The notes under the pieces are model-generated. The model was not told the origin of the DNA and ran no database searches. It worked only from the letters and a program-made list of their open reading frames with translations. Positions 1 through 49,183 of a DNA stretch of 49,183 nucleotides are shown here, in pieces (within the stretch, counting starts at the first letter, position 1; each line of letters starts with the position of its first letter). Source of the stretch: Candidatus Agathobaculum merdipullorum (GTDB lineage Bacteria; Bacillota; Clostridia; Oscillospirales; Butyricicoccaceae); assembly GCA_019115185.1 (NCBI GenBank), contig DXDZ01000022.1, positions 1 to 49,183 on the forward strand, read 5' to 3'. The position numbers and the translations under genes are program-made.

Positions 1-1368
1 CAGAGCGTTATCGCTCATGTGCTCGGGCGCGACCTTGAGCTGTCCCGAAATATGGTGCTCGACCAGTTCGCGGAAGAATGCGTCATTGTGGTCGGCCATC
101 ATATAATCATAGCGCAGGCCGGAGCGCACGAATACCTTCTTGATGCCCTCGATCTGACGCAATTCACGCAGCAGATTGAGATAATCCGTGTGGTCGGCCT
201 CGAGATTTTTGCAGGCTGAGGGGAACAAACAGCGCTTGTTCTTGCACAAACCGTGCGCCTCCTGCATTTTGCAGGACGGAAAACGGAAGTTAGCCGTCGG
301 CCCGCCGACATCGTGAATGTACCCCTTGAAACCGGGCATCTGCACAATCTGCTTGGCTTCTGCGATTACGCTTTCGTGGCTGCGCGCCTGAATATAGCGC
401 CCCTGATGGAAGGCGAGGGCGCAGAAGTTGCACGCGCCGAAGCAGCCACGGTTGTGGATGATCGAGAACTGCACCTCCTGAATCGCGGGCACGCCGCCCA
501 GCGCTTCATAAGATGGGTGATAGGTGCGCATGTAGGGCAGGGCATAGACGTGATCCATTTCCTCGGTGGTCAGCGGCTTTGCGGGCGGGTTCTGGATGAG
601 TACGCGCTTGCCGTGGCGCTGCAAGAGTGCTCTTCCGCGCACCGCGTCCTGCTCGTCGTACTGGAGCTTGACCGAACGGGCGTAGTCCGGTTTGCTGGCG
701 CATACATCCTCATAAGATGGGCATTCGACCGCGTTTTCGATGCCATTTGCGTCATGCGCCATGTAGGCTGTGCCGCGTACACCGACGCAAGCATCCGCGC
801 CCTTTTTACCGTGCTTTAAGTTGTTTGCAAGCTCCACGACCGAGTGTTCGCTCATGCCGAACATCAGCCCGTCCGCGCCGGTCGATTCCAGAATCGAGGG
901 CATGACGCGGTCGGCCCAGTAGTCATAGTGCGCAAAACGGCGCAGACTGGCTTCGATGCCGCCGAGATAGACCGGCGTATCCGGGAACGCGCGCCGCGCA
1001 AGCATGGCATAGACCGTTACCGCGCGGTCAGGGCGTTTGCCCGCCTTGCCGCCGGGGGTGTAAGCGTCGTCCGAGCGGCGCTTTTTCGCGGCCGTGTAGT
1101 GCGCCACCATCGAGTCGATGTTGCCGCCGTTGATGAGCACCGCGTAGCGCGGTCGGCCCATGGCGATAAAGTCGTGCTCGTCGTGGAAATTTGGCTGGCT
1201 GAGAATGGCGACTTTATAGCCTGCATCCTCCAGAACGCGCGAGATGATCGCGGTGCCAAAGGAGGGATGGTCCACATACGCATCGCCGGTTACGAGCAGA
1301 AAATCGCAGTAATACCAGCCGCGATCGACCATATCCTGTTTGTTTATCGGGAGAAAACCGTTCATCAT
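1..1368 (-). CDS. ygiQ: YgiQ-family radical SAM protein (C-terminal part lies beyond window start)
   Basis: Minus-strand reading frame open to the window edge: MMNGFLPINKQDMVDRGWYYCDFLLVTGDAYVDHPSFGTAIISRVLEDAGYKVAILSQPNF... including CxxxCxxC-type motif GCFGACNFCALAFHQGR; characteristic of the YgiQ/UPF0313 family. Not in the ORF track because it is edge-truncated. Confidence 0.9.
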   Translation of the reverse strand, partial: MMNGFLPINKQDMVDRGWYYCDFLLVTGDAYVDHPSFGTAIISRVLEDAGYKVAILSQPNFHDEHDFIAMGRPRYAVLINGGNIDSMVAHYTAAKKRRSDDAYTPGGKAGKRPDRAVTVYAMLARRAFPDTPVYLGGIEASLRRFAHYDYWADRVMPSILESTGADGLMFGMSEHSVVELANNLKHGKKGADACVGVRGTAYMAHDANGIENAVECPSYEDVCASKPDYARSVKLQYDEQDAVRGRALLQRHGKRVLIQNPPAKPLTTEEMDHVYALPYMRTYHPSYEALGGVPAIQEVQFSIIHNRGCFGACNFCALAFHQGRYIQARSHESVIAEAKQIVQMPGFKGYIHDVGGPTANFRFPSCKMQEAHGLCKNKRCLFPSACKNLEADHTDYLNLLRELRQIEGIKKVFVRSGLRYDYMMADHNDAFFRELVEHHISGQLKVAPEHMSDNAL

Positions 1369-1379
1369 TTCCCTTTCTC

Positions 1380-1408
1380 TTTACAAAGATTGAAAGATCG
1401 TCTATCAT
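1380..1408 (+). promoter_or_regulatory. Putative sigma-A promoter of type I toxin mRNA
   Basis: TTTACA (1380-1385) - 17 nt - TATCAT (1403-1408). Confidence 0.55.
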
Positions 1409-1472
1409 AAAAATAAGCAGTCCGGCAAGACAAAAGGCGGCCCGCCATACTCCTGTAAGGGAGGTGGTTTTT

Positions 1473-1541
1473 ATGGAGATAATGTGGCAGATCATTTTGC
1501 TACTGATCTTTCTTGAAATCATCAAGACCATAAAAAAATGA
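1473..1541 (+). CDS. Putative 22-aa hydrophobic type I toxin peptide (MEIMWQIILLLIFLEIIKTIKK)
   Basis: Strong SD (GGGAGGTGG) just upstream, hydrophobic core with basic C-terminus, immediately followed by a terminator hairpin; convergent antisense promoter downstream. Confidence 0.65.
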   Translation: MEIMWQIILLLIFLEIIKTIKK

Positions 1542-1574
1542 CCGCCCACTTGCCCCGGGTACGGTCATTTTTTT
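1533..1574. terminator. Bidirectional intrinsic terminator
   Basis: AAAAAAATGACCG-CCCACTTGCCCCGGGTA-CGGTCATTTTTTT; A-tract and T-tract on both sides allow termination on either strand. Confidence 0.75.
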
Positions 1575-1626
1575 GAAATGATAGATACTTAGGGTCAACC
1601 GTCTTTGCCGGACTGCCCTTTTTCTA
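1533..1626 (-). ncRNA. Putative antisense antitoxin RNA of type I TA locus
   Basis: Minus-strand promoter TTGACA (rc of 1654-1659) - 16 nt - TATAAT (rc of 1632-1637) aimed at the toxin gene; RNA would end in the bidirectional terminator. Confidence 0.6.
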
Positions 1627-1667
1627 CTTTCATTATAACGGATTTGCTCCGTTTGTCAAGCCCTACC

Positions 1668-1913
1668 TCAGTTATCGAGGTAGAACTGTACCAACTCCTG
1701 CATCAACTCGTCACGGTCGATCTTGCAGATCAGGCTGCGTGCGTTGTTGTGGTTGGTGATGTACGTCGGGTCCTCAGAGAGGAGATAGCCCACGATCTGG
1801 TTGATCGGGTTATACCCTTTCTCCTTAAGCGCGTCATATACTGCGGTCAGCGTGCGCTTCATTTCCTTGTTGGACTCGTCTACAAGGCTGAATTTTCTTG
1901 TGCCGTCAAGCAT
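1668..1913 (-). CDS. ireB: IreB family regulatory phosphoprotein
   Basis: [81 protein letters not shown]; hallmark [15 protein letters not shown] motif. Start chosen at MLDGT rather than the longer ORF. Confidence 0.9.
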
Positions 1914-1990
1914 GTCTGTCTCCTTTCCGATCCTACCGGTTGGCTTTTTGCTATAAACAGCATAATACAAAACGGCCAAAAAGTAAAGCC

Positions 1991-4399
1991 TTATCCGCGC
2001 AAAACCGCACCGAAATCTTTTTCCAGCGCTGCCAGTGCATTTTTCATCGCCTTATCGCACTCCTCGTCGGTCAGCGTGCGGTCGGGCGCGCGCATGGACA
2101 GCGAGTAGGCCACCGATTTCTTGCCTTCCGGGATGCCCTTGCCCTTGTAAACGTCGAACAACTTGACGTTTTCCAGAATATGGCCTGCGGCCTTTTCGAT
2201 CGCGGCCTGCATGGAGGCGGCGGGAACCGCGTCGTCCACCAGCACGGCGATATCGCGGGTCGAAGCCGGGAACTTGGGCAGCGGGTGGTAGAGTTTCACG
2301 GGGTCAATGGCGGCGAACAGCGTATCGAGCGGCAGCTCGGCAGCGAGCACCTCGCCGCTCAGACCATAGCGCGCGGCAACGGTCGGATGCACCGTGCCGA
2401 ACACACCGGCGGGCTTGCCGTCGATCAGAATGTTGGCGCAGCGGCCCGGATGATAGGACGGGTTGTTCTTCTCCGGCATAAACTGCACGCCCTTGACGTT
2501 CAGCTCGCGGCAGATCGCTTCAATGACGCCCTTGAACTGGAAGAAGGATAGGCGACCGTAGCTGCCGAGGGTGAGCACCTTCTCTTCATGAGGCAGTACG
2601 TCCGGGTCGGCCTTGCCGTCCTTGACGGTCGGGATATAGACCGTGCCAAGCTCGAACAGCGACGCGGTCGGGTTGCGGTGTGCGTGGTTGTGCGCGAGCG
2701 ATTGCAGCATGGAGGGCAGCACGGTCGTGCGCATGACGCTGAAATCCTCGCCGAGCGGGTTGAGGATGGTCGTGGAGATGCGGCGCGGGTCATCTTTCGC
2801 CCAGCCGATCATGTCATAGAACTTCGGGGAGATGAACGAATGGCTCATTGCCTCGTCAAAACCGGCCTCGCGGCAGGTCAGGGAGACATTCTGCTCGGCC
2901 AGCTGCTTGGGTGTGTACTCGCCCTGCACCATTTCGCCGGCGTACAGCGTGGTCGGGATCTTGTCGTAGCCGTACATGCGCGCGACTTCTTCAGCAAGAT
3001 CACACATGCGCGCAATGTCCACGCGGAACGACGGGATGATGACCTTGCCGTCCTCCACGCGGAACTCGAGGCGCTCCAGATATGCCTTCTGCTCGTCGGC
3101 CGACAGGTCAAGGCCGAGCAGCGCGTTCATCTTGTCCGGCTCGAAAGGCAGCGTCTTGGGGGTCAGGTCGGCAGCGCATGCGTCGATGATGCCGTCCACG
3201 ACTTCGCCTGCGCCGAGCATTTCCACCAGCTCGCACGCACGCTGCACAGCGGGCATGGTCAGCGACGGGTCAAGGCCCTTTTCAAAGCGGCCGGACGCCT
3301 CGGTACGCATGCCAAGCGCCTTGGCTGTTACGCGCACGGTCGCGCCGTGGAAGCAGGCGGACTCGAATACGACGGTCTTGGTGTCGTCCTCGATTTCGGA
3401 GTTGGCGCCGCCCATAACGCCTGCGACGGCAACCGGCTTGTCGTTGTCGCAGATAGCGAGCATCTTGTCGGTCAGGTCGTGATCCTGTCCGTCCAGAGTC
3501 TGAATGGACTCGCCGTTCCGTGCGCGGCGCACGACGATCTTTCCGTCCGAGAGGCAGGAATAGTCAAACGCATGCATCGGCTGGCCGTACTCAAGCATGA
3601 CGTAGTTGGTGATATCAACGATGTTGTTGATCGGGCGCACACCGCAGGCGTGCAGACGCTCGCGCATCCACGCCGGGGACGGCTCGATCTTGATGTTCTT
3701 GACCAGACGCGCGGTGTAGCGCGGGCAAAGGTCGGTGTCCACCACCTCAACAGACATATACTTGTTGATGTCGTCGCCCGAGCCCTTGACCACCGGCTCC
3801 TTGACCGCGAACGGGCGCTCAAAGGTCGCAGCGGTTTCGCGCGCCAGACCGATCACGCTGAAGCAGTCAGCGCGGTTGGAGGTGATTTCAAAGTCGGCAA
3901 CGTAGTCGTCCAGACCGAGCACCTTCTTGATGTCCTCGCCTACGGGCGTGCCTTCCGGCAGGAACAGAATGCCGTTCTCGCAGGCGTAGGGCACGCAGCC
4001 GTGCGTCAGTCCCAGCTCCTGGAACGAGCACATCATGCCGTTGGAGACTTCGCCGCGCAGCTTGCCCTTGGTGATTTTCACACCGCCGGGCAGCGTGGAC
4101 TTGTGCAGCGCGACCGGGCAGATTTCGCCCACCGAGTCGGGGGTCACGTTGGGCGCACCGGTGACGATCTGGATGGGTTCGCCCTGCCCCACGTCGATCT
4201 GGCAAATCTTGAGGTGGTCGGAGTCCGGATGATCGACGACCGACAGCACCTTGCCGGTCACGACGTTTTCGATCTCTGCGCCGAGGTAGTAGACCTCCTC
4301 GACCTTGGAGCCGGACATGGTCAGGCGGGCGTCATACTCCTTGGGGGTAACGCCGGAAATATCGGTATAATCCGAAAGCCAGGAAAGTGGCAATTTCAT
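1991..4399 (-). CDS. pheT: Phenylalanine--tRNA ligase subunit beta
   Basis: 802 aa, [34 protein letters not shown]...; full-length PheT family features. Confidence 0.97.
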
Positions 4400-4437
4400 A
4401 ATGGATTAGCGCTCCTTTATCGTAAAGTTCAGGATAT

Positions 4438-4610
4438 CGCGCCGATCGGCGCGCATGGATACAGACCGCGCAGCGCGGTCGTAAAAAGTCCAGCTTTGCC
4501 GGACTTTTTACACCTCGACTTAGCGCCCTTGGGGCGCGTCGTTCGGGTATCGAGAACAAGTTTCTCCGGAACTTGTTCTCGTATATAGGGGACTTTTGAA
4601 GTCCCCTATA
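4438..4610. repeat. Array of six consecutive perfect or near-perfect hairpins in the pheS-pheT gap
   Basis: CGCGCCGATCGGCGCG (4438-4453); GACCGCG/CGCGGTC (4464-4480); GTAAAAAGTCC/GGACTTTTTAC (4481-4511); GCGCCC/GGGCGC (4523-4537); CGAGAACAAGTT/AACTTGTTCTCG (4551-4581); TATAGGGGACTT/AAGTCCCCTATA (4584-4610). Confidence 0.9.
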
Positions 4611-4614
4611 CTCG

Positions 4615-5634
4615 TTAGAATTGTTCGAGGAACCGCACGTCGTTCTCATAGAACAGACGGATGTCGTCGATCTTGAAGCGGCCCATAACCGTGCGCTCCA
4701 GACCGATGCCGAACGCATAGCCCGAATACTCCTCCGGGTCGATGCCGCTCATTTCCAGCACCTTGGGGTGCACAATGCCGCAGCCGAGGATTTCGATCCA
4801 GCCCTCGCCCTTGCACAGCGGGCAGCCTGCGCCGTGGCAGCGGTAGCACTGGATATCCATTTCGGCGCTCGGCTCGGTGAACGGGAAGTGGTGCGGGCGG
4901 AAGCGCACGACCGTGTCCTCGCCGTACAGCTTTTTGGCGAACAGCTCAAGGATGCCCTTGAGGTCAGACATGCGGATGCCCTTATCGACGACCAAGCCCT
5001 CGATCTGATGAAACAGCGGGGAGTGGGTCGCGTCAACCGCGTCCGAACGGTACACGCGGCCCGGCGCAATGATGCGGATGGGGGGCTTTTTCTGCTCCAT
5101 CGTGCGCACCTGCATGGGCGAGGTCTGCGTGCGCAGCACCACGTTATCCGAGATGTAGAAGGTGTCCTGCGTGTCGCGCGCGGGATGGTCCTTCGGGATG
5201 TTGAGCGCTTCAAAGTTATAGTGGTCCAGCTCGACCTCCGGGCCTTCCGCAATCGAGAAGCCCAGACCGATGAAGATTTCCTTCAGTTCGTCCAGCACGA
5301 TGTTGAGCGGATGCTTTTTGCCGATGACGACTTCCTCACCCGGCAGGGTTACGTCGATGGTCTCAGCCTCCAGCTTGTGTGCCAGCGCAGCCTGCTCAAT
5401 GACTTCCTTCTGCTTGTCGATGATGGTTTCGATTTCGGCGCGCACGTCGTTGATGAGCTGGCCGATCGCCGGACGCTCCTCCGCGGCAACATCCTTCATG
5501 CCCTTTAAGAGCGCGGTCAGCTCGCCCTTTTTGCCGAGAAAGCGTACACGCGCCTCGTCGAGCGCACGGGCATCGCCCGCCGCAGCAAGCTGGTCCTTTG
5601 CGGCCTGCAAAATGCCTTGCAGTTTTTCTTTCAT
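4615..5634 (-). CDS. pheS: Phenylalanine--tRNA ligase subunit alpha
   Basis: 339 aa, [40 protein letters not shown]...; class II aaRS motifs ([23 protein letters not shown]). Confidence 0.97.
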
Positions 5635-5674
5635 GATGACTCTCCTTTATGAAAAATCGTTCAGGGACGCAATA

Positions 5675-5950
5675 AAAACGCCTTTCGTCCCGCAAAATAG
5701 GGACGAAAGGCGTAAAATACATCTTCCGTGGTACCACCCTGATTCCCGGACTGGCCGGGCACTCATTGAACGCCGGTAACGGGGCGTTACTTCGCCTGCG
5801 CCTACTGGAACATTCGTTCAGCGCCGGTGCTCGCAGGGGAACTTCGCGTCAGGTCTCTTTGAACGGCTCGCAGCCAAAGGCCGTTTTCTCTGAAAAGAGG
5901 GGAGTGACGGTACTTTCCCTGTTCATCGCAGGTATCGTTATTCCATAACA
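5675..5950 (-). promoter_or_regulatory. T-box leader upstream of pheS
   Basis: Minus-strand T-box core AGGGTGGTACCACGGAAG (rc of 5723-5740) followed by terminator CGCCTTTCGTCCC...GGGACGAAAGGCGTTTTT; AGAGA-type segment in the Stem I region. Confidence 0.9.
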
Positions 5951-6002
5951 GTATTATTAAAACACAGTTTTTCGGCAAATGCAAGGGGAAGTTGCAATTT
6001 TA

Positions 6003-6791
6003 TCACATCAAATGCGCCAGCGCGCTGTAAACCGGCGTGATGAACAGCGTGCCGATAACAAAGCTCACAAGGTTTGCGGTGATGGCATACGCCACACGGC
6101 GCGCGCGGCTGTGCCCGCGCAGAAAGCGCGCATAGGCAAGCGCTTCGACGACGAAAATCACCGCTTCGATGGCAAACGCCCAGAAAAAGGCATGACTCCG
6201 GTTGGCGGAGAGCAGAATGCGCCCATAGGTAAGCGTCATCAAAGCCTGCGTTGCAAGGTTGACCAGCAAAAATGGCTTCAGGTTTTCGTACAGCTTGAAA
6301 CGGAACAGCAGAAGCACCGCTGCCTCAATGAGGAGCGTTACCATAAAGGTGCAGACAAATTGTTTGAGCAGGCCAATTCCAATCGGTGAGGTCGAGATTT
6401 CGCCGGTTTGTGCGTTGATGGTAAAGGTCTGCATTGCGCGGGTGCGCTCGGCCTCGCCGGTCAGCAGCACCGTGCCGTCCTTATGCAGCAGCGCTGCACG
6501 GAACGGCGAGGGGAAAGGAATGGTCCATAAGAACACCTGATCTCCGTCGTATGGTGCGCAGTCCCACACATACCAGCCATCCGGCAGGGCGGCGGTGAGC
6601 GCTTCGGGCGGATTTTGCGGAGGATTGTCGCACGGCTCGTTTCCAAGCAGGGCGACAGATACGATGCCGTCGTTCATCCCGGCGATGCTGACATAAATGG
6701 ACGAGGTCGGCAAGCCGTTGGCGCGCGCGGAAACAGGCAGAAACAGAAGTAAAACAAACAGGCAGAGAACAGAACGGAGCTTTTGACGCAT
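6003..6791 (-). CDS. Hypothetical membrane protein with signal peptide
   Basis: Start at MRQKLRSVLCLFVLLLFLPVSARANG...; several TM segments in the C-terminal half. Confidence 0.7.
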   Translation of the reverse strand: MRQKLRSVLCLFVLLLFLPVSARANGLPTSSIYVSIAGMNDGIVSVALLGNEPCDNPPQNPPEALTAALPDGWYVWDCAPYDGDQVFLWTIPFPSPFRAALLHKDGTVLLTGEAERTRAMQTFTINAQTGEISTSPIGIGLLKQFVCTFMVTLLIEAAVLLLFRFKLYENLKPFLLVNLATQALMTLTYGRILLSANRSHAFFWAFAIEAVIFVVEALAYARFLRGHSRARRVAYAITANLVSFVIGTLFITPVYSALAHLM

Positions 6792-6866
6792 GGTGATCGC
6801 CTCCCTGTGTTTTGATATCTTCATTATAACAGAGGGGCGGCAAAGCACAAGTTACAGGATGATTTT

Positions 6867-7028
6867 TCACCCGATGGCGCGGTCTTCCGCGCCGGAGAGC
6901 GCTTGACGCAGCCACAAAAGGACGGTTTGGCGGTCGGCGGTTTCGTCCGAAAGCTCCATGTAGCGGACGAGGTCGTCCACTGCGCGCACCAGATACAGGT
7001 AAGCGTCCTTGTAGTTAAGTTCATCCAT
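6867..7028 (-). CDS. Small hypothetical protein (53 aa)
   Basis: MDELNYKDAYLYLVRAVDDLVRYMELSDETADRQTVLLWLRQALSGAEDRAIG, preceded by SD GGAGG (ttggaggtgtatctt-ATG); below the ORF-track length cutoff. Confidence 0.6.
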   Translation of the reverse strand: MDELNYKDAYLYLVRAVDDLVRYMELSDETADRQTVLLWLRQALSGAEDRAIG

Positions 7029-7047
7029 AAGATACACCTCCAAATTA

Positions 7048-7075
7048 TTAGTATATTCTTAGTACATTTTTAGTA
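7048..7075. promoter_or_regulatory. Three direct TTAGTA repeats with exact 11-bp period
   Basis: TTAGTATATTC|TTAGTACATTT|TTAGTA at 7048, 7059, 7070 between divergent genes. Confidence 0.5.
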
Positions 7076-7110
7076 GACTACCAACATCATACCACATAAA
7101 AGTCTTAAAG

Positions 7111-7129
7111 TGAACTTAAAATAAGTTCA
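7111..7129. promoter_or_regulatory. Palindromic operator-like site
   Basis: TGAACTTA-AAA-TAAGTTCA, perfect 8-bp arms, just upstream of RHH genes. Confidence 0.5.
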
Positions 7130-7147
7130 AGTATTTTGAGGTGTATT

Positions 7148-7324
7148 ATGGGTGAGTCCAAACACATCGGTTTTCGCGTGGATGAAGAAACGCTGGAAAA
7201 GCTACGCTATGTTGCGTCCTACGAAGGACGCTCTATCAATGGGCACTTAATGTATCTTGCGCGGGAAGATATTCGCCGTTTTGAAAAAGAACATGGCAAA
7301 ATCGAGCGTGGCGAGGGAAAGTGA
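7148..7324 (+). CDS. Arc/CopG-like ribbon-helix-helix protein 1
   Basis: MGESKHIGFRVDEETLEKLRYVASYEGRSINGHLMYLAREDIRRFEKEHGKIERGEGK; RHH signature (beta strand, LEKLRYVASYEGRSINGHL). Confidence 0.75.
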   Translation: MGESKHIGFRVDEETLEKLRYVASYEGRSINGHLMYLAREDIRRFEKEHGKIERGEGK

Positions 7325-7506
7325 TGGAGACAAAAAAGCATCTGTCCCTGCGGCTGGATGACGAGACCCGCCTCAAGCTGCGGTATATCGCCAAATACGA
7401 GGGTCGGTCGATCAACGGACAAGTTATGCACCTGATTTATGGCTGTATTCGTGACTACGAAGAGAAAAACGGCAAAATCGACATTTCTGAGGCGCAAAAA
7501 TCTTGA
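7324..7506 (+). CDS. Arc/CopG-like ribbon-helix-helix protein 2 (paralogue of 7148-7324)
   Basis: METKKHLSLRLDDETRLKLRYIAKYEGRSINGQVMHLIYGCIRDYEEKNGKIDISEAQKS; TGATG start/stop overlap with the preceding gene. Confidence 0.75.
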   Translation: METKKHLSLRLDDETRLKLRYIAKYEGRSINGQVMHLIYGCIRDYEEKNGKIDISEAQKS

Positions 7507-7531
7507 CAAACCCCGCTTTTGTGGATATACT
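7503..7531 (+). promoter_or_regulatory. Promoter of T-box-valS transcript
   Basis: TTGACA - 17 nt (aaccccgcttttgtgga) - TATACT. Confidence 0.8.
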
Positions 7532-7544
7532 GATTAAGTTAATA

Positions 7545-7779
7545 CGCGAAATGCAATGACAAAGAGGAGTATTCCTATCCCTGCGCGTCAAGAGAGAGGG
7601 CGGTTCGGTGCAAGCCCTTCGGCGGGAAGGAAGAAGGTCGCTTTGGAGCAGGAGGGCTGAAAGCAGTAGGTCGTCCCGTCCCGCCCACGTTACGGGTCAA
7701 CGAGTGCGCGGCAACCTTGCCGCGAATTTAGGTGGTACCACGGAGCACGCTTCGTCCTATACGGACAGCGTGCTTTTTT
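7545..7779 (+). promoter_or_regulatory. T-box leader upstream of valS
   Basis: T-box core AGGTGGTACCACGGAG (7730-7745) and terminator AGCACGCTTCGTCC..GGACAGCGTGCTTTTTT. Confidence 0.9.
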
Positions 7780-8026
7780 GTTGCCCGTATTCTGCGGGCT
7801 AAGGGAAATATGCGGCTGCGCGCCGCGGGCGCACAAGAGGGGGAAACCCAGGTTTTCCCCCTCTTGCGAATCACCCCTTTTCCTGAGGGCGCGCTTCGCG
7901 CGCAAGAGTGCGTTCCTCCAAACGGCTGCCACCCACTTGGTAGGAGAAACAAGAAGGGAAATTTGCCACCCCAGAGGGGCGCCGATGCTGCAAAAACGTC
8001 AATTTAATTCAAAAGGAGATAGATCA

Positions 8027-10648
8027 ATGAGCGAACTGCCCAAGACCTACGACCCAAAAGCGGTCGAGGACAAGCTGTACAGCTTCTGGAACGACTCCGG
8101 CTTTTTCCATGCCGAGGTCAACCCGGACAAGAAACCCTATACCATCGTTATTCCGCCCCCGAACGTAACCGGTCAGTTGCACATGGGCCATGCGTTCGAC
8201 GAAACCTTGCAGGACATCCTTATCCGCACCAAGCGCATGCAGGGCTATGAAGCGCTGTGGATGCCCGGCACCGACCACGCGGGTATTGCCACCCAGATCA
8301 AGGTGGAAGAGAACCTGCGCAAGGAAGAGGGCCTGACCCGTTACGACCTCGGCCGCGAGAAATTCCTCGAGCGTGTCTGGGACTGGAAGAACAAGTATGG
8401 CGACCGCATCATCAGCCAGCTCAAGAAGCTCGGCTCGTCCTGCGACTGGGAGCGCGAGCGCTTCACGATGGACGAGGGCTGTTCCAAGGCGGTGCGCGAG
8501 GTGTTTGTCAACCTCTATAACAATGGCCTGATTTACAAGGGACACCGCATCATCAACTGGTGCCCGCACTGCACCACTGCGCTTTCCGATGCGGAGGTCG
8601 AGTACGAGACTCAGCCGGGCAAGCTGTGGCATATCCGCTATCCGCTGGCCGACGGTTCGGGCGATCTGGTTGTCGCTACCACCCGCCCGGAGACCTTCAT
8701 GGGCGATACCGGTGTTGCGGTCAACCCGAACGACGAGCGCTACAAGCACCTGATTGGCAAGACCTGCATCCTGCCGATCATGAACCGCGAAATCCCGATC
8801 TTTGGCGACGAATACGTTGACATGGAGTTCGGCACGGGCTGCGTCAAGGTCACTCCCTGCCACGACCCGAACGACTTCGAGATGGGCCAGCGCCACAACC
8901 TCGAGCAGATTCTTGTGTTCAACGAGGACGCAACCGTCAACGAAAACGGCGGCAAGTACGAGGGCATGGATCGCTACGAGTGCCGCAAGGCGGTCATCAA
9001 GGACCTCGAAGAGGGCGGCTACCTTGTCAAGATCGAGGACCACGAGCACAACGTCGGCACTTGCTACCGCTGCGGCACGACGGTTGAGCCGATGACTTCG
9101 GCGCAGTGGTTCGTCAAGATGGCGCCGCTCGCCAAGCCTGCAATGGACGTTGTCACCGAGGGCAAGACCAAGTTTGTGCCCGACCGTTTCTCCAAGACTT
9201 ATCTGCGCTGGATGGAAAACGTGCACGACTGGTGCATTTCGCGTCAGCTGTGGTGGGGCCACCGCATCCCGGCGTTCTACTGCGACGACTGCGGCGAAAT
9301 GACCGTCTCCAAGGAAGACGTACACGTTTGCCCCAAGTGCGGCTCGAAGAACGTCCGCCAGGAAGAGGATGTGCTGGATACTTGGTTCTCGTCTGCGCTG
9401 TGGCCGTTCTCTACGCTCGGCTGGCCGGATAAAACGCCGGAACTGGACTACTTCTATCCGACCTCGACGCTGGTCACCGGCTACGATATCATCTTCTTCT
9501 GGGTGGCCAGCATGATCTTCTCGGGCGTCGAGCACATGGGCCAGACCCCGTTCGACACCGTGTATATCCACGGTCTGGTGCGCGACGCGCAGGGCCGTAA
9601 GATGTCCAAATCGCTGGGCAACGGCATCGACCCGCTGGAAATTATTGACCAGTACGGCGCGGACGCGCTGCGCTTTACGCTGGCGACCGGCAACAGCCCC
9701 GGAAACGACATGCGTTTCTCGGATGAGCGTGTGCAGGCCAGCCGTAACTTCTGCAACAAGATCTGGAATGCGTCGCGCTTTATCCAGATGAACCTGACTA
9801 TCGGCAAGGACAAGGCTGCCGAGCTGCCCGAGACGCTTGCGCTCGAGGACAAGTGGATCGTGTCCAAGTTTAACACGTTGGTTGCCGAGGTCACCCGCAA
9901 TATCGACCAGTACGAGCTGGGTTTGGCGGCTGCCAAGCTCAACGACTTTATCTGGGACAACTTCTGCGACTGGTATATCGAGATCGCCAAGACCCGTTTG
10001 CAGGCGGGCGACGAGAACGTGCAGAAGGTGCTGTGCTACGTGCTGTCCGGCGCGATGCAGCTGCTGCATCCGTTCATGCCGTTCATCACGGAAACGATCT
10101 GGCAGGCGCTGCCGCACGAAGGCCCGTCGGTCATGGTGTCCAAGTGGCCGAAGTACGACGAAAAGCTGCACTTTGCCGCCGAGGAAGCGCAGATGGAGAC
10201 GCTGATGGACGCGGTGCGCGCCATCCGCAACCGCCGCAGCGAGATGAACGTCCCGCCGTCCAAGAAGGCCAAGGTGCTGATCCTGACCGAGAAAAAGGAC
10301 ACCTTCGCTGCCGGCGAAGGCTTCTTCCCGAAACTCGCGTATGCGTCCGGCATTGAGCTGATTGACGCAGTGCCCGCGGATGCTGCCAAGATGGCGTCTG
10401 TCGTCACGGGCGACGCGCAGCTCTATATGCCGATGGGCGATCTGATCGACTTCGCCGCCGAGCGTGCGCGCCTCGAGAAGGAGAAGGCCAAGGTGGAGGA
10501 CGACATTGAGTTTGTCATGAAGAAGCTCAACAACCCGAAGTTTGTTGACAAGGCGCCTGAGAAGGTCGTCGCGGTTGAGCGCGAGAAGGCCGAAAAGCTG
10601 CGCGAGCACCTCGCAAAGCTGGAGGAATCCATCGCGGCACTGGGCTGA
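8027..10648 (+). CDS. valS: Valine--tRNA ligase
   Basis: [32 protein letters not shown]...; HMGH and KMSKS motifs; SD aaaaggagat. Longer ORF in the track starts upstream in the leader. Confidence 0.97.
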
Positions 10649-10674
10649 TCGCCGTTTTCACAAAGAAAAATATG

Positions 10675-10710
10675 ATGCGCCGCAGGCAAAACCGCCTGCG
10701 GCGCATTTTT
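10675..10710 (+). terminator. Intrinsic terminator after valS
   Basis: ATGCGCCGCAGGC-AAAACC-GCCTGCGGCGCATTTTT. Confidence 0.85.
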
Positions 10711-10842
10711 GTTCCTGCGAGCCGAATACGAAACCATGCTTGAAAAATTGTTGAAACTGTCCATTACTTTTTTGCCTTTTTGGTCGGATATTTACATATA
10801 AGGGGATCAAACCGGCAGAGTGATAGGATGGAGGGACAGACG

Positions 10843-11910
10843 ATGGTGGATCGGATTGAACGAATACGGGCGCTCTATCGCGTGGCGGGACAGCAGAGTC
10901 AGAATACCGGCATGGATACTCGCCGTGCCGCCGGACAGTCGGAGCCGCAGGATACGGTTACGCTGGACGGCGATTGGCAGCAGACTGATTGGACGCGCGC
11001 GGTCAACGAAGTGCTGGAAAGCCTGCGCGACAGCTTTCCCAGCATCGAGATTGTGACCGGCAGCGCGCAGGACGGAGACGAACTGAAGCAGCTCGCCGCC
11101 GGTCTGGGCGGCGGCAAGCATCTGGTGATCGATCAGGCTTTTCTGGACAAAATGGCGCAGGGGCCGGACGAATTTCAGGAGGGCTGCGAAACCTTGATGC
11201 GGCTGCTGCGCGCGCTCAATGCCACGGACATCACGGGCGTGTACGTGACCGAGGAGAAAGCGCAAACGTGGAAGTATTTTGAGAAGTCGCCCGCTGCCGA
11301 GCAGATGGAGAAGGCGAAGCAGTTGCTGCACTGGTTTGCGGAGATGAACAAGCCGAAGGAGCGCAAAAAAACGATCTTTGTCACCAATCCGCGCAATTAT
11401 TCGACCAAGGGCAAGTATCACCGTCTGTCCCGTGCAGCAAGCGTGGGGCAGGTCAATCTGCTCATTTCGGATATCAACAGTACGATCAACAACTTGCAGG
11501 GCGAGGCCATGTCCTCAAGCGAGAACGCAGCGAAGGCGCGGCGCGCCATTCGTTCGCTGCGTACGCTGTTGCAGCGTGCGACGCGCAAAATCAGCCGCCT
11601 GCAAGCGGAGCAGCTTCTCAGCGCGAAGAAAAAACGCGCCGAGCGCGAACAAAAGCAGGAGGAGGCAAACCGTCTGCGCCGGGCGCAGAAGGAGCAGCGC
11701 ACCAAACGCAAGCGCGCAGATGCGGCGACGGCAAACGGCGGCATTGTGCAGACCCCTGTGCAGAACAAGCGCTGGAAGCACGGCTATGATGAATTTGCGG
11801 CGGCAGCCGTACCGGCCTGCCCGCTGCCTTCGGTTTCTGTGGGTGACGTGGGCGGCGCGGGGGATGCTGCTGGCGGTACGGTCGAGCTGGGGCCGGAAAT
11901 CGCGCTTTGA
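10843..11910 (+). CDS. Hypothetical protein with Arg/Lys-rich coiled-coil-like C-terminal half
   Basis: MVDRIERIRALYRVAGQQSQNTGMD...; coding region with good SD (ggagggacag); no family recognised. Confidence 0.65.
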   Translation: MVDRIERIRALYRVAGQQSQNTGMDTRRAAGQSEPQDTVTLDGDWQQTDWTRAVNEVLESLRDSFPSIEIVTGSAQDGDELKQLAAGLGGGKHLVIDQAFLDKMAQGPDEFQEGCETLMRLLRALNATDITGVYVTEEKAQTWKYFEKSPAAEQMEKAKQLLHWFAEMNKPKERKKTIFVTNPRNYSTKGKYHRLSRAASVGQVNLLISDINSTINNLQGEAMSSSENAAKARRAIRSLRTLLQRATRKISRLQAEQLLSAKKKRAEREQKQEEANRLRRAQKEQRTKRKRADAATANGGIVQTPVQNKRWKHGYDEFAAAAVPACPLPSVSVGDVGGAGDAAGGTVELGPEIAL

Positions 11911-12012
11911 GTGAGTGGGACAGCAGAAAAAGGGGAAACTGCGGTTTCTCCTTTTTCTTTTTGGCAAGGCATGGTATAATGTTGCATATCGTTTTTCAGG
12001 AAAGGGTTTACT

Positions 12013-13317
12013 ATGGATACCGCAATTCCCAAAACCGCCGTTGATTATATTCACTCGCTCGGCCGCTTTTCCGGCGAGCCCGGCCTGCACCGCATCCGCG
12101 CGCTGTGCGCTGCGCTCGGCAATCCGCAGGACGGGCTGAAATTCGTGCATCTGGCGGGCACGAACGGCAAAGGCTCGACCGCATGCATGCTGGACTCCGC
12201 GCTGCGCGCAGCGGGCTATCATGTCGGGCTGTATACTTCGCCCTATCTGGTGCAGTTTCACGAGCGTATCCGCGTGGACGGCGTCATGATTCCGGACGCG
12301 GATTTAACGCGCCTGTCAGCGCGCGTGGCGCAGGCCTGTGAGGGGCTGACGCTGCCGGAGGGCGAACACATCGGTGAGTTTGAGTTCACCACAGCGCTGG
12401 CGTTTTTATACTTTGCCGAGCAGCGGTGCGACATCGTTGTGCTCGAGACCGGCCTTGGCGGCCGGTGCGACGCGACTAATATCATTCGTGCGCCCGAGGT
12501 TTGCATCATCACGCCTATTTCGCGCGACCATATGGCTGTGCTCGGCGATACGGTTGCCGAAATTGCGGCGGAAAAGGCTGCGATCATCAAGCCGGCCTGT
12601 GCGGTGGTCTGCGCGGACGGCCAGCCGGACGAGGTGCTGCCGGTTATCCGGCGCGCGTGCGACGCGGCGGGCGCGGTCTGGTATGACGGCGTGCAGGACA
12701 TGCAGCTGCTGCGATGCGATATCATGGGCGCGGCGTTTGTGCGAGGGGGACAGGGCTATACCATCCCGATGCCCGGTCGCCATCAGTTGCAAAACGCGCA
12801 GACTGCGCTGCGCACGCTTGCCGCGCTGCGGGAGCGCGGCTGGAACATACCGCTGGAAGCCGAGGTGCGCGGATTGGCGCGGGCGCGCATGCCGGGACGG
12901 CTCGAGCGCATGGCCGATCAGCCGCTGGTTCTGCTGGACGGGGCGCACAATGCCGCTGGCGTGGCAGCGCTCACCCGCACGGTGGATGAGATGCTCAAAA
13001 TGCGCCGCCTGCTGGTCGTGATGGGTATGGTCAAAGATAAGGAATATGGGGAATGCATTTATGAAATGGCGCGCTGCGCGGATGTGTTTTTCGCCTGCGC
13101 GCCCGAAGCGGATATGCGCGCGCTGCCTGCACAGACTGCCGCAGCCATTGCCGAGCAGCACTGTGGCGAGGTGTATGACTGTCATACGGTCGAGCATGCG
13201 CTCGAACTGGCGCTGGAAAAGGCCGCACCGCGCGATTGTGTGCTGGTGTGCGGGTCGCTGTACCTGATCGGCGAGGCGGAAAAAATCCTGCGCACGCGAC
13301 AGAAAGCGGCAGAATAA
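12013..13317 (+). CDS. folC: Bifunctional folylpolyglutamate synthase/dihydrofolate synthase
   Basis: FVHLAGTNGKGSTACMLDSALRAAGYHVGLYTSPYLVQFHERIRVDG; LDGAHNAAG. Confidence 0.95.
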   Translation: MDTAIPKTAVDYIHSLGRFSGEPGLHRIRALCAALGNPQDGLKFVHLAGTNGKGSTACMLDSALRAAGYHVGLYTSPYLVQFHERIRVDGVMIPDADLTRLSARVAQACEGLTLPEGEHIGEFEFTTALAFLYFAEQRCDIVVLETGLGGRCDATNIIRAPEVCIITPISRDHMAVLGDTVAEIAAEKAAIIKPACAVVCADGQPDEVLPVIRRACDAAGAVWYDGVQDMQLLRCDIMGAAFVRGGQGYTIPMPGRHQLQNAQTALRTLAALRERGWNIPLEAEVRGLARARMPGRLERMADQPLVLLDGAHNAAGVAALTRTVDEMLKMRRLLVVMGMVKDKEYGECIYEMARCADVFFACAPEADMRALPAQTAAAIAEQHCGEVYDCHTVEHALELALEKAAPRDCVLVCGSLYLIGEAEKILRTRQKAAE

Positions 13318-13340
13318 AACGGTAAAAAATGGTAAACTAA

Positions 13341-13371
13341 GGCTTGTACCGGAAGGGTACAAGCCTTTTTG
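13341..13371 (+). terminator. Intrinsic terminator after folC
   Basis: GGCTTGTACC-ggaag-GGTACAAGCCTTTTTG. Confidence 0.8.
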
Positions 13372-13403
13372 TTTTGTCAGAAAAAATGAGGTGAAAACAT
13401 ATA

Positions 13404-13720
13404 TGCTGCATATCACACAGGCGGAGAGCGGCGGCGTGCTGACGGTTTCTCTGTCGGGCGAGCTGGACCATCACGCCGCGCGCGAAGCCATTGAGCAGAG
13501 CGAGGATCTGATGGCGCTCTACCCCTGCGAAAAGCTGGTGCTGAATCTGGCCGGGCTGACGTTTATGGATAGCTCGGGCCTTGCGGTCGTGCTGCATCTG
13601 CACCGCACCTGTGCGCGCAGCGGCTGCGATTTTGTGGTGCGCGGCACGCCGCCGCAGCCCATGCGCGTGTTCGAGGCGGCGGGTCTGCCGCAGGTCATGA
13701 TTTTCGAGAGGGGGGAGTAA
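13404..13720 (+). CDS. spoIIAA: Anti-sigma F factor antagonist (STAS domain)
   Basis: MLHITQAESGGVLTVSLSGELDHHAAREAIEQ...LTFMDSSGLAVVL; STAS phosphoserine motif; genomic context with spoIIAB-sigF. Confidence 0.92.
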
Positions 13721-13721
13721 C

Positions 13722-14159
13722 TTGCGCGCGGTCATCAACAAAATGAGCCTGAAATTTGAAAGCCACTCGGTCAACGAGGCGTTTGCGCGGCAGGCGGTCG
13801 GCGCGTTTGTCGCGCAGCTCGACCCAACGATGGAGGAGCTGGGCGACATCAAAACCGTCGTGTCCGAGGCGGTCACGAATGCGATTGTACATGGTTATGC
13901 AGATAAAACCGGGTTTATCACGGTCACGGTGCGGCTGTTGGAAGGGCGTATCCTGGAGATCAAGGTCAAGGACACCGGACGCGGCATTGAAAACGTCGAG
14001 CAGGCGCGCCAGCCCATGTTCACCACCGGGGATGACACCCGCAGCGGCATGGGCTTTACCATCATGGAGTCGTTTACCGACAAGCTGCGCGTGCGCTCCA
14101 CGCCCGGCAAGGGAACGATGGTGACCATGATTAAGCTGTTGCGGGAGCGCAGCGCGTGA
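13722..14159 (+). CDS. spoIIAB: Anti-sigma F factor (serine kinase)
   Basis: TTG start; SLKFESHSVNEAFARQAVGAF...VSEAVTNAIVHGY...DTGRGI...GMGFTIMESFTD GHKL ATPase motifs. Confidence 0.95.
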   Translation: MRAVINKMSLKFESHSVNEAFARQAVGAFVAQLDPTMEELGDIKTVVSEAVTNAIVHGYADKTGFITVTVRLLEGRILEIKVKDTGRGIENVEQARQPMFTTGDDTRSGMGFTIMESFTDKLRVRSTPGKGTMVTMIKLLRERSA

Positions 14160-14863
14160 CCGGTACCATGCGCGGCCTGCTCGAGCGGGCGGCGGCGGGC
14201 GACCGCGACGCGGAAGCGCAGCTGATTGAGGAAAACAGCGGGTTAATCTGGTCGATCGCACGGCGGTATTACGGGCGCGGTGTGGAGCCGGACGATCTGT
14301 ATCAGCTGGCATGCGTGGGTTTTATCAAGGCAGTGCGCGGCTTTGACGCGGCGCTGGGCAACGAGTTTTCTACTTATGCAGTCCCCAAGATCGCGGGCGA
14401 GATCCGGCGGTTTTTGCGTGACGATGGCGCGGTCAAGGTCGGGCGCGCGGTCAAGGAGCGTTCGGTGCGCGTGCGGCGCATTCAGGCCGAGCTGGAGGGC
14501 CGCACAGGTCGCTCCCCGACAGTCACCGAGGTTGCAGCAGTCGCCGGGCTGACGGTGGAAGAGGTCGCTGCCTGCGAGCAGGCGGATGTGACGGTGGACT
14601 CGTTTGAGCGTGAGCTGTCCGGCGGCGGACGGCTGGGCGATCTGGTTGGCGACGAGGGCATGGAGGAGCGCACCTGCCTGTATTTGTCGCTGGGCGAGGC
14701 CGTGCGCACGCTGCCCGAGCGGGAGCGGCAGGTGCTTGCCCTGCGCTTTTCGCGTGACCTGACGCAGCAGCAGGTGTCCAAGATCATCGGCGTGTCACAG
14801 GTGCAGGTATCGCGCATCGAAAAACGCGCGATTGAGACGCTGCGGAAAAAACTGGTGGAATAA
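14156..14863 (+). CDS. sigF: RNA polymerase sporulation sigma factor SigF
   Basis: GTG start overlapping spoIIAB stop; sigma-70 regions 2-4; order spoIIAA-spoIIAB-sigF. Confidence 0.95.
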   Translation: MTGTMRGLLERAAAGDRDAEAQLIEENSGLIWSIARRYYGRGVEPDDLYQLACVGFIKAVRGFDAALGNEFSTYAVPKIAGEIRRFLRDDGAVKVGRAVKERSVRVRRIQAELEGRTGRSPTVTEVAAVAGLTVEEVAACEQADVTVDSFERELSGGGRLGDLVGDEGMEERTCLYLSLGEAVRTLPERERQVLALRFSRDLTQQQVSKIIGVSQVQVSRIEKRAIETLRKKLVE

Positions 14864-14896
14864 AGCGGACGGTATGCAGGATGCCGTCCGCTTTTT
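14864..14896 (+). terminator. Intrinsic terminator after sigF
   Basis: AGCGGACGG-tatgcaggatg-CCGTCCGCTTTTT. Confidence 0.8.
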
Positions 14897-14973
14897 GCAT
14901 GCGCAGATTGACGTTGACAGGCCGCGCGGGATGGGTTAAACTGAAAGCAAAGATAGAAAAGGGGTGGAAAACG

Positions 14974-15417
14974 ATGCGGAAAACAGTACGGAAATCGGTG
15001 GTCGGCTGGGCGGTGGGCCTGGCTGTGATTTGGGTGATGATCGTGCTTGCCATATCGCTTTCCCCCACGATGCAGGGCAGTATCCCGTATTTCGGCGATT
15101 TCGGCAGCCGCGCGATGTGGATCGCAGCGGGAGTGGCCGCGGCGATTTATCTGCTGCCTGCGCTGCTGTACGGTGTGGGGCAGCACTGGGCCAAATATCT
15201 GCTCGCGGTCATCAACGGCGCGGTGATGGTCGTGACGCTCGTGCTGCTCGGCCTGATGGCGGTGATGCTGCTGTTTCAGCTTGGCGGCGAGGGCTGGTAT
15301 GTTATGCGGCGGGACCTTTGGTTTCCCGTTGTGGCTGTACTGGGTGTTGTAGCGTTGATTCTGGGTTTTCTGTGGTTTCGCGCGGCGTTTCCGGTGCGTG
15401 GGTCGGATAAAGTGTAA
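14974..15417 (+). CDS. Hypothetical membrane protein
   Basis: MRKTVRKSVVGWAVGLAVIWVMIVLAISLSPTMQG..., 4 TM-like segments. Confidence 0.65.
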   Translation: MRKTVRKSVVGWAVGLAVIWVMIVLAISLSPTMQGSIPYFGDFGSRAMWIAAGVAAAIYLLPALLYGVGQHWAKYLLAVINGAVMVVTLVLLGLMAVMLLFQLGGEGWYVMRRDLWFPVVAVLGVVALILGFLWFRAAFPVRGSDKV

Positions 15418-15474
15418 GAAAACAAATGCAAAAGGCGGCTGCCAACCGGCAGTTGCCCTGTTTTTTGCGTATTT

Positions 15475-17880
15475 TCAGATTTTCTGCATGAAATTGGCCG
15501 CAGCCTTGGCCATCAGCCGCTTGGTGCCCTTTTGGTCGAAGGCGATCTCAAGCAGCGCATCGTTGCCCATCGGCTTGACCGACACGATCATGCCGTCGCC
15601 AAACGCCTTGTGATGCACACGACAGCCCGCCGGAAAGTCGGGAAGCGGTGTGCCCGCCGCCTTGGGTGCAGCGGCAACCGAGGACGTAGCCGAGAACGTG
15701 CGCGCGCGACTAATCTGCGCGCGGGGCAGGCCGGGTTCGGGCTGGGTGGCGGATGCGAACATGCGGCTCTCCACGATATTGCTGTCGAGCAGTTCGCGCG
15801 GCATTTCATCAATGAAGCGCGAAGGATGCGCATACTGCGTGCGGCCGTACAGCAGACGGCGTTCGGCGCAGGTCAGGTAAAGTTCCTCGCGTGCGCGCGT
15901 GACCGCCACATAGCACAGCCGGCGCTCCTCCTCCATGTCCTCCTCGCGCTCCATCGCGCGGAAGCCGGGGAACAAGCCATCTTCCATGCCCGCAAGGAAT
16001 ACAATCGGGAATTCCAGTCCCTTGGCCGAGTGCATGGTCATCATCAGCACGGCATCCTCGTCCTCTTCCGACTGGTCGGCATCGGTATAGAGCGCCATGT
16101 TTTCCAGAAAGTCGCCCAGCGTGGGCGTTTCGTGCTTTTCCTCGTAATCGACGATGTAGGACTTGAGCTCTTCGATATGCTCGAGACGGCCCTCTTCCTC
16201 CACGCCGCCCTTTTCCTCGAGCGCGCGGCGGTAGCCGGTCTGTTCGAGCAGCTCGTCGTACAGCTCGGAGAGCGAGAGGAAAGCGCGCTGCTGCCGCAGA
16301 TTTTCCATCATCGTGCCGAACTTTTCCATCGCGGCAGCGCTGCGCGCGAGCGGCGCAAACTGCGAGGCGTTGCGCACGACGTCATACAGTAGCATGCCGT
16401 TTTCGAGCGCGAGCTGGGACGCGGTCTCGACCGATTTGTCCCCGATCTTGCGCGTTGGCACATTGATGATACGGCGCAGACGCAGTTCATCCGCCGGGTT
16501 TTCCAGCACCCATAGATAGGCGAACATATCGCGCACCTCGGCGCGCGAGAAGAAGTCGCGGCCCTTGTACACGCGATAGGGGATGCCCGCGCGGATGAAT
16601 GCAGCGGCAATGTTATCCGAAAGGACGTTGTTGCGGTACAAAATCGCAAAATCGCTCCAACGGCGACCTGCTTCCACGCCCTCGCGGATGGTGTCCGCAA
16701 TGTAGGCGGCTTCGCCCTCTTGACTGTCCGAGCGGTGCAGATGGATTTTCGAGCCACCCGCCTGATCGGTCCAGAGTTCCTTGCCCTTACGGCCGACGTT
16801 GTTGCGGATGACTTCGTTGGCGGCGCTCAAAATATTGCCGGTCGAGCGGTAATTCTGCTCGAGCCGGATGGTTTTGGCGTTTTTAAACTGCTTTTCAAAC
16901 TCCAGTATGTTGGCGATGGTCGCGCCGCGGAATTTGTAGATACTCTGGTCGTCGTCACCGACTACGCAGATGTTTTCATAATGCCCTGCCAGCAGGCTGG
17001 TCAGCACATACTGGGCATAGTTCGTGTCCTGATACTCGTCCACCAGCACATAGCGGAACTGCCGCTGATACAGGTCCAGTACATCCGGGTTGCTTTGTAG
17101 CAGCAGGACGGTTTTCATGATGATGTCGTCGAAGTCGAGTGCGCACGCCTTGCGCATCTCCTTTTCGTACAGCTTGTAGACCTCCGCCAGCTTTTCACGG
17201 AAGTAGTCGCCTGCGGCATCCGCGGCAAACTGCTTCGGGGTCATCAGCTTGTCCTTGGCGCGCGAGATCATACCGATCACGGTGCGCGGGTCAAAGGCTT
17301 TGGGGTCGAGATTGAGCTGTTTGAGCACGTTCGTGATGACGCGCTTTTTGTCATCCTCGTCGTAAATGGTGAACGCGCTGTCAAAGCCCAACAGGTCGCC
17401 GTAGCGGCGCAGGATGCGCAGGCAGGCGGTATGGAAGGTGTAGGCCCAGACGTCGTTTGCCGCAGTTTCGTCCGGCAGCGCGGCCAGCAGACGGTCGCGC
17501 AGCTCGCGCGCGGCCTTGTTGGTGAAGGTGATGGCGATTACCTGCCACGGGCGCGCGGGATCGACCGCGCACAGCTGTTCGGCGCGGGCGCGGTTTTCCG
17601 GCTTGGGGGCGGTCAGGTATTCGGTCAGGAACAGCAGGTCGTCCTCGGTTGCGCCCTCGGGCGCAAATTCGTTCGTCAAACCCTGCCCGAAGCGCAGAAT
17701 GTTGACGATACGGTTGATGAGCACGGTGGTTTTGCCGCTGCCCGCGCCTGCGAGAATGAGCAGCGGGCCTTCGGTTGTGAACACCGCTTCGCGCTGGCGG
17801 TCATTTAAGTGCGCAAAGGACTGTTCGATGATCGCGCGCCGTACGGCGGCGTATTTCAGGTCAAATTTGGTCGGTTCCAT
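15475..17880 (-). CDS. pcrA: UvrD/PcrA-type ATP-dependent DNA helicase
   Basis: MEPTKFDLKYAAVRRAIIEQSFAHLNDRQREAVFTTEGPLLILAGAGSGKTTVLINRI...; SF1 helicase motifs (GDDDQSIYKFRGA, MTMHSAKGLEFPIVF). Confidence 0.95.
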   Translation of the reverse strand: MEPTKFDLKYAAVRRAIIEQSFAHLNDRQREAVFTTEGPLLILAGAGSGKTTVLINRIVNILRFGQGLTNEFAPEGATEDDLLFLTEYLTAPKPENRARAEQLCAVDPARPWQVIAITFTNKAARELRDRLLAALPDETAANDVWAYTFHTACLRILRRYGDLLGFDSAFTIYDEDDKKRVITNVLKQLNLDPKAFDPRTVIGMISRAKDKLMTPKQFAADAAGDYFREKLAEVYKLYEKEMRKACALDFDDIIMKTVLLLQSNPDVLDLYQRQFRYVLVDEYQDTNYAQYVLTSLLAGHYENICVVGDDDQSIYKFRGATIANILEFEKQFKNAKTIRLEQNYRSTGNILSAANEVIRNNVGRKGKELWTDQAGGSKIHLHRSDSQEGEAAYIADTIREGVEAGRRWSDFAILYRNNVLSDNIAAAFIRAGIPYRVYKGRDFFSRAEVRDMFAYLWVLENPADELRLRRIINVPTRKIGDKSVETASQLALENGMLLYDVVRNASQFAPLARSAAAMEKFGTMMENLRQQRAFLSLSELYDELLEQTGYRRALEEKGGVEEEGRLEHIEELKSYIVDYEEKHETPTLGDFLENMALYTDADQSEEDEDAVLMMTMHSAKGLEFPIVFLAGMEDGLFPGFRAMEREEDMEEERRLCYVAVTRAREELYLTCAERRLLYGRTQYAHPSRFIDEMPRELLDSNIVESRMFASATQPEPGLPRAQISRARTFSATSSVAAAPKAAGTPLPDFPAGCRVHHKAFGDGMIVSVKPMGNDALLEIAFDQKGTKRLMAKAAANFMQKI

Positions 17881-17964
17881 GGGGTTCCTCGTTTCATTTT
17901 GGAAATACGAAACCAGTATACCACAGATGGAACGGGAAAACAAATGTTCTGTTTGCGTGTGTGC

Positions 17965-17995
17965 AAAAAAGCTGCCCAGGTGGGGCAGCTTTTTT
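17965..17995. terminator. Bidirectional terminator
   Basis: AAAAAAGCTGCCCaggtgGGGCAGCTTTTTT. Confidence 0.8.
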
Positions 17996-18927
17996 CAGGC
18001 GAGTCCGATGAGCGTGCATACGCCATGCACTGCCAGACAGAGCGCAAGGCCGAATGCAGTCGGCAGCGCGACGGCGGCAAGCGTCCAGCGGACGCTGCGC
18101 GTTTCCTTCCAGATGGTCAGGCAGGTGGTCGAGCACGGCCAGTGCGCCACGGTGAACACCAGTGTGCACAGCGCGGTGCAAATCGTCCAGTCGTTTGCCA
18201 GCAGCAGCGTGCGGAAGGCCGTAAGGTCGGTGACATCCGTGATGGAACCGGTGGCGAGATAGCCCATGACGATCAGCGGCATCACCAGTTCGTTTGCCGG
18301 AAAGGCGAGGAGAAAGGCGAGCAGGATCACGCCGTCCAGCCCGAACAGCCGCCCCGCGGGGTCGAGAAAGGCAGTCAGGTGCGAGAAAACCGACACACCG
18401 CCGACGTCGAGGTTGGCCAGCAGCCAGATGATCGCGCCCGCTGGCGCGGCTACCGCTGCTGCGCGTCCGAGGACGAACAGCGTCCGGTCGAACACGCTGC
18501 GCACGATCACCTGCCCTACCTGCGGCGCGCGGTAAGGCGGTAACTCGAGCGTAAACGAGGATGGAACGCCTTTCAGCACGGTAGCCGACAGCAGGCGCGA
18601 GGCCGCAAGGGTGAGGACGACGCTGCCCGCGATCACAGCGGTGAGCAGCAGCGCGCCACCCGCTGCGCTGTCCGTGAAAAACACGGCGCACAGGAAGATC
18701 AGCAGCGGGAAGCGTCCGTTGCAGGGGGCAAACGTGTTGGTCAGGATGGCGATCAAGCGCTCGCGCGGCGAGTCGATGATGCGGCAGCCGGTCACGCCGC
18801 AGGCGTTGCATCCGAAGCCCATGCACATGCTTGGGGAAAAGATGGATGCGCGCCGTCTGGAGACGCCGTCACGGTGGGAAACCGCTTTGACGAATGGCGG
18901 CTTGGAACGACGCGGAAAATAATTCAT
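17995..18927 (-). pseudogene. feoB: C-terminal half of FeoB (authentic FeoB sequence from about 18827 downstream; first ~35 codons come from island DNA)
   Basis: ...MCMGFGCNACGVTGCRIIDSPRERLIAILTNTFAPCNGRFPLLIF...LPPYRAPQVGQVIVRSVFDRTLFVLGRA...ANELVMPLIVMGYL: FeoB gate/core region without its G domain, which lies colinearly at 35632-36801. Confidence 0.88.
18800..18850. repeat. Left attachment-site junction (B' arm - core CA - P arm)
   Basis: Plus strand GGCGTTGCATCCGAAGCCCATGCA-CA-TGCTTGGGGAAAAGATGGATGCG; core 18826-18827, element-side arm 18828-18850. Confidence 0.8.
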
Positions 18928-18944
18928 AAATATGGCAGGAAAGA

Positions 18945-18973
18945 TTGAAGTTTTGGGTGTGCGGGACTATAAT
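18945..18973 (+). promoter_or_regulatory. Promoter of SLH surface protein gene
   Basis: TTGAAG - 17 nt (ttttgggtgtgcgggac) - TATAAT. Confidence 0.65.
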
Positions 18974-19070
18974 AAAGACAAATATTGCAAGCAGCTCCTA
19001 AACACGCAGACAAGGGGCTGATTCACTTTGGATAACCGGACTGCACAACAAAAAAGGGAGGAATGCCAGT

Positions 19071-22000
19071 ATGAAAAGAAAGGGTTTGGCCATGCTGCTG
19101 ACACTGGCCATGCTGCTGGGGATGCTGCCAACCGCAGCGCTGGCGGCAGGACCAGAAGATCAATGGGAGATCCAACCGGAGCAGACGGTGGAAGTGGAGA
19201 CGGTCGCCGTCGATACATCGGACGTTGACCTGCCGGACAACGACGAGCTGTTCACAGAGTATGTGCAGCAGCTGCTGTACCCGGAGTACGGTGGTGCATC
19301 GCTGTTTGGAAACTACGGTGAGCAAGTGCTGTCCGAGTCACAGCAGGCAGTCTATGAGAAACTGAAAAGTGAAATCGAAAGGGTTGCTAAAAACGGCGGC
19401 TCGACACAGTTTTATACAGGGCAAGATCAATATATCACTTTAACATGGGATACGAGCGAAACAGAGGCAGATAAGCTAACATCAGAATTATCAATCCATG
19501 TTGGTAAGATTTTGGACTGCTTGATGATTGATTGTCCATATGAGCTATACTGGTATGATAAAACGAGTGGCGCTGGTTTTCATTATAACTATATGAAGAA
19601 TATAGAAGGTAATGGAAAAACGGCATCGGCTAAAATTGGTAATTTTCGATTTGCCGTGGCGCAGGATTATCAGGATACCGGTAATCAATATAGCGTGAGC
19701 AGTGACAAAATTGATACGGTAACGGCTGCAATCGCAACAGCAGACGAGATTGTTGCGAATAACAAAGGCAAATCCGACTACGAAAAGCTGGAGGCTTACA
19801 AAAATGAAATTTGCAAGTTGACTGAGTATAATCATACAGCCGCTGATGATGATAGCACACCATACGGCGACCCGTGGCAGCTGATCTATGTGTTTGACGA
19901 CGACCCTGGCACTATGGTCGTTTGTGAGGGCTATTCCAAGGCGTTTCAGTATCTGTGCGATCAGTCGCAATTCACGAATGCAACTTGTTACACGGTTGAT
20001 GGCACAATGAGCGGTGGTACAGGTGAAGGCGGCCATATGTGGAACATCGTCAAGCTGGACGGAAACAACTATCTGGTCGATGTGACCAACAGCGATGCAG
20101 GCACGGTTGGTGCAGACGGTGGGCTGTTCCTTGATGCACCTCAACAAGGCGGCAGCATGGAAACTGGTTATACCTTCACTGCGGGTGGCAAAAGCATTCA
20201 ATATACTTATGATGAGGATAGCAAGAGTCTGTATGGCGAAAGCATTCTTGAGCTGTCGGAGACGGGTTATCAGCAGCAGACATCACTCTCCGGCACGGTG
20301 ACGATTGAGGGCGAGGCGAAGATCGGCGTAGAATTGATGGCGAAAACGGATGGTATGCCCGAAGATGCGGTGCCAAGTTATCAGTGGTATCGAGACGACA
20401 CGAAGATTGATGGCGCGACTGAACAGACTTACACCCCCGTTGCGGCGGATGCAGGCAAAACTCTTAAAGTTGAGGTCATGGCGGAAAACTATTCCGGCAG
20501 TGTTTTTAGCGATCCGACCACTGCCGTAGAGAAAAAGGATGCGCCAGAAGCTCCGGCAGAGTTCTCTGCGACAGAGATTACAGAAACATCTATTACTGTT
20601 ACGCCAAATGATGCTTGGGAGTACCGTTTGGGGACAGATGGTGCTTGGCAAAAATCCAATACTTTTTCCAATTTAACTGCCAAGACGGAATATCAGATTT
20701 ATGTCCGTATAGCGGAAACAGAGGATACCAAGGCGTCTGAGGCTTCCCAGCCGCTGTCGGTTACCACTAAGACGGCGAAAACGGTAACGGGCCTTGAAAT
20801 CACAGCTCCACCAACCAAGATAGAATATATCGCAGGCGAGAGCTTTGATCCGACCGGTATGGTGGTCAAGGCAACCTATGATGACGGCACGACCAATGAG
20901 AATTTTACGGGTTACACCGTTGTAAACGGTGACAACCTGCAAAAAGGCACCATATCGATCACTATTCAGGCGGACAGTGCATCGGTAGAGGTAGCAATCA
21001 CGGTGAAGGGCGTTTTAACAGAAAACGACTTTACCTATATGGTCCCCGCAGATCTGACCTATGATGGACAGCCCAAACAGGCGCAAGTACAGGAGAAAAG
21101 CGAGATTACCGGTATTGGTGCAATCACGGTCAAGTATAATGGCAGTGAAACCGCGCCCACGGACGCAGGCACGTATACGGTGACCTTTGATGTAGCAGAG
21201 GGCGCAGACTATGCCGCGGCAACCGGACTGTCCGCAGGCTCGTTCACCATTGCCAAGGCCACGCCGACCATTACCGCGAAGGACTTGTCGGTTATGATAA
21301 ACCAATCGACTGCATTGGATGCGTCGATTGATCCGGTTGGTTTAACGTTATCTTATGAAAGTAAGGATACCGGCATTGCCACAGTCAACCAAGACGGCAA
21401 TGTAACCGGTAAGGCGGTTGGCAGCACCACCATTACGGTTTCCTGCGAGGGTGACAACAACTACAATGCCACAGAGAAAACCGTGCAGGTGACGGTGACG
21501 GATAAGACACCGATTGAAGTGACGTTTACTGCTCAGAACGAAAGCAAGCAGTACACCGGGGTCGGTTATAAACTGGGTGAACAGTTCAACGAGGCGACGG
21601 TGGCCGATGGCAAAACCGCAAAATACCGTTACAACGATCAGGAGTATGATACGCTGGCCGAGCTGCCTGCGGTAACGACTGCTGGCGTTTATACCGTCAC
21701 AGCGTTCTACTCGGATGAAACCTATTACGGCGAACAGTCGGCTACCTTTACCATCACGAAAGCAGATCAGGCCAAGCTGACGATCAGCAGCGCGAATACA
21801 GTCACCTTTGGTCAAACGCTCACATTGAGCGCCGAGGGTGGCTCGGGCACCGGCGCGGTCATTTATACCATCACGCCCGATACCGGCAGTGCAATTGTCA
21901 GCGGCAATGTGCTGACCCCGACCAAGGCGGGTACCGTGACGGTTACCGCCACCAAGGCTGGGGATGACAACTATAACGAAACGACTGCTGCGCAGACAGT

Positions 22001-24020
22001 CACCATCAGCAAGGCGGATGCGACGGAAGTTGTAAAAACCGCTTCCGGTACGGTAGCAGTCGGTATCGTTGGTTCGGTCACGCTGCCCGCCGTGCCGGAC
22101 GGCGCAGCCTATGGTCAGCCGACTACCGAAGCGGATGCCGTCACGATATTGAAGTTGGAAGGCAACAAGCTGACTTACACTGGCGACAGCAATGTGAAAG
22201 ACGGTTCAGTGTATGTGGTTACCATTCCGGTTAGCAGCGGTGATAATTATAACGCCTATACCATCACCGTGACGCTGACCGGCAGCAATAAGATCATGCC
22301 GACTCTGACGGTCAATCCGATCAACGTTACCTATACCGGTAAGGATGTGCCTGCGTCGGCAATCGTTGGCACGGCCAAGGATGGCGATAAGACGGTATCC
22401 GGCACATGGAGCTGGGGTACCGGTAAATCCGTCCCGAAGAACGTGGCAGACAGCGGCTCGTATGAAGTATGCTTCATGCCGGACGATAAAGCGTATCTTT
22501 CCGGCACGACAACCGTGCAGGTGACCATTGCCAAGGCCACACCGACCGGCGCGCCCAAGTACACGTCGATCACCTCCAGCGGAAAAACGCTGGCTGATGC
22601 CAGCCTGACCACGACCGGTGGCACGTTCAGCGTGTCCGGTACGGTCGCATGGGAGCAGGCGACAACCACGGAAGTGACGGCAAACACTTCTTACAAGTGG
22701 GTATTTACACCCAGCGATACCGCAAACTATAACACCCTGAGCGGCTCGATCACGCTGTGGGAGCGCTCGACGGACAGCGGTTCCAGCACGGTTTCGCAGC
22801 CCTCGACCAGCGGCGGCACTTCTACCGTCATCATGGATGTGGATTCGTATTTGTCCGGCTCGACGGCCAGCGTTACGATTTCCACCTCTACCATGAACAC
22901 CGCGGTGAACCGAGTGCTCAACGCCGCCGATAGGAACGACACGGACCCGGTTGTCGTGATCAGCGTGGATACGTCCAGCCGTGCGGACAGCGTGAAAGTC
23001 ACGTTGCCGGTATCTTCGCTGGAAAAGCTCAGTGAGTACGCCTATGCAACGCTAACGATTGATTCGGATGTTGCCGAGGTGACGCTTGACAGCGACGCGA
23101 TTGATGCAGTGGCTTCGCAGGCGGGCAGCATGATTACACTGAATGTTGCAGCTGTGGACACCAGTGAGCTGACCAGCCGTCAAAGACAGGTTGTGGGCAG
23201 CGCGCCGGTATTTGATCTGTCCTTCAAGAGCGGCAGCACAACTATTTCCGATTTTGATGGCGGTTATGTGACGGTCACGCTGCCGTATACGCTTAAGTCC
23301 GGTCAGACTGCGGACGGCATTGTCGTTTGGTATATGGACAACAGCGGCAACCTGACCGCTTGCGATACGTCCTATAATACCAGCCGCCGTAAGGTGACGT
23401 TTACCACCACGCACTTTTCCAAGTATGTCATCGGCTATGAAGAGCAGGAACAGCAGCCGATCTGGAGCAACCGTTACTCGGATGTGTACAGCGGCGCATG
23501 GTATTACGATGCGGTGCAGTTCGTCACGGATAAGGGCCTGATGAACGGCACGACGACCACGCGCTTTGCACCAGACGAGACGACTACCCGCGCGATGATC
23601 GTTACGATCCTGTGGCGGCAGGCTGGCAGCCCGTCGAGCGGCAGCGGGACGCGATTCAATGATGTAGACCCATCCATGTGGTATGGTAGCGCCGTGCGCT
23701 GGGCAGCGGAAAACAATATCGTCACCGGCTACGGCGACGGTCTGTTCGGTCCGAAGGATAGGATTACCCGCGAGCAGATGGCGGCCATCCTGTATCGCTA
23801 TGCGCAGTATAAGGGCTATTCGGTCGGCACGACCGGCAGTCTGGGCGGCTTTGCGGATGCAAACCGCATCAGCGATTACGCAACCGCGGCATTCTATTGG
23901 ATCTGCGGTCGCGGCATTATGGAAGGAACTACGGCCACTACGCTTGGTCCGGCGGAGTATTCCACCCGCGCGCAGGTCGCAACCATCCTGATGCGCTTCT
24001 GCAACGAGTACGATCTGTAA
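19071..24020 (+). CDS. Large secreted surface protein: transglutaminase-like domain, Ig-like/MBG repeats, three C-terminal SLH domains
   Basis: Signal peptide MKRKGLAMLLTLAMLLGMLPTAALA; CEGYSKAFQYLCD...GHMWNIVKLDGNNYLVDVTNSD (Cys/His/Asp transglutaminase-like); repeated Ig-like modules; SLH modules YSDVYSGAWYYDAVQFVTDKGLMNGTTTTRFAPDETTTRA etc. Confidence 0.9.
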   Translation: MKRKGLAMLLTLAMLLGMLPTAALAAGPEDQWEIQPEQTVEVETVAVDTSDVDLPDNDELFTEYVQQLLYPEYGGASLFGNYGEQVLSESQQAVYEKLKSEIERVAKNGGSTQFYTGQDQYITLTWDTSETEADKLTSELSIHVGKILDCLMIDCPYELYWYDKTSGAGFHYNYMKNIEGNGKTASAKIGNFRFAVAQDYQDTGNQYSVSSDKIDTVTAAIATADEIVANNKGKSDYEKLEAYKNEICKLTEYNHTAADDDSTPYGDPWQLIYVFDDDPGTMVVCEGYSKAFQYLCDQSQFTNATCYTVDGTMSGGTGEGGHMWNIVKLDGNNYLVDVTNSDAGTVGADGGLFLDAPQQGGSMETGYTFTAGGKSIQYTYDEDSKSLYGESILELSETGYQQQTSLSGTVTIEGEAKIGVELMAKTDGMPEDAVPSYQWYRDDTKIDGATEQTYTPVAADAGKTLKVEVMAENYSGSVFSDPTTAVEKKDAPEAPAEFSATEITETSITVTPNDAWEYRLGTDGAWQKSNTFSNLTAKTEYQIYVRIAETEDTKASEASQPLSVTTKTAKTVTGLEITAPPTKIEYIAGESFDPTGMVVKATYDDGTTNENFTGYTVVNGDNLQKGTISITIQADSASVEVAITVKGVLTENDFTYMVPADLTYDGQPKQAQVQEKSEITGIGAITVKYNGSETAPTDAGTYTVTFDVAEGADYAAATGLSAGSFTIAKATPTITAKDLSVMINQSTALDASIDPVGLTLSYESKDTGIATVNQDGNVTGKAVGSTTITVSCEGDNNYNATEKTVQVTVTDKTPIEVTFTAQNESKQYTGVGYKLGEQFNEATVADGKTAKYRYNDQEYDTLAELPAVTTAGVYTVTAFYSDETYYGEQSATFTITKADQAKLTISSANTVTFGQTLTLSAEGGSGTGAVIYTITPDTGSAIVSGNVLTPTKAGTVTVTATKAGDDNYNETTAAQTVTISKADATEVVKTASGTVAVGIVGSVTLPAVPDGAAYGQPTTEADAVTILKLEGNKLTYTGDSNVKDGSVYVVTIPVSSGDNYNAYTITVTLTGSNKIMPTLTVNPINVTYTGKDVPASAIVGTAKDGDKTVSGTWSWGTGKSVPKNVADSGSYEVCFMPDDKAYLSGTTTVQVTIAKATPTGAPKYTSITSSGKTLADASLTTTGGTFSVSGTVAWEQATTTEVTANTSYKWVFTPSDTANYNTLSGSITLWERSTDSGSSTVSQPSTSGGTSTVIMDVDSYLSGSTASVTISTSTMNTAVNRVLNAADRNDTDPVVVISVDTSSRADSVKVTLPVSSLEKLSEYAYATLTIDSDVAEVTLDSDAIDAVASQAGSMITLNVAAVDTSELTSRQRQVVGSAPVFDLSFKSGSTTISDFDGGYVTVTLPYTLKSGQTADGIVVWYMDNSGNLTACDTSYNTSRRKVTFTTTHFSKYVIGYEEQEQQPIWSNRYSDVYSGAWYYDAVQFVTDKGLMNGTTTTRFAPDETTTRAMIVTILWRQAGSPSSGSGTRFNDVDPSMWYGSAVRWAAENNIVTGYGDGLFGPKDRITREQMAAILYRYAQYKGYSVGTTGSLGGFADANRISDYATAAFYWICGRGIMEGTTATTLGPAEYSTRAQVATILMRFCNEYDL

Positions 24021-24075
24021 AAGCGAAATATGCATACTGCTTTTTATACTTATGTGATAAGCAGTCCACACTGAC

Positions 24076-24115
24076 AAAAAAACAGGCATCCACAAACTGT
24101 GGATGCCTGTTTTTT
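24076..24115. terminator. Intrinsic (bidirectional) terminator
   Basis: AAAAAAACAGGCATCCACAaacTGTGGATGCCTGTTTTTTC. Confidence 0.85.
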
Positions 24116-24170
24116 CATAAGTAAGATATCGAAGCTGGGGAAAATCCGTTATTGGGTTTTGTTGACACAC

Positions 24171-25945
24171 TCAATACTTGTCATAATACATATCAGACGG
24201 TTCAGACGGTGTTGCGGGTGTTACCGGTGCATAATCAGGAGTTTCTTGGATCTGATAGCCTGTGCTTGCATTTGCAATTTTGAATCTGCCGACCAATGTT
24301 TTAAGCATGCTGGCCTGACCGGACAGCTCCTCGCTTGCTGCTGCACTTTCCTCTGCCGTCGCAGAGTTGTTCTGCACTACGCTGGAAACCTGATCCAGTC
24401 CCTGTGCAATCTGGTCGGTTGCCTGCGCTTGTTCTGCAGAAGCCGTCGCAATTCGCTTAATAGATGCCACTACCTGATCCGCAGCCTCTACGGTTTCATC
24501 CAAAACCTTTGCTGCATCCGTTGCCAATGCACCGCCACGCTCCACGGCAGAGATAGAATTTTTAATCAGCTCCTGCGTATTCTGAGAGGCCTCCGCCGAT
24601 TTGCCTGCAAGGCTTCTTACTTCATCGGCTACAACAGCAAATCCCTTTCCAGCCGCTCCTGCGCGGGCGGCTTCCACCGCTGCATTCAAAGCAAGAATAT
24701 TGGTCTGGAACGCAATATCATCAATGGTTTTGATAATTCCCTGAATTTGATGCGAGGTCTGCTTGATCTCATCCATTGCCGTCATGAGTTCTTGCATTTT
24801 TGCTTGCTTTCATTGACTTTGGTGCCGGTAAGCATGGTTAAATTGTTGGCAGAATCCGTATCTTTCGCATTCTGATTGATTCTCATGCTGATTTCCTGCA
24901 CGGTTGCCGAAAGTTCCTCCACAGCGCTTGCCTGCTCCGTCGCACCTTGGCTCAGCGCCTGTGCGCCATTGGATACCTGATCTGCGCCCGAAGCAACCTG
25001 ATTGGAAGCAAGATCAATTTCCCGGAATGCATCGCTCAGAGATGTGCTGATTTTCTTCAGAGAAGTTTCAATTGCAGCCAAATCACCGATGTATGCAATA
25101 TCCATTTTGATATCCAAATCCCCTTGCGCTATTTGCAGCAATTTATTATGAATATCCTCGATGAATTCTTTCAAATGATCGCGCATCTGATGTACAGAAG
25201 AAACGAGCATTCCCAATTCCGAAGTATCTTCCTGCAGTTTGCCGCCGATCGACAGATTGCCCTTGGAAAATTCCAGCATTTCTTCCTGTATGATTTTAAG
25301 AGGACGGATTACTTTTTTCCTCGTGAACATAGTGCTGAAGAGTTGGAATACAATAATCAAGCAAACAATGATGATGACTACAATTTGCATAATGGACACA
25401 AGTGTTCGCTGTTGCTCGATTTCAGACGCAAGACGTGCCTGAAATGTCTCTACAAATTCATCCTGAAGAGATTGAATTCTGCTCAAATCCGAGCTGTAGT
25501 CCTCACCGAATACATATTCCAGCGCAGAGTCAATGTCTCCGACCATTGCCGAACTCATAGCGCTTTCTTCCAGCGGCACCAAAGTATTGGAGATCTGCGA
25601 CATCTCGGTTATGAGAGCCTTTTCCTCGTCCGTAATACCTACCTGCTCCATTTTGCTGTAGCCGGTTTCACGGTTTTGCAAATTATTTACTTCATTCTGG
25701 TAGTTATCGTGATAGATTGCTTCACCGGTAGCAGCACAGGCTCTTGCCTGCTCCGTTAAGTACCCGGAGGCATCCAAGAATTGTTGCGCCGCTGCTGTCA
25801 GTTCTTCTCCATTGCTATACATTTCCATCGCGCGATTGTTCATAGATGCCGATAATAAAAAAGAGATTGTCAGCAGGACAACCAGTGCAATAGTTCCCAA
25901 ATTTAACGCTGTGAGTAATGTTGATTGTTTGACTGCCTTTTTCAT
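24171..25945 (-). pseudogene. Methyl-accepting chemotaxis protein, single frameshift near 24797-24801
   Basis: ORF 24782-25969 (start MKKAVKQSTLL at 25945) ends ...[10 protein letters not shown] while ORF 24171-24797 continues [47 protein letters not shown]; the frames join at an A5 run (plus-strand T5 24797-24801). Confidence 0.85.
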
Positions 25946-25946
25946 A

Positions 25947-26189
25947 TTATTTAGCCCCCTTGGATTCAAATTTTAAAGCGGGATTTGCGTATTTCATATT
26001 CGCTTTCCTTCCCCCTCCTTTGATCTGACCCAGTAAAGAGGCGTTTTCAATGGCAATCATTGAAAATCCCCTTGTATTTTCAACGCGCAAGTTGATATAC
26101 GAAAAAGCAGAGTTTGTCTCTGCCTGAGAAAGTTTAAACCGCTGAAGCGCATTGCCTGGACTTTCTACATCGTTTTGCACAAATCTCAT
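25947..26189 (-). CDS. Small 80-aa protein of unknown function, operonic with MCP
   Basis: MRFVQNDVESPGNALQRFKLSQAETNSAFSYINLRVENTRGFSMIAIENASLLGQIKGGGRKANMKYANPALKFESKGAK; stop lies 1 nt before the MCP ATG. Confidence 0.5.
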   Translation of the reverse strand: MRFVQNDVESPGNALQRFKLSQAETNSAFSYINLRVENTRGFSMIAIENASLLGQIKGGGRKANMKYANPALKFESKGAK

Positions 26190-26376
26190 GCTATTAGTAT
26201 AAACCATCTTGTTCAAAAAGGACAATGGGTTTTTGACCAAATTTGTATCTAATGGGAGTACAATATGCAAGCCTTTACGGGCGAATTTGGAAAAGAATTG
26301 GAAGAAAAAGGTATTTACGAGATACTTTGAGAAAGGGAGGCATAGAATTCTATCAGAGTAGAAAGGAGACGGGTGC

Positions 26377-26490
26377 ATGAACCACACTAAGGCAAATGCG
26401 TGTTGGGTACAGCGCCGCGCCCTGCTCGAGCTGCTCGAGAACGTTATCGCAGCGCAGTTCGAGGCAGAAACGGTCGGGACGCCGGCATAG
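26377..26490 (+). CDS. Small 37-aa ORF immediately upstream of serine recombinase
   Basis: MNHTKANACWVQRRALLELLENVIAAQFEAETVGTPA with SD gaaaggag; below ORF-track cutoff. Confidence 0.5.
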   Translation: MNHTKANACWVQRRALLELLENVIAAQFEAETVGTPA

Positions 26491-26538
26491 GGCATTAGGA
26501 TCGCATGCAGGCGGAGAGTAGAAAGGAGGGAATACGCC

Positions 26539-28161
26539 ATGCGCGAAGTATCGGCCGCCTGCAGGGCGGTCTTGTATCTGCGGCTGAGCCGCGACGATGA
26601 CAACCCCGGGGAAAGCGAAAGCATCCAGAACCAGCGCAGCATGTTAAAGGCGTATGCAGAGCAGGAAGGGTTTTCTGTTGTCGGGGAGTACGTGGATGAT
26701 GGGTGGTCGGGCACCAGCTTTGACCGTCCGCGCTTTCAGGCCATGCTCCGTGATATGGAACAGCACCGGTTTGAGGTTGTACTGGTCAAGGACCTGTCGC
26801 GGCTGGGACGCGATTATATCCAGACTGGGCGGTATCTGGAGCTGGTGTTCCCGGAGCACGGTGTGCGGCTGATTGCGGTAGGGGACGGGATCGACACCGC
26901 GCGGGCGGATACGGACCTTGCACCGTTTCGCAACGTCATCAACGAAATGTATGCCCGCGATACCAGCCGCAAGATTCGCGGTGCGCTGCATGCTAAAATG
27001 CAGGCAGGCAAGTTTATCGGCAATTTTGCGCCATACGGGTATCAAAAAGACCCCAAAGACAAGAATCATCTGATACCAGACGAGCGGGCTGCGACCGTCG
27101 TGCGGCGGATCTTTGTTTGGGCGGCAGCGGGTAAGCGGTCTGCGGAGATCGCGCGGATGCTGAACGAGCGCGACGAGGTGCCGCCGGCTGTCTATCGCAC
27201 TTTGGCGCATCCGGGGCTCAACCCGGACCATTACTCCAAACGAAAGGCGTGGACCTCGGTGGGTGTCAGCCGTATGCTGCGAGATGTGGTCTATCTGGGT
27301 CATATCGCACAGGGGAAGACCGACAAAATCAGCTTCAAAAGCAAAAAGACCCGCGAAAGGCGGACGGATGAGTGGATCGTTGTCCCAAATCAGCACGAGC
27401 CGCTGGTTTCCAAACAGACATTTGCTGCGGTGCAGCGCCAGCGGTCTGCCCGCCGTTGTGACCGGAAAGGGGCGTTTTCCAATCTGTTTGCGGGGCTTGC
27501 CTTCTGCTTGGACTGCGGCAAGGCTATGTCCACGGTCGGCACGCGCAAAAAAGGCTCGGCGGCTAATCTGGCGTGCGGTGCGTACAAACTCCGGGGAGCA
27601 TCCGCCTGTTCCAATCATTTTATCTCGTATGAATCGCTTTTCCGCTGCGTATTGGAGGCGGTGCGGCGATATGTCTGCCTGTCTGAGGATGAGTGCAACG
27701 TATTGTTTGAGCGGCTGAACCGCCGTTTGCGATTGGACGAGCGGGGACAGGAAGCGGGGCGCGAGAGAGAACGGATGGCACGGGAGCTGGAGCGGGTTCA
27801 GCGTCTGGTTGCGCAGCTTTATGAAGATCGCACGGCGGGCAGGATTGGCGAGACGAACTTTTATCCGCTGCTCGAACGGTATGAGAGCAAGACGGCTGCG
27901 CTGGAGCAGCAGATCGACACGTTGCAGCCGGATAGCGGTGCGGAAAATTTGCAGCGGCTGCAGGAACGCTTGTGGGCAATCATTCGCCGCTATACGGATG
28001 TGGAGGAATTGACGCCGTCTCTGCTGTTTGAGCTGATCGAGCGGATTGAGATCGGGCAGGGTACATACGAAAAAACAGAGCAAGGCAGGGTCAAGCGGCA
28101 GAAGATCGTTATTCATTTTCGTTTTCTGCCCAAACCCTGTGAAATCGACTGGATAGAATAA
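26539..28161 (+). CDS. Large serine recombinase (resolvase + recombinase + zinc ribbon)
   Basis: AVLYLRLSRDDDNPGESESIQNQRSMLKAYAEQEGF...VKDLSRLGRDYIQTG...; zinc ribbon CLDCGKAM...C...C; long coiled-coil C-terminus. Confidence 0.96.
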   Translation: MREVSAACRAVLYLRLSRDDDNPGESESIQNQRSMLKAYAEQEGFSVVGEYVDDGWSGTSFDRPRFQAMLRDMEQHRFEVVLVKDLSRLGRDYIQTGRYLELVFPEHGVRLIAVGDGIDTARADTDLAPFRNVINEMYARDTSRKIRGALHAKMQAGKFIGNFAPYGYQKDPKDKNHLIPDERAATVVRRIFVWAAAGKRSAEIARMLNERDEVPPAVYRTLAHPGLNPDHYSKRKAWTSVGVSRMLRDVVYLGHIAQGKTDKISFKSKKTRERRTDEWIVVPNQHEPLVSKQTFAAVQRQRSARRCDRKGAFSNLFAGLAFCLDCGKAMSTVGTRKKGSAANLACGAYKLRGASACSNHFISYESLFRCVLEAVRRYVCLSEDECNVLFERLNRRLRLDERGQEAGRERERMARELERVQRLVAQLYEDRTAGRIGETNFYPLLERYESKTAALEQQIDTLQPDSGAENLQRLQERLWAIIRRYTDVEELTPSLLFELIERIEIGQGTYEKTEQGRVKRQKIVIHFRFLPKPCEIDWIE

Positions 28162-28193
28162 ACGGGACGTACTTGGATCGTACGTCCCGTTTA
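28160..28193. terminator. Terminator between recombinase and convergent deacetylase gene
   Basis: AAACGGGACGTAC-ttggatc-GTACGTCCCGTTT. Confidence 0.8.
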
Positions 28194-28211
28194 TTTCTAC
28201 CCATTGTGGGG

Positions 28212-29966
28212 TTAGGTCAGTGCGGTGAAGCTCGTCAGGATTTTCGCGCCCTCCGCGCGGGTGGCGCTGCCCTGCGGGGCGAGCGTGGTCGCGGTGCGGC
28301 CGCTCAGCAGTCCGGACGCGACCGCCCACTGCATGGCTTCCTGCGCATAGACGCTGATTTGCGCCGCATCCGTATAAGCAGACAGGTCGGCGTGTGTGCT
28401 GGTGTCCATGCCGAGGTGATTTGCCAGTCGATAGAGCAGCACAGCGACCTGTTCGCGGGTGACCGTGTCGTTCGGCGCGAAGGTTTCGTCGGTGTAGCCG
28501 GTCACGAGGCCGTTTGCCCGTGCCCAGTAAACGGGCAACGCATAATAGGCGTTCGCGTCCACATCCGCATAGGGATAGCCGAGGTTGTCGCCCACTTCAG
28601 GCTTGCCAGAAAGGTTATAGAGCACCGTGGCCAGCATCGCGCGCGTCATGGTTGTGTCGGGCGAGAAGGTATACGCGCTCGTGCCGTTCATCAGCCCCTG
28701 CTCGACAATCTCACCCACGCTGTCATAATACCAGCTGTCCACCGGTACATCGGTGAACAGACGGCCGTATTCAGTCAGTGTGCAGGTGACGACCGGGCTG
28801 TCCAGATGGCCGGACAGGACGGCGATGCACTTGGTCGTGTTGGTTTCTGGCGTAAACGCACCGGTGTAAAGCGTGCTTTGTGCGGTCGGTGTGGAGCCGT
28901 CGGTCGTGTAATAGATAGACGCGCCCGCGGTAGTGCACGAAAGCGTCAGCATACCGTTTTCATACGAAACGGTTGGTGCGGCTGTGGGCGGTACGCCTGC
29001 AACCTTTTTGGTGGTGACAGGCGTGCGCGTACCGTATTTGTCGATGCCGACGACCGTGAACGTTGTATCCTTGGTAATCGTAATCGGGCCGGTGTATTTG
29101 GTGCTGCCGAGGTGCGGGGTTGCGTTGCTGGTCGTGTAATACAGGGTCAGCCCCTTGTCCGCAGTCGAGAATGTGACCGAAACGCCGTTGTCACCCGGCG
29201 TGGAGGTGATGGTCGGCGCAGTATATGCGGGCAGGTTGGTTCCCTTGTTCGGGGCGCTGGTGTAGACGACGCCGTTTTGCGGGGTGATGCCGCGGCGGCG
29301 CAGCAGCTCGGCTACGGTGACAAATTCATACCCCTGTGCTTTGAGCGTATCAATCGCGCGCAGCGCACCCTGTACGCTGGTCTGGTAGATATCGTGCGTC
29401 AGCACGATCGCGCCGTCATGCGCGCCTTTGATGATGTTGTTGTAGACTGTGTCCGCATTGCGGTATTTCCAGTCAAGCGGGTCCACACTCCACAGGATGA
29501 TGGGCGCGGCAATCGTGCTCTTGACCGTGCCGCCTACCGCGCCGCCGGGGGTGCGCACCATGTCGGTGTACGAGCCGCCCATGCGATCAAACAGCAGGCT
29601 TTCCACGCGGCTGACTTCGCTCGAGATCGTGCTCGCGCCGTAGCTGTCGAACGGGATGAGGTGCTGGTAAGTATGGTTGGCGAGCTGGTGACCCTCGTCC
29701 CGCATCCGCGTGAGAATGTCTTTGTGATTGACAATGCCGTGCGAGCCGTTGGTGCCGTTCATAAAGAAGGTGGCTTTCGCACCGCGGGCCTTCAGTCCAT
29801 CCAGCAGGGTCGAGGTATAGGCCGAGGGACCGTCGTCAAAGGTGAAGGCGATCAGTTTTGCGCTGGAAGTTGCCGCAACGGGCGTCTCCTCGGCTGCCGC
29901 AGCGAGCGGCAGGCAGGGGATAAGCAGGGCAAGCATCAGCAATAGGGCAGTAAGTCTTTTTTTCAT
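28212..29966 (-). CDS. Secreted polysaccharide deacetylase with chitobiase-like C-terminal repeats and SLH domains
   Basis: MKKRLTALLLMLALLIPCLPLAAAAEETP...LIAFTFDDGPSAYTSTLLDGLKARGAKATFFMNG (NodB TFDDGP motif); SLH modules at C-terminus. Confidence 0.93.
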   Translation of the reverse strand: MKKRLTALLLMLALLIPCLPLAAAAEETPVAATSSAKLIAFTFDDGPSAYTSTLLDGLKARGAKATFFMNGTNGSHGIVNHKDILTRMRDEGHQLANHTYQHLIPFDSYGASTISSEVSRVESLLFDRMGGSYTDMVRTPGGAVGGTVKSTIAAPIILWSVDPLDWKYRNADTVYNNIIKGAHDGAIVLTHDIYQTSVQGALRAIDTLKAQGYEFVTVAELLRRRGITPQNGVVYTSAPNKGTNLPAYTAPTITSTPGDNGVSVTFSTADKGLTLYYTTSNATPHLGSTKYTGPITITKDTTFTVVGIDKYGTRTPVTTKKVAGVPPTAAPTVSYENGMLTLSCTTAGASIYYTTDGSTPTAQSTLYTGAFTPETNTTKCIAVLSGHLDSPVVTCTLTEYGRLFTDVPVDSWYYDSVGEIVEQGLMNGTSAYTFSPDTTMTRAMLATVLYNLSGKPEVGDNLGYPYADVDANAYYALPVYWARANGLVTGYTDETFAPNDTVTREQVAVLLYRLANHLGMDTSTHADLSAYTDAAQISVYAQEAMQWAVASGLLSGRTATTLAPQGSATRAEGAKILTSFTALT

Positions 29967-30102
29967 AACGGCCTCCTTGATAGGGAAAACGTGGGATAAT
30001 AAGATACCCACATTGTAACCGTTTTCGCGCGCGCCGTCAATCATTCGATAAGAAACATAAAAAGGGCCGCTGTCCTGGAGGACAGCGGTCCGTGTGATAG
30101 GA

Positions 30103-31464
30103 TTACAGGAAGATATACTTGAGAATGAACAGCACCGCCAGCACATACATGAGCGGGGTGACCTTTTTGCCCTTGCCTGCGGCGAGGTTGAGCAGGACAT
30201 AGGAGATAACGCCCATCGAAATGCCTTCGGAAATGCTGTAAAACAGCGGCATGGAAATGATGGCGAGGTAAGCTGGGATGGCATCGGTCAGGTTGTCCAG
30301 ATCGAAGCGAATCTCGGAAACCGTGCCGACCATCAGGAAGCCGACCATAATCAGCGCCGGTGCAGTAGCGAAGGAGGGGATCGCGGTGAAGATCGGCGCA
30401 AACAGCGTGGAGATCAGGAACAGCACGCCGGTGACCAGTGCGGTCAGACCGGTACGGCCGCCAACCGCCACGCCGGAGGCGGACTCGACGAAGGTCGTGG
30501 TGGTCGAGGTGCCGAGGATGGCGCCCGCCGAAGTTGCGATTGCGTCGGACAGCAGCGCGGGCTTGATGCCCGGCAGCTTGCCGTCCTTGTCGAGCATGTT
30601 TGCCTTGGTGGCAACGCCGATCAGCGTGCCGAGCGTGTCAAAGATATCAACAAACAGGAACAAGAAGATCACCACGATGAAGTTGATGATGCCGACCGCG
30701 CCAAAATCCACGTCGAAGCATTGGCCGAAGGTCAGGCCCAGCTTGGTAAAGTCGGTCATGCCGAAGGCCGGGAACAGGGTGTAGAAGCCCGCTTCCACAT
30801 CCGGCACATAAAGGCCGGTCAGCTGGCAGAGCATGCCGATGATCCAAGTGAGCAAAATGCCGAACAGGATCGCGCCCTTGACGCGGTGGATATACAGCAC
30901 CGCCGTGATGAACAGGCCGACCAGTGCAAGCAGCGCACAGATGCCCGAGGTGTGGAAATTGTCGGTAAAGCTCGTGATGGTGACGAGCGTGGAGGAGTCC
31001 ACGGACAGCCCGGCGTTCTGCAAGCCGATGAAAGCGATGAACAGGCCGATGCCGACCGAAACGCCGCGCTTGAGCGTCAGCGGGATGGCGTTGAAGATCG
31101 CTTCGCGCACATTGGTCAGCGACAGCACGATAAAGACCAGGCCCTCGATAAAGACCGCGAGCAGCGCGACCTGCCAGCTGTACCCGTAACCGGCGACGAC
31201 GGTGTATGCCATAAAGGCGTTCAGGCCCATGCCGGCGGACAGCGCAAATGGCAGGTTTGCCATAAACGCCATGCAGACCGTGCCGAGGCAGGAGGCAAGC
31301 GCAGTCGCCAGCAGGACGGCGGTGGGATCCATGCCGGTCGAGCCGAGGACGCTCGGGTTGACCGCAAGGATGTATGCCATGGTCATGAAGGTGGTGATAC
31401 CCGCCATGACCTCGGTGCGGACGGTGGTGTGGTTGTCCGAAAGTTTGAACATCTTTTCAAACAT
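30103..31464 (-). CDS. NCS2 family purine (adenine/guanine/hypoxanthine-type) permease
   Basis: MFEKMFKLSDNHTTVRTEVMAGITTFMTMAYILAVNPSVLGSTGMD...; AzgA/PbuG-like signature. Confidence 0.93.
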   Translation of the reverse strand: MFEKMFKLSDNHTTVRTEVMAGITTFMTMAYILAVNPSVLGSTGMDPTAVLLATALASCLGTVCMAFMANLPFALSAGMGLNAFMAYTVVAGYGYSWQVALLAVFIEGLVFIVLSLTNVREAIFNAIPLTLKRGVSVGIGLFIAFIGLQNAGLSVDSSTLVTITSFTDNFHTSGICALLALVGLFITAVLYIHRVKGAILFGILLTWIIGMLCQLTGLYVPDVEAGFYTLFPAFGMTDFTKLGLTFGQCFDVDFGAVGIINFIVVIFLFLFVDIFDTLGTLIGVATKANMLDKDGKLPGIKPALLSDAIATSAGAILGTSTTTTFVESASGVAVGGRTGLTALVTGVLFLISTLFAPIFTAIPSFATAPALIMVGFLMVGTVSEIRFDLDNLTDAIPAYLAIISMPLFYSISEGISMGVISYVLLNLAAGKGKKVTPLMYVLAVLFILKYIFL

Positions 31465-31505
31465 GTGTGTTTTCAGCCCTTTTTTCCTTTCTCTTTTCCC
31501 CTTGC

Positions 31506-32030
31506 TTACTTTCCGTCATAGGATACGACCGTGGCGAGCGGGTAGCCTTGCAGACGGTCGCGGCCGTGCAGCCCCTTCAGTTCGAGCAGGCAGACGATCT
31601 TGACCACGGTTGCGCCGAGCGACTCAAGCAGCTTGGCCGCCGCTTCCAGCGTGCCGCCGGTGGCGATCAGGTCGTCGATCAGCACGACGCGCATGCCCGG
31701 CTGAATGTCATCGCGGTGTACCTCGATCGAGGCGGTGCCGTACTCCAGCTCGTAAGACATCCCGGCGGTCGCGCGCGGCAGCTTGCCGGCCTTGCGGATC
31801 GGGATGAACGGCTTGTGCAGCTTGTAGGCGATCGGCATACCGAACAGGAACCCGCGCGATTCCAGTCCCGCAATCACATCAAATGTTTCCCCCTCCAGCA
31901 GCGCGGCCATTTCGTCCACCGACAGCTGTAAGCCATCCGCATTGCCGATGACCGTGGTGATGTCCCGGAAGATCACGCCACGTTCGGGAAAATCCGGGAT
32001 GCTGGTGATATATGGTTCGATTTTGCTCAT
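31506..32030 (-). CDS. apt: Adenine phosphoribosyltransferase
   Basis: MSKIEPYITSIPDFPERGVIFRDITTVIGN...VVLIDDLIATGGTLEAAAKLLE (PRPP-binding motif). Confidence 0.95.
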   Translation of the reverse strand: MSKIEPYITSIPDFPERGVIFRDITTVIGNADGLQLSVDEMAALLEGETFDVIAGLESRGFLFGMPIAYKLHKPFIPIRKAGKLPRATAGMSYELEYGTASIEVHRDDIQPGMRVVLIDDLIATGGTLEAAAKLLESLGATVVKIVCLLELKGLHGRDRLQGYPLATVVSYDGK

Positions 32031-32283
32031 GCTTCCTCCTCCATGCAGTGTTTGTTCCGTATTCTGTGTGTGGGCTTGTGCCGCCCGTAGGCGACAAATC
32101 ATACACAATCATTTTAAGCAAAACCGGCGCGCATTACAAGAGTTTTATTCCATGAAATCCGGGGAGCGAAACGGTTTTTTGCTTTTTTCGCATCTTGGAA
32201 GCGGTTTCCAGACGATTTGCGGAAAAATGTACGGAAAAATATCGGCGGCGCCTTTTCATCAAGACGCCGCCGATGGGGGAGAT

Positions 32284-33447
32284 TCAGGACGATTCTTTTT
32301 GCCGGCCGTGTGTGTACAGGAAAATTGCGAGCAACACGGTCACTGGGACGCTCAGCACGATGCCGAAGCTGCCGGCCAGCCCCTGCATGATTGCAATGCC
32401 GATGTTGTTGGAATTGATGATTTGCAGATAGGGCAGATCATAGGCATAGTCGAGTACCAGCATGCTGATGCTGCCGCCCGCAAAAGCGAGGATGAGCGTA
32501 TTGGAGTCCGTGCCCATCATGTCGCGGCCGACGCGCATACCCGCGCGGAACAGCTCGCGGCGGGAGATATCCGGCGTCTGGGCGTGGATCTCGCTGATGG
32601 CACTGGCGATCGACATGGCCACATCCATTGTTGCGCCCAGACTGGAGATCAGCAGGCCGGAAAACAGCAGGCCGCCGACCTGAATGCCGTTCGTGTTCCA
32701 CAGCGTAAGCAGGCTTTCGATATCGCTGACGTTCCAACCCGAGATACCCGAGGCAGCGCTGAACGCAGACGCGGCCAGACCTGCGATGCACACGCCCGCA
32801 ACCGTACCGCCGGTTGCGACCAGTGTTTTCCTCGTCGGGCCGCCGATCAGGTACATGGTGACGATCGTCGTGATCGTGCAGATGAACACTGACACCCAGA
32901 ACGGGGAGTGGTCGCGGTAGACAAGCGGCAGATATACGAACAGGATGCAGAAAAAGGTGAACACCAGACCGAGCGCACCCTTGACGCCCTGTTTGCCGCC
33001 CACAAGGCACAGCACCAGCAGGTACAGCCCCGCAAACACATAGATAACGGTTTCGCGGTCCTGCGCGTAGACGCTTGCAACGGTCGAGTCGCCCGAAACG
33101 CTCTGCATGACGATGACCTTCATGCCCACAGTGCAGCCTGCGCCGAACAGATAGCCGGAGGAACTGGTCATTTCCAGCGTTTGCCCGGCACGTGCACCGG
33201 TTTTCATCTGCACGCGCACCAGCTGTTCGCCTACGCGGCTGCCGTCGTACTGCAAATTGTCCCGTATGATCTCGGTGACAACGCCCTTTTCAAAGGTCTG
33301 ACCCTCGCGGGAGACGAGTCCGATTTTATCCACCGCATTGATGCGCACAACGAATACGAAGAACAAAAGCAGCAGCAAAAGCGGCGGCGCCCAGCGGAGC
33401 AGCAGGCGGCGGACGGGGTGGTTTTGGTCGGTATGCAAATCAATCAC
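32284..33447 (-). CDS. YibE/F family membrane protein
   Basis: 387 aa; ...DVAMSIASAISEIHAQTPDISRRELFRAGMRVGRDMMGTDSNTLILAFAGG typical of YibE/F-like proteins. Confidence 0.88.
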   Translation of the reverse strand: MIDLHTDQNHPVRRLLLRWAPPLLLLLLFFVFVVRINAVDKIGLVSREGQTFEKGVVTEIIRDNLQYDGSRVGEQLVRVQMKTGARAGQTLEMTSSSGYLFGAGCTVGMKVIVMQSVSGDSTVASVYAQDRETVIYVFAGLYLLVLCLVGGKQGVKGALGLVFTFFCILFVYLPLVYRDHSPFWVSVFICTITTIVTMYLIGGPTRKTLVATGGTVAGVCIAGLAASAFSAASGISGWNVSDIESLLTLWNTNGIQVGGLLFSGLLISSLGATMDVAMSIASAISEIHAQTPDISRRELFRAGMRVGRDMMGTDSNTLILAFAGGSISMLVLDYAYDLPYLQIINSNNIGIAIMQGLAGSFGIVLSVPVTVLLAIFLYTHGRQKESS

Positions 33448-33591
33448 TCGCTTTACGGAAATGGATCATGTCTTGCGCATAAGGCAAAGACAAAAAACAG
33501 GGGAAACCGGAAAAATTCTCCGCGGATGCGCTGTCATCCGCAGAGAATCAGCCGGAAGAACGGAGAAAAAGGAAGAGAGAAAAAGAAGGAA

Positions 33592-35508
33592 TTACTTGGT
33601 GGTGATGGTCAGCGTGCCGTTTGATACCGTGCTCTGAATGCCCAGCGTGGACAGAAGGCTGGCCGGGACATAATAGTTAGCGTTCACGTTGGCGGCGGCC
33701 GTGGTCACGGTCTTGCCGTTTACCTGCATGGTCAGGGTTTGCTTGACACCGGTCGTCTCGGCAGCAGGGGCAAGGGCCGCGGCATCGTAGCGCTTGCCGG
33801 TAATGACGATCACGCCGTTTTTCCACTCGACGTTAAACTGGGCAGCCGTGCCGTTTACCGCGGTAGCAAGGTCGCGCAGACGGTAGTAGGTTTCACCGCC
33901 GACCGAAGCGGTCGCAACCTGCTTGGCAGTGCCGTCCACGGTGATCGCTGCGGCCTGCTCGTCGGTTTTCTTGATGGTGAAGGTGCTGTCGATCTTTTCC
34001 ACCTTGCCTGCATCGGTGATCTGGTAGGTGTCGATCGAGAAGGTATCGGCCGTCAGGTTGATGACCGAGTAGCTCGGCAGCCAGTTCTGGCTGCGCTCGG
34101 CAACATAATCCTGCTGAGAAGCGATCAGCTCATAGAACTTGGAGCCCGAAGCGGAGTTTGCGGTCATGTACAGGATGCCCTGCGGGTTGGTGACCGTGCT
34201 CCCTTGCACGTCCTCGATGGTGTAGCACTCGTTGTCGGCTTGGAAGGCGTCGTGCTTGGCCTGACCGGCTTCATCCTCGGGGTAGAGCGGGATCTGCTCG
34301 TCGGTCTGGGTGTTGTACGCATTGTCCCAGTCGTAGTCCGAACCGTCCTCGTTCAGGCGGAACTCGTAGGTGCCGTGGGTCTGGCCGTCGCCGTAGAGCA
34401 GCTTGGTACGGCTGTAGGTGTGGTCATGGCCCTGCAGGACAACGTCGATGTCGTACTGGTCAAAGATCGGAGTGAGCTGGGTGCGCAGAATCATACCGTC
34501 GGTGTCCGAGTGGTCAAGGCCCGAGCCATAGATGTCCTGATGGATGGTCACGATGCGGAACTTAGCGTCCGGATCGGATGCAACCGCTTCCTTGATAGCC
34601 TTTTCATGCTCGGCAACATTGTAGTTGTTGGTGTTGAGCACGATGAACAGGCCGGAACCATAGGAATAGTAGTAGTCGCCGCCCGCTTCGGTTTCGCCGT
34701 AGCCGGTCTGGTTCGGGTTGTAGAAGTGGTTCTGGTAGTCCGCGTTGAGCGAATCATGGTTGCCGATCGTGGTAGCAACCGGCAGGCTGGTGAGTGCGCT
34801 GGCGGAAAGATAGCCCGCATACTCCTCTTCCTTGGGCTTGCCGGTCTTGTTGACCTGATCGCCTGCGGAGATTACGAAATCCAGCCCCGGATTCTGCTGA
34901 AGCGCAATGTCCAGCGTGCGGTCCCAGGCAAAGCTGTCGTTGCGCGCGGCGGTGTTGGCAGCGCCGCTGTCCGCGGTCAGCGCTTCGCCGTTCTGCGACT
35001 GCCCTTTGGAAGCGCCGATCTGCGGGTCGCCGACGTACAGAATCTGTGCGCTTTCAAAGTCGCCGGTCTTGTAGGTCTTGGCTTCGGTCTGCACGCCGTT
35101 CTTTTCCACCGTGTAGTAGTAGGTGGTGTTGGCCTTCAGGCCGGTCACGGTAACATGGTTGTAGGAATAGGCTGTGCCGTCGGTCAGGCTGGTGTCAACA
35201 GCGGCAGAGGTGCCGGTAAACTCGGCAAGGTTATTCTTGTCCGTGCCGAAATGTACGACCGGCGTTGCGCTCTTGCCGGTCTCGTCCTTGCTGTACCAAG
35301 CGAAGTTCAGCTGGGTCTCGTCCGCGCCGGGCGTCATGGAAACCTGTGTGTAGTCGGTGGCAATGGTGTTCCACGCTTCGGTCCATGCTTGCCAGCCGGC
35401 AGCGCCGGTGACGCTGGAATCGTTATAGTCCGCTGCGGAAGCGAACGGGTAGGCGCTCAGCAGCAATGTGCTGGTCAGGATGCCTGCCAATACTCTTTTT
35501 GTCTGCAT
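33592..35508 (-). CDS. Secreted purple-acid-phosphatase-like metallophosphoesterase with C-terminal copper-amine-oxidase-N-like domain
   Basis: Signal peptide MQTKRVLAGILTSTLLLSAYPFASA; ILYVGDPQIGAS, ISAGDQVN, IGNHDS, GHDHTYSRT metallophosphoesterase motifs. Confidence 0.9.
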   Translation of the reverse strand: MQTKRVLAGILTSTLLLSAYPFASAADYNDSSVTGAAGWQAWTEAWNTIATDYTQVSMTPGADETQLNFAWYSKDETGKSATPVVHFGTDKNNLAEFTGTSAAVDTSLTDGTAYSYNHVTVTGLKANTTYYYTVEKNGVQTEAKTYKTGDFESAQILYVGDPQIGASKGQSQNGEALTADSGAANTAARNDSFAWDRTLDIALQQNPGLDFVISAGDQVNKTGKPKEEEYAGYLSASALTSLPVATTIGNHDSLNADYQNHFYNPNQTGYGETEAGGDYYYSYGSGLFIVLNTNNYNVAEHEKAIKEAVASDPDAKFRIVTIHQDIYGSGLDHSDTDGMILRTQLTPIFDQYDIDVVLQGHDHTYSRTKLLYGDGQTHGTYEFRLNEDGSDYDWDNAYNTQTDEQIPLYPEDEAGQAKHDAFQADNECYTIEDVQGSTVTNPQGILYMTANSASGSKFYELIASQQDYVAERSQNWLPSYSVINLTADTFSIDTYQITDAGKVEKIDSTFTIKKTDEQAAAITVDGTAKQVATASVGGETYYRLRDLATAVNGTAAQFNVEWKNGVIVITGKRYDAAALAPAAETTGVKQTLTMQVNGKTVTTAAANVNANYYVPASLLSTLGIQSTVSNGTLTITTK

Positions 35509-35631
35509 TCGTGATTACTCCCTTTTTGCATGTAATTGCAGGGTGTGAATTGATGTTCCCTGTGTCCAAAAGCGAGTATAGCACTGGAAAATATCCATCT
35601 CAACCACTCTTGCCAAAGATTAGCGTACATT

Positions 35632-36801
35632 TTAACTGGCCTTAACGAAGGAGACCTCTGCCGCCTTTCGCATCCATTTTTTACCCAAGCACATGGTTAG
35701 GCTTTGCTTGCCGCAGGCGTGCGCCCGGCGGAAGGCGTAGTCGAGCTGAAAAGCGACGCGCGGCAGGTAGCCTGCGTCCTCGAGCAGGGTGAACAGCGGA
35801 AAAAAGATGGCCATGGGCGGCAGCATGACCGAGATGACCGTGGCCAGCACGCGCCACAGGCCGTCAACCAGCAGCGAAACGAAAAACGGCGGCAGACCGA
35901 GTGCGGAAAGGGCGGCGGCAAATGGTGCGCTCAGACCGAGCAGATGTGTGCCCAGCCATTCGCTCGGGACGTTGGCGCCGAACAGGGTGATGTAAAACAC
36001 GGCGGCGAGCAGCAGCAGCATGAGTGGCAGCCCGAACCGACGGCTGAGCAGGATGCGGTCGATGCGGCGGTCGCGCGCATCCGCGTCTGCGGGGACCTGC
36101 ACGCAGGTCAGGGCGATCTCCTCGGCGCGCAGCGCAGCCGCGGCAGTGAACAGATCATCCAGCTGCTGGGCATCCATGCCGTCCGGCGGCTGCTGGGAGA
36201 GTGCGGCGAGCGCGTCCGCGCGTGCAAGGCCGGAGGCGCGCACCGCGTCCTCGATTTCTGCGGGGTAGCGGATGGTGGTAGGGTGCGGGACGGTTTCGCC
36301 GTCCAATACGCGGCATACGGCCTGCATCAGCGTGGGCAGCCCGCGCCCGCGCCGCGCCGTGCACGGCACGACCGGCACGCCCAGCTCGCGCTCAAGCGCG
36401 GGTATGTTGATGCGGATGCGCTTTTTGCGCGCCTCGTCCATCAGATTCAGGCAAACAATCACGTTGGGCAGGACTTCCAGCACCTGCAAAACAAGAATCA
36501 GATTGCGCTCGAGGCAGGTCGCGTCCGCCACCAGAATGGCAGCATCCGCTTCGCCACCGGTGAGAAAATCCCGCGCGACGCGCTCCTCCGCTGAGCGGGG
36601 GCGCAGCGAATAGGTGCCCGGCAGATCGACCAGCGTCATTTCGCGGCCACCACAGTCCATTGTGCCGCGCGCGCCGGATACGGTCTTGCCGCTCCAGTTG
36701 CCGGTGTGCTGGCGCGCGCCGGTCAGCGCGTTAAAGACGGTGGATTTGCCGACGTTGGGGTTGCCCATCAGTGCCACGACCGGAGTGCGCTCCGCCCCCA
36801 T
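35632..36801 (-). pseudogene. feoB: N-terminal half of FeoB (GTPase domain and first TM segments), truncated at island junction
   Basis: MGAERTPVVALMGNPNVGKSTVFNALTGARQHTGNWSGKTV...VDLPGTYSL; FeoB-like sequence ends at ...HACGKQSLTMC, followed by 18 island-encoded codons (LGKKWMRKAAEVSFVKAS*). Confidence 0.9.
35669..35720. repeat. Right attachment-site junction (P' arm - core CA - B arm)
   Basis: Plus strand CGCATCCATTTTTTACCCAAGCA-CA-TGGTTAGGCTTTGCTTGCCGCAGGC; element-side arm 35669-35691, core 35692-35693. Confidence 0.8.
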
Positions 36802-37046
36802 CAGCTGTCCACCCCGATTTCGATTTGCGAAGCATCGTCGGCCCGCAGCGCAATCACCGCGCCGCGGATGCGGTAGGCCGTCGGGTCGCCCGCCGCGGCG
36901 CGCTGGATACAGGATACCCGCGTGCCGGCCACCAGCCCGAGGTCTTGCAAGCGGCGGCGCATGCCGCCCGACAGATGCAGGGCGTGCACGCGCGCCCGCG
37001 TGCCTTCTGGCAGGTCGGATAGCGGAGAAAAGGTTTCGTGGTCCAT
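36801..37046 (-). CDS. feoA: Ferrous iron transport protein A
   Basis: MDHETFSPLSDLPEGTRARVHALHLSGGMRRRLQDLGLVAGTRVSCIQRAAAGDPTAYRIRGAVIALRADDASQIEIGVDS; TGATG overlap with feoB. Confidence 0.93.
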   Translation of the reverse strand: MDHETFSPLSDLPEGTRARVHALHLSGGMRRRLQDLGLVAGTRVSCIQRAAAGDPTAYRIRGAVIALRADDASQIEIGVDS

Positions 37047-37143
37047 GTAATCATTCCCAGTATGCAAGATTTTCGCCGCACTTCCCGCGGGGAAGGCGGT
37101 CATTGCATCCTATGCGGCGTCATAACCTCGCGTGCGCGGCAGC

Positions 37144-37176
37144 AAAAAAGCCGGAACCCGAAGGTTCCGGCTTTGG
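37144..37176. terminator. Terminator
   Basis: AAAAAAGCCGGAACCcgaaGGTTCCGGCTTT. Confidence 0.8.
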
Positions 37177-37177
37177 A

Positions 37178-38446
37178 TTATTCTGCGCTTGACAGCATCA
37201 GCTTGATGCGGTTTTCCTGATTGATTTTGGACGCGCCGGGGTCGTAATCGACCGCGACGATGTTCGCCTGCGGATAGACCTCGCGAATACGACGGATCAT
37301 GCCCTTGCCCGCAATGTGGTTGGGCAGACAGCCGAACGGCTGCGTGCAGACGATGTTGGTCACGCCCTCGCTGATGAGCTCGACCATTTCAGCGGGCAGC
37401 AGCCAGCCTTCGCCCATCTTGACGCCCTCACCGATGATGGCGTGCGACTTTTTGCGCACCTCGTCAAATGGCATCGGGGGACGGAAATTGCCGTCCTTTT
37501 TCATCAGCTTGATGATGTCCGCCTGCTTGCCCAGCAGGAACTGATAGACGAATTTGTAAATGGTGGCGCGCTTGGCCGAGCGACCGTACAGGTTATGGTC
37601 GATGACCGAGTTATAGATCGAATACAGACAGAAATCGACCAGACCCGGCAGAACCGGTTCGCAGCCCTCGGAGAGCAGGAATTCCTCCAGACGGTTGTTG
37701 CCGAGCGGGGAAAACTTGACGTAGATCTCGCCCACGATGCCGACCATCTTCTTTTTCTGCGTCTTATCCAGACGCAGCTTGCCGAACGCGGTCAGCACAT
37801 ACTGGTACAGGTGCTTAACCTCACTGTAACGCACCATGCGGTCGCCCGTAAAGCGCGCGGTGACTGCGTTCATGCAGATTTCGATGGCCTTTTCGGTCGA
37901 ACCGGGCACGATTTCGTACGGGCGGCACTGGTTGGCCACCAGCATAATCAAATCACCGATCAGCAGTGCGTAGGCGATTTGGATGAGCATGGTTTTGGTC
38001 AGCTTGAAGCCGGGGTTTGCGTCCTCTTCCAGTCCGGCAAAGTTCAGCGAAATGACCGGGATAAAACCGTAACCGTTCTTTTCCAGCGCCTTGCGCATCA
38101 GATGGATGTAGTTGGAAGCGCGGCAGCCGCCGCCGGTCTGCGGCAGGATAAGCGCGATCTTGTGGATGTCGTACTTGCCGGATTCGATGGCGTCCAGCAG
38201 CTGGCCGATGACCAGCAGCGCGGGATAGCAGGTGTCGTTATGCACGTTGCGCAGGCCCTGTTCCGCGATGTTCGGCCCGAAGGTGTTGAGCAGCTCCATG
38301 TTATAGCCGAAGTTCTTCATCAGGCGGCACATCAGGCCAAGCTGCACGGGCAGCATGTTGGGCACCAGAATGGTGTAGTCCTTGCGCATTTCCTCGGTGA
38401 ACTGCGCGTATTCATAGGTTTTAGGCGTCGCGTTGTTGTTTTGCAA
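37178..38446 (-). CDS. 2-hydroxyacyl-CoA dehydratase/activase-related protein, C-terminal portion of large activase-like protein
   Basis: TILVPNMLPVQLGLMCRLMKNFGYNMELL...NDTCYPALLVIGQLLDAI...PQTGGGCRASNY; overlaps the upstream 987-aa ORF by 26 nt. Confidence 0.85.
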   Translation of the reverse strand: MQNNNATPKTYEYAQFTEEMRKDYTILVPNMLPVQLGLMCRLMKNFGYNMELLNTFGPNIAEQGLRNVHNDTCYPALLVIGQLLDAIESGKYDIHKIALILPQTGGGCRASNYIHLMRKALEKNGYGFIPVISLNFAGLEEDANPGFKLTKTMLIQIAYALLIGDLIMLVANQCRPYEIVPGSTEKAIEICMNAVTARFTGDRMVRYSEVKHLYQYVLTAFGKLRLDKTQKKKMVGIVGEIYVKFSPLGNNRLEEFLLSEGCEPVLPGLVDFCLYSIYNSVIDHNLYGRSAKRATIYKFVYQFLLGKQADIIKLMKKDGNFRPPMPFDEVRKKSHAIIGEGVKMGEGWLLPAEMVELISEGVTNIVCTQPFGCLPNHIAGKGMIRRIREVYPQANIVAVDYDPGASKINQENRIKLMLSSAE

Positions 38447-41384
38447 GTTTTCTGCCCTCCTCTACGGCGGCCAGCATACTGCGAATGCGGATTTTTGCCG
38501 CACCCAGGTTGCTGATCTCGTCAATTTTGAGCTGTGTATAGAGTTTGCCGCCATTTTCGCAGATGGCGCGCATTTCGTCGGTGGTGATGGCGTCGATGCC
38601 GCAGCCGAAGGATACCAGCTGAATCAGCTGCGCGTTTTCCTTTTTGGTGACGTATTTGGCTGCGCCGTACATGCGCGAATGGTAAGTCCACTGATTGAGC
38701 ACATGCACCTGCGGCGCTTCGGTCAGCTGCCATACCGCGTCCTCGGACACGATGACCAGTCCGAACGAGGCAATCAGCTGGTCGATGCCGTGGTTAATCT
38801 CCGGGTCAACGTGATACGGGCGGCCCGCGATGACCGCGATATCCAGCCCGTGCGTGTCGGCATAGGCGATGGCCTTCTGGCCCTCTGCGCGGATCTGCGC
38901 ATAATAGTCGGCCAGCTCCTGATAAGCAGCCTTTGAAGCGGCTTCGACCTGCTTTTTCTTGAGCTGCGGGTACTTGCCGCAGAAATATTTCGCCGCATGC
39001 TGGGTAAACCGCTTGGGGTCGGCCAGTTCAAAATACGGCATCATGAAGTCAAAGTCGGCAAGCGCTGCGACGTTCGCCTTCAAAAGCTCGGGATAATATG
39101 CCACGACCGGGCAGTTATAGCAGTTGGTCGCGCGGCCCTCGTCCAGATTGTAGGTCATGCACGGATAGAAGATCGCGTCCACGCCCTTTTCCAGCAGGTT
39201 TTCGATGTGGCCGTGCATCAGCTTGGCCGGATAGCACACGGTATCCGACGGGATGGAGTGCTGGCCCTTCATATACATATCGCGGGTGGACACATCGGAA
39301 AGGACGGTTTCAAAGCCGAGTGAGCGCAGGAAAGTCGTCCAGAACGGCAGCAGTTCGTAATAGTTCAGGCCGAACGGCAGGCCGATTGTGGCGAGCGGAG
39401 CCGGATTGCCGGACGGTTCGCCGTAGCTGCGGAGCTTATCCAGCTTCCATTTATACAGGTTGGGCAGCTCGGTCTTTTTCACGCCGCCGAGCGGGCGCTC
39501 GCAGCGGTTGCCCGAGATAAAACGGCGACCGCCGCCGAAGTCGTTGATGGTCAGGCTGCAATGGTTTTCACACAGGCCGCAGCGCGTTGTGCGCACGGTG
39601 TGCGAGAAACCGGCGAGCACATCCGGTCCGATCAGGCCGGTCTTTTCCGGCCGGTTGTCCTTGGCGTGCAGCGCTGCGCCGTAGGCGCCCATGAGACCAG
39701 AAATCGCCGGACGGGTTACGTCGCGCCCAATCTCCTGCTCGAACGAGCGCAGGATGGCGTCGTTGAGGAACGTGCCGCCCTGCACGACGATGTGCTGGCC
39801 GAGGTCGTCCGGCGAGTGCGCACGGATTACCTTATACAGTGCGTTCTTCACGACCGAAACCGACAGGCCGGCCGAGATCGCGTCGATGCCCGCGCCGTCC
39901 TTTTGCGCCTGCTTAACGGAGGAGTTCATGAACACCGTGCAGCGCGAGCCGAGGTCGATCGGGTGCTTGGCAAACAGGCCGAGCTTGCAGAATTCCTCAA
40001 TCGAGTAGCCCATCGAGCGGGCAAAGGTCTCGATGAATGAGCCGCAGCCCGACGAGCAGGCCTCGTTAAGCGAAATGTTGTCGATGCACTTGTTGCGGAT
40101 CTTAAAGCACTTGATGTCCTGTCCGCCGATGTCGATGATGAAATCGACATCCGGGCAGAAATGGCGCGCTGCGCGGAAGTGCGCAACCGTTTCGACCAGA
40201 CCGAAATCCACGCCGAAGGCGTTCTGGATGAGCGCTTCGCCGTAGCCCGTGACCGCCGAGGACACGATATGTACCCGGTCGCCGCACAACTCGTACAGTC
40301 GAGTGAGCTGCTCACGGATGACATCAGCCGGGTTGCCCTTGTTGGACTGGTAGTGATGGTACAGGATTTGGTGATCCTCACCAATCAGCACCAGCTTGGT
40401 CGTGGTCGAGCCACAGTCGATGCCGAGATAAGCGTCGCCTTCGTACATGGTGACATTCTGCGTCATAACATCATGCACGCCGTGGCGGTGCTGGAATTCC
40501 GCATATTGCGCTTCGTTTTCAAACAGCGGCGGCAGGTAGTTTGCCACCACCGGTGCGCCCGCCGCCTGCTCCAGTGCGTCCAGCAGCGACGAGACGGTGT
40601 AGGTTTTCTGGGTGTCACCCGCGTATTCTGCCGCGCCCGCCGCGATGGCGTACGGGGCAAGGTCGGGGAAGTGCGCGTGCGCGTCGTCCAGACCGAGCGT
40701 TTCCTGAAAACGGCGCTGCAAGCCCTTGAAGAAGAACAGCGGCCCGCCGAGGAACAGCACATCGCCTTTGATCTCGCGGCCCTGCGCCAGACCTGCGACC
40801 GTCTGGTTGACGACCGCCTGGAAGATAGACGCGGCGACGTCCTCCTTGCGCGCGCCTTCATTGAGCAGCGGCTGCACATCCGACTTGGCGAACACGCCGC
40901 AGCGGGATGCGATGGTGTAGATGCGTTCCGCGCCCTGCGCGAGCTGGTCGAGCTCGGTCGGGGTCACGTCCAGCAGCACGGCCATCTGGTCGATGAAAGC
41001 ACCGGTGCCGCCCGCGCATGAACCGTTCATGCGTTCCTCCAGCTGGCCGGACAGGAACACGATCTTGGCGTCCTCGCCGCCCAGCTCGATGACCACATCG
41101 GCCTGCGGCACATGCACGCCGACTGCCTTGCGCGTGGCGAATACTTCCTGCACAAAGTCGATATCCGCGGCTTTGGCTACGCCCAAACCTGCCGAACCGG
41201 TAATCGCACAGCGCAGCGTCGTATCTTCTCCGATCAGCGCGCGCGCGTTTCGCACCAGCTCGACTGCCTTTTCGCGTACTTTGGAAAAGTGGCGCTCATA
41301 GTGTTTGTGAATGATCTCTCCATCGCGCACAACAACGATTTTGACCGTCGTTGAGCCGATATCGATTCCTACATTTACGTTCAT
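38421..41384 (-). CDS. 2-hydroxyglutaryl-CoA dehydratase activase-like protein with two ASKHA activase domains plus DUF2229-like region
   Basis: MNVNVGIDIGSTTVKIVVVRDG...GSCAGGTGAF...; second copy YLGIDCGSTTTKLVLIGED...EACSSGCGSFIE. Confidence 0.9.
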   Translation of the reverse strand: MNVNVGIDIGSTTVKIVVVRDGEIIHKHYERHFSKVREKAVELVRNARALIGEDTTLRCAITGSAGLGVAKAADIDFVQEVFATRKAVGVHVPQADVVIELGGEDAKIVFLSGQLEERMNGSCAGGTGAFIDQMAVLLDVTPTELDQLAQGAERIYTIASRCGVFAKSDVQPLLNEGARKEDVAASIFQAVVNQTVAGLAQGREIKGDVLFLGGPLFFFKGLQRRFQETLGLDDAHAHFPDLAPYAIAAGAAEYAGDTQKTYTVSSLLDALEQAAGAPVVANYLPPLFENEAQYAEFQHRHGVHDVMTQNVTMYEGDAYLGIDCGSTTTKLVLIGEDHQILYHHYQSNKGNPADVIREQLTRLYELCGDRVHIVSSAVTGYGEALIQNAFGVDFGLVETVAHFRAARHFCPDVDFIIDIGGQDIKCFKIRNKCIDNISLNEACSSGCGSFIETFARSMGYSIEEFCKLGLFAKHPIDLGSRCTVFMNSSVKQAQKDGAGIDAISAGLSVSVVKNALYKVIRAHSPDDLGQHIVVQGGTFLNDAILRSFEQEIGRDVTRPAISGLMGAYGAALHAKDNRPEKTGLIGPDVLAGFSHTVRTTRCGLCENHCSLTINDFGGGRRFISGNRCERPLGGVKKTELPNLYKWKLDKLRSYGEPSGNPAPLATIGLPFGLNYYELLPFWTTFLRSLGFETVLSDVSTRDMYMKGQHSIPSDTVCYPAKLMHGHIENLLEKGVDAIFYPCMTYNLDEGRATNCYNCPVVAYYPELLKANVAALADFDFMMPYFELADPKRFTQHAAKYFCGKYPQLKKKQVEAASKAAYQELADYYAQIRAEGQKAIAYADTHGLDIAVIAGRPYHVDPEINHGIDQLIASFGLVIVSEDAVWQLTEAPQVHVLNQWTYHSRMYGAAKYVTKKENAQLIQLVSFGCGIDAITTDEMRAICENGGKLYTQLKIDEISNLGAAKIRIRSMLAAVEEGRKLAKQQRDA

Positions 41385-41621
41385 ATATCCTTATTCTCTC
41401 CCATGATAAAAACAATGCGTCCGCAGGACGCATGGTGAATACGGATAAGAATAGACCCAAAAGCCGCGCAGACCGGCCGGCGGCAGGGTGCATTCTTACA
41501 TATTTAATATAACGGTGTACAAAGAAAATGTCAATCCGCATACAATATCCGAATTTGCTGAAATTTTCCCTTGACAAATGTTCTGTTTTTATATAAAATA
41601 AACCGCGTAAGTAAATATACG

Positions 41622-41768
41622 ACCTTATCCAGAGCGGTGGAGGGAACGGCCCAATGAAACCCGGCAACCTGCGCAAAACCATGCGTAAGGTGCCAAATCC
41701 GGCGTAGGAACACGAAAGATGAGGGGGCAAAACGGTTTTTTCGCTCCCTGATGGGAGCGTTTTTTTGT
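41622..41768 (+). promoter_or_regulatory. SAM-I (S-box) riboswitch with terminator upstream of metK
   Basis: CTTATCCAGAGCGGTGGAGGGAACGGCCCAATGAAACCCGGCAACC...GGTGCCAAATCCGGCGTAGGAACACGAAAGATGAGG, then CGCTCCCTGATGGGAGCGTTTTTTT. Confidence 0.95.
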
Positions 41769-41807
41769 TATGTCCCGACGTACATCAGAAAGGAAGGAAC
41801 CTTTATC

Positions 41808-42992
<1,185 letters not shown>

Positions 42993-43028
42993 GCGCACGG
43001 CAACCGGGCTTGCAGGAGGCGGCGGAAC

Positions 43029-43643
43029 ATGACGGAGGAAGAAAAAATCTTTGCGGGCAAGCTGTTTGACGCGCGCACCAAGGAGCTGCGCGACATCAAG
43101 CACAAGGCGCATATTCTGTGCCAGAAATTCAACGCAATGGACGAATACGATCCCGCGCGGCTGCCCATTGTGCGCGATTTTATCGGACAGATCGGTGAGA
43201 AATACTATTTTCAGGGGCCGATCCAGTTCAATTATGGTTCGCACACCTTTATCGGGGAAAATTTCTTCTGCAATTTCAATTTGACCGTCATGGATGATGC
43301 GCGCATCTTCATCGGGGATAACGTGATGTTCGGCCCGAATGTGTCGCTCATGGCGACCGACCATCCGCTGATCGCGTCCGAGCGCACCAGCATGCACTAT
43401 CCGGACGGGCATGTGTCCATGTCCGAGTTTGCCAAGGATATCCACATTGGCAGCGACGTCTGGCTTGCGGCGAACGTCGTGGTGCTGGGCGGCGTGACCA
43501 TCGGGGACGGCGCGGTGATCGGTGCGGGCAGCGTGGTGACGCGGGATATTCCTGCGGGATACCTTGCGGTCGGCGTGCCGTGCAGGCCGCTGCGCCCGAT
43601 CACCGAAGCGGACTCCAAAATGCACCTGCTGGCGGAGGAATAA
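43029..43643 (+). CDS. Sugar O-acetyltransferase (left-handed beta-helix, maltose/galactoside acetyltransferase-like)
   Basis: MTEEEKIFAGKLFDARTKELRDIKHKAHILCQKFN...GENFFCNFNLTVMDDARIFIGDNVMFGPNVSLMATDHPL. Confidence 0.92.
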   Translation: MTEEEKIFAGKLFDARTKELRDIKHKAHILCQKFNAMDEYDPARLPIVRDFIGQIGEKYYFQGPIQFNYGSHTFIGENFFCNFNLTVMDDARIFIGDNVMFGPNVSLMATDHPLIASERTSMHYPDGHVSMSEFAKDIHIGSDVWLAANVVVLGGVTIGDGAVIGAGSVVTRDIPAGYLAVGVPCRPLRPITEADSKMHLLAEE

Positions 43644-43653
43644 AATATATGGC

Positions 43654-43686
43654 AAAGCGCCCCGCGTGGATACGCGGGGCGCTTTT
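43654..43686. terminator. Terminator
   Basis: AAAGCGCCCCGCGtggataCGCGGGGCGCTTTT. Confidence 0.85.
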
Positions 43687-43691
43687 GACTG

Positions 43692-44354
43692 TCAGTCAAG
43701 CGTGGCAGATAAAATCAGAGAAACGATGAGAACCAGCAATTCGAGAGCGATAACCAGCGGCCCGTTGATATACCACAATGGCTGATCCCAAAACATAGCG
43801 AGCAGTACAAAAATCAGCCACCACGGGATCAGAAGCAGGCGCACAGTCAGAAGGCCGTTGTAAACCTGTGTGAAGCTGGAATGGGTCAGCGTGCGTGTCA
43901 GCAGAACGGCGCAGCAAACCGCCAGCAGATAAAAGCCGATGCCAACGGCAATGCCGGTCGTGACCGGTACGGCGGGCCAGCCTTCGGCATGGAGCGAAAG
44001 AAGAACCATATGTTGGCCAATCATACAGGCGGCCGGCAGGGACATCGGCCACAGCACATCGTGCAGGGCATACAGACGCCGCTCGCGTGCCGTCAGCGGC
44101 GGCACTTCGGCGAGCACGCTGTCGCAGAAAGCGGCAATGTCGCCGCCGATGGCATCTTCCGGGGAGGCGCCGCGGCTTTCGGCCTCCTGCAGCATTTCGA
44201 TCACATCGTGCCGGATGCTTTCCTGCTGGTAAGCGCTGATGGGCGCGGTACGGATGCGGCGGGTGATCTGGTAAAGCATGGCGGTCGAAGCGGGTGTGAG
44301 TTTTTCGTCCAGCTGCCGGTTCAGCCGGCGGAGCTTGCGGGTGCGTTTGCTCAT
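43692..44354 (-). CDS. Membrane protein associated with PadR regulator
   Basis: 220 aa; soluble N-terminus and TM C-terminal half; ATG overlaps the padR stop region. Confidence 0.7.
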   Translation of the reverse strand: MSKRTRKLRRLNRQLDEKLTPASTAMLYQITRRIRTAPISAYQQESIRHDVIEMLQEAESRGASPEDAIGGDIAAFCDSVLAEVPPLTARERRLYALHDVLWPMSLPAACMIGQHMVLLSLHAEGWPAVPVTTGIAVGIGFYLLAVCCAVLLTRTLTHSSFTQVYNGLLTVRLLLIPWWLIFVLLAMFWDQPLWYINGPLVIALELLVLIVSLILSATLD

Positions 44355-44686
44355 AGTGATCCCCTTTCTATCTCATCCAGTAAACGGCCGACCGCGTGGG
44401 TTAATTCGCAGTAGCTGGAAAGAAAGGCGTCCAGTTCTGCGCGGCCTTTTGCGGTCAGCATATAATACTTGCGCTTGGGGCCGACCTCGGAGGCGCGGTA
44501 TTCCGCCTGCGCCAGCCCGTTTTTCTCCAGCCGCAGCAGCAGCGGGTAGATCGTTCCCTCCGCGATCTGGCCAAAGCCGTAATCCGAAAGCCGTTCGGTG
44601 ATCTCATAGCCATAGGTCGGCGCTTTGCTGAGTGCGGCCAGAATACAGCCCTCGAGCGTGCCCTTGAGCAGTTGTGACGGTATCAC
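44351..44686 (-). CDS. PadR family transcriptional regulator
   Basis: MIPSQLLKGTLEGCILAALSKAPTYGYEITERLSDYGFGQIAEGTIYPLLLRLEKNGL. Confidence 0.93.
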   Translation of the reverse strand: MIPSQLLKGTLEGCILAALSKAPTYGYEITERLSDYGFGQIAEGTIYPLLLRLEKNGLAQAEYRASEVGPKRKYYMLTAKGRAELDAFLSSYCELTHAVGRLLDEIERGSL

Positions 44687-44901
44687 CTCGCCCGCACCTC
44701 CTTTTGGTATTTTGCATTACAAGGTAGTAACTATATTGTAATGCAAGATAGCTGAGCTGTCAACGCATACGAACAAATCCGGCGAAACTGCCAAAACGGA
44801 CATGAGAAATCCGGCGGAAATGCTAAAAAACGGGCGGCAGATTGACTTTGCAGGCGAAAAAAGCTATGCTTAAAATAAAGAAAAAGGGAGGCGGACACGC
44901 A

Positions 44902-45783
44902 ATGCAGATATTAGAAAACGAGCTCTTTCGGGTAGAAATCAACCCGTTCGGGGCGGAACTGAGCAGCTTTAAGAGTAAAAAAACCGGCACAGAATACGTC
45001 TGGCAGGCTGATCCTGCAATATGGAAGCGGCACGCGCCGATCTTGTTCCCGATCGTCGGGCGGCTGAAAGATAAGACGTATACCGTGGGCGGCACAGCTT
45101 ATGAGATCACCCAGCACGGCTTTGGCCGCGATTTGGAATGGCAGGTCGGTGCTGCGGGCGAGGATTACGTGGAATTTGTGCTGGAAGCGAATGATTTCAC
45201 GAAAAAGATGTATCCATGGGACTTCGTTTGCACGGTGCGCTATACGCTGACAGGTGCGACGCTCAAAAAAGAGCATGTGGTTTTCAACCGCAGCGATACC
45301 GATATGTATTATGAAGTCGGCGGGCATGACGCATATACCTTGTGCTGGCAGCCGGATGAGTCGATTGAGGACTATTATGTGGCGTTTGAAGGCACGACGG
45401 CGCTGCATCCGATCCTGACGGACGAAAACGTAATGCTCAGCCGCGAACACGGCGATCTGCTGCTCAAAGATGGCTATCTGCCCATCACGCGCGAGACGTT
45501 CCGCAACGACGCAATCATCATGGATGATTTGCCGGTGCGTCGTGCGACCATTGGCAGCACGCGCAACGACCGTACTGTGACAATGGACTTTGCGGATTTC
45601 CCGTATTTCGCGGTCTGGAGTGCGTATAAGGATTTTGATGTGCCTTATGTGTGCCTTGAGCCGTGGAGCGCGCTGCCGGACGGCGGCTACCTCGATCATG
45701 CGATCGAAAACAAGGTGGGTGTGCGCATGCTGCGCCCGGGGCAGGAGGAATGTCTGTCCTTCTCGACCACCATCCACGAATGA
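44902..45783 (+). CDS. Aldose 1-epimerase family protein
   Basis: MQILENELFRVEINPFGAELSSFKSKKTGTEYVWQADPAIWKRHAPILFPIVGRLKD. Confidence 0.9.
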   Translation: MQILENELFRVEINPFGAELSSFKSKKTGTEYVWQADPAIWKRHAPILFPIVGRLKDKTYTVGGTAYEITQHGFGRDLEWQVGAAGEDYVEFVLEANDFTKKMYPWDFVCTVRYTLTGATLKKEHVVFNRSDTDMYYEVGGHDAYTLCWQPDESIEDYYVAFEGTTALHPILTDENVMLSREHGDLLLKDGYLPITRETFRNDAIIMDDLPVRRATIGSTRNDRTVTMDFADFPYFAVWSAYKDFDVPYVCLEPWSALPDGGYLDHAIENKVGVRMLRPGQEECLSFSTTIHE

Positions 45784-45796
45784 GAGAAGAAAAAGC

Positions 45797-45825
45797 AAAA
45801 GCCGCACGGTTAACGTGCGGCTTTT
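45797..45825. terminator. Terminator
   Basis: AAAAGCCGCACGttaaCGTGCGGCTTTTG. Confidence 0.8.
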
Positions 45826-45842
45826 GTTATGTACCAGAACGG

Positions 45843-46307
45843 TTAATCAGGAAAGATGCGGCGGAAAATCAGGCGAACCAGCGGACCGGCGACAAAGAAT
45901 TGCAGCAGCAGCGCCATCGGGAAATTTAGCACAGTGGTTTGCACCCAGATGGAGACAAATTCGCTTTGCAGCAGGCCACCTTTGAAAAACAGGCAGGCGA
46001 AAAAGCTCATGCACGGGCACATCAGCCATACCGACATCGCGGAGATCGCCAGCATGATGCCGGTCGGCGGCGTGGTGCGCGGGTCAACCAGCCGGAAAGC
46101 CAGCTTTTGCGCCAGCCGGCCGACAAAAATCAGCTCAAGCAGCACTGCGACCGGCCACATGATCGGGAACTCGTGAAACGCCGCTAAAAAGACTTCATTG
46201 CGGCATCCGCCAATGTTGAGCGCAACATTGTAGCAGATCATGCCGTACACCATCACGGCGGCCATCAGCAGGGTGAAGACAACATCTTGTTTTTTGTTTT
46301 TGGGCAT
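45843..46307 (-). CDS. DUF2798-like membrane protein
   Basis: 154 aa, MPKNKKQDVVFTLLMAAVMVYGMICYNVALNIGG..., four TM-like segments. Confidence 0.7.
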   Translation of the reverse strand: MPKNKKQDVVFTLLMAAVMVYGMICYNVALNIGGCRNEVFLAAFHEFPIMWPVAVLLELIFVGRLAQKLAFRLVDPRTTPPTGIMLAISAMSVWLMCPCMSFFACLFFKGGLLQSEFVSIWVQTTVLNFPMALLLQFFVAGPLVRLIFRRIFPD

Positions 46308-46482
46308 CCGAAATACTTCTCCTTTACATTTGGTCGCAGCGGCACAAAAAAAGGACGCAGTGTAAACTTTCGTTTCACTGCGTCCTTGCGAACCGCTTCA
46401 ACTACCATTAATTGCATATATTTTATCATTTTCAGACGGATTGGTCAAGCCACGGCAACAAAAAACAGCGTTTTTCACAGAG

Positions 46483-46511
46483 GGTTGACAAAAAGGAGGG
46501 GGTGGGGTATA
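46483..46511 (+). promoter_or_regulatory. copA promoter with CsoR-like operator sequence in the spacer
   Basis: TTGACA - 17 nt (aaaaggagggggtgggg) - TATACT; GC palindrome CCCCTCCCCGGGGGAGGGG just downstream. Confidence 0.65.
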
Positions 46512-46571
46512 CTAACTGTGCAACAGACCCCCTCCCCGGGGGAGGGGTGAGAAATAAAAGGAGATCCTGAT

Positions 46572-49097
46572 ATGAAACAACGATTTCGCGTCGGCGGGAT
46601 GAGCTGTGCGGCGTGCTCGGCACATGTCGAAAAGAGCGTTTCCGCGGTGCCGGGTGTGCGCGAGGTGCAGGTCAATTTGCTGGCGGGCAGCATGACGGTG
46701 GAGTACGACGAGGGCGCATGCAGTGATGCGCAGATCATCCGCGCGGTCGAGGAGGGTGGCTACACTGCCGCTGTGGACAGCGGTACACGCGCGGCTGCGC
46801 CCGCAAAGGGCGCGTCGCCCGAGGACGATTTGGCTGAGATGAAAAAACGCATCCTCGTTTCCGCGGTGTTCCTCATTATTTTAATGTATTTTTCCATTGG
46901 GCCGATGGTGGGCCTGCCGCTGCCCGGTTTTGTCAGCGGCGCGACGCATGCGTTTGCACTGGCGCTGGTGCAGCTGCTGCTGACGCTGCCCATCCTGCTG
47001 GTCAACCGCAAGTATTTTATCAATGGTTTTCGCACGCTTTTGCACCGCGCGCCGACGATGGATGCGCTGATCGCAGTCGGTTCGGGTGCGTCCGTGGTGT
47101 ACGGCGTGTATGCGCTGTTTCAGATCGGCTACGCGGGCGCTGCGGGCGATCTGGCGCGTGTGCATGAATACGCGCACGATCTGTATTTTGAGTCGGCGGG
47201 CATGATCCTGACGCTGGTCACGCTCGGCAAGTTCTTTGAGGCACGCGCCAAGCGCAAAACCGGCGAGGCCATCGCCGCGCTCATGGATCTGCGGCCGCAG
47301 ACTGCGTCGGTCATACGCGGCGAACAGGAGGTCACGGTGCCGATCGAAGAGGTGCGCGTGGGCGATTATGTGATCGTGCGCGCGGGGCAGTCCGTCCCGG
47401 TGGATGGTCAGATCGTTGAGGGCTACGCTTATCTGGACGAGAGCGCCATCACAGGCGAGTCCATGCCGGTGGAAAAGCACAAGGGCGACACCGTAATCGG
47501 CGCAACTGTGACGAAAAACGGATATTTTGCAATGAAAGCGTCTCGCGTGGGCGACGATACGACCCTGTCCCAGATCATTCGGCTGGTTGAGGAGGCGGGC
47601 GCGTCCAAAGCGCCGATCGCCAAGCTCGCGGATAAGGTTGCGGGCGTGTTTGTGCCGGTCGTAATGGCGATTGCGCTGGTGACCGCGATCATTTGGCTGG
47701 TGGTTGGAGAGACACCGAGCTTTGCACTGACCCGCGCGATCGCGGTGCTGGTGATTTCCTGCCCGTGCGCGCTGGGATTGGCAACGCCGGTCGCCATTAT
47801 GGTCGGCACGGGCGTGGGCGCGAAAAACGGCGTACTGTTCCAGTCGGCCGAGGCGCTCGAAAACCTGCATAATGTGGACTGTGTTGTGCTGGATAAGACC
47901 GGCACGGTCACCGAGGGCCGTCCGGTTGTGACCGACGTCAAATCCTTCGGCGTCGAGCCGGAAGATCTGCTGTCGCTGGCGCTGTCCCTTGAGGTGCACA
48001 GCGATCATCCGCTCGCGGACGCTATCGTGCGCTATGCGCGCGCCAAGCATGTCAAGGAGCGCAAAACCGACTCGTTTGAAATGATTGAAGGGCAGGGCGT
48101 GCGCGCGGTGATCGACGGCGTGCGCTGCATGGCGGGCAATGGCCGCATGCTGCTGGCAAACGGTTTGGCGCTGTCGCGCTCGATGAAGCAGATGGGAGAA
48201 AGCCTTGCCGCCGCCGGCAAAACGCCGCTGTATTTTGCAGCAAACCGACAGGTGGTTGGCATTTTTGCGGTGGCAGATGTGCTCAAGCCGAGCAGCCGCG
48301 CCGCAGTCGATGAACTGCAAAAGCTGGGTGTACAGGTGACGCTGCTGACCGGTGACAACAAGGCGACTGCGCAGTCGATCGCCGCCGAGCTGGGCGTGCA
48401 GGATGTGGTGGCGGAGGTGCTGCCGCAGGATAAGGAGCGCGTGGTACGCGAAAAGCAGGAGCAGGGCCGCAAGGTGGCCATGATCGGCGACGGCATTAAC
48501 GATGCGCCCGCGCTCGCGCGTGCGGATGTGGGCATCGCCATCGGCGCTGGCACGGATGTGGCCATTGCGTCGGCGGATGTGGTGCTGATGAAGAGCGACC
48601 TGATGGACGCAGTGGACGCGATCCGTCTGTCACGCCAGACCATGCGCAATATCCGTCAGAATCTGTTCTGGGCGTTTTTCTATAACTGCATTGGCATTCC
48701 GATCGCGGCGGGCGTGCTGTGGCTGCCGCTGGGACTCAAGCTCAGCCCGATGATTGGTGCGGCCGCAATGAGTTTAAGCTCGGTTTGTGTGGTTTCCAAC
48801 GCATTGCGTTTAAAGTTTTTCAAGGCATCTCCCAAGCCGGAGAGCGGCCAATGTGTAGTACTGCCGAAGGAGGAAGCAAATAAAATGGAACAGACCAAGG
48901 TAATTCAAATCGAAGGCATGATGTGTGAGCATTGCGTAGCGCATGTGACAAAGGCGCTCGAGGCACTGCCGGGCGTCGCGGCGCAGGTGGACCTGCAGAG
49001 CGGCACGGCAACGGTTCAGGGCAATACGCTGCCGGACGACGCTAAGTTGACTGAGGCGGTCGAGCAGGCAGGCTATAAGGTGGTCGGCCTCAAATGA
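46572..49097 (+). CDS. copA: Copper-translocating P1B-type ATPase with N-terminal HMA and C-terminal CopZ-like HMA domain
   Basis: GMSCAACSAHVE N-terminal HMA; CPC motif SCPCALGLATP; DKTGTVTEG; C-terminal GMMCEHCVAHVTKALEALPGV. Confidence 0.95.
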   Translation: MKQRFRVGGMSCAACSAHVEKSVSAVPGVREVQVNLLAGSMTVEYDEGACSDAQIIRAVEEGGYTAAVDSGTRAAAPAKGASPEDDLAEMKKRILVSAVFLIILMYFSIGPMVGLPLPGFVSGATHAFALALVQLLLTLPILLVNRKYFINGFRTLLHRAPTMDALIAVGSGASVVYGVYALFQIGYAGAAGDLARVHEYAHDLYFESAGMILTLVTLGKFFEARAKRKTGEAIAALMDLRPQTASVIRGEQEVTVPIEEVRVGDYVIVRAGQSVPVDGQIVEGYAYLDESAITGESMPVEKHKGDTVIGATVTKNGYFAMKASRVGDDTTLSQIIRLVEEAGASKAPIAKLADKVAGVFVPVVMAIALVTAIIWLVVGETPSFALTRAIAVLVISCPCALGLATPVAIMVGTGVGAKNGVLFQSAEALENLHNVDCVVLDKTGTVTEGRPVVTDVKSFGVEPEDLLSLALSLEVHSDHPLADAIVRYARAKHVKERKTDSFEMIEGQGVRAVIDGVRCMAGNGRMLLANGLALSRSMKQMGESLAAAGKTPLYFAANRQVVGIFAVADVLKPSSRAAVDELQKLGVQVTLLTGDNKATAQSIAAELGVQDVVAEVLPQDKERVVREKQEQGRKVAMIGDGINDAPALARADVGIAIGAGTDVAIASADVVLMKSDLMDAVDAIRLSRQTMRNIRQNLFWAFFYNCIGIPIAAGVLWLPLGLKLSPMIGAAAMSLSSVCVVSNALRLKFFKASPKPESGQCVVLPKEEANKMEQTKVIQIEGMMCEHCVAHVTKALEALPGVAAQVDLQSGTATVQGNTLPDDAKLTEAVEQAGYKVVGLK
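48885..49097 (+). CDS. copZ: Possible independently translated CopZ-like metallochaperone (in-frame within copA)
   Basis: In-frame ATG preceded by AAGGAGG (48867-48873): MEQTKVIQIEGMMCEHCVAHVTKALEALPGVAAQVDLQSGTATVQGNTLPDDAKLTEAVEQAGYKVVGLK. Confidence 0.5.
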   Translation: MEQTKVIQIEGMMCEHCVAHVTKALEALPGVAAQVDLQSGTATVQGNTLPDDAKLTEAVEQAGYKVVGLK

Positions 49098-49183
49098 GGG
49101 CGGACCGGAAAAAGGTCGAGCCGCTGCTGCGCACGGCGCGCGGCCAGCTCGACGGTGTACTCAAGATGATCGAGGATGACCGT
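49094..49183 (+). CDS. csoR: CsoR-type metal-sensing transcriptional repressor (N-terminal fragment, runs off window)
   Basis: MRADRKKVEPLLRTARGQLDGVLKMIEDDR; ATGA overlap with copA stop; RxxxARGQLDGVLKMIEDDR is typical of the CsoR/RcnR (DUF156) family. Confidence 0.8.
   Translation, partial: MRADRKKVEPLLRTARGQLDGVLKMIEDDR

What the first reader, a model, noticed from the sequence alone, without database searches (positions are those of the whole stretch)
18826..35693. About 16.87-kb island splits feoB and looks precisely excisable
Seen directly: the FeoB G-domain half (minus, 36801 to about 35694) and the FeoB membrane-core half (minus, about 18827 to 17995) are colinear and separated by unrelated genes. 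Joining them at the shared core gives ...FRRAHACGKQSLTMC|MGFGCNACGVTGCRIIDSPRERL..., in frame, about 646 aa, with no lost or duplicated residues, through a motif conserved in clostridial FeoB proteins. The element has no recognisable phage structural or conjugation genes. It resembles skin-type or comK-type reversible gene interruption, but in a ferrous-iron transporter. I know of no described feoB-targeting element of this kind; that is a limit of my recall, not a search result.
Basis: partly seen in the sequence, partly recalled or inferred. Interest (0 to 1): 0.95.

Follow-up and report, generated by a model that had tools for sequence, protein, structure and literature searches.

The report
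Skin-like element splitting sporulation feoB gene
In these gut bacteria (Agathobaculum) an iron-uptake gene, which seems to be switched on only late in spore formation, is cut in two by a mobile DNA island with its own cut-and-rejoin enzyme; the same cut recurs at the same codon across the genus and in other orders, and both gene halves are kept in working order, so the island is probably removed during spore formation to restore the gene.

Summary
In detail: 16,866 bp (18823-35688) splits feoB between codons 371 and 372. Joining the flanks gives a 646-aa ORF that aligns without gaps to intact FeoB of relatives. The genus is Agathobaculum. The same codon junction is interrupted in about 17 of 22 genomes holding this feoB (islands 3.6-34.6 kb) and intact in 5. 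It is also interrupted in Dielma, Aristotella and other genera. The island carries a large serine recombinase (LSR, 26539-28161) and palindromic att arms. A conserved 37-aa ORF sits just before the LSR and may be a directionality factor. Island and host diverged together, yet both feoB halves stay open under purifying selection, and the 3' half has no translation start of its own. So the joined gene is probably used. feoA has the genus' own sigma-K-type promoter, as dpaA does; C. difficile feoAB CD1518-CD1517 is sigma-K dependent (PMC3789822). The 37-aa-ORF/LSR operon carries a -10 like that of the sigma-E gene spoIIID. Best reading: a skin-like element excised in the sporulating mother cell to rebuild feoB. 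Excision itself was not observed. The spore genes ssp and dpaA are split by other LSR elements in the same genus.

The parts
36801..37046 (-). feoA, first gene of the interrupted feoAB operon
   Evidence: ORF MDHETFSPLSDLPEG...
37106..37135 (-). sigma-K-type promoter of feoAB: AC-N17-CATAGGATG
   Evidence: CATAGSATG in all 16 Agathobaculum feoA upstream regions read, the strict AC-N16/17-CATAnnnT form in 14 of 16; 0/220 other genes; same motif in front of the genus' own dpaA
35689..36801 (-). feoB 5' part (G domain and first membrane part, codons 1-371)
   Evidence: TIGR00437 1-364, PF02421; 89-92% identical, open frames in the nearest relatives
35669..35711 (-). attL: feoB half-site + ATGTGC core + island arm TTGGGTAAAAAATGGATGCG
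33592..35508 (-). cargo: purple acid phosphatase-like metallophosphatase
   Evidence: PF00149, PF16656; same place in G005, G006, G018
32284..33447 (-). cargo: YibE/F-like membrane protein
   Evidence: PF07907
31506..32033 (-). cargo: apt, adenine phosphoribosyltransferase; only copy found in the assembly
   Evidence: NF002636 / TIGR01090; single genome hit
30103..31464 (-). cargo: NCS2-type purine permease
   Evidence: PF00860
28212..30059 (-). cargo: polysaccharide deacetylase with SLH domains
   Evidence: PF01522, PF00395
26539..28161 (+). large serine recombinase (LSR-1), 540 aa
   Evidence: PF00239 + PF07508 + PF13408 + PF14287; PHROG 95 integrase over its length; orthologues at the same feoB site
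26377..26490 (+). 37-aa ORF directly upstream of LSR-1, candidate recombination directionality factor
   Evidence: present in 14 genomes, core LLELLENVIAAQFEAE, pooled pN/pS 0.086; no Pfam or PHROG match
26339..26354 (+). sigma-E-like -10 element (GCATAGAATT) of the small ORF/LSR operon
   Evidence: CATAnnnT in 12/14 operons vs 7/221 other island genes; resembles spoIIID -10 GCATAGATT
24171..25969 (-). cargo: methyl-accepting chemotaxis protein, in two overlapping frames here
   Evidence: PF00015, PF00672; 574-aa single frame in G003
19071..24020 (+). cargo: 1649-aa SLH/Ig-like surface protein
   Evidence: PF00395, PF02368, PF07523; homologue in G001
18808..18850 (-). attR: island arm CGCATCCATCTTTTCCCCAAGC + ATGTGC core + feoB half-site
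17995..18822 (-). feoB 3' part (codons 372-646 and stop)
   Evidence: TIGR00437 360-594; 75-95% identical in most relatives

Best explanation
The 16.87-kb island is a gene-intervening element of the sporulation (skin/gin) type. Shown from sequence: a large serine recombinase element sits in attB inside feoB, between codons 371 and 372, bounded by att arms whose union forms a near-perfect palindrome centred on TG. Inferred: (1) this feoAB operon is transcribed in the late mother cell by sigma-K; (2) earlier in the mother cell sigma-E turns on the operon of a 37-aa protein and the LSR; (3) the small protein acts as directionality factor, LSR-1 recombines attL x attR, the island leaves as a circle and an exact feoB is rebuilt in the mother cell, so this iron importer works only there; (4) because the mother cell dies, island and cargo (including the apparently only apt gene) are never lost from the germ line, which would explain a metabolic cargo and a long-term split with both halves kept functional.
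For: Exact, gap-free junction. Same codon junction split in 14 LSR-1 genomes, 3 with another LSR, 5 intact. LSR and att arms conserved while island size and cargo vary from 8 to 35 kb. LSR-1 diverged with feoB (rho 0.84 for dN, 0.73 for dS) with omega 0.115, and island genes apt and NCS2 have dS like the host's. Both feoB halves lack stops; omega 0.17/0.14 in split species against 0.25/0.20 in intact ones; neutral drift at these distances would give about 3-8 stops per copy. The 3' half has no Shine-Dalgarno-led start in 16 of 17, while 13 of 15 window genes have one. feoA promoter AC-N16/17-CATAnnnT in 14/16 against 0/220 genes and 0.5% of random windows, the same as in the genus' own dpaA; similar motifs before feoAB of this subfamily in Dielma and others. 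C. difficile feoAB CD1518-CD1517 is listed as sigma-K dependent, 0.05-fold in the mutant (PMC3789822). Small ORF/LSR operon has CATAnnnT in 12/14 against 7/221, resembling the spoIIID -10 of the same genus. Sporulation genes sigE-like, spoIIID and SASP are present in the genus. Parallel: skin of C. difficile has an LSR beside the 3' half of sigK and a 72-aa RDF under sigma-E (PMC5025042). ssp and dpaA are split by other serine-recombinase elements in the same genus.
Against: No excised junction, circle or reads were available; the single attP-pattern hit in viral contigs was a chance match inside an unrelated phage gene. Sigma assignment rests on short motifs; the -35 of the LSR operon does not clearly match sigma-E. 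The RDF role of the small ORF is a guess from position and conservation. spoIVA and dpaA gave no hit in this 90%-complete assembly, so sporulation of this very species is not established. LSR trees show some exchange between close species (G023, G016), so part of the persistence could be re-infection. Five species are intact.
Confidence: 0.72

Rival explanations
1. Ordinary LSR genomic island or degenerate prophage using feoB as attB, repeatedly gained and lost; feoB is simply inactivated in carriers and backed up by paralogues, with no programmed excision.
For: Other feoB paralogues exist in the genome; unrelated LSR elements, one a prophage with a capsid gene, use the same site; some LSR exchange between species; intact species exist.
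Against: Both halves are under purifying selection with no stops in any carrier while island and host genes diverged together; sporulation-type promoter motifs on both operons.
Confidence: 0.17
2. Reversible switch not tied to sporulation (iron limitation or stress, comK-like): low-level excision in vegetative cells gives a feoB+ subpopulation.
For: Same anatomy would serve; purifying selection needs only occasional restoration.
Against: feoAB promoter matches the sigma-K type shared with dpaA and the LSR operon has a sigma-E-like -10. The apparently sole apt gene on the island would be at risk of loss by vegetative excision.
Confidence: 0.08
3. Split protein: the two halves are translated separately and assemble into a working two-subunit FeoB.
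For: Both halves are open and conserved; the 3' half begins with ATG codons at the core.
Against: No Shine-Dalgarno before the 3' half in 16/17 genomes against 13/15 control genes with one; upstream sequence not conserved; split falls inside a conserved motif; intact in 5 species.
Confidence: 0.03

Closest known systems
skin element in sigK of Clostridioides difficile (LSR CD1231, RDF CD1234; PMC5025042)
   Same: LSR element splitting a mother-cell gene exactly; in several of our islands the LSR lies next to the 3' half as in skinCd; a small protein gene with a sigma-E-type -10.
   Different: Target is a ferrous-iron transporter, not a sigma factor; metabolic rather than phage-like cargo; small ORF sits directly in front of the LSR; excision not yet shown.
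gin element in gerE of Bacillus cereus ATCC 10987 (PMC5595907)
   Same: Non-prophage gene-intervening element with serine recombinase and an extra small factor.
   Different: gin has three recombinase genes and was described in one strain; here one LSR lineage with its att site is spread over a genus and related to elements at the same site in other orders.
vfbin in spoVFB, SPbeta in spsM, yin in yabG (as cited in PMC10747680; PMC4191935)
   Same: Serine-recombinase elements in sporulation genes, excised during sporulation.
   Different: Different targets; feoB is not listed as interrupted in the papers read; here at least three genes are split in one genus.
TnpX / SPbeta SprA (YokA) large serine recombinases (PDB 2mhc, 9dxh)
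   Same: Closest solved-structure sequences to LSR-1.
   Different: Distant relatives with different att sites.

Membership tests
Large serine recombinase | N-terminal resolvase domain, recombinase domain, zinc ribbon, long C-terminal region | tested here: met
   PF00239, PF07508, PF13408, PF14287 in order; conserved YLRLS with Ser17 invariant in 15 sequences
Large serine recombinase | Palindromic attP, imperfect attB, short identical non-palindromic core | tested here: met
   attP dyad 19-21/25, attB 11-14/25, core ATGTGC with central TG
Sporulation gene-intervening element (skin/gin type) | Element splits a gene exactly so that excision restores the frame | tested here: met
   gap-free 646-aa join; intact homologues
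Sporulation gene-intervening element (skin/gin type) | Target gene belongs to the sporulation programme | tested here: inconclusive
   sigma-K-type promoter as in dpaA; C. difficile feoAB CD1518-CD1517 sigma-K dependent; expression in Agathobaculum not measured
Sporulation gene-intervening element (skin/gin type) | Element encodes recombinase and directionality factor expressed during sporulation | tested here: inconclusive
   LSR met; 37-aa candidate and sigma-E-like -10
Sporulation gene-intervening element (skin/gin type) | Excision observed in sporulating cells | not testable with these tools
   no reads or cultures
Prophage / comK-type active lysogeny | Phage structural genes | tested here: not met
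   none among island proteins; present only in the unrelated G011/G024 element
Integrative conjugative element | Relaxase / conjugation genes | tested here: not met
   none among the annotated island genes

The most novel reading that the evidence does not exclude
Agathobaculum runs a multi-locus, sporulation-linked DNA elimination programme: separate serine-recombinase elements split feoB, dpaA (both mother-cell type) and the apparently single SASP gene ssp (a forespore gene) and are all removed to make a spore. Excision at ssp would have to happen in the forespore and so be inherited or reversed after germination, which would be unlike known mother-cell-only cases.
Probability: 0.3. Interest if true: 0.92.

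Novelty: new variant of a known kind. Interest (0 to 1): 0.82.

Why it matters
Known sporulation gene rearrangements sit in regulators, spore envelope, protease or dipicolinate genes. A feoB-splitting element conserved over a whole gut genus, with relatives at the same site in other orders, would make iron import into the mother cell a DNA-rearrangement-controlled step and give feoAB a spore role that can be tested. It would show that a domesticated recombinase and its att sites can be maintained while metabolic cargo is exchanged, because the rearranged genome dies with the mother cell. It also supplies a naturally matched set of LSR, att sites and candidate directionality proteins.

Tried and rejected
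Misassembly: rejected (independent assemblies, long contigs, isolates). Decaying pseudogene: rejected by dN/dS and absence of stops. Viral contigs holding the excised circle: the only attP-pattern hit was a chance match in a phage polymerase-like gene. Phage or plasmid carriers of LSR-1: only <60% identical relatives. attP pattern elsewhere in the genus: no excised circle. Synonymous-site conservation at the junction: first 12 codons of the 3' half are low in one clade (0.10 against 0.42) but also somewhat low in intact species (0.29 against 0.48), so not used as proof. spoIVA as sigma-E promoter control failed because it lies behind another gene. Papers on an element in feoB: none found in the held library.
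Full report
The observation. The window holds feoA (36801-37046, minus) and feoB in two colinear parts, 36801-35689 and 18822-17995, separated by 16,866 bp. Joining the flanks gives 646 codons, no stop, and a gap-free alignment to intact FeoB of relatives at 75-83% identity.

It is not a one-off. A search of 25 genomes of the genus with each half found the break at exactly the same codon junction in most of them. Same-contig gaps are 3.6, 8.2, 9.4, 10.3, 14.0, 16.9, 26.5, 26.6, 31.0 and 34.6 kb; further genomes have the two halves on separate contigs, ending in the same att sequences. G008, G010, G015, G017 and G021 are intact. The genus is Agathobaculum: contigs match A. desmolans ATCC 43058, Agathobaculum sp. 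Marseille-P7918 and several candidate species. G019 and G020 gave no orthologous 3' half, and G002 has a diverged copy whose state was not settled. Counting genomes with a readable junction, 17 of 22 are split.

Anatomy. The ends carry inverted arms (18830-18850 and 35669-35689; 0.01 matches expected in the window). Placing the two island arms together gives a palindrome of 19-21 matching pairs out of 25 in the LSR-1 islands with both ends in hand, centred on TG; the feoB site alone has 11-14 of 25. This is the attP/attB geometry of large serine recombinases. The island encodes one: 26539-28161, with resolvase, recombinase, zinc-ribbon and DUF4368 domains, nearest in solved structures to TnpX and the SPbeta recombinase YokA. 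Its orthologues (66-88% identity) are in the other LSR-1 genomes and, in several islands, lie next to the 3' half. In front of it lies a 37-aa ORF whose core LLELLENVIAAQFEAE is conserved in 14 genomes with pN/pS 0.086 and which no family library searched knows. The cargo is metabolic and surface-related: phosphatase, YibE/F, apt, a purine permease, deacetylase-SLH, a chemotaxis receptor and a giant SLH protein. apt is the only copy found. In other species the space holds sugar-uptake and Leloir-type genes or two-component systems.

Same site, other elements. G009, G011 and G024 have an unrelated LSR with a different attP arm at the same codon; in G011/G024 the element has a phage capsid gene and an amidase. 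In the named GTDB collection, LSRs 45-55% identical to LSR-1 lie between or next to feoB parts at the same codon in Dielma fastidiosa (5.6 kb), Aristotella (5.4 kb) and a Clostridia MAG (2.2 kb), and next to one part in Angelakisella, Intestinimonas and a Eubacteriales MAG. LSRs at 38% and below showed no feoB part in the loci examined.

Is the gene dead? No. Across split species neither half has a stop, and omega is 0.17 (5' part) and 0.14 (3' part), lower than between intact species. LSR-1 divergence tracks feoB divergence (rho 0.84 and 0.73) and LSR-1 itself is constrained (omega 0.115); the syntenic cargo of G000, G005, G006 and G018 has host-like dS. Simulated neutral change at these distances gives 3-8 stops per copy. 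The deep split of the LSR tree matches that of the feoB tree, with a few exchanges inside clades. The 3' part lacks a Shine-Dalgarno-led start in 16 of 17 genomes, while 13 of 15 ordinary genes in the window have one. So selection most likely sees the joined gene.

When would it be joined? The feoA upstream region is poorly conserved except for GCATAGSATG, present in all 16 genomes read, with AC 16-17 bases before it in 14. That strict motif is absent from 220 other genes and present in 0.5% of random windows. The genus' own dpaA, a classic sigma-K gene by established knowledge, has the same AC-N16/17-CATAGGATG-like arrangement in 8 of 9 loci, the ninth having an unreliable start call. Similar motifs precede feoAB of this subfamily in Dielma and several order relatives. 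In C. difficile, feoA-feoB CD1518-CD1517 is listed as sigma-K dependent at 0.05-fold in the mutant (PMC3789822); whether it is the orthologue was not tested. The small ORF/LSR operon has CATAnnnT 34-59 bp upstream in 12 of 14 genomes, against 7 of 221 other island genes; the form GCATARAAT resembles the -10 in front of spoIIID, a sigma-E gene, in the same genus. Sigma-E-like genes were found in all 25 genomes, spoIIID in 23, SASP in 24.

Reading. This is the arrangement of skin in C. difficile, where an LSR (CD1231) beside the 3' half of sigK and a 72-aa directionality factor under sigma-E excise the element in the mother cell (PMC5025042), and of gin (PMC5595907), which has no phage genes. 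I therefore think the feoB island is excised in the mother cell, that feoB is used there, and that the island persists because the rearranged chromosome dies. Shown: site, recombinase, att geometry, recurrence, constraint, promoter motifs. Inferred: sigma-factor use, the RDF role, excision and its timing.

Two further genes of the genus support the setting. The apparently single alpha/beta SASP gene is split in G000, G001, G004, G005 and G013 (4-23 kb) at one site by an element with a 557-aa LSR, a small ORF in front of it and, in several, an mgl/gal operon. dpaA is split in at least G008, G009, G010, G013, G017 and G021 by 2.4-6.5 kb with another serine recombinase. ssp is a forespore gene by established knowledge, so its rearrangement, if real, needs a different explanation from mother-cell loss.

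Limits. No reads, no expression data, draft genomes for most species, and spoIVA and dpaA not found in the window's own 90%-complete assembly. Cells in these comparisons are related species, not independent trials, so the motif counts are not probabilities. The literature search covered an open-access library only.

Noticed in passing
G000:C70:3495-19782 (L369); also L368, L370-L374: The apparently single SASP gene is split by a second LSR element (557-aa recombinase, about 62-aa ORF in front, mgl/gal operon as cargo); intact in other species of the genus.
   Followed up: partly
L405-L410 (G021, G010, G013, G017, G009, G008): dpaA (spoVFA) is split at one site by 2.4-6.5 kb elements with another serine recombinase; most of the six also encode a response-regulator-like protein with some resemblance to Spo0A.
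   Followed up: partly
L069-L070 (G011), L067-L068 (G024), L065 (G009): Unrelated LSR elements, in G011/G024 a prophage, occupy the same codon of feoB with a different attP arm.
   Followed up: partly
window 24171-25969: The chemotaxis receptor is in two overlapping frames here but one 574-aa frame in G003, so probably frameshifted.
   Followed up: no
window 14156-14863: A sigma-F-like sporulation sigma factor gene lies about 3 kb beyond the feoB 3' part.
   Followed up: no
G018:C17:157577-157595: A second attP-like palindrome lies inside the 34.6-kb island of G018, perhaps a relic of tandem insertion.
   Followed up: no
G082:C33:175464-177065, G002:C4:230875-232497: LSR-1 relatives at 63-64% in another genus and in G002; their insertion sites were not settled.
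   Followed up: no
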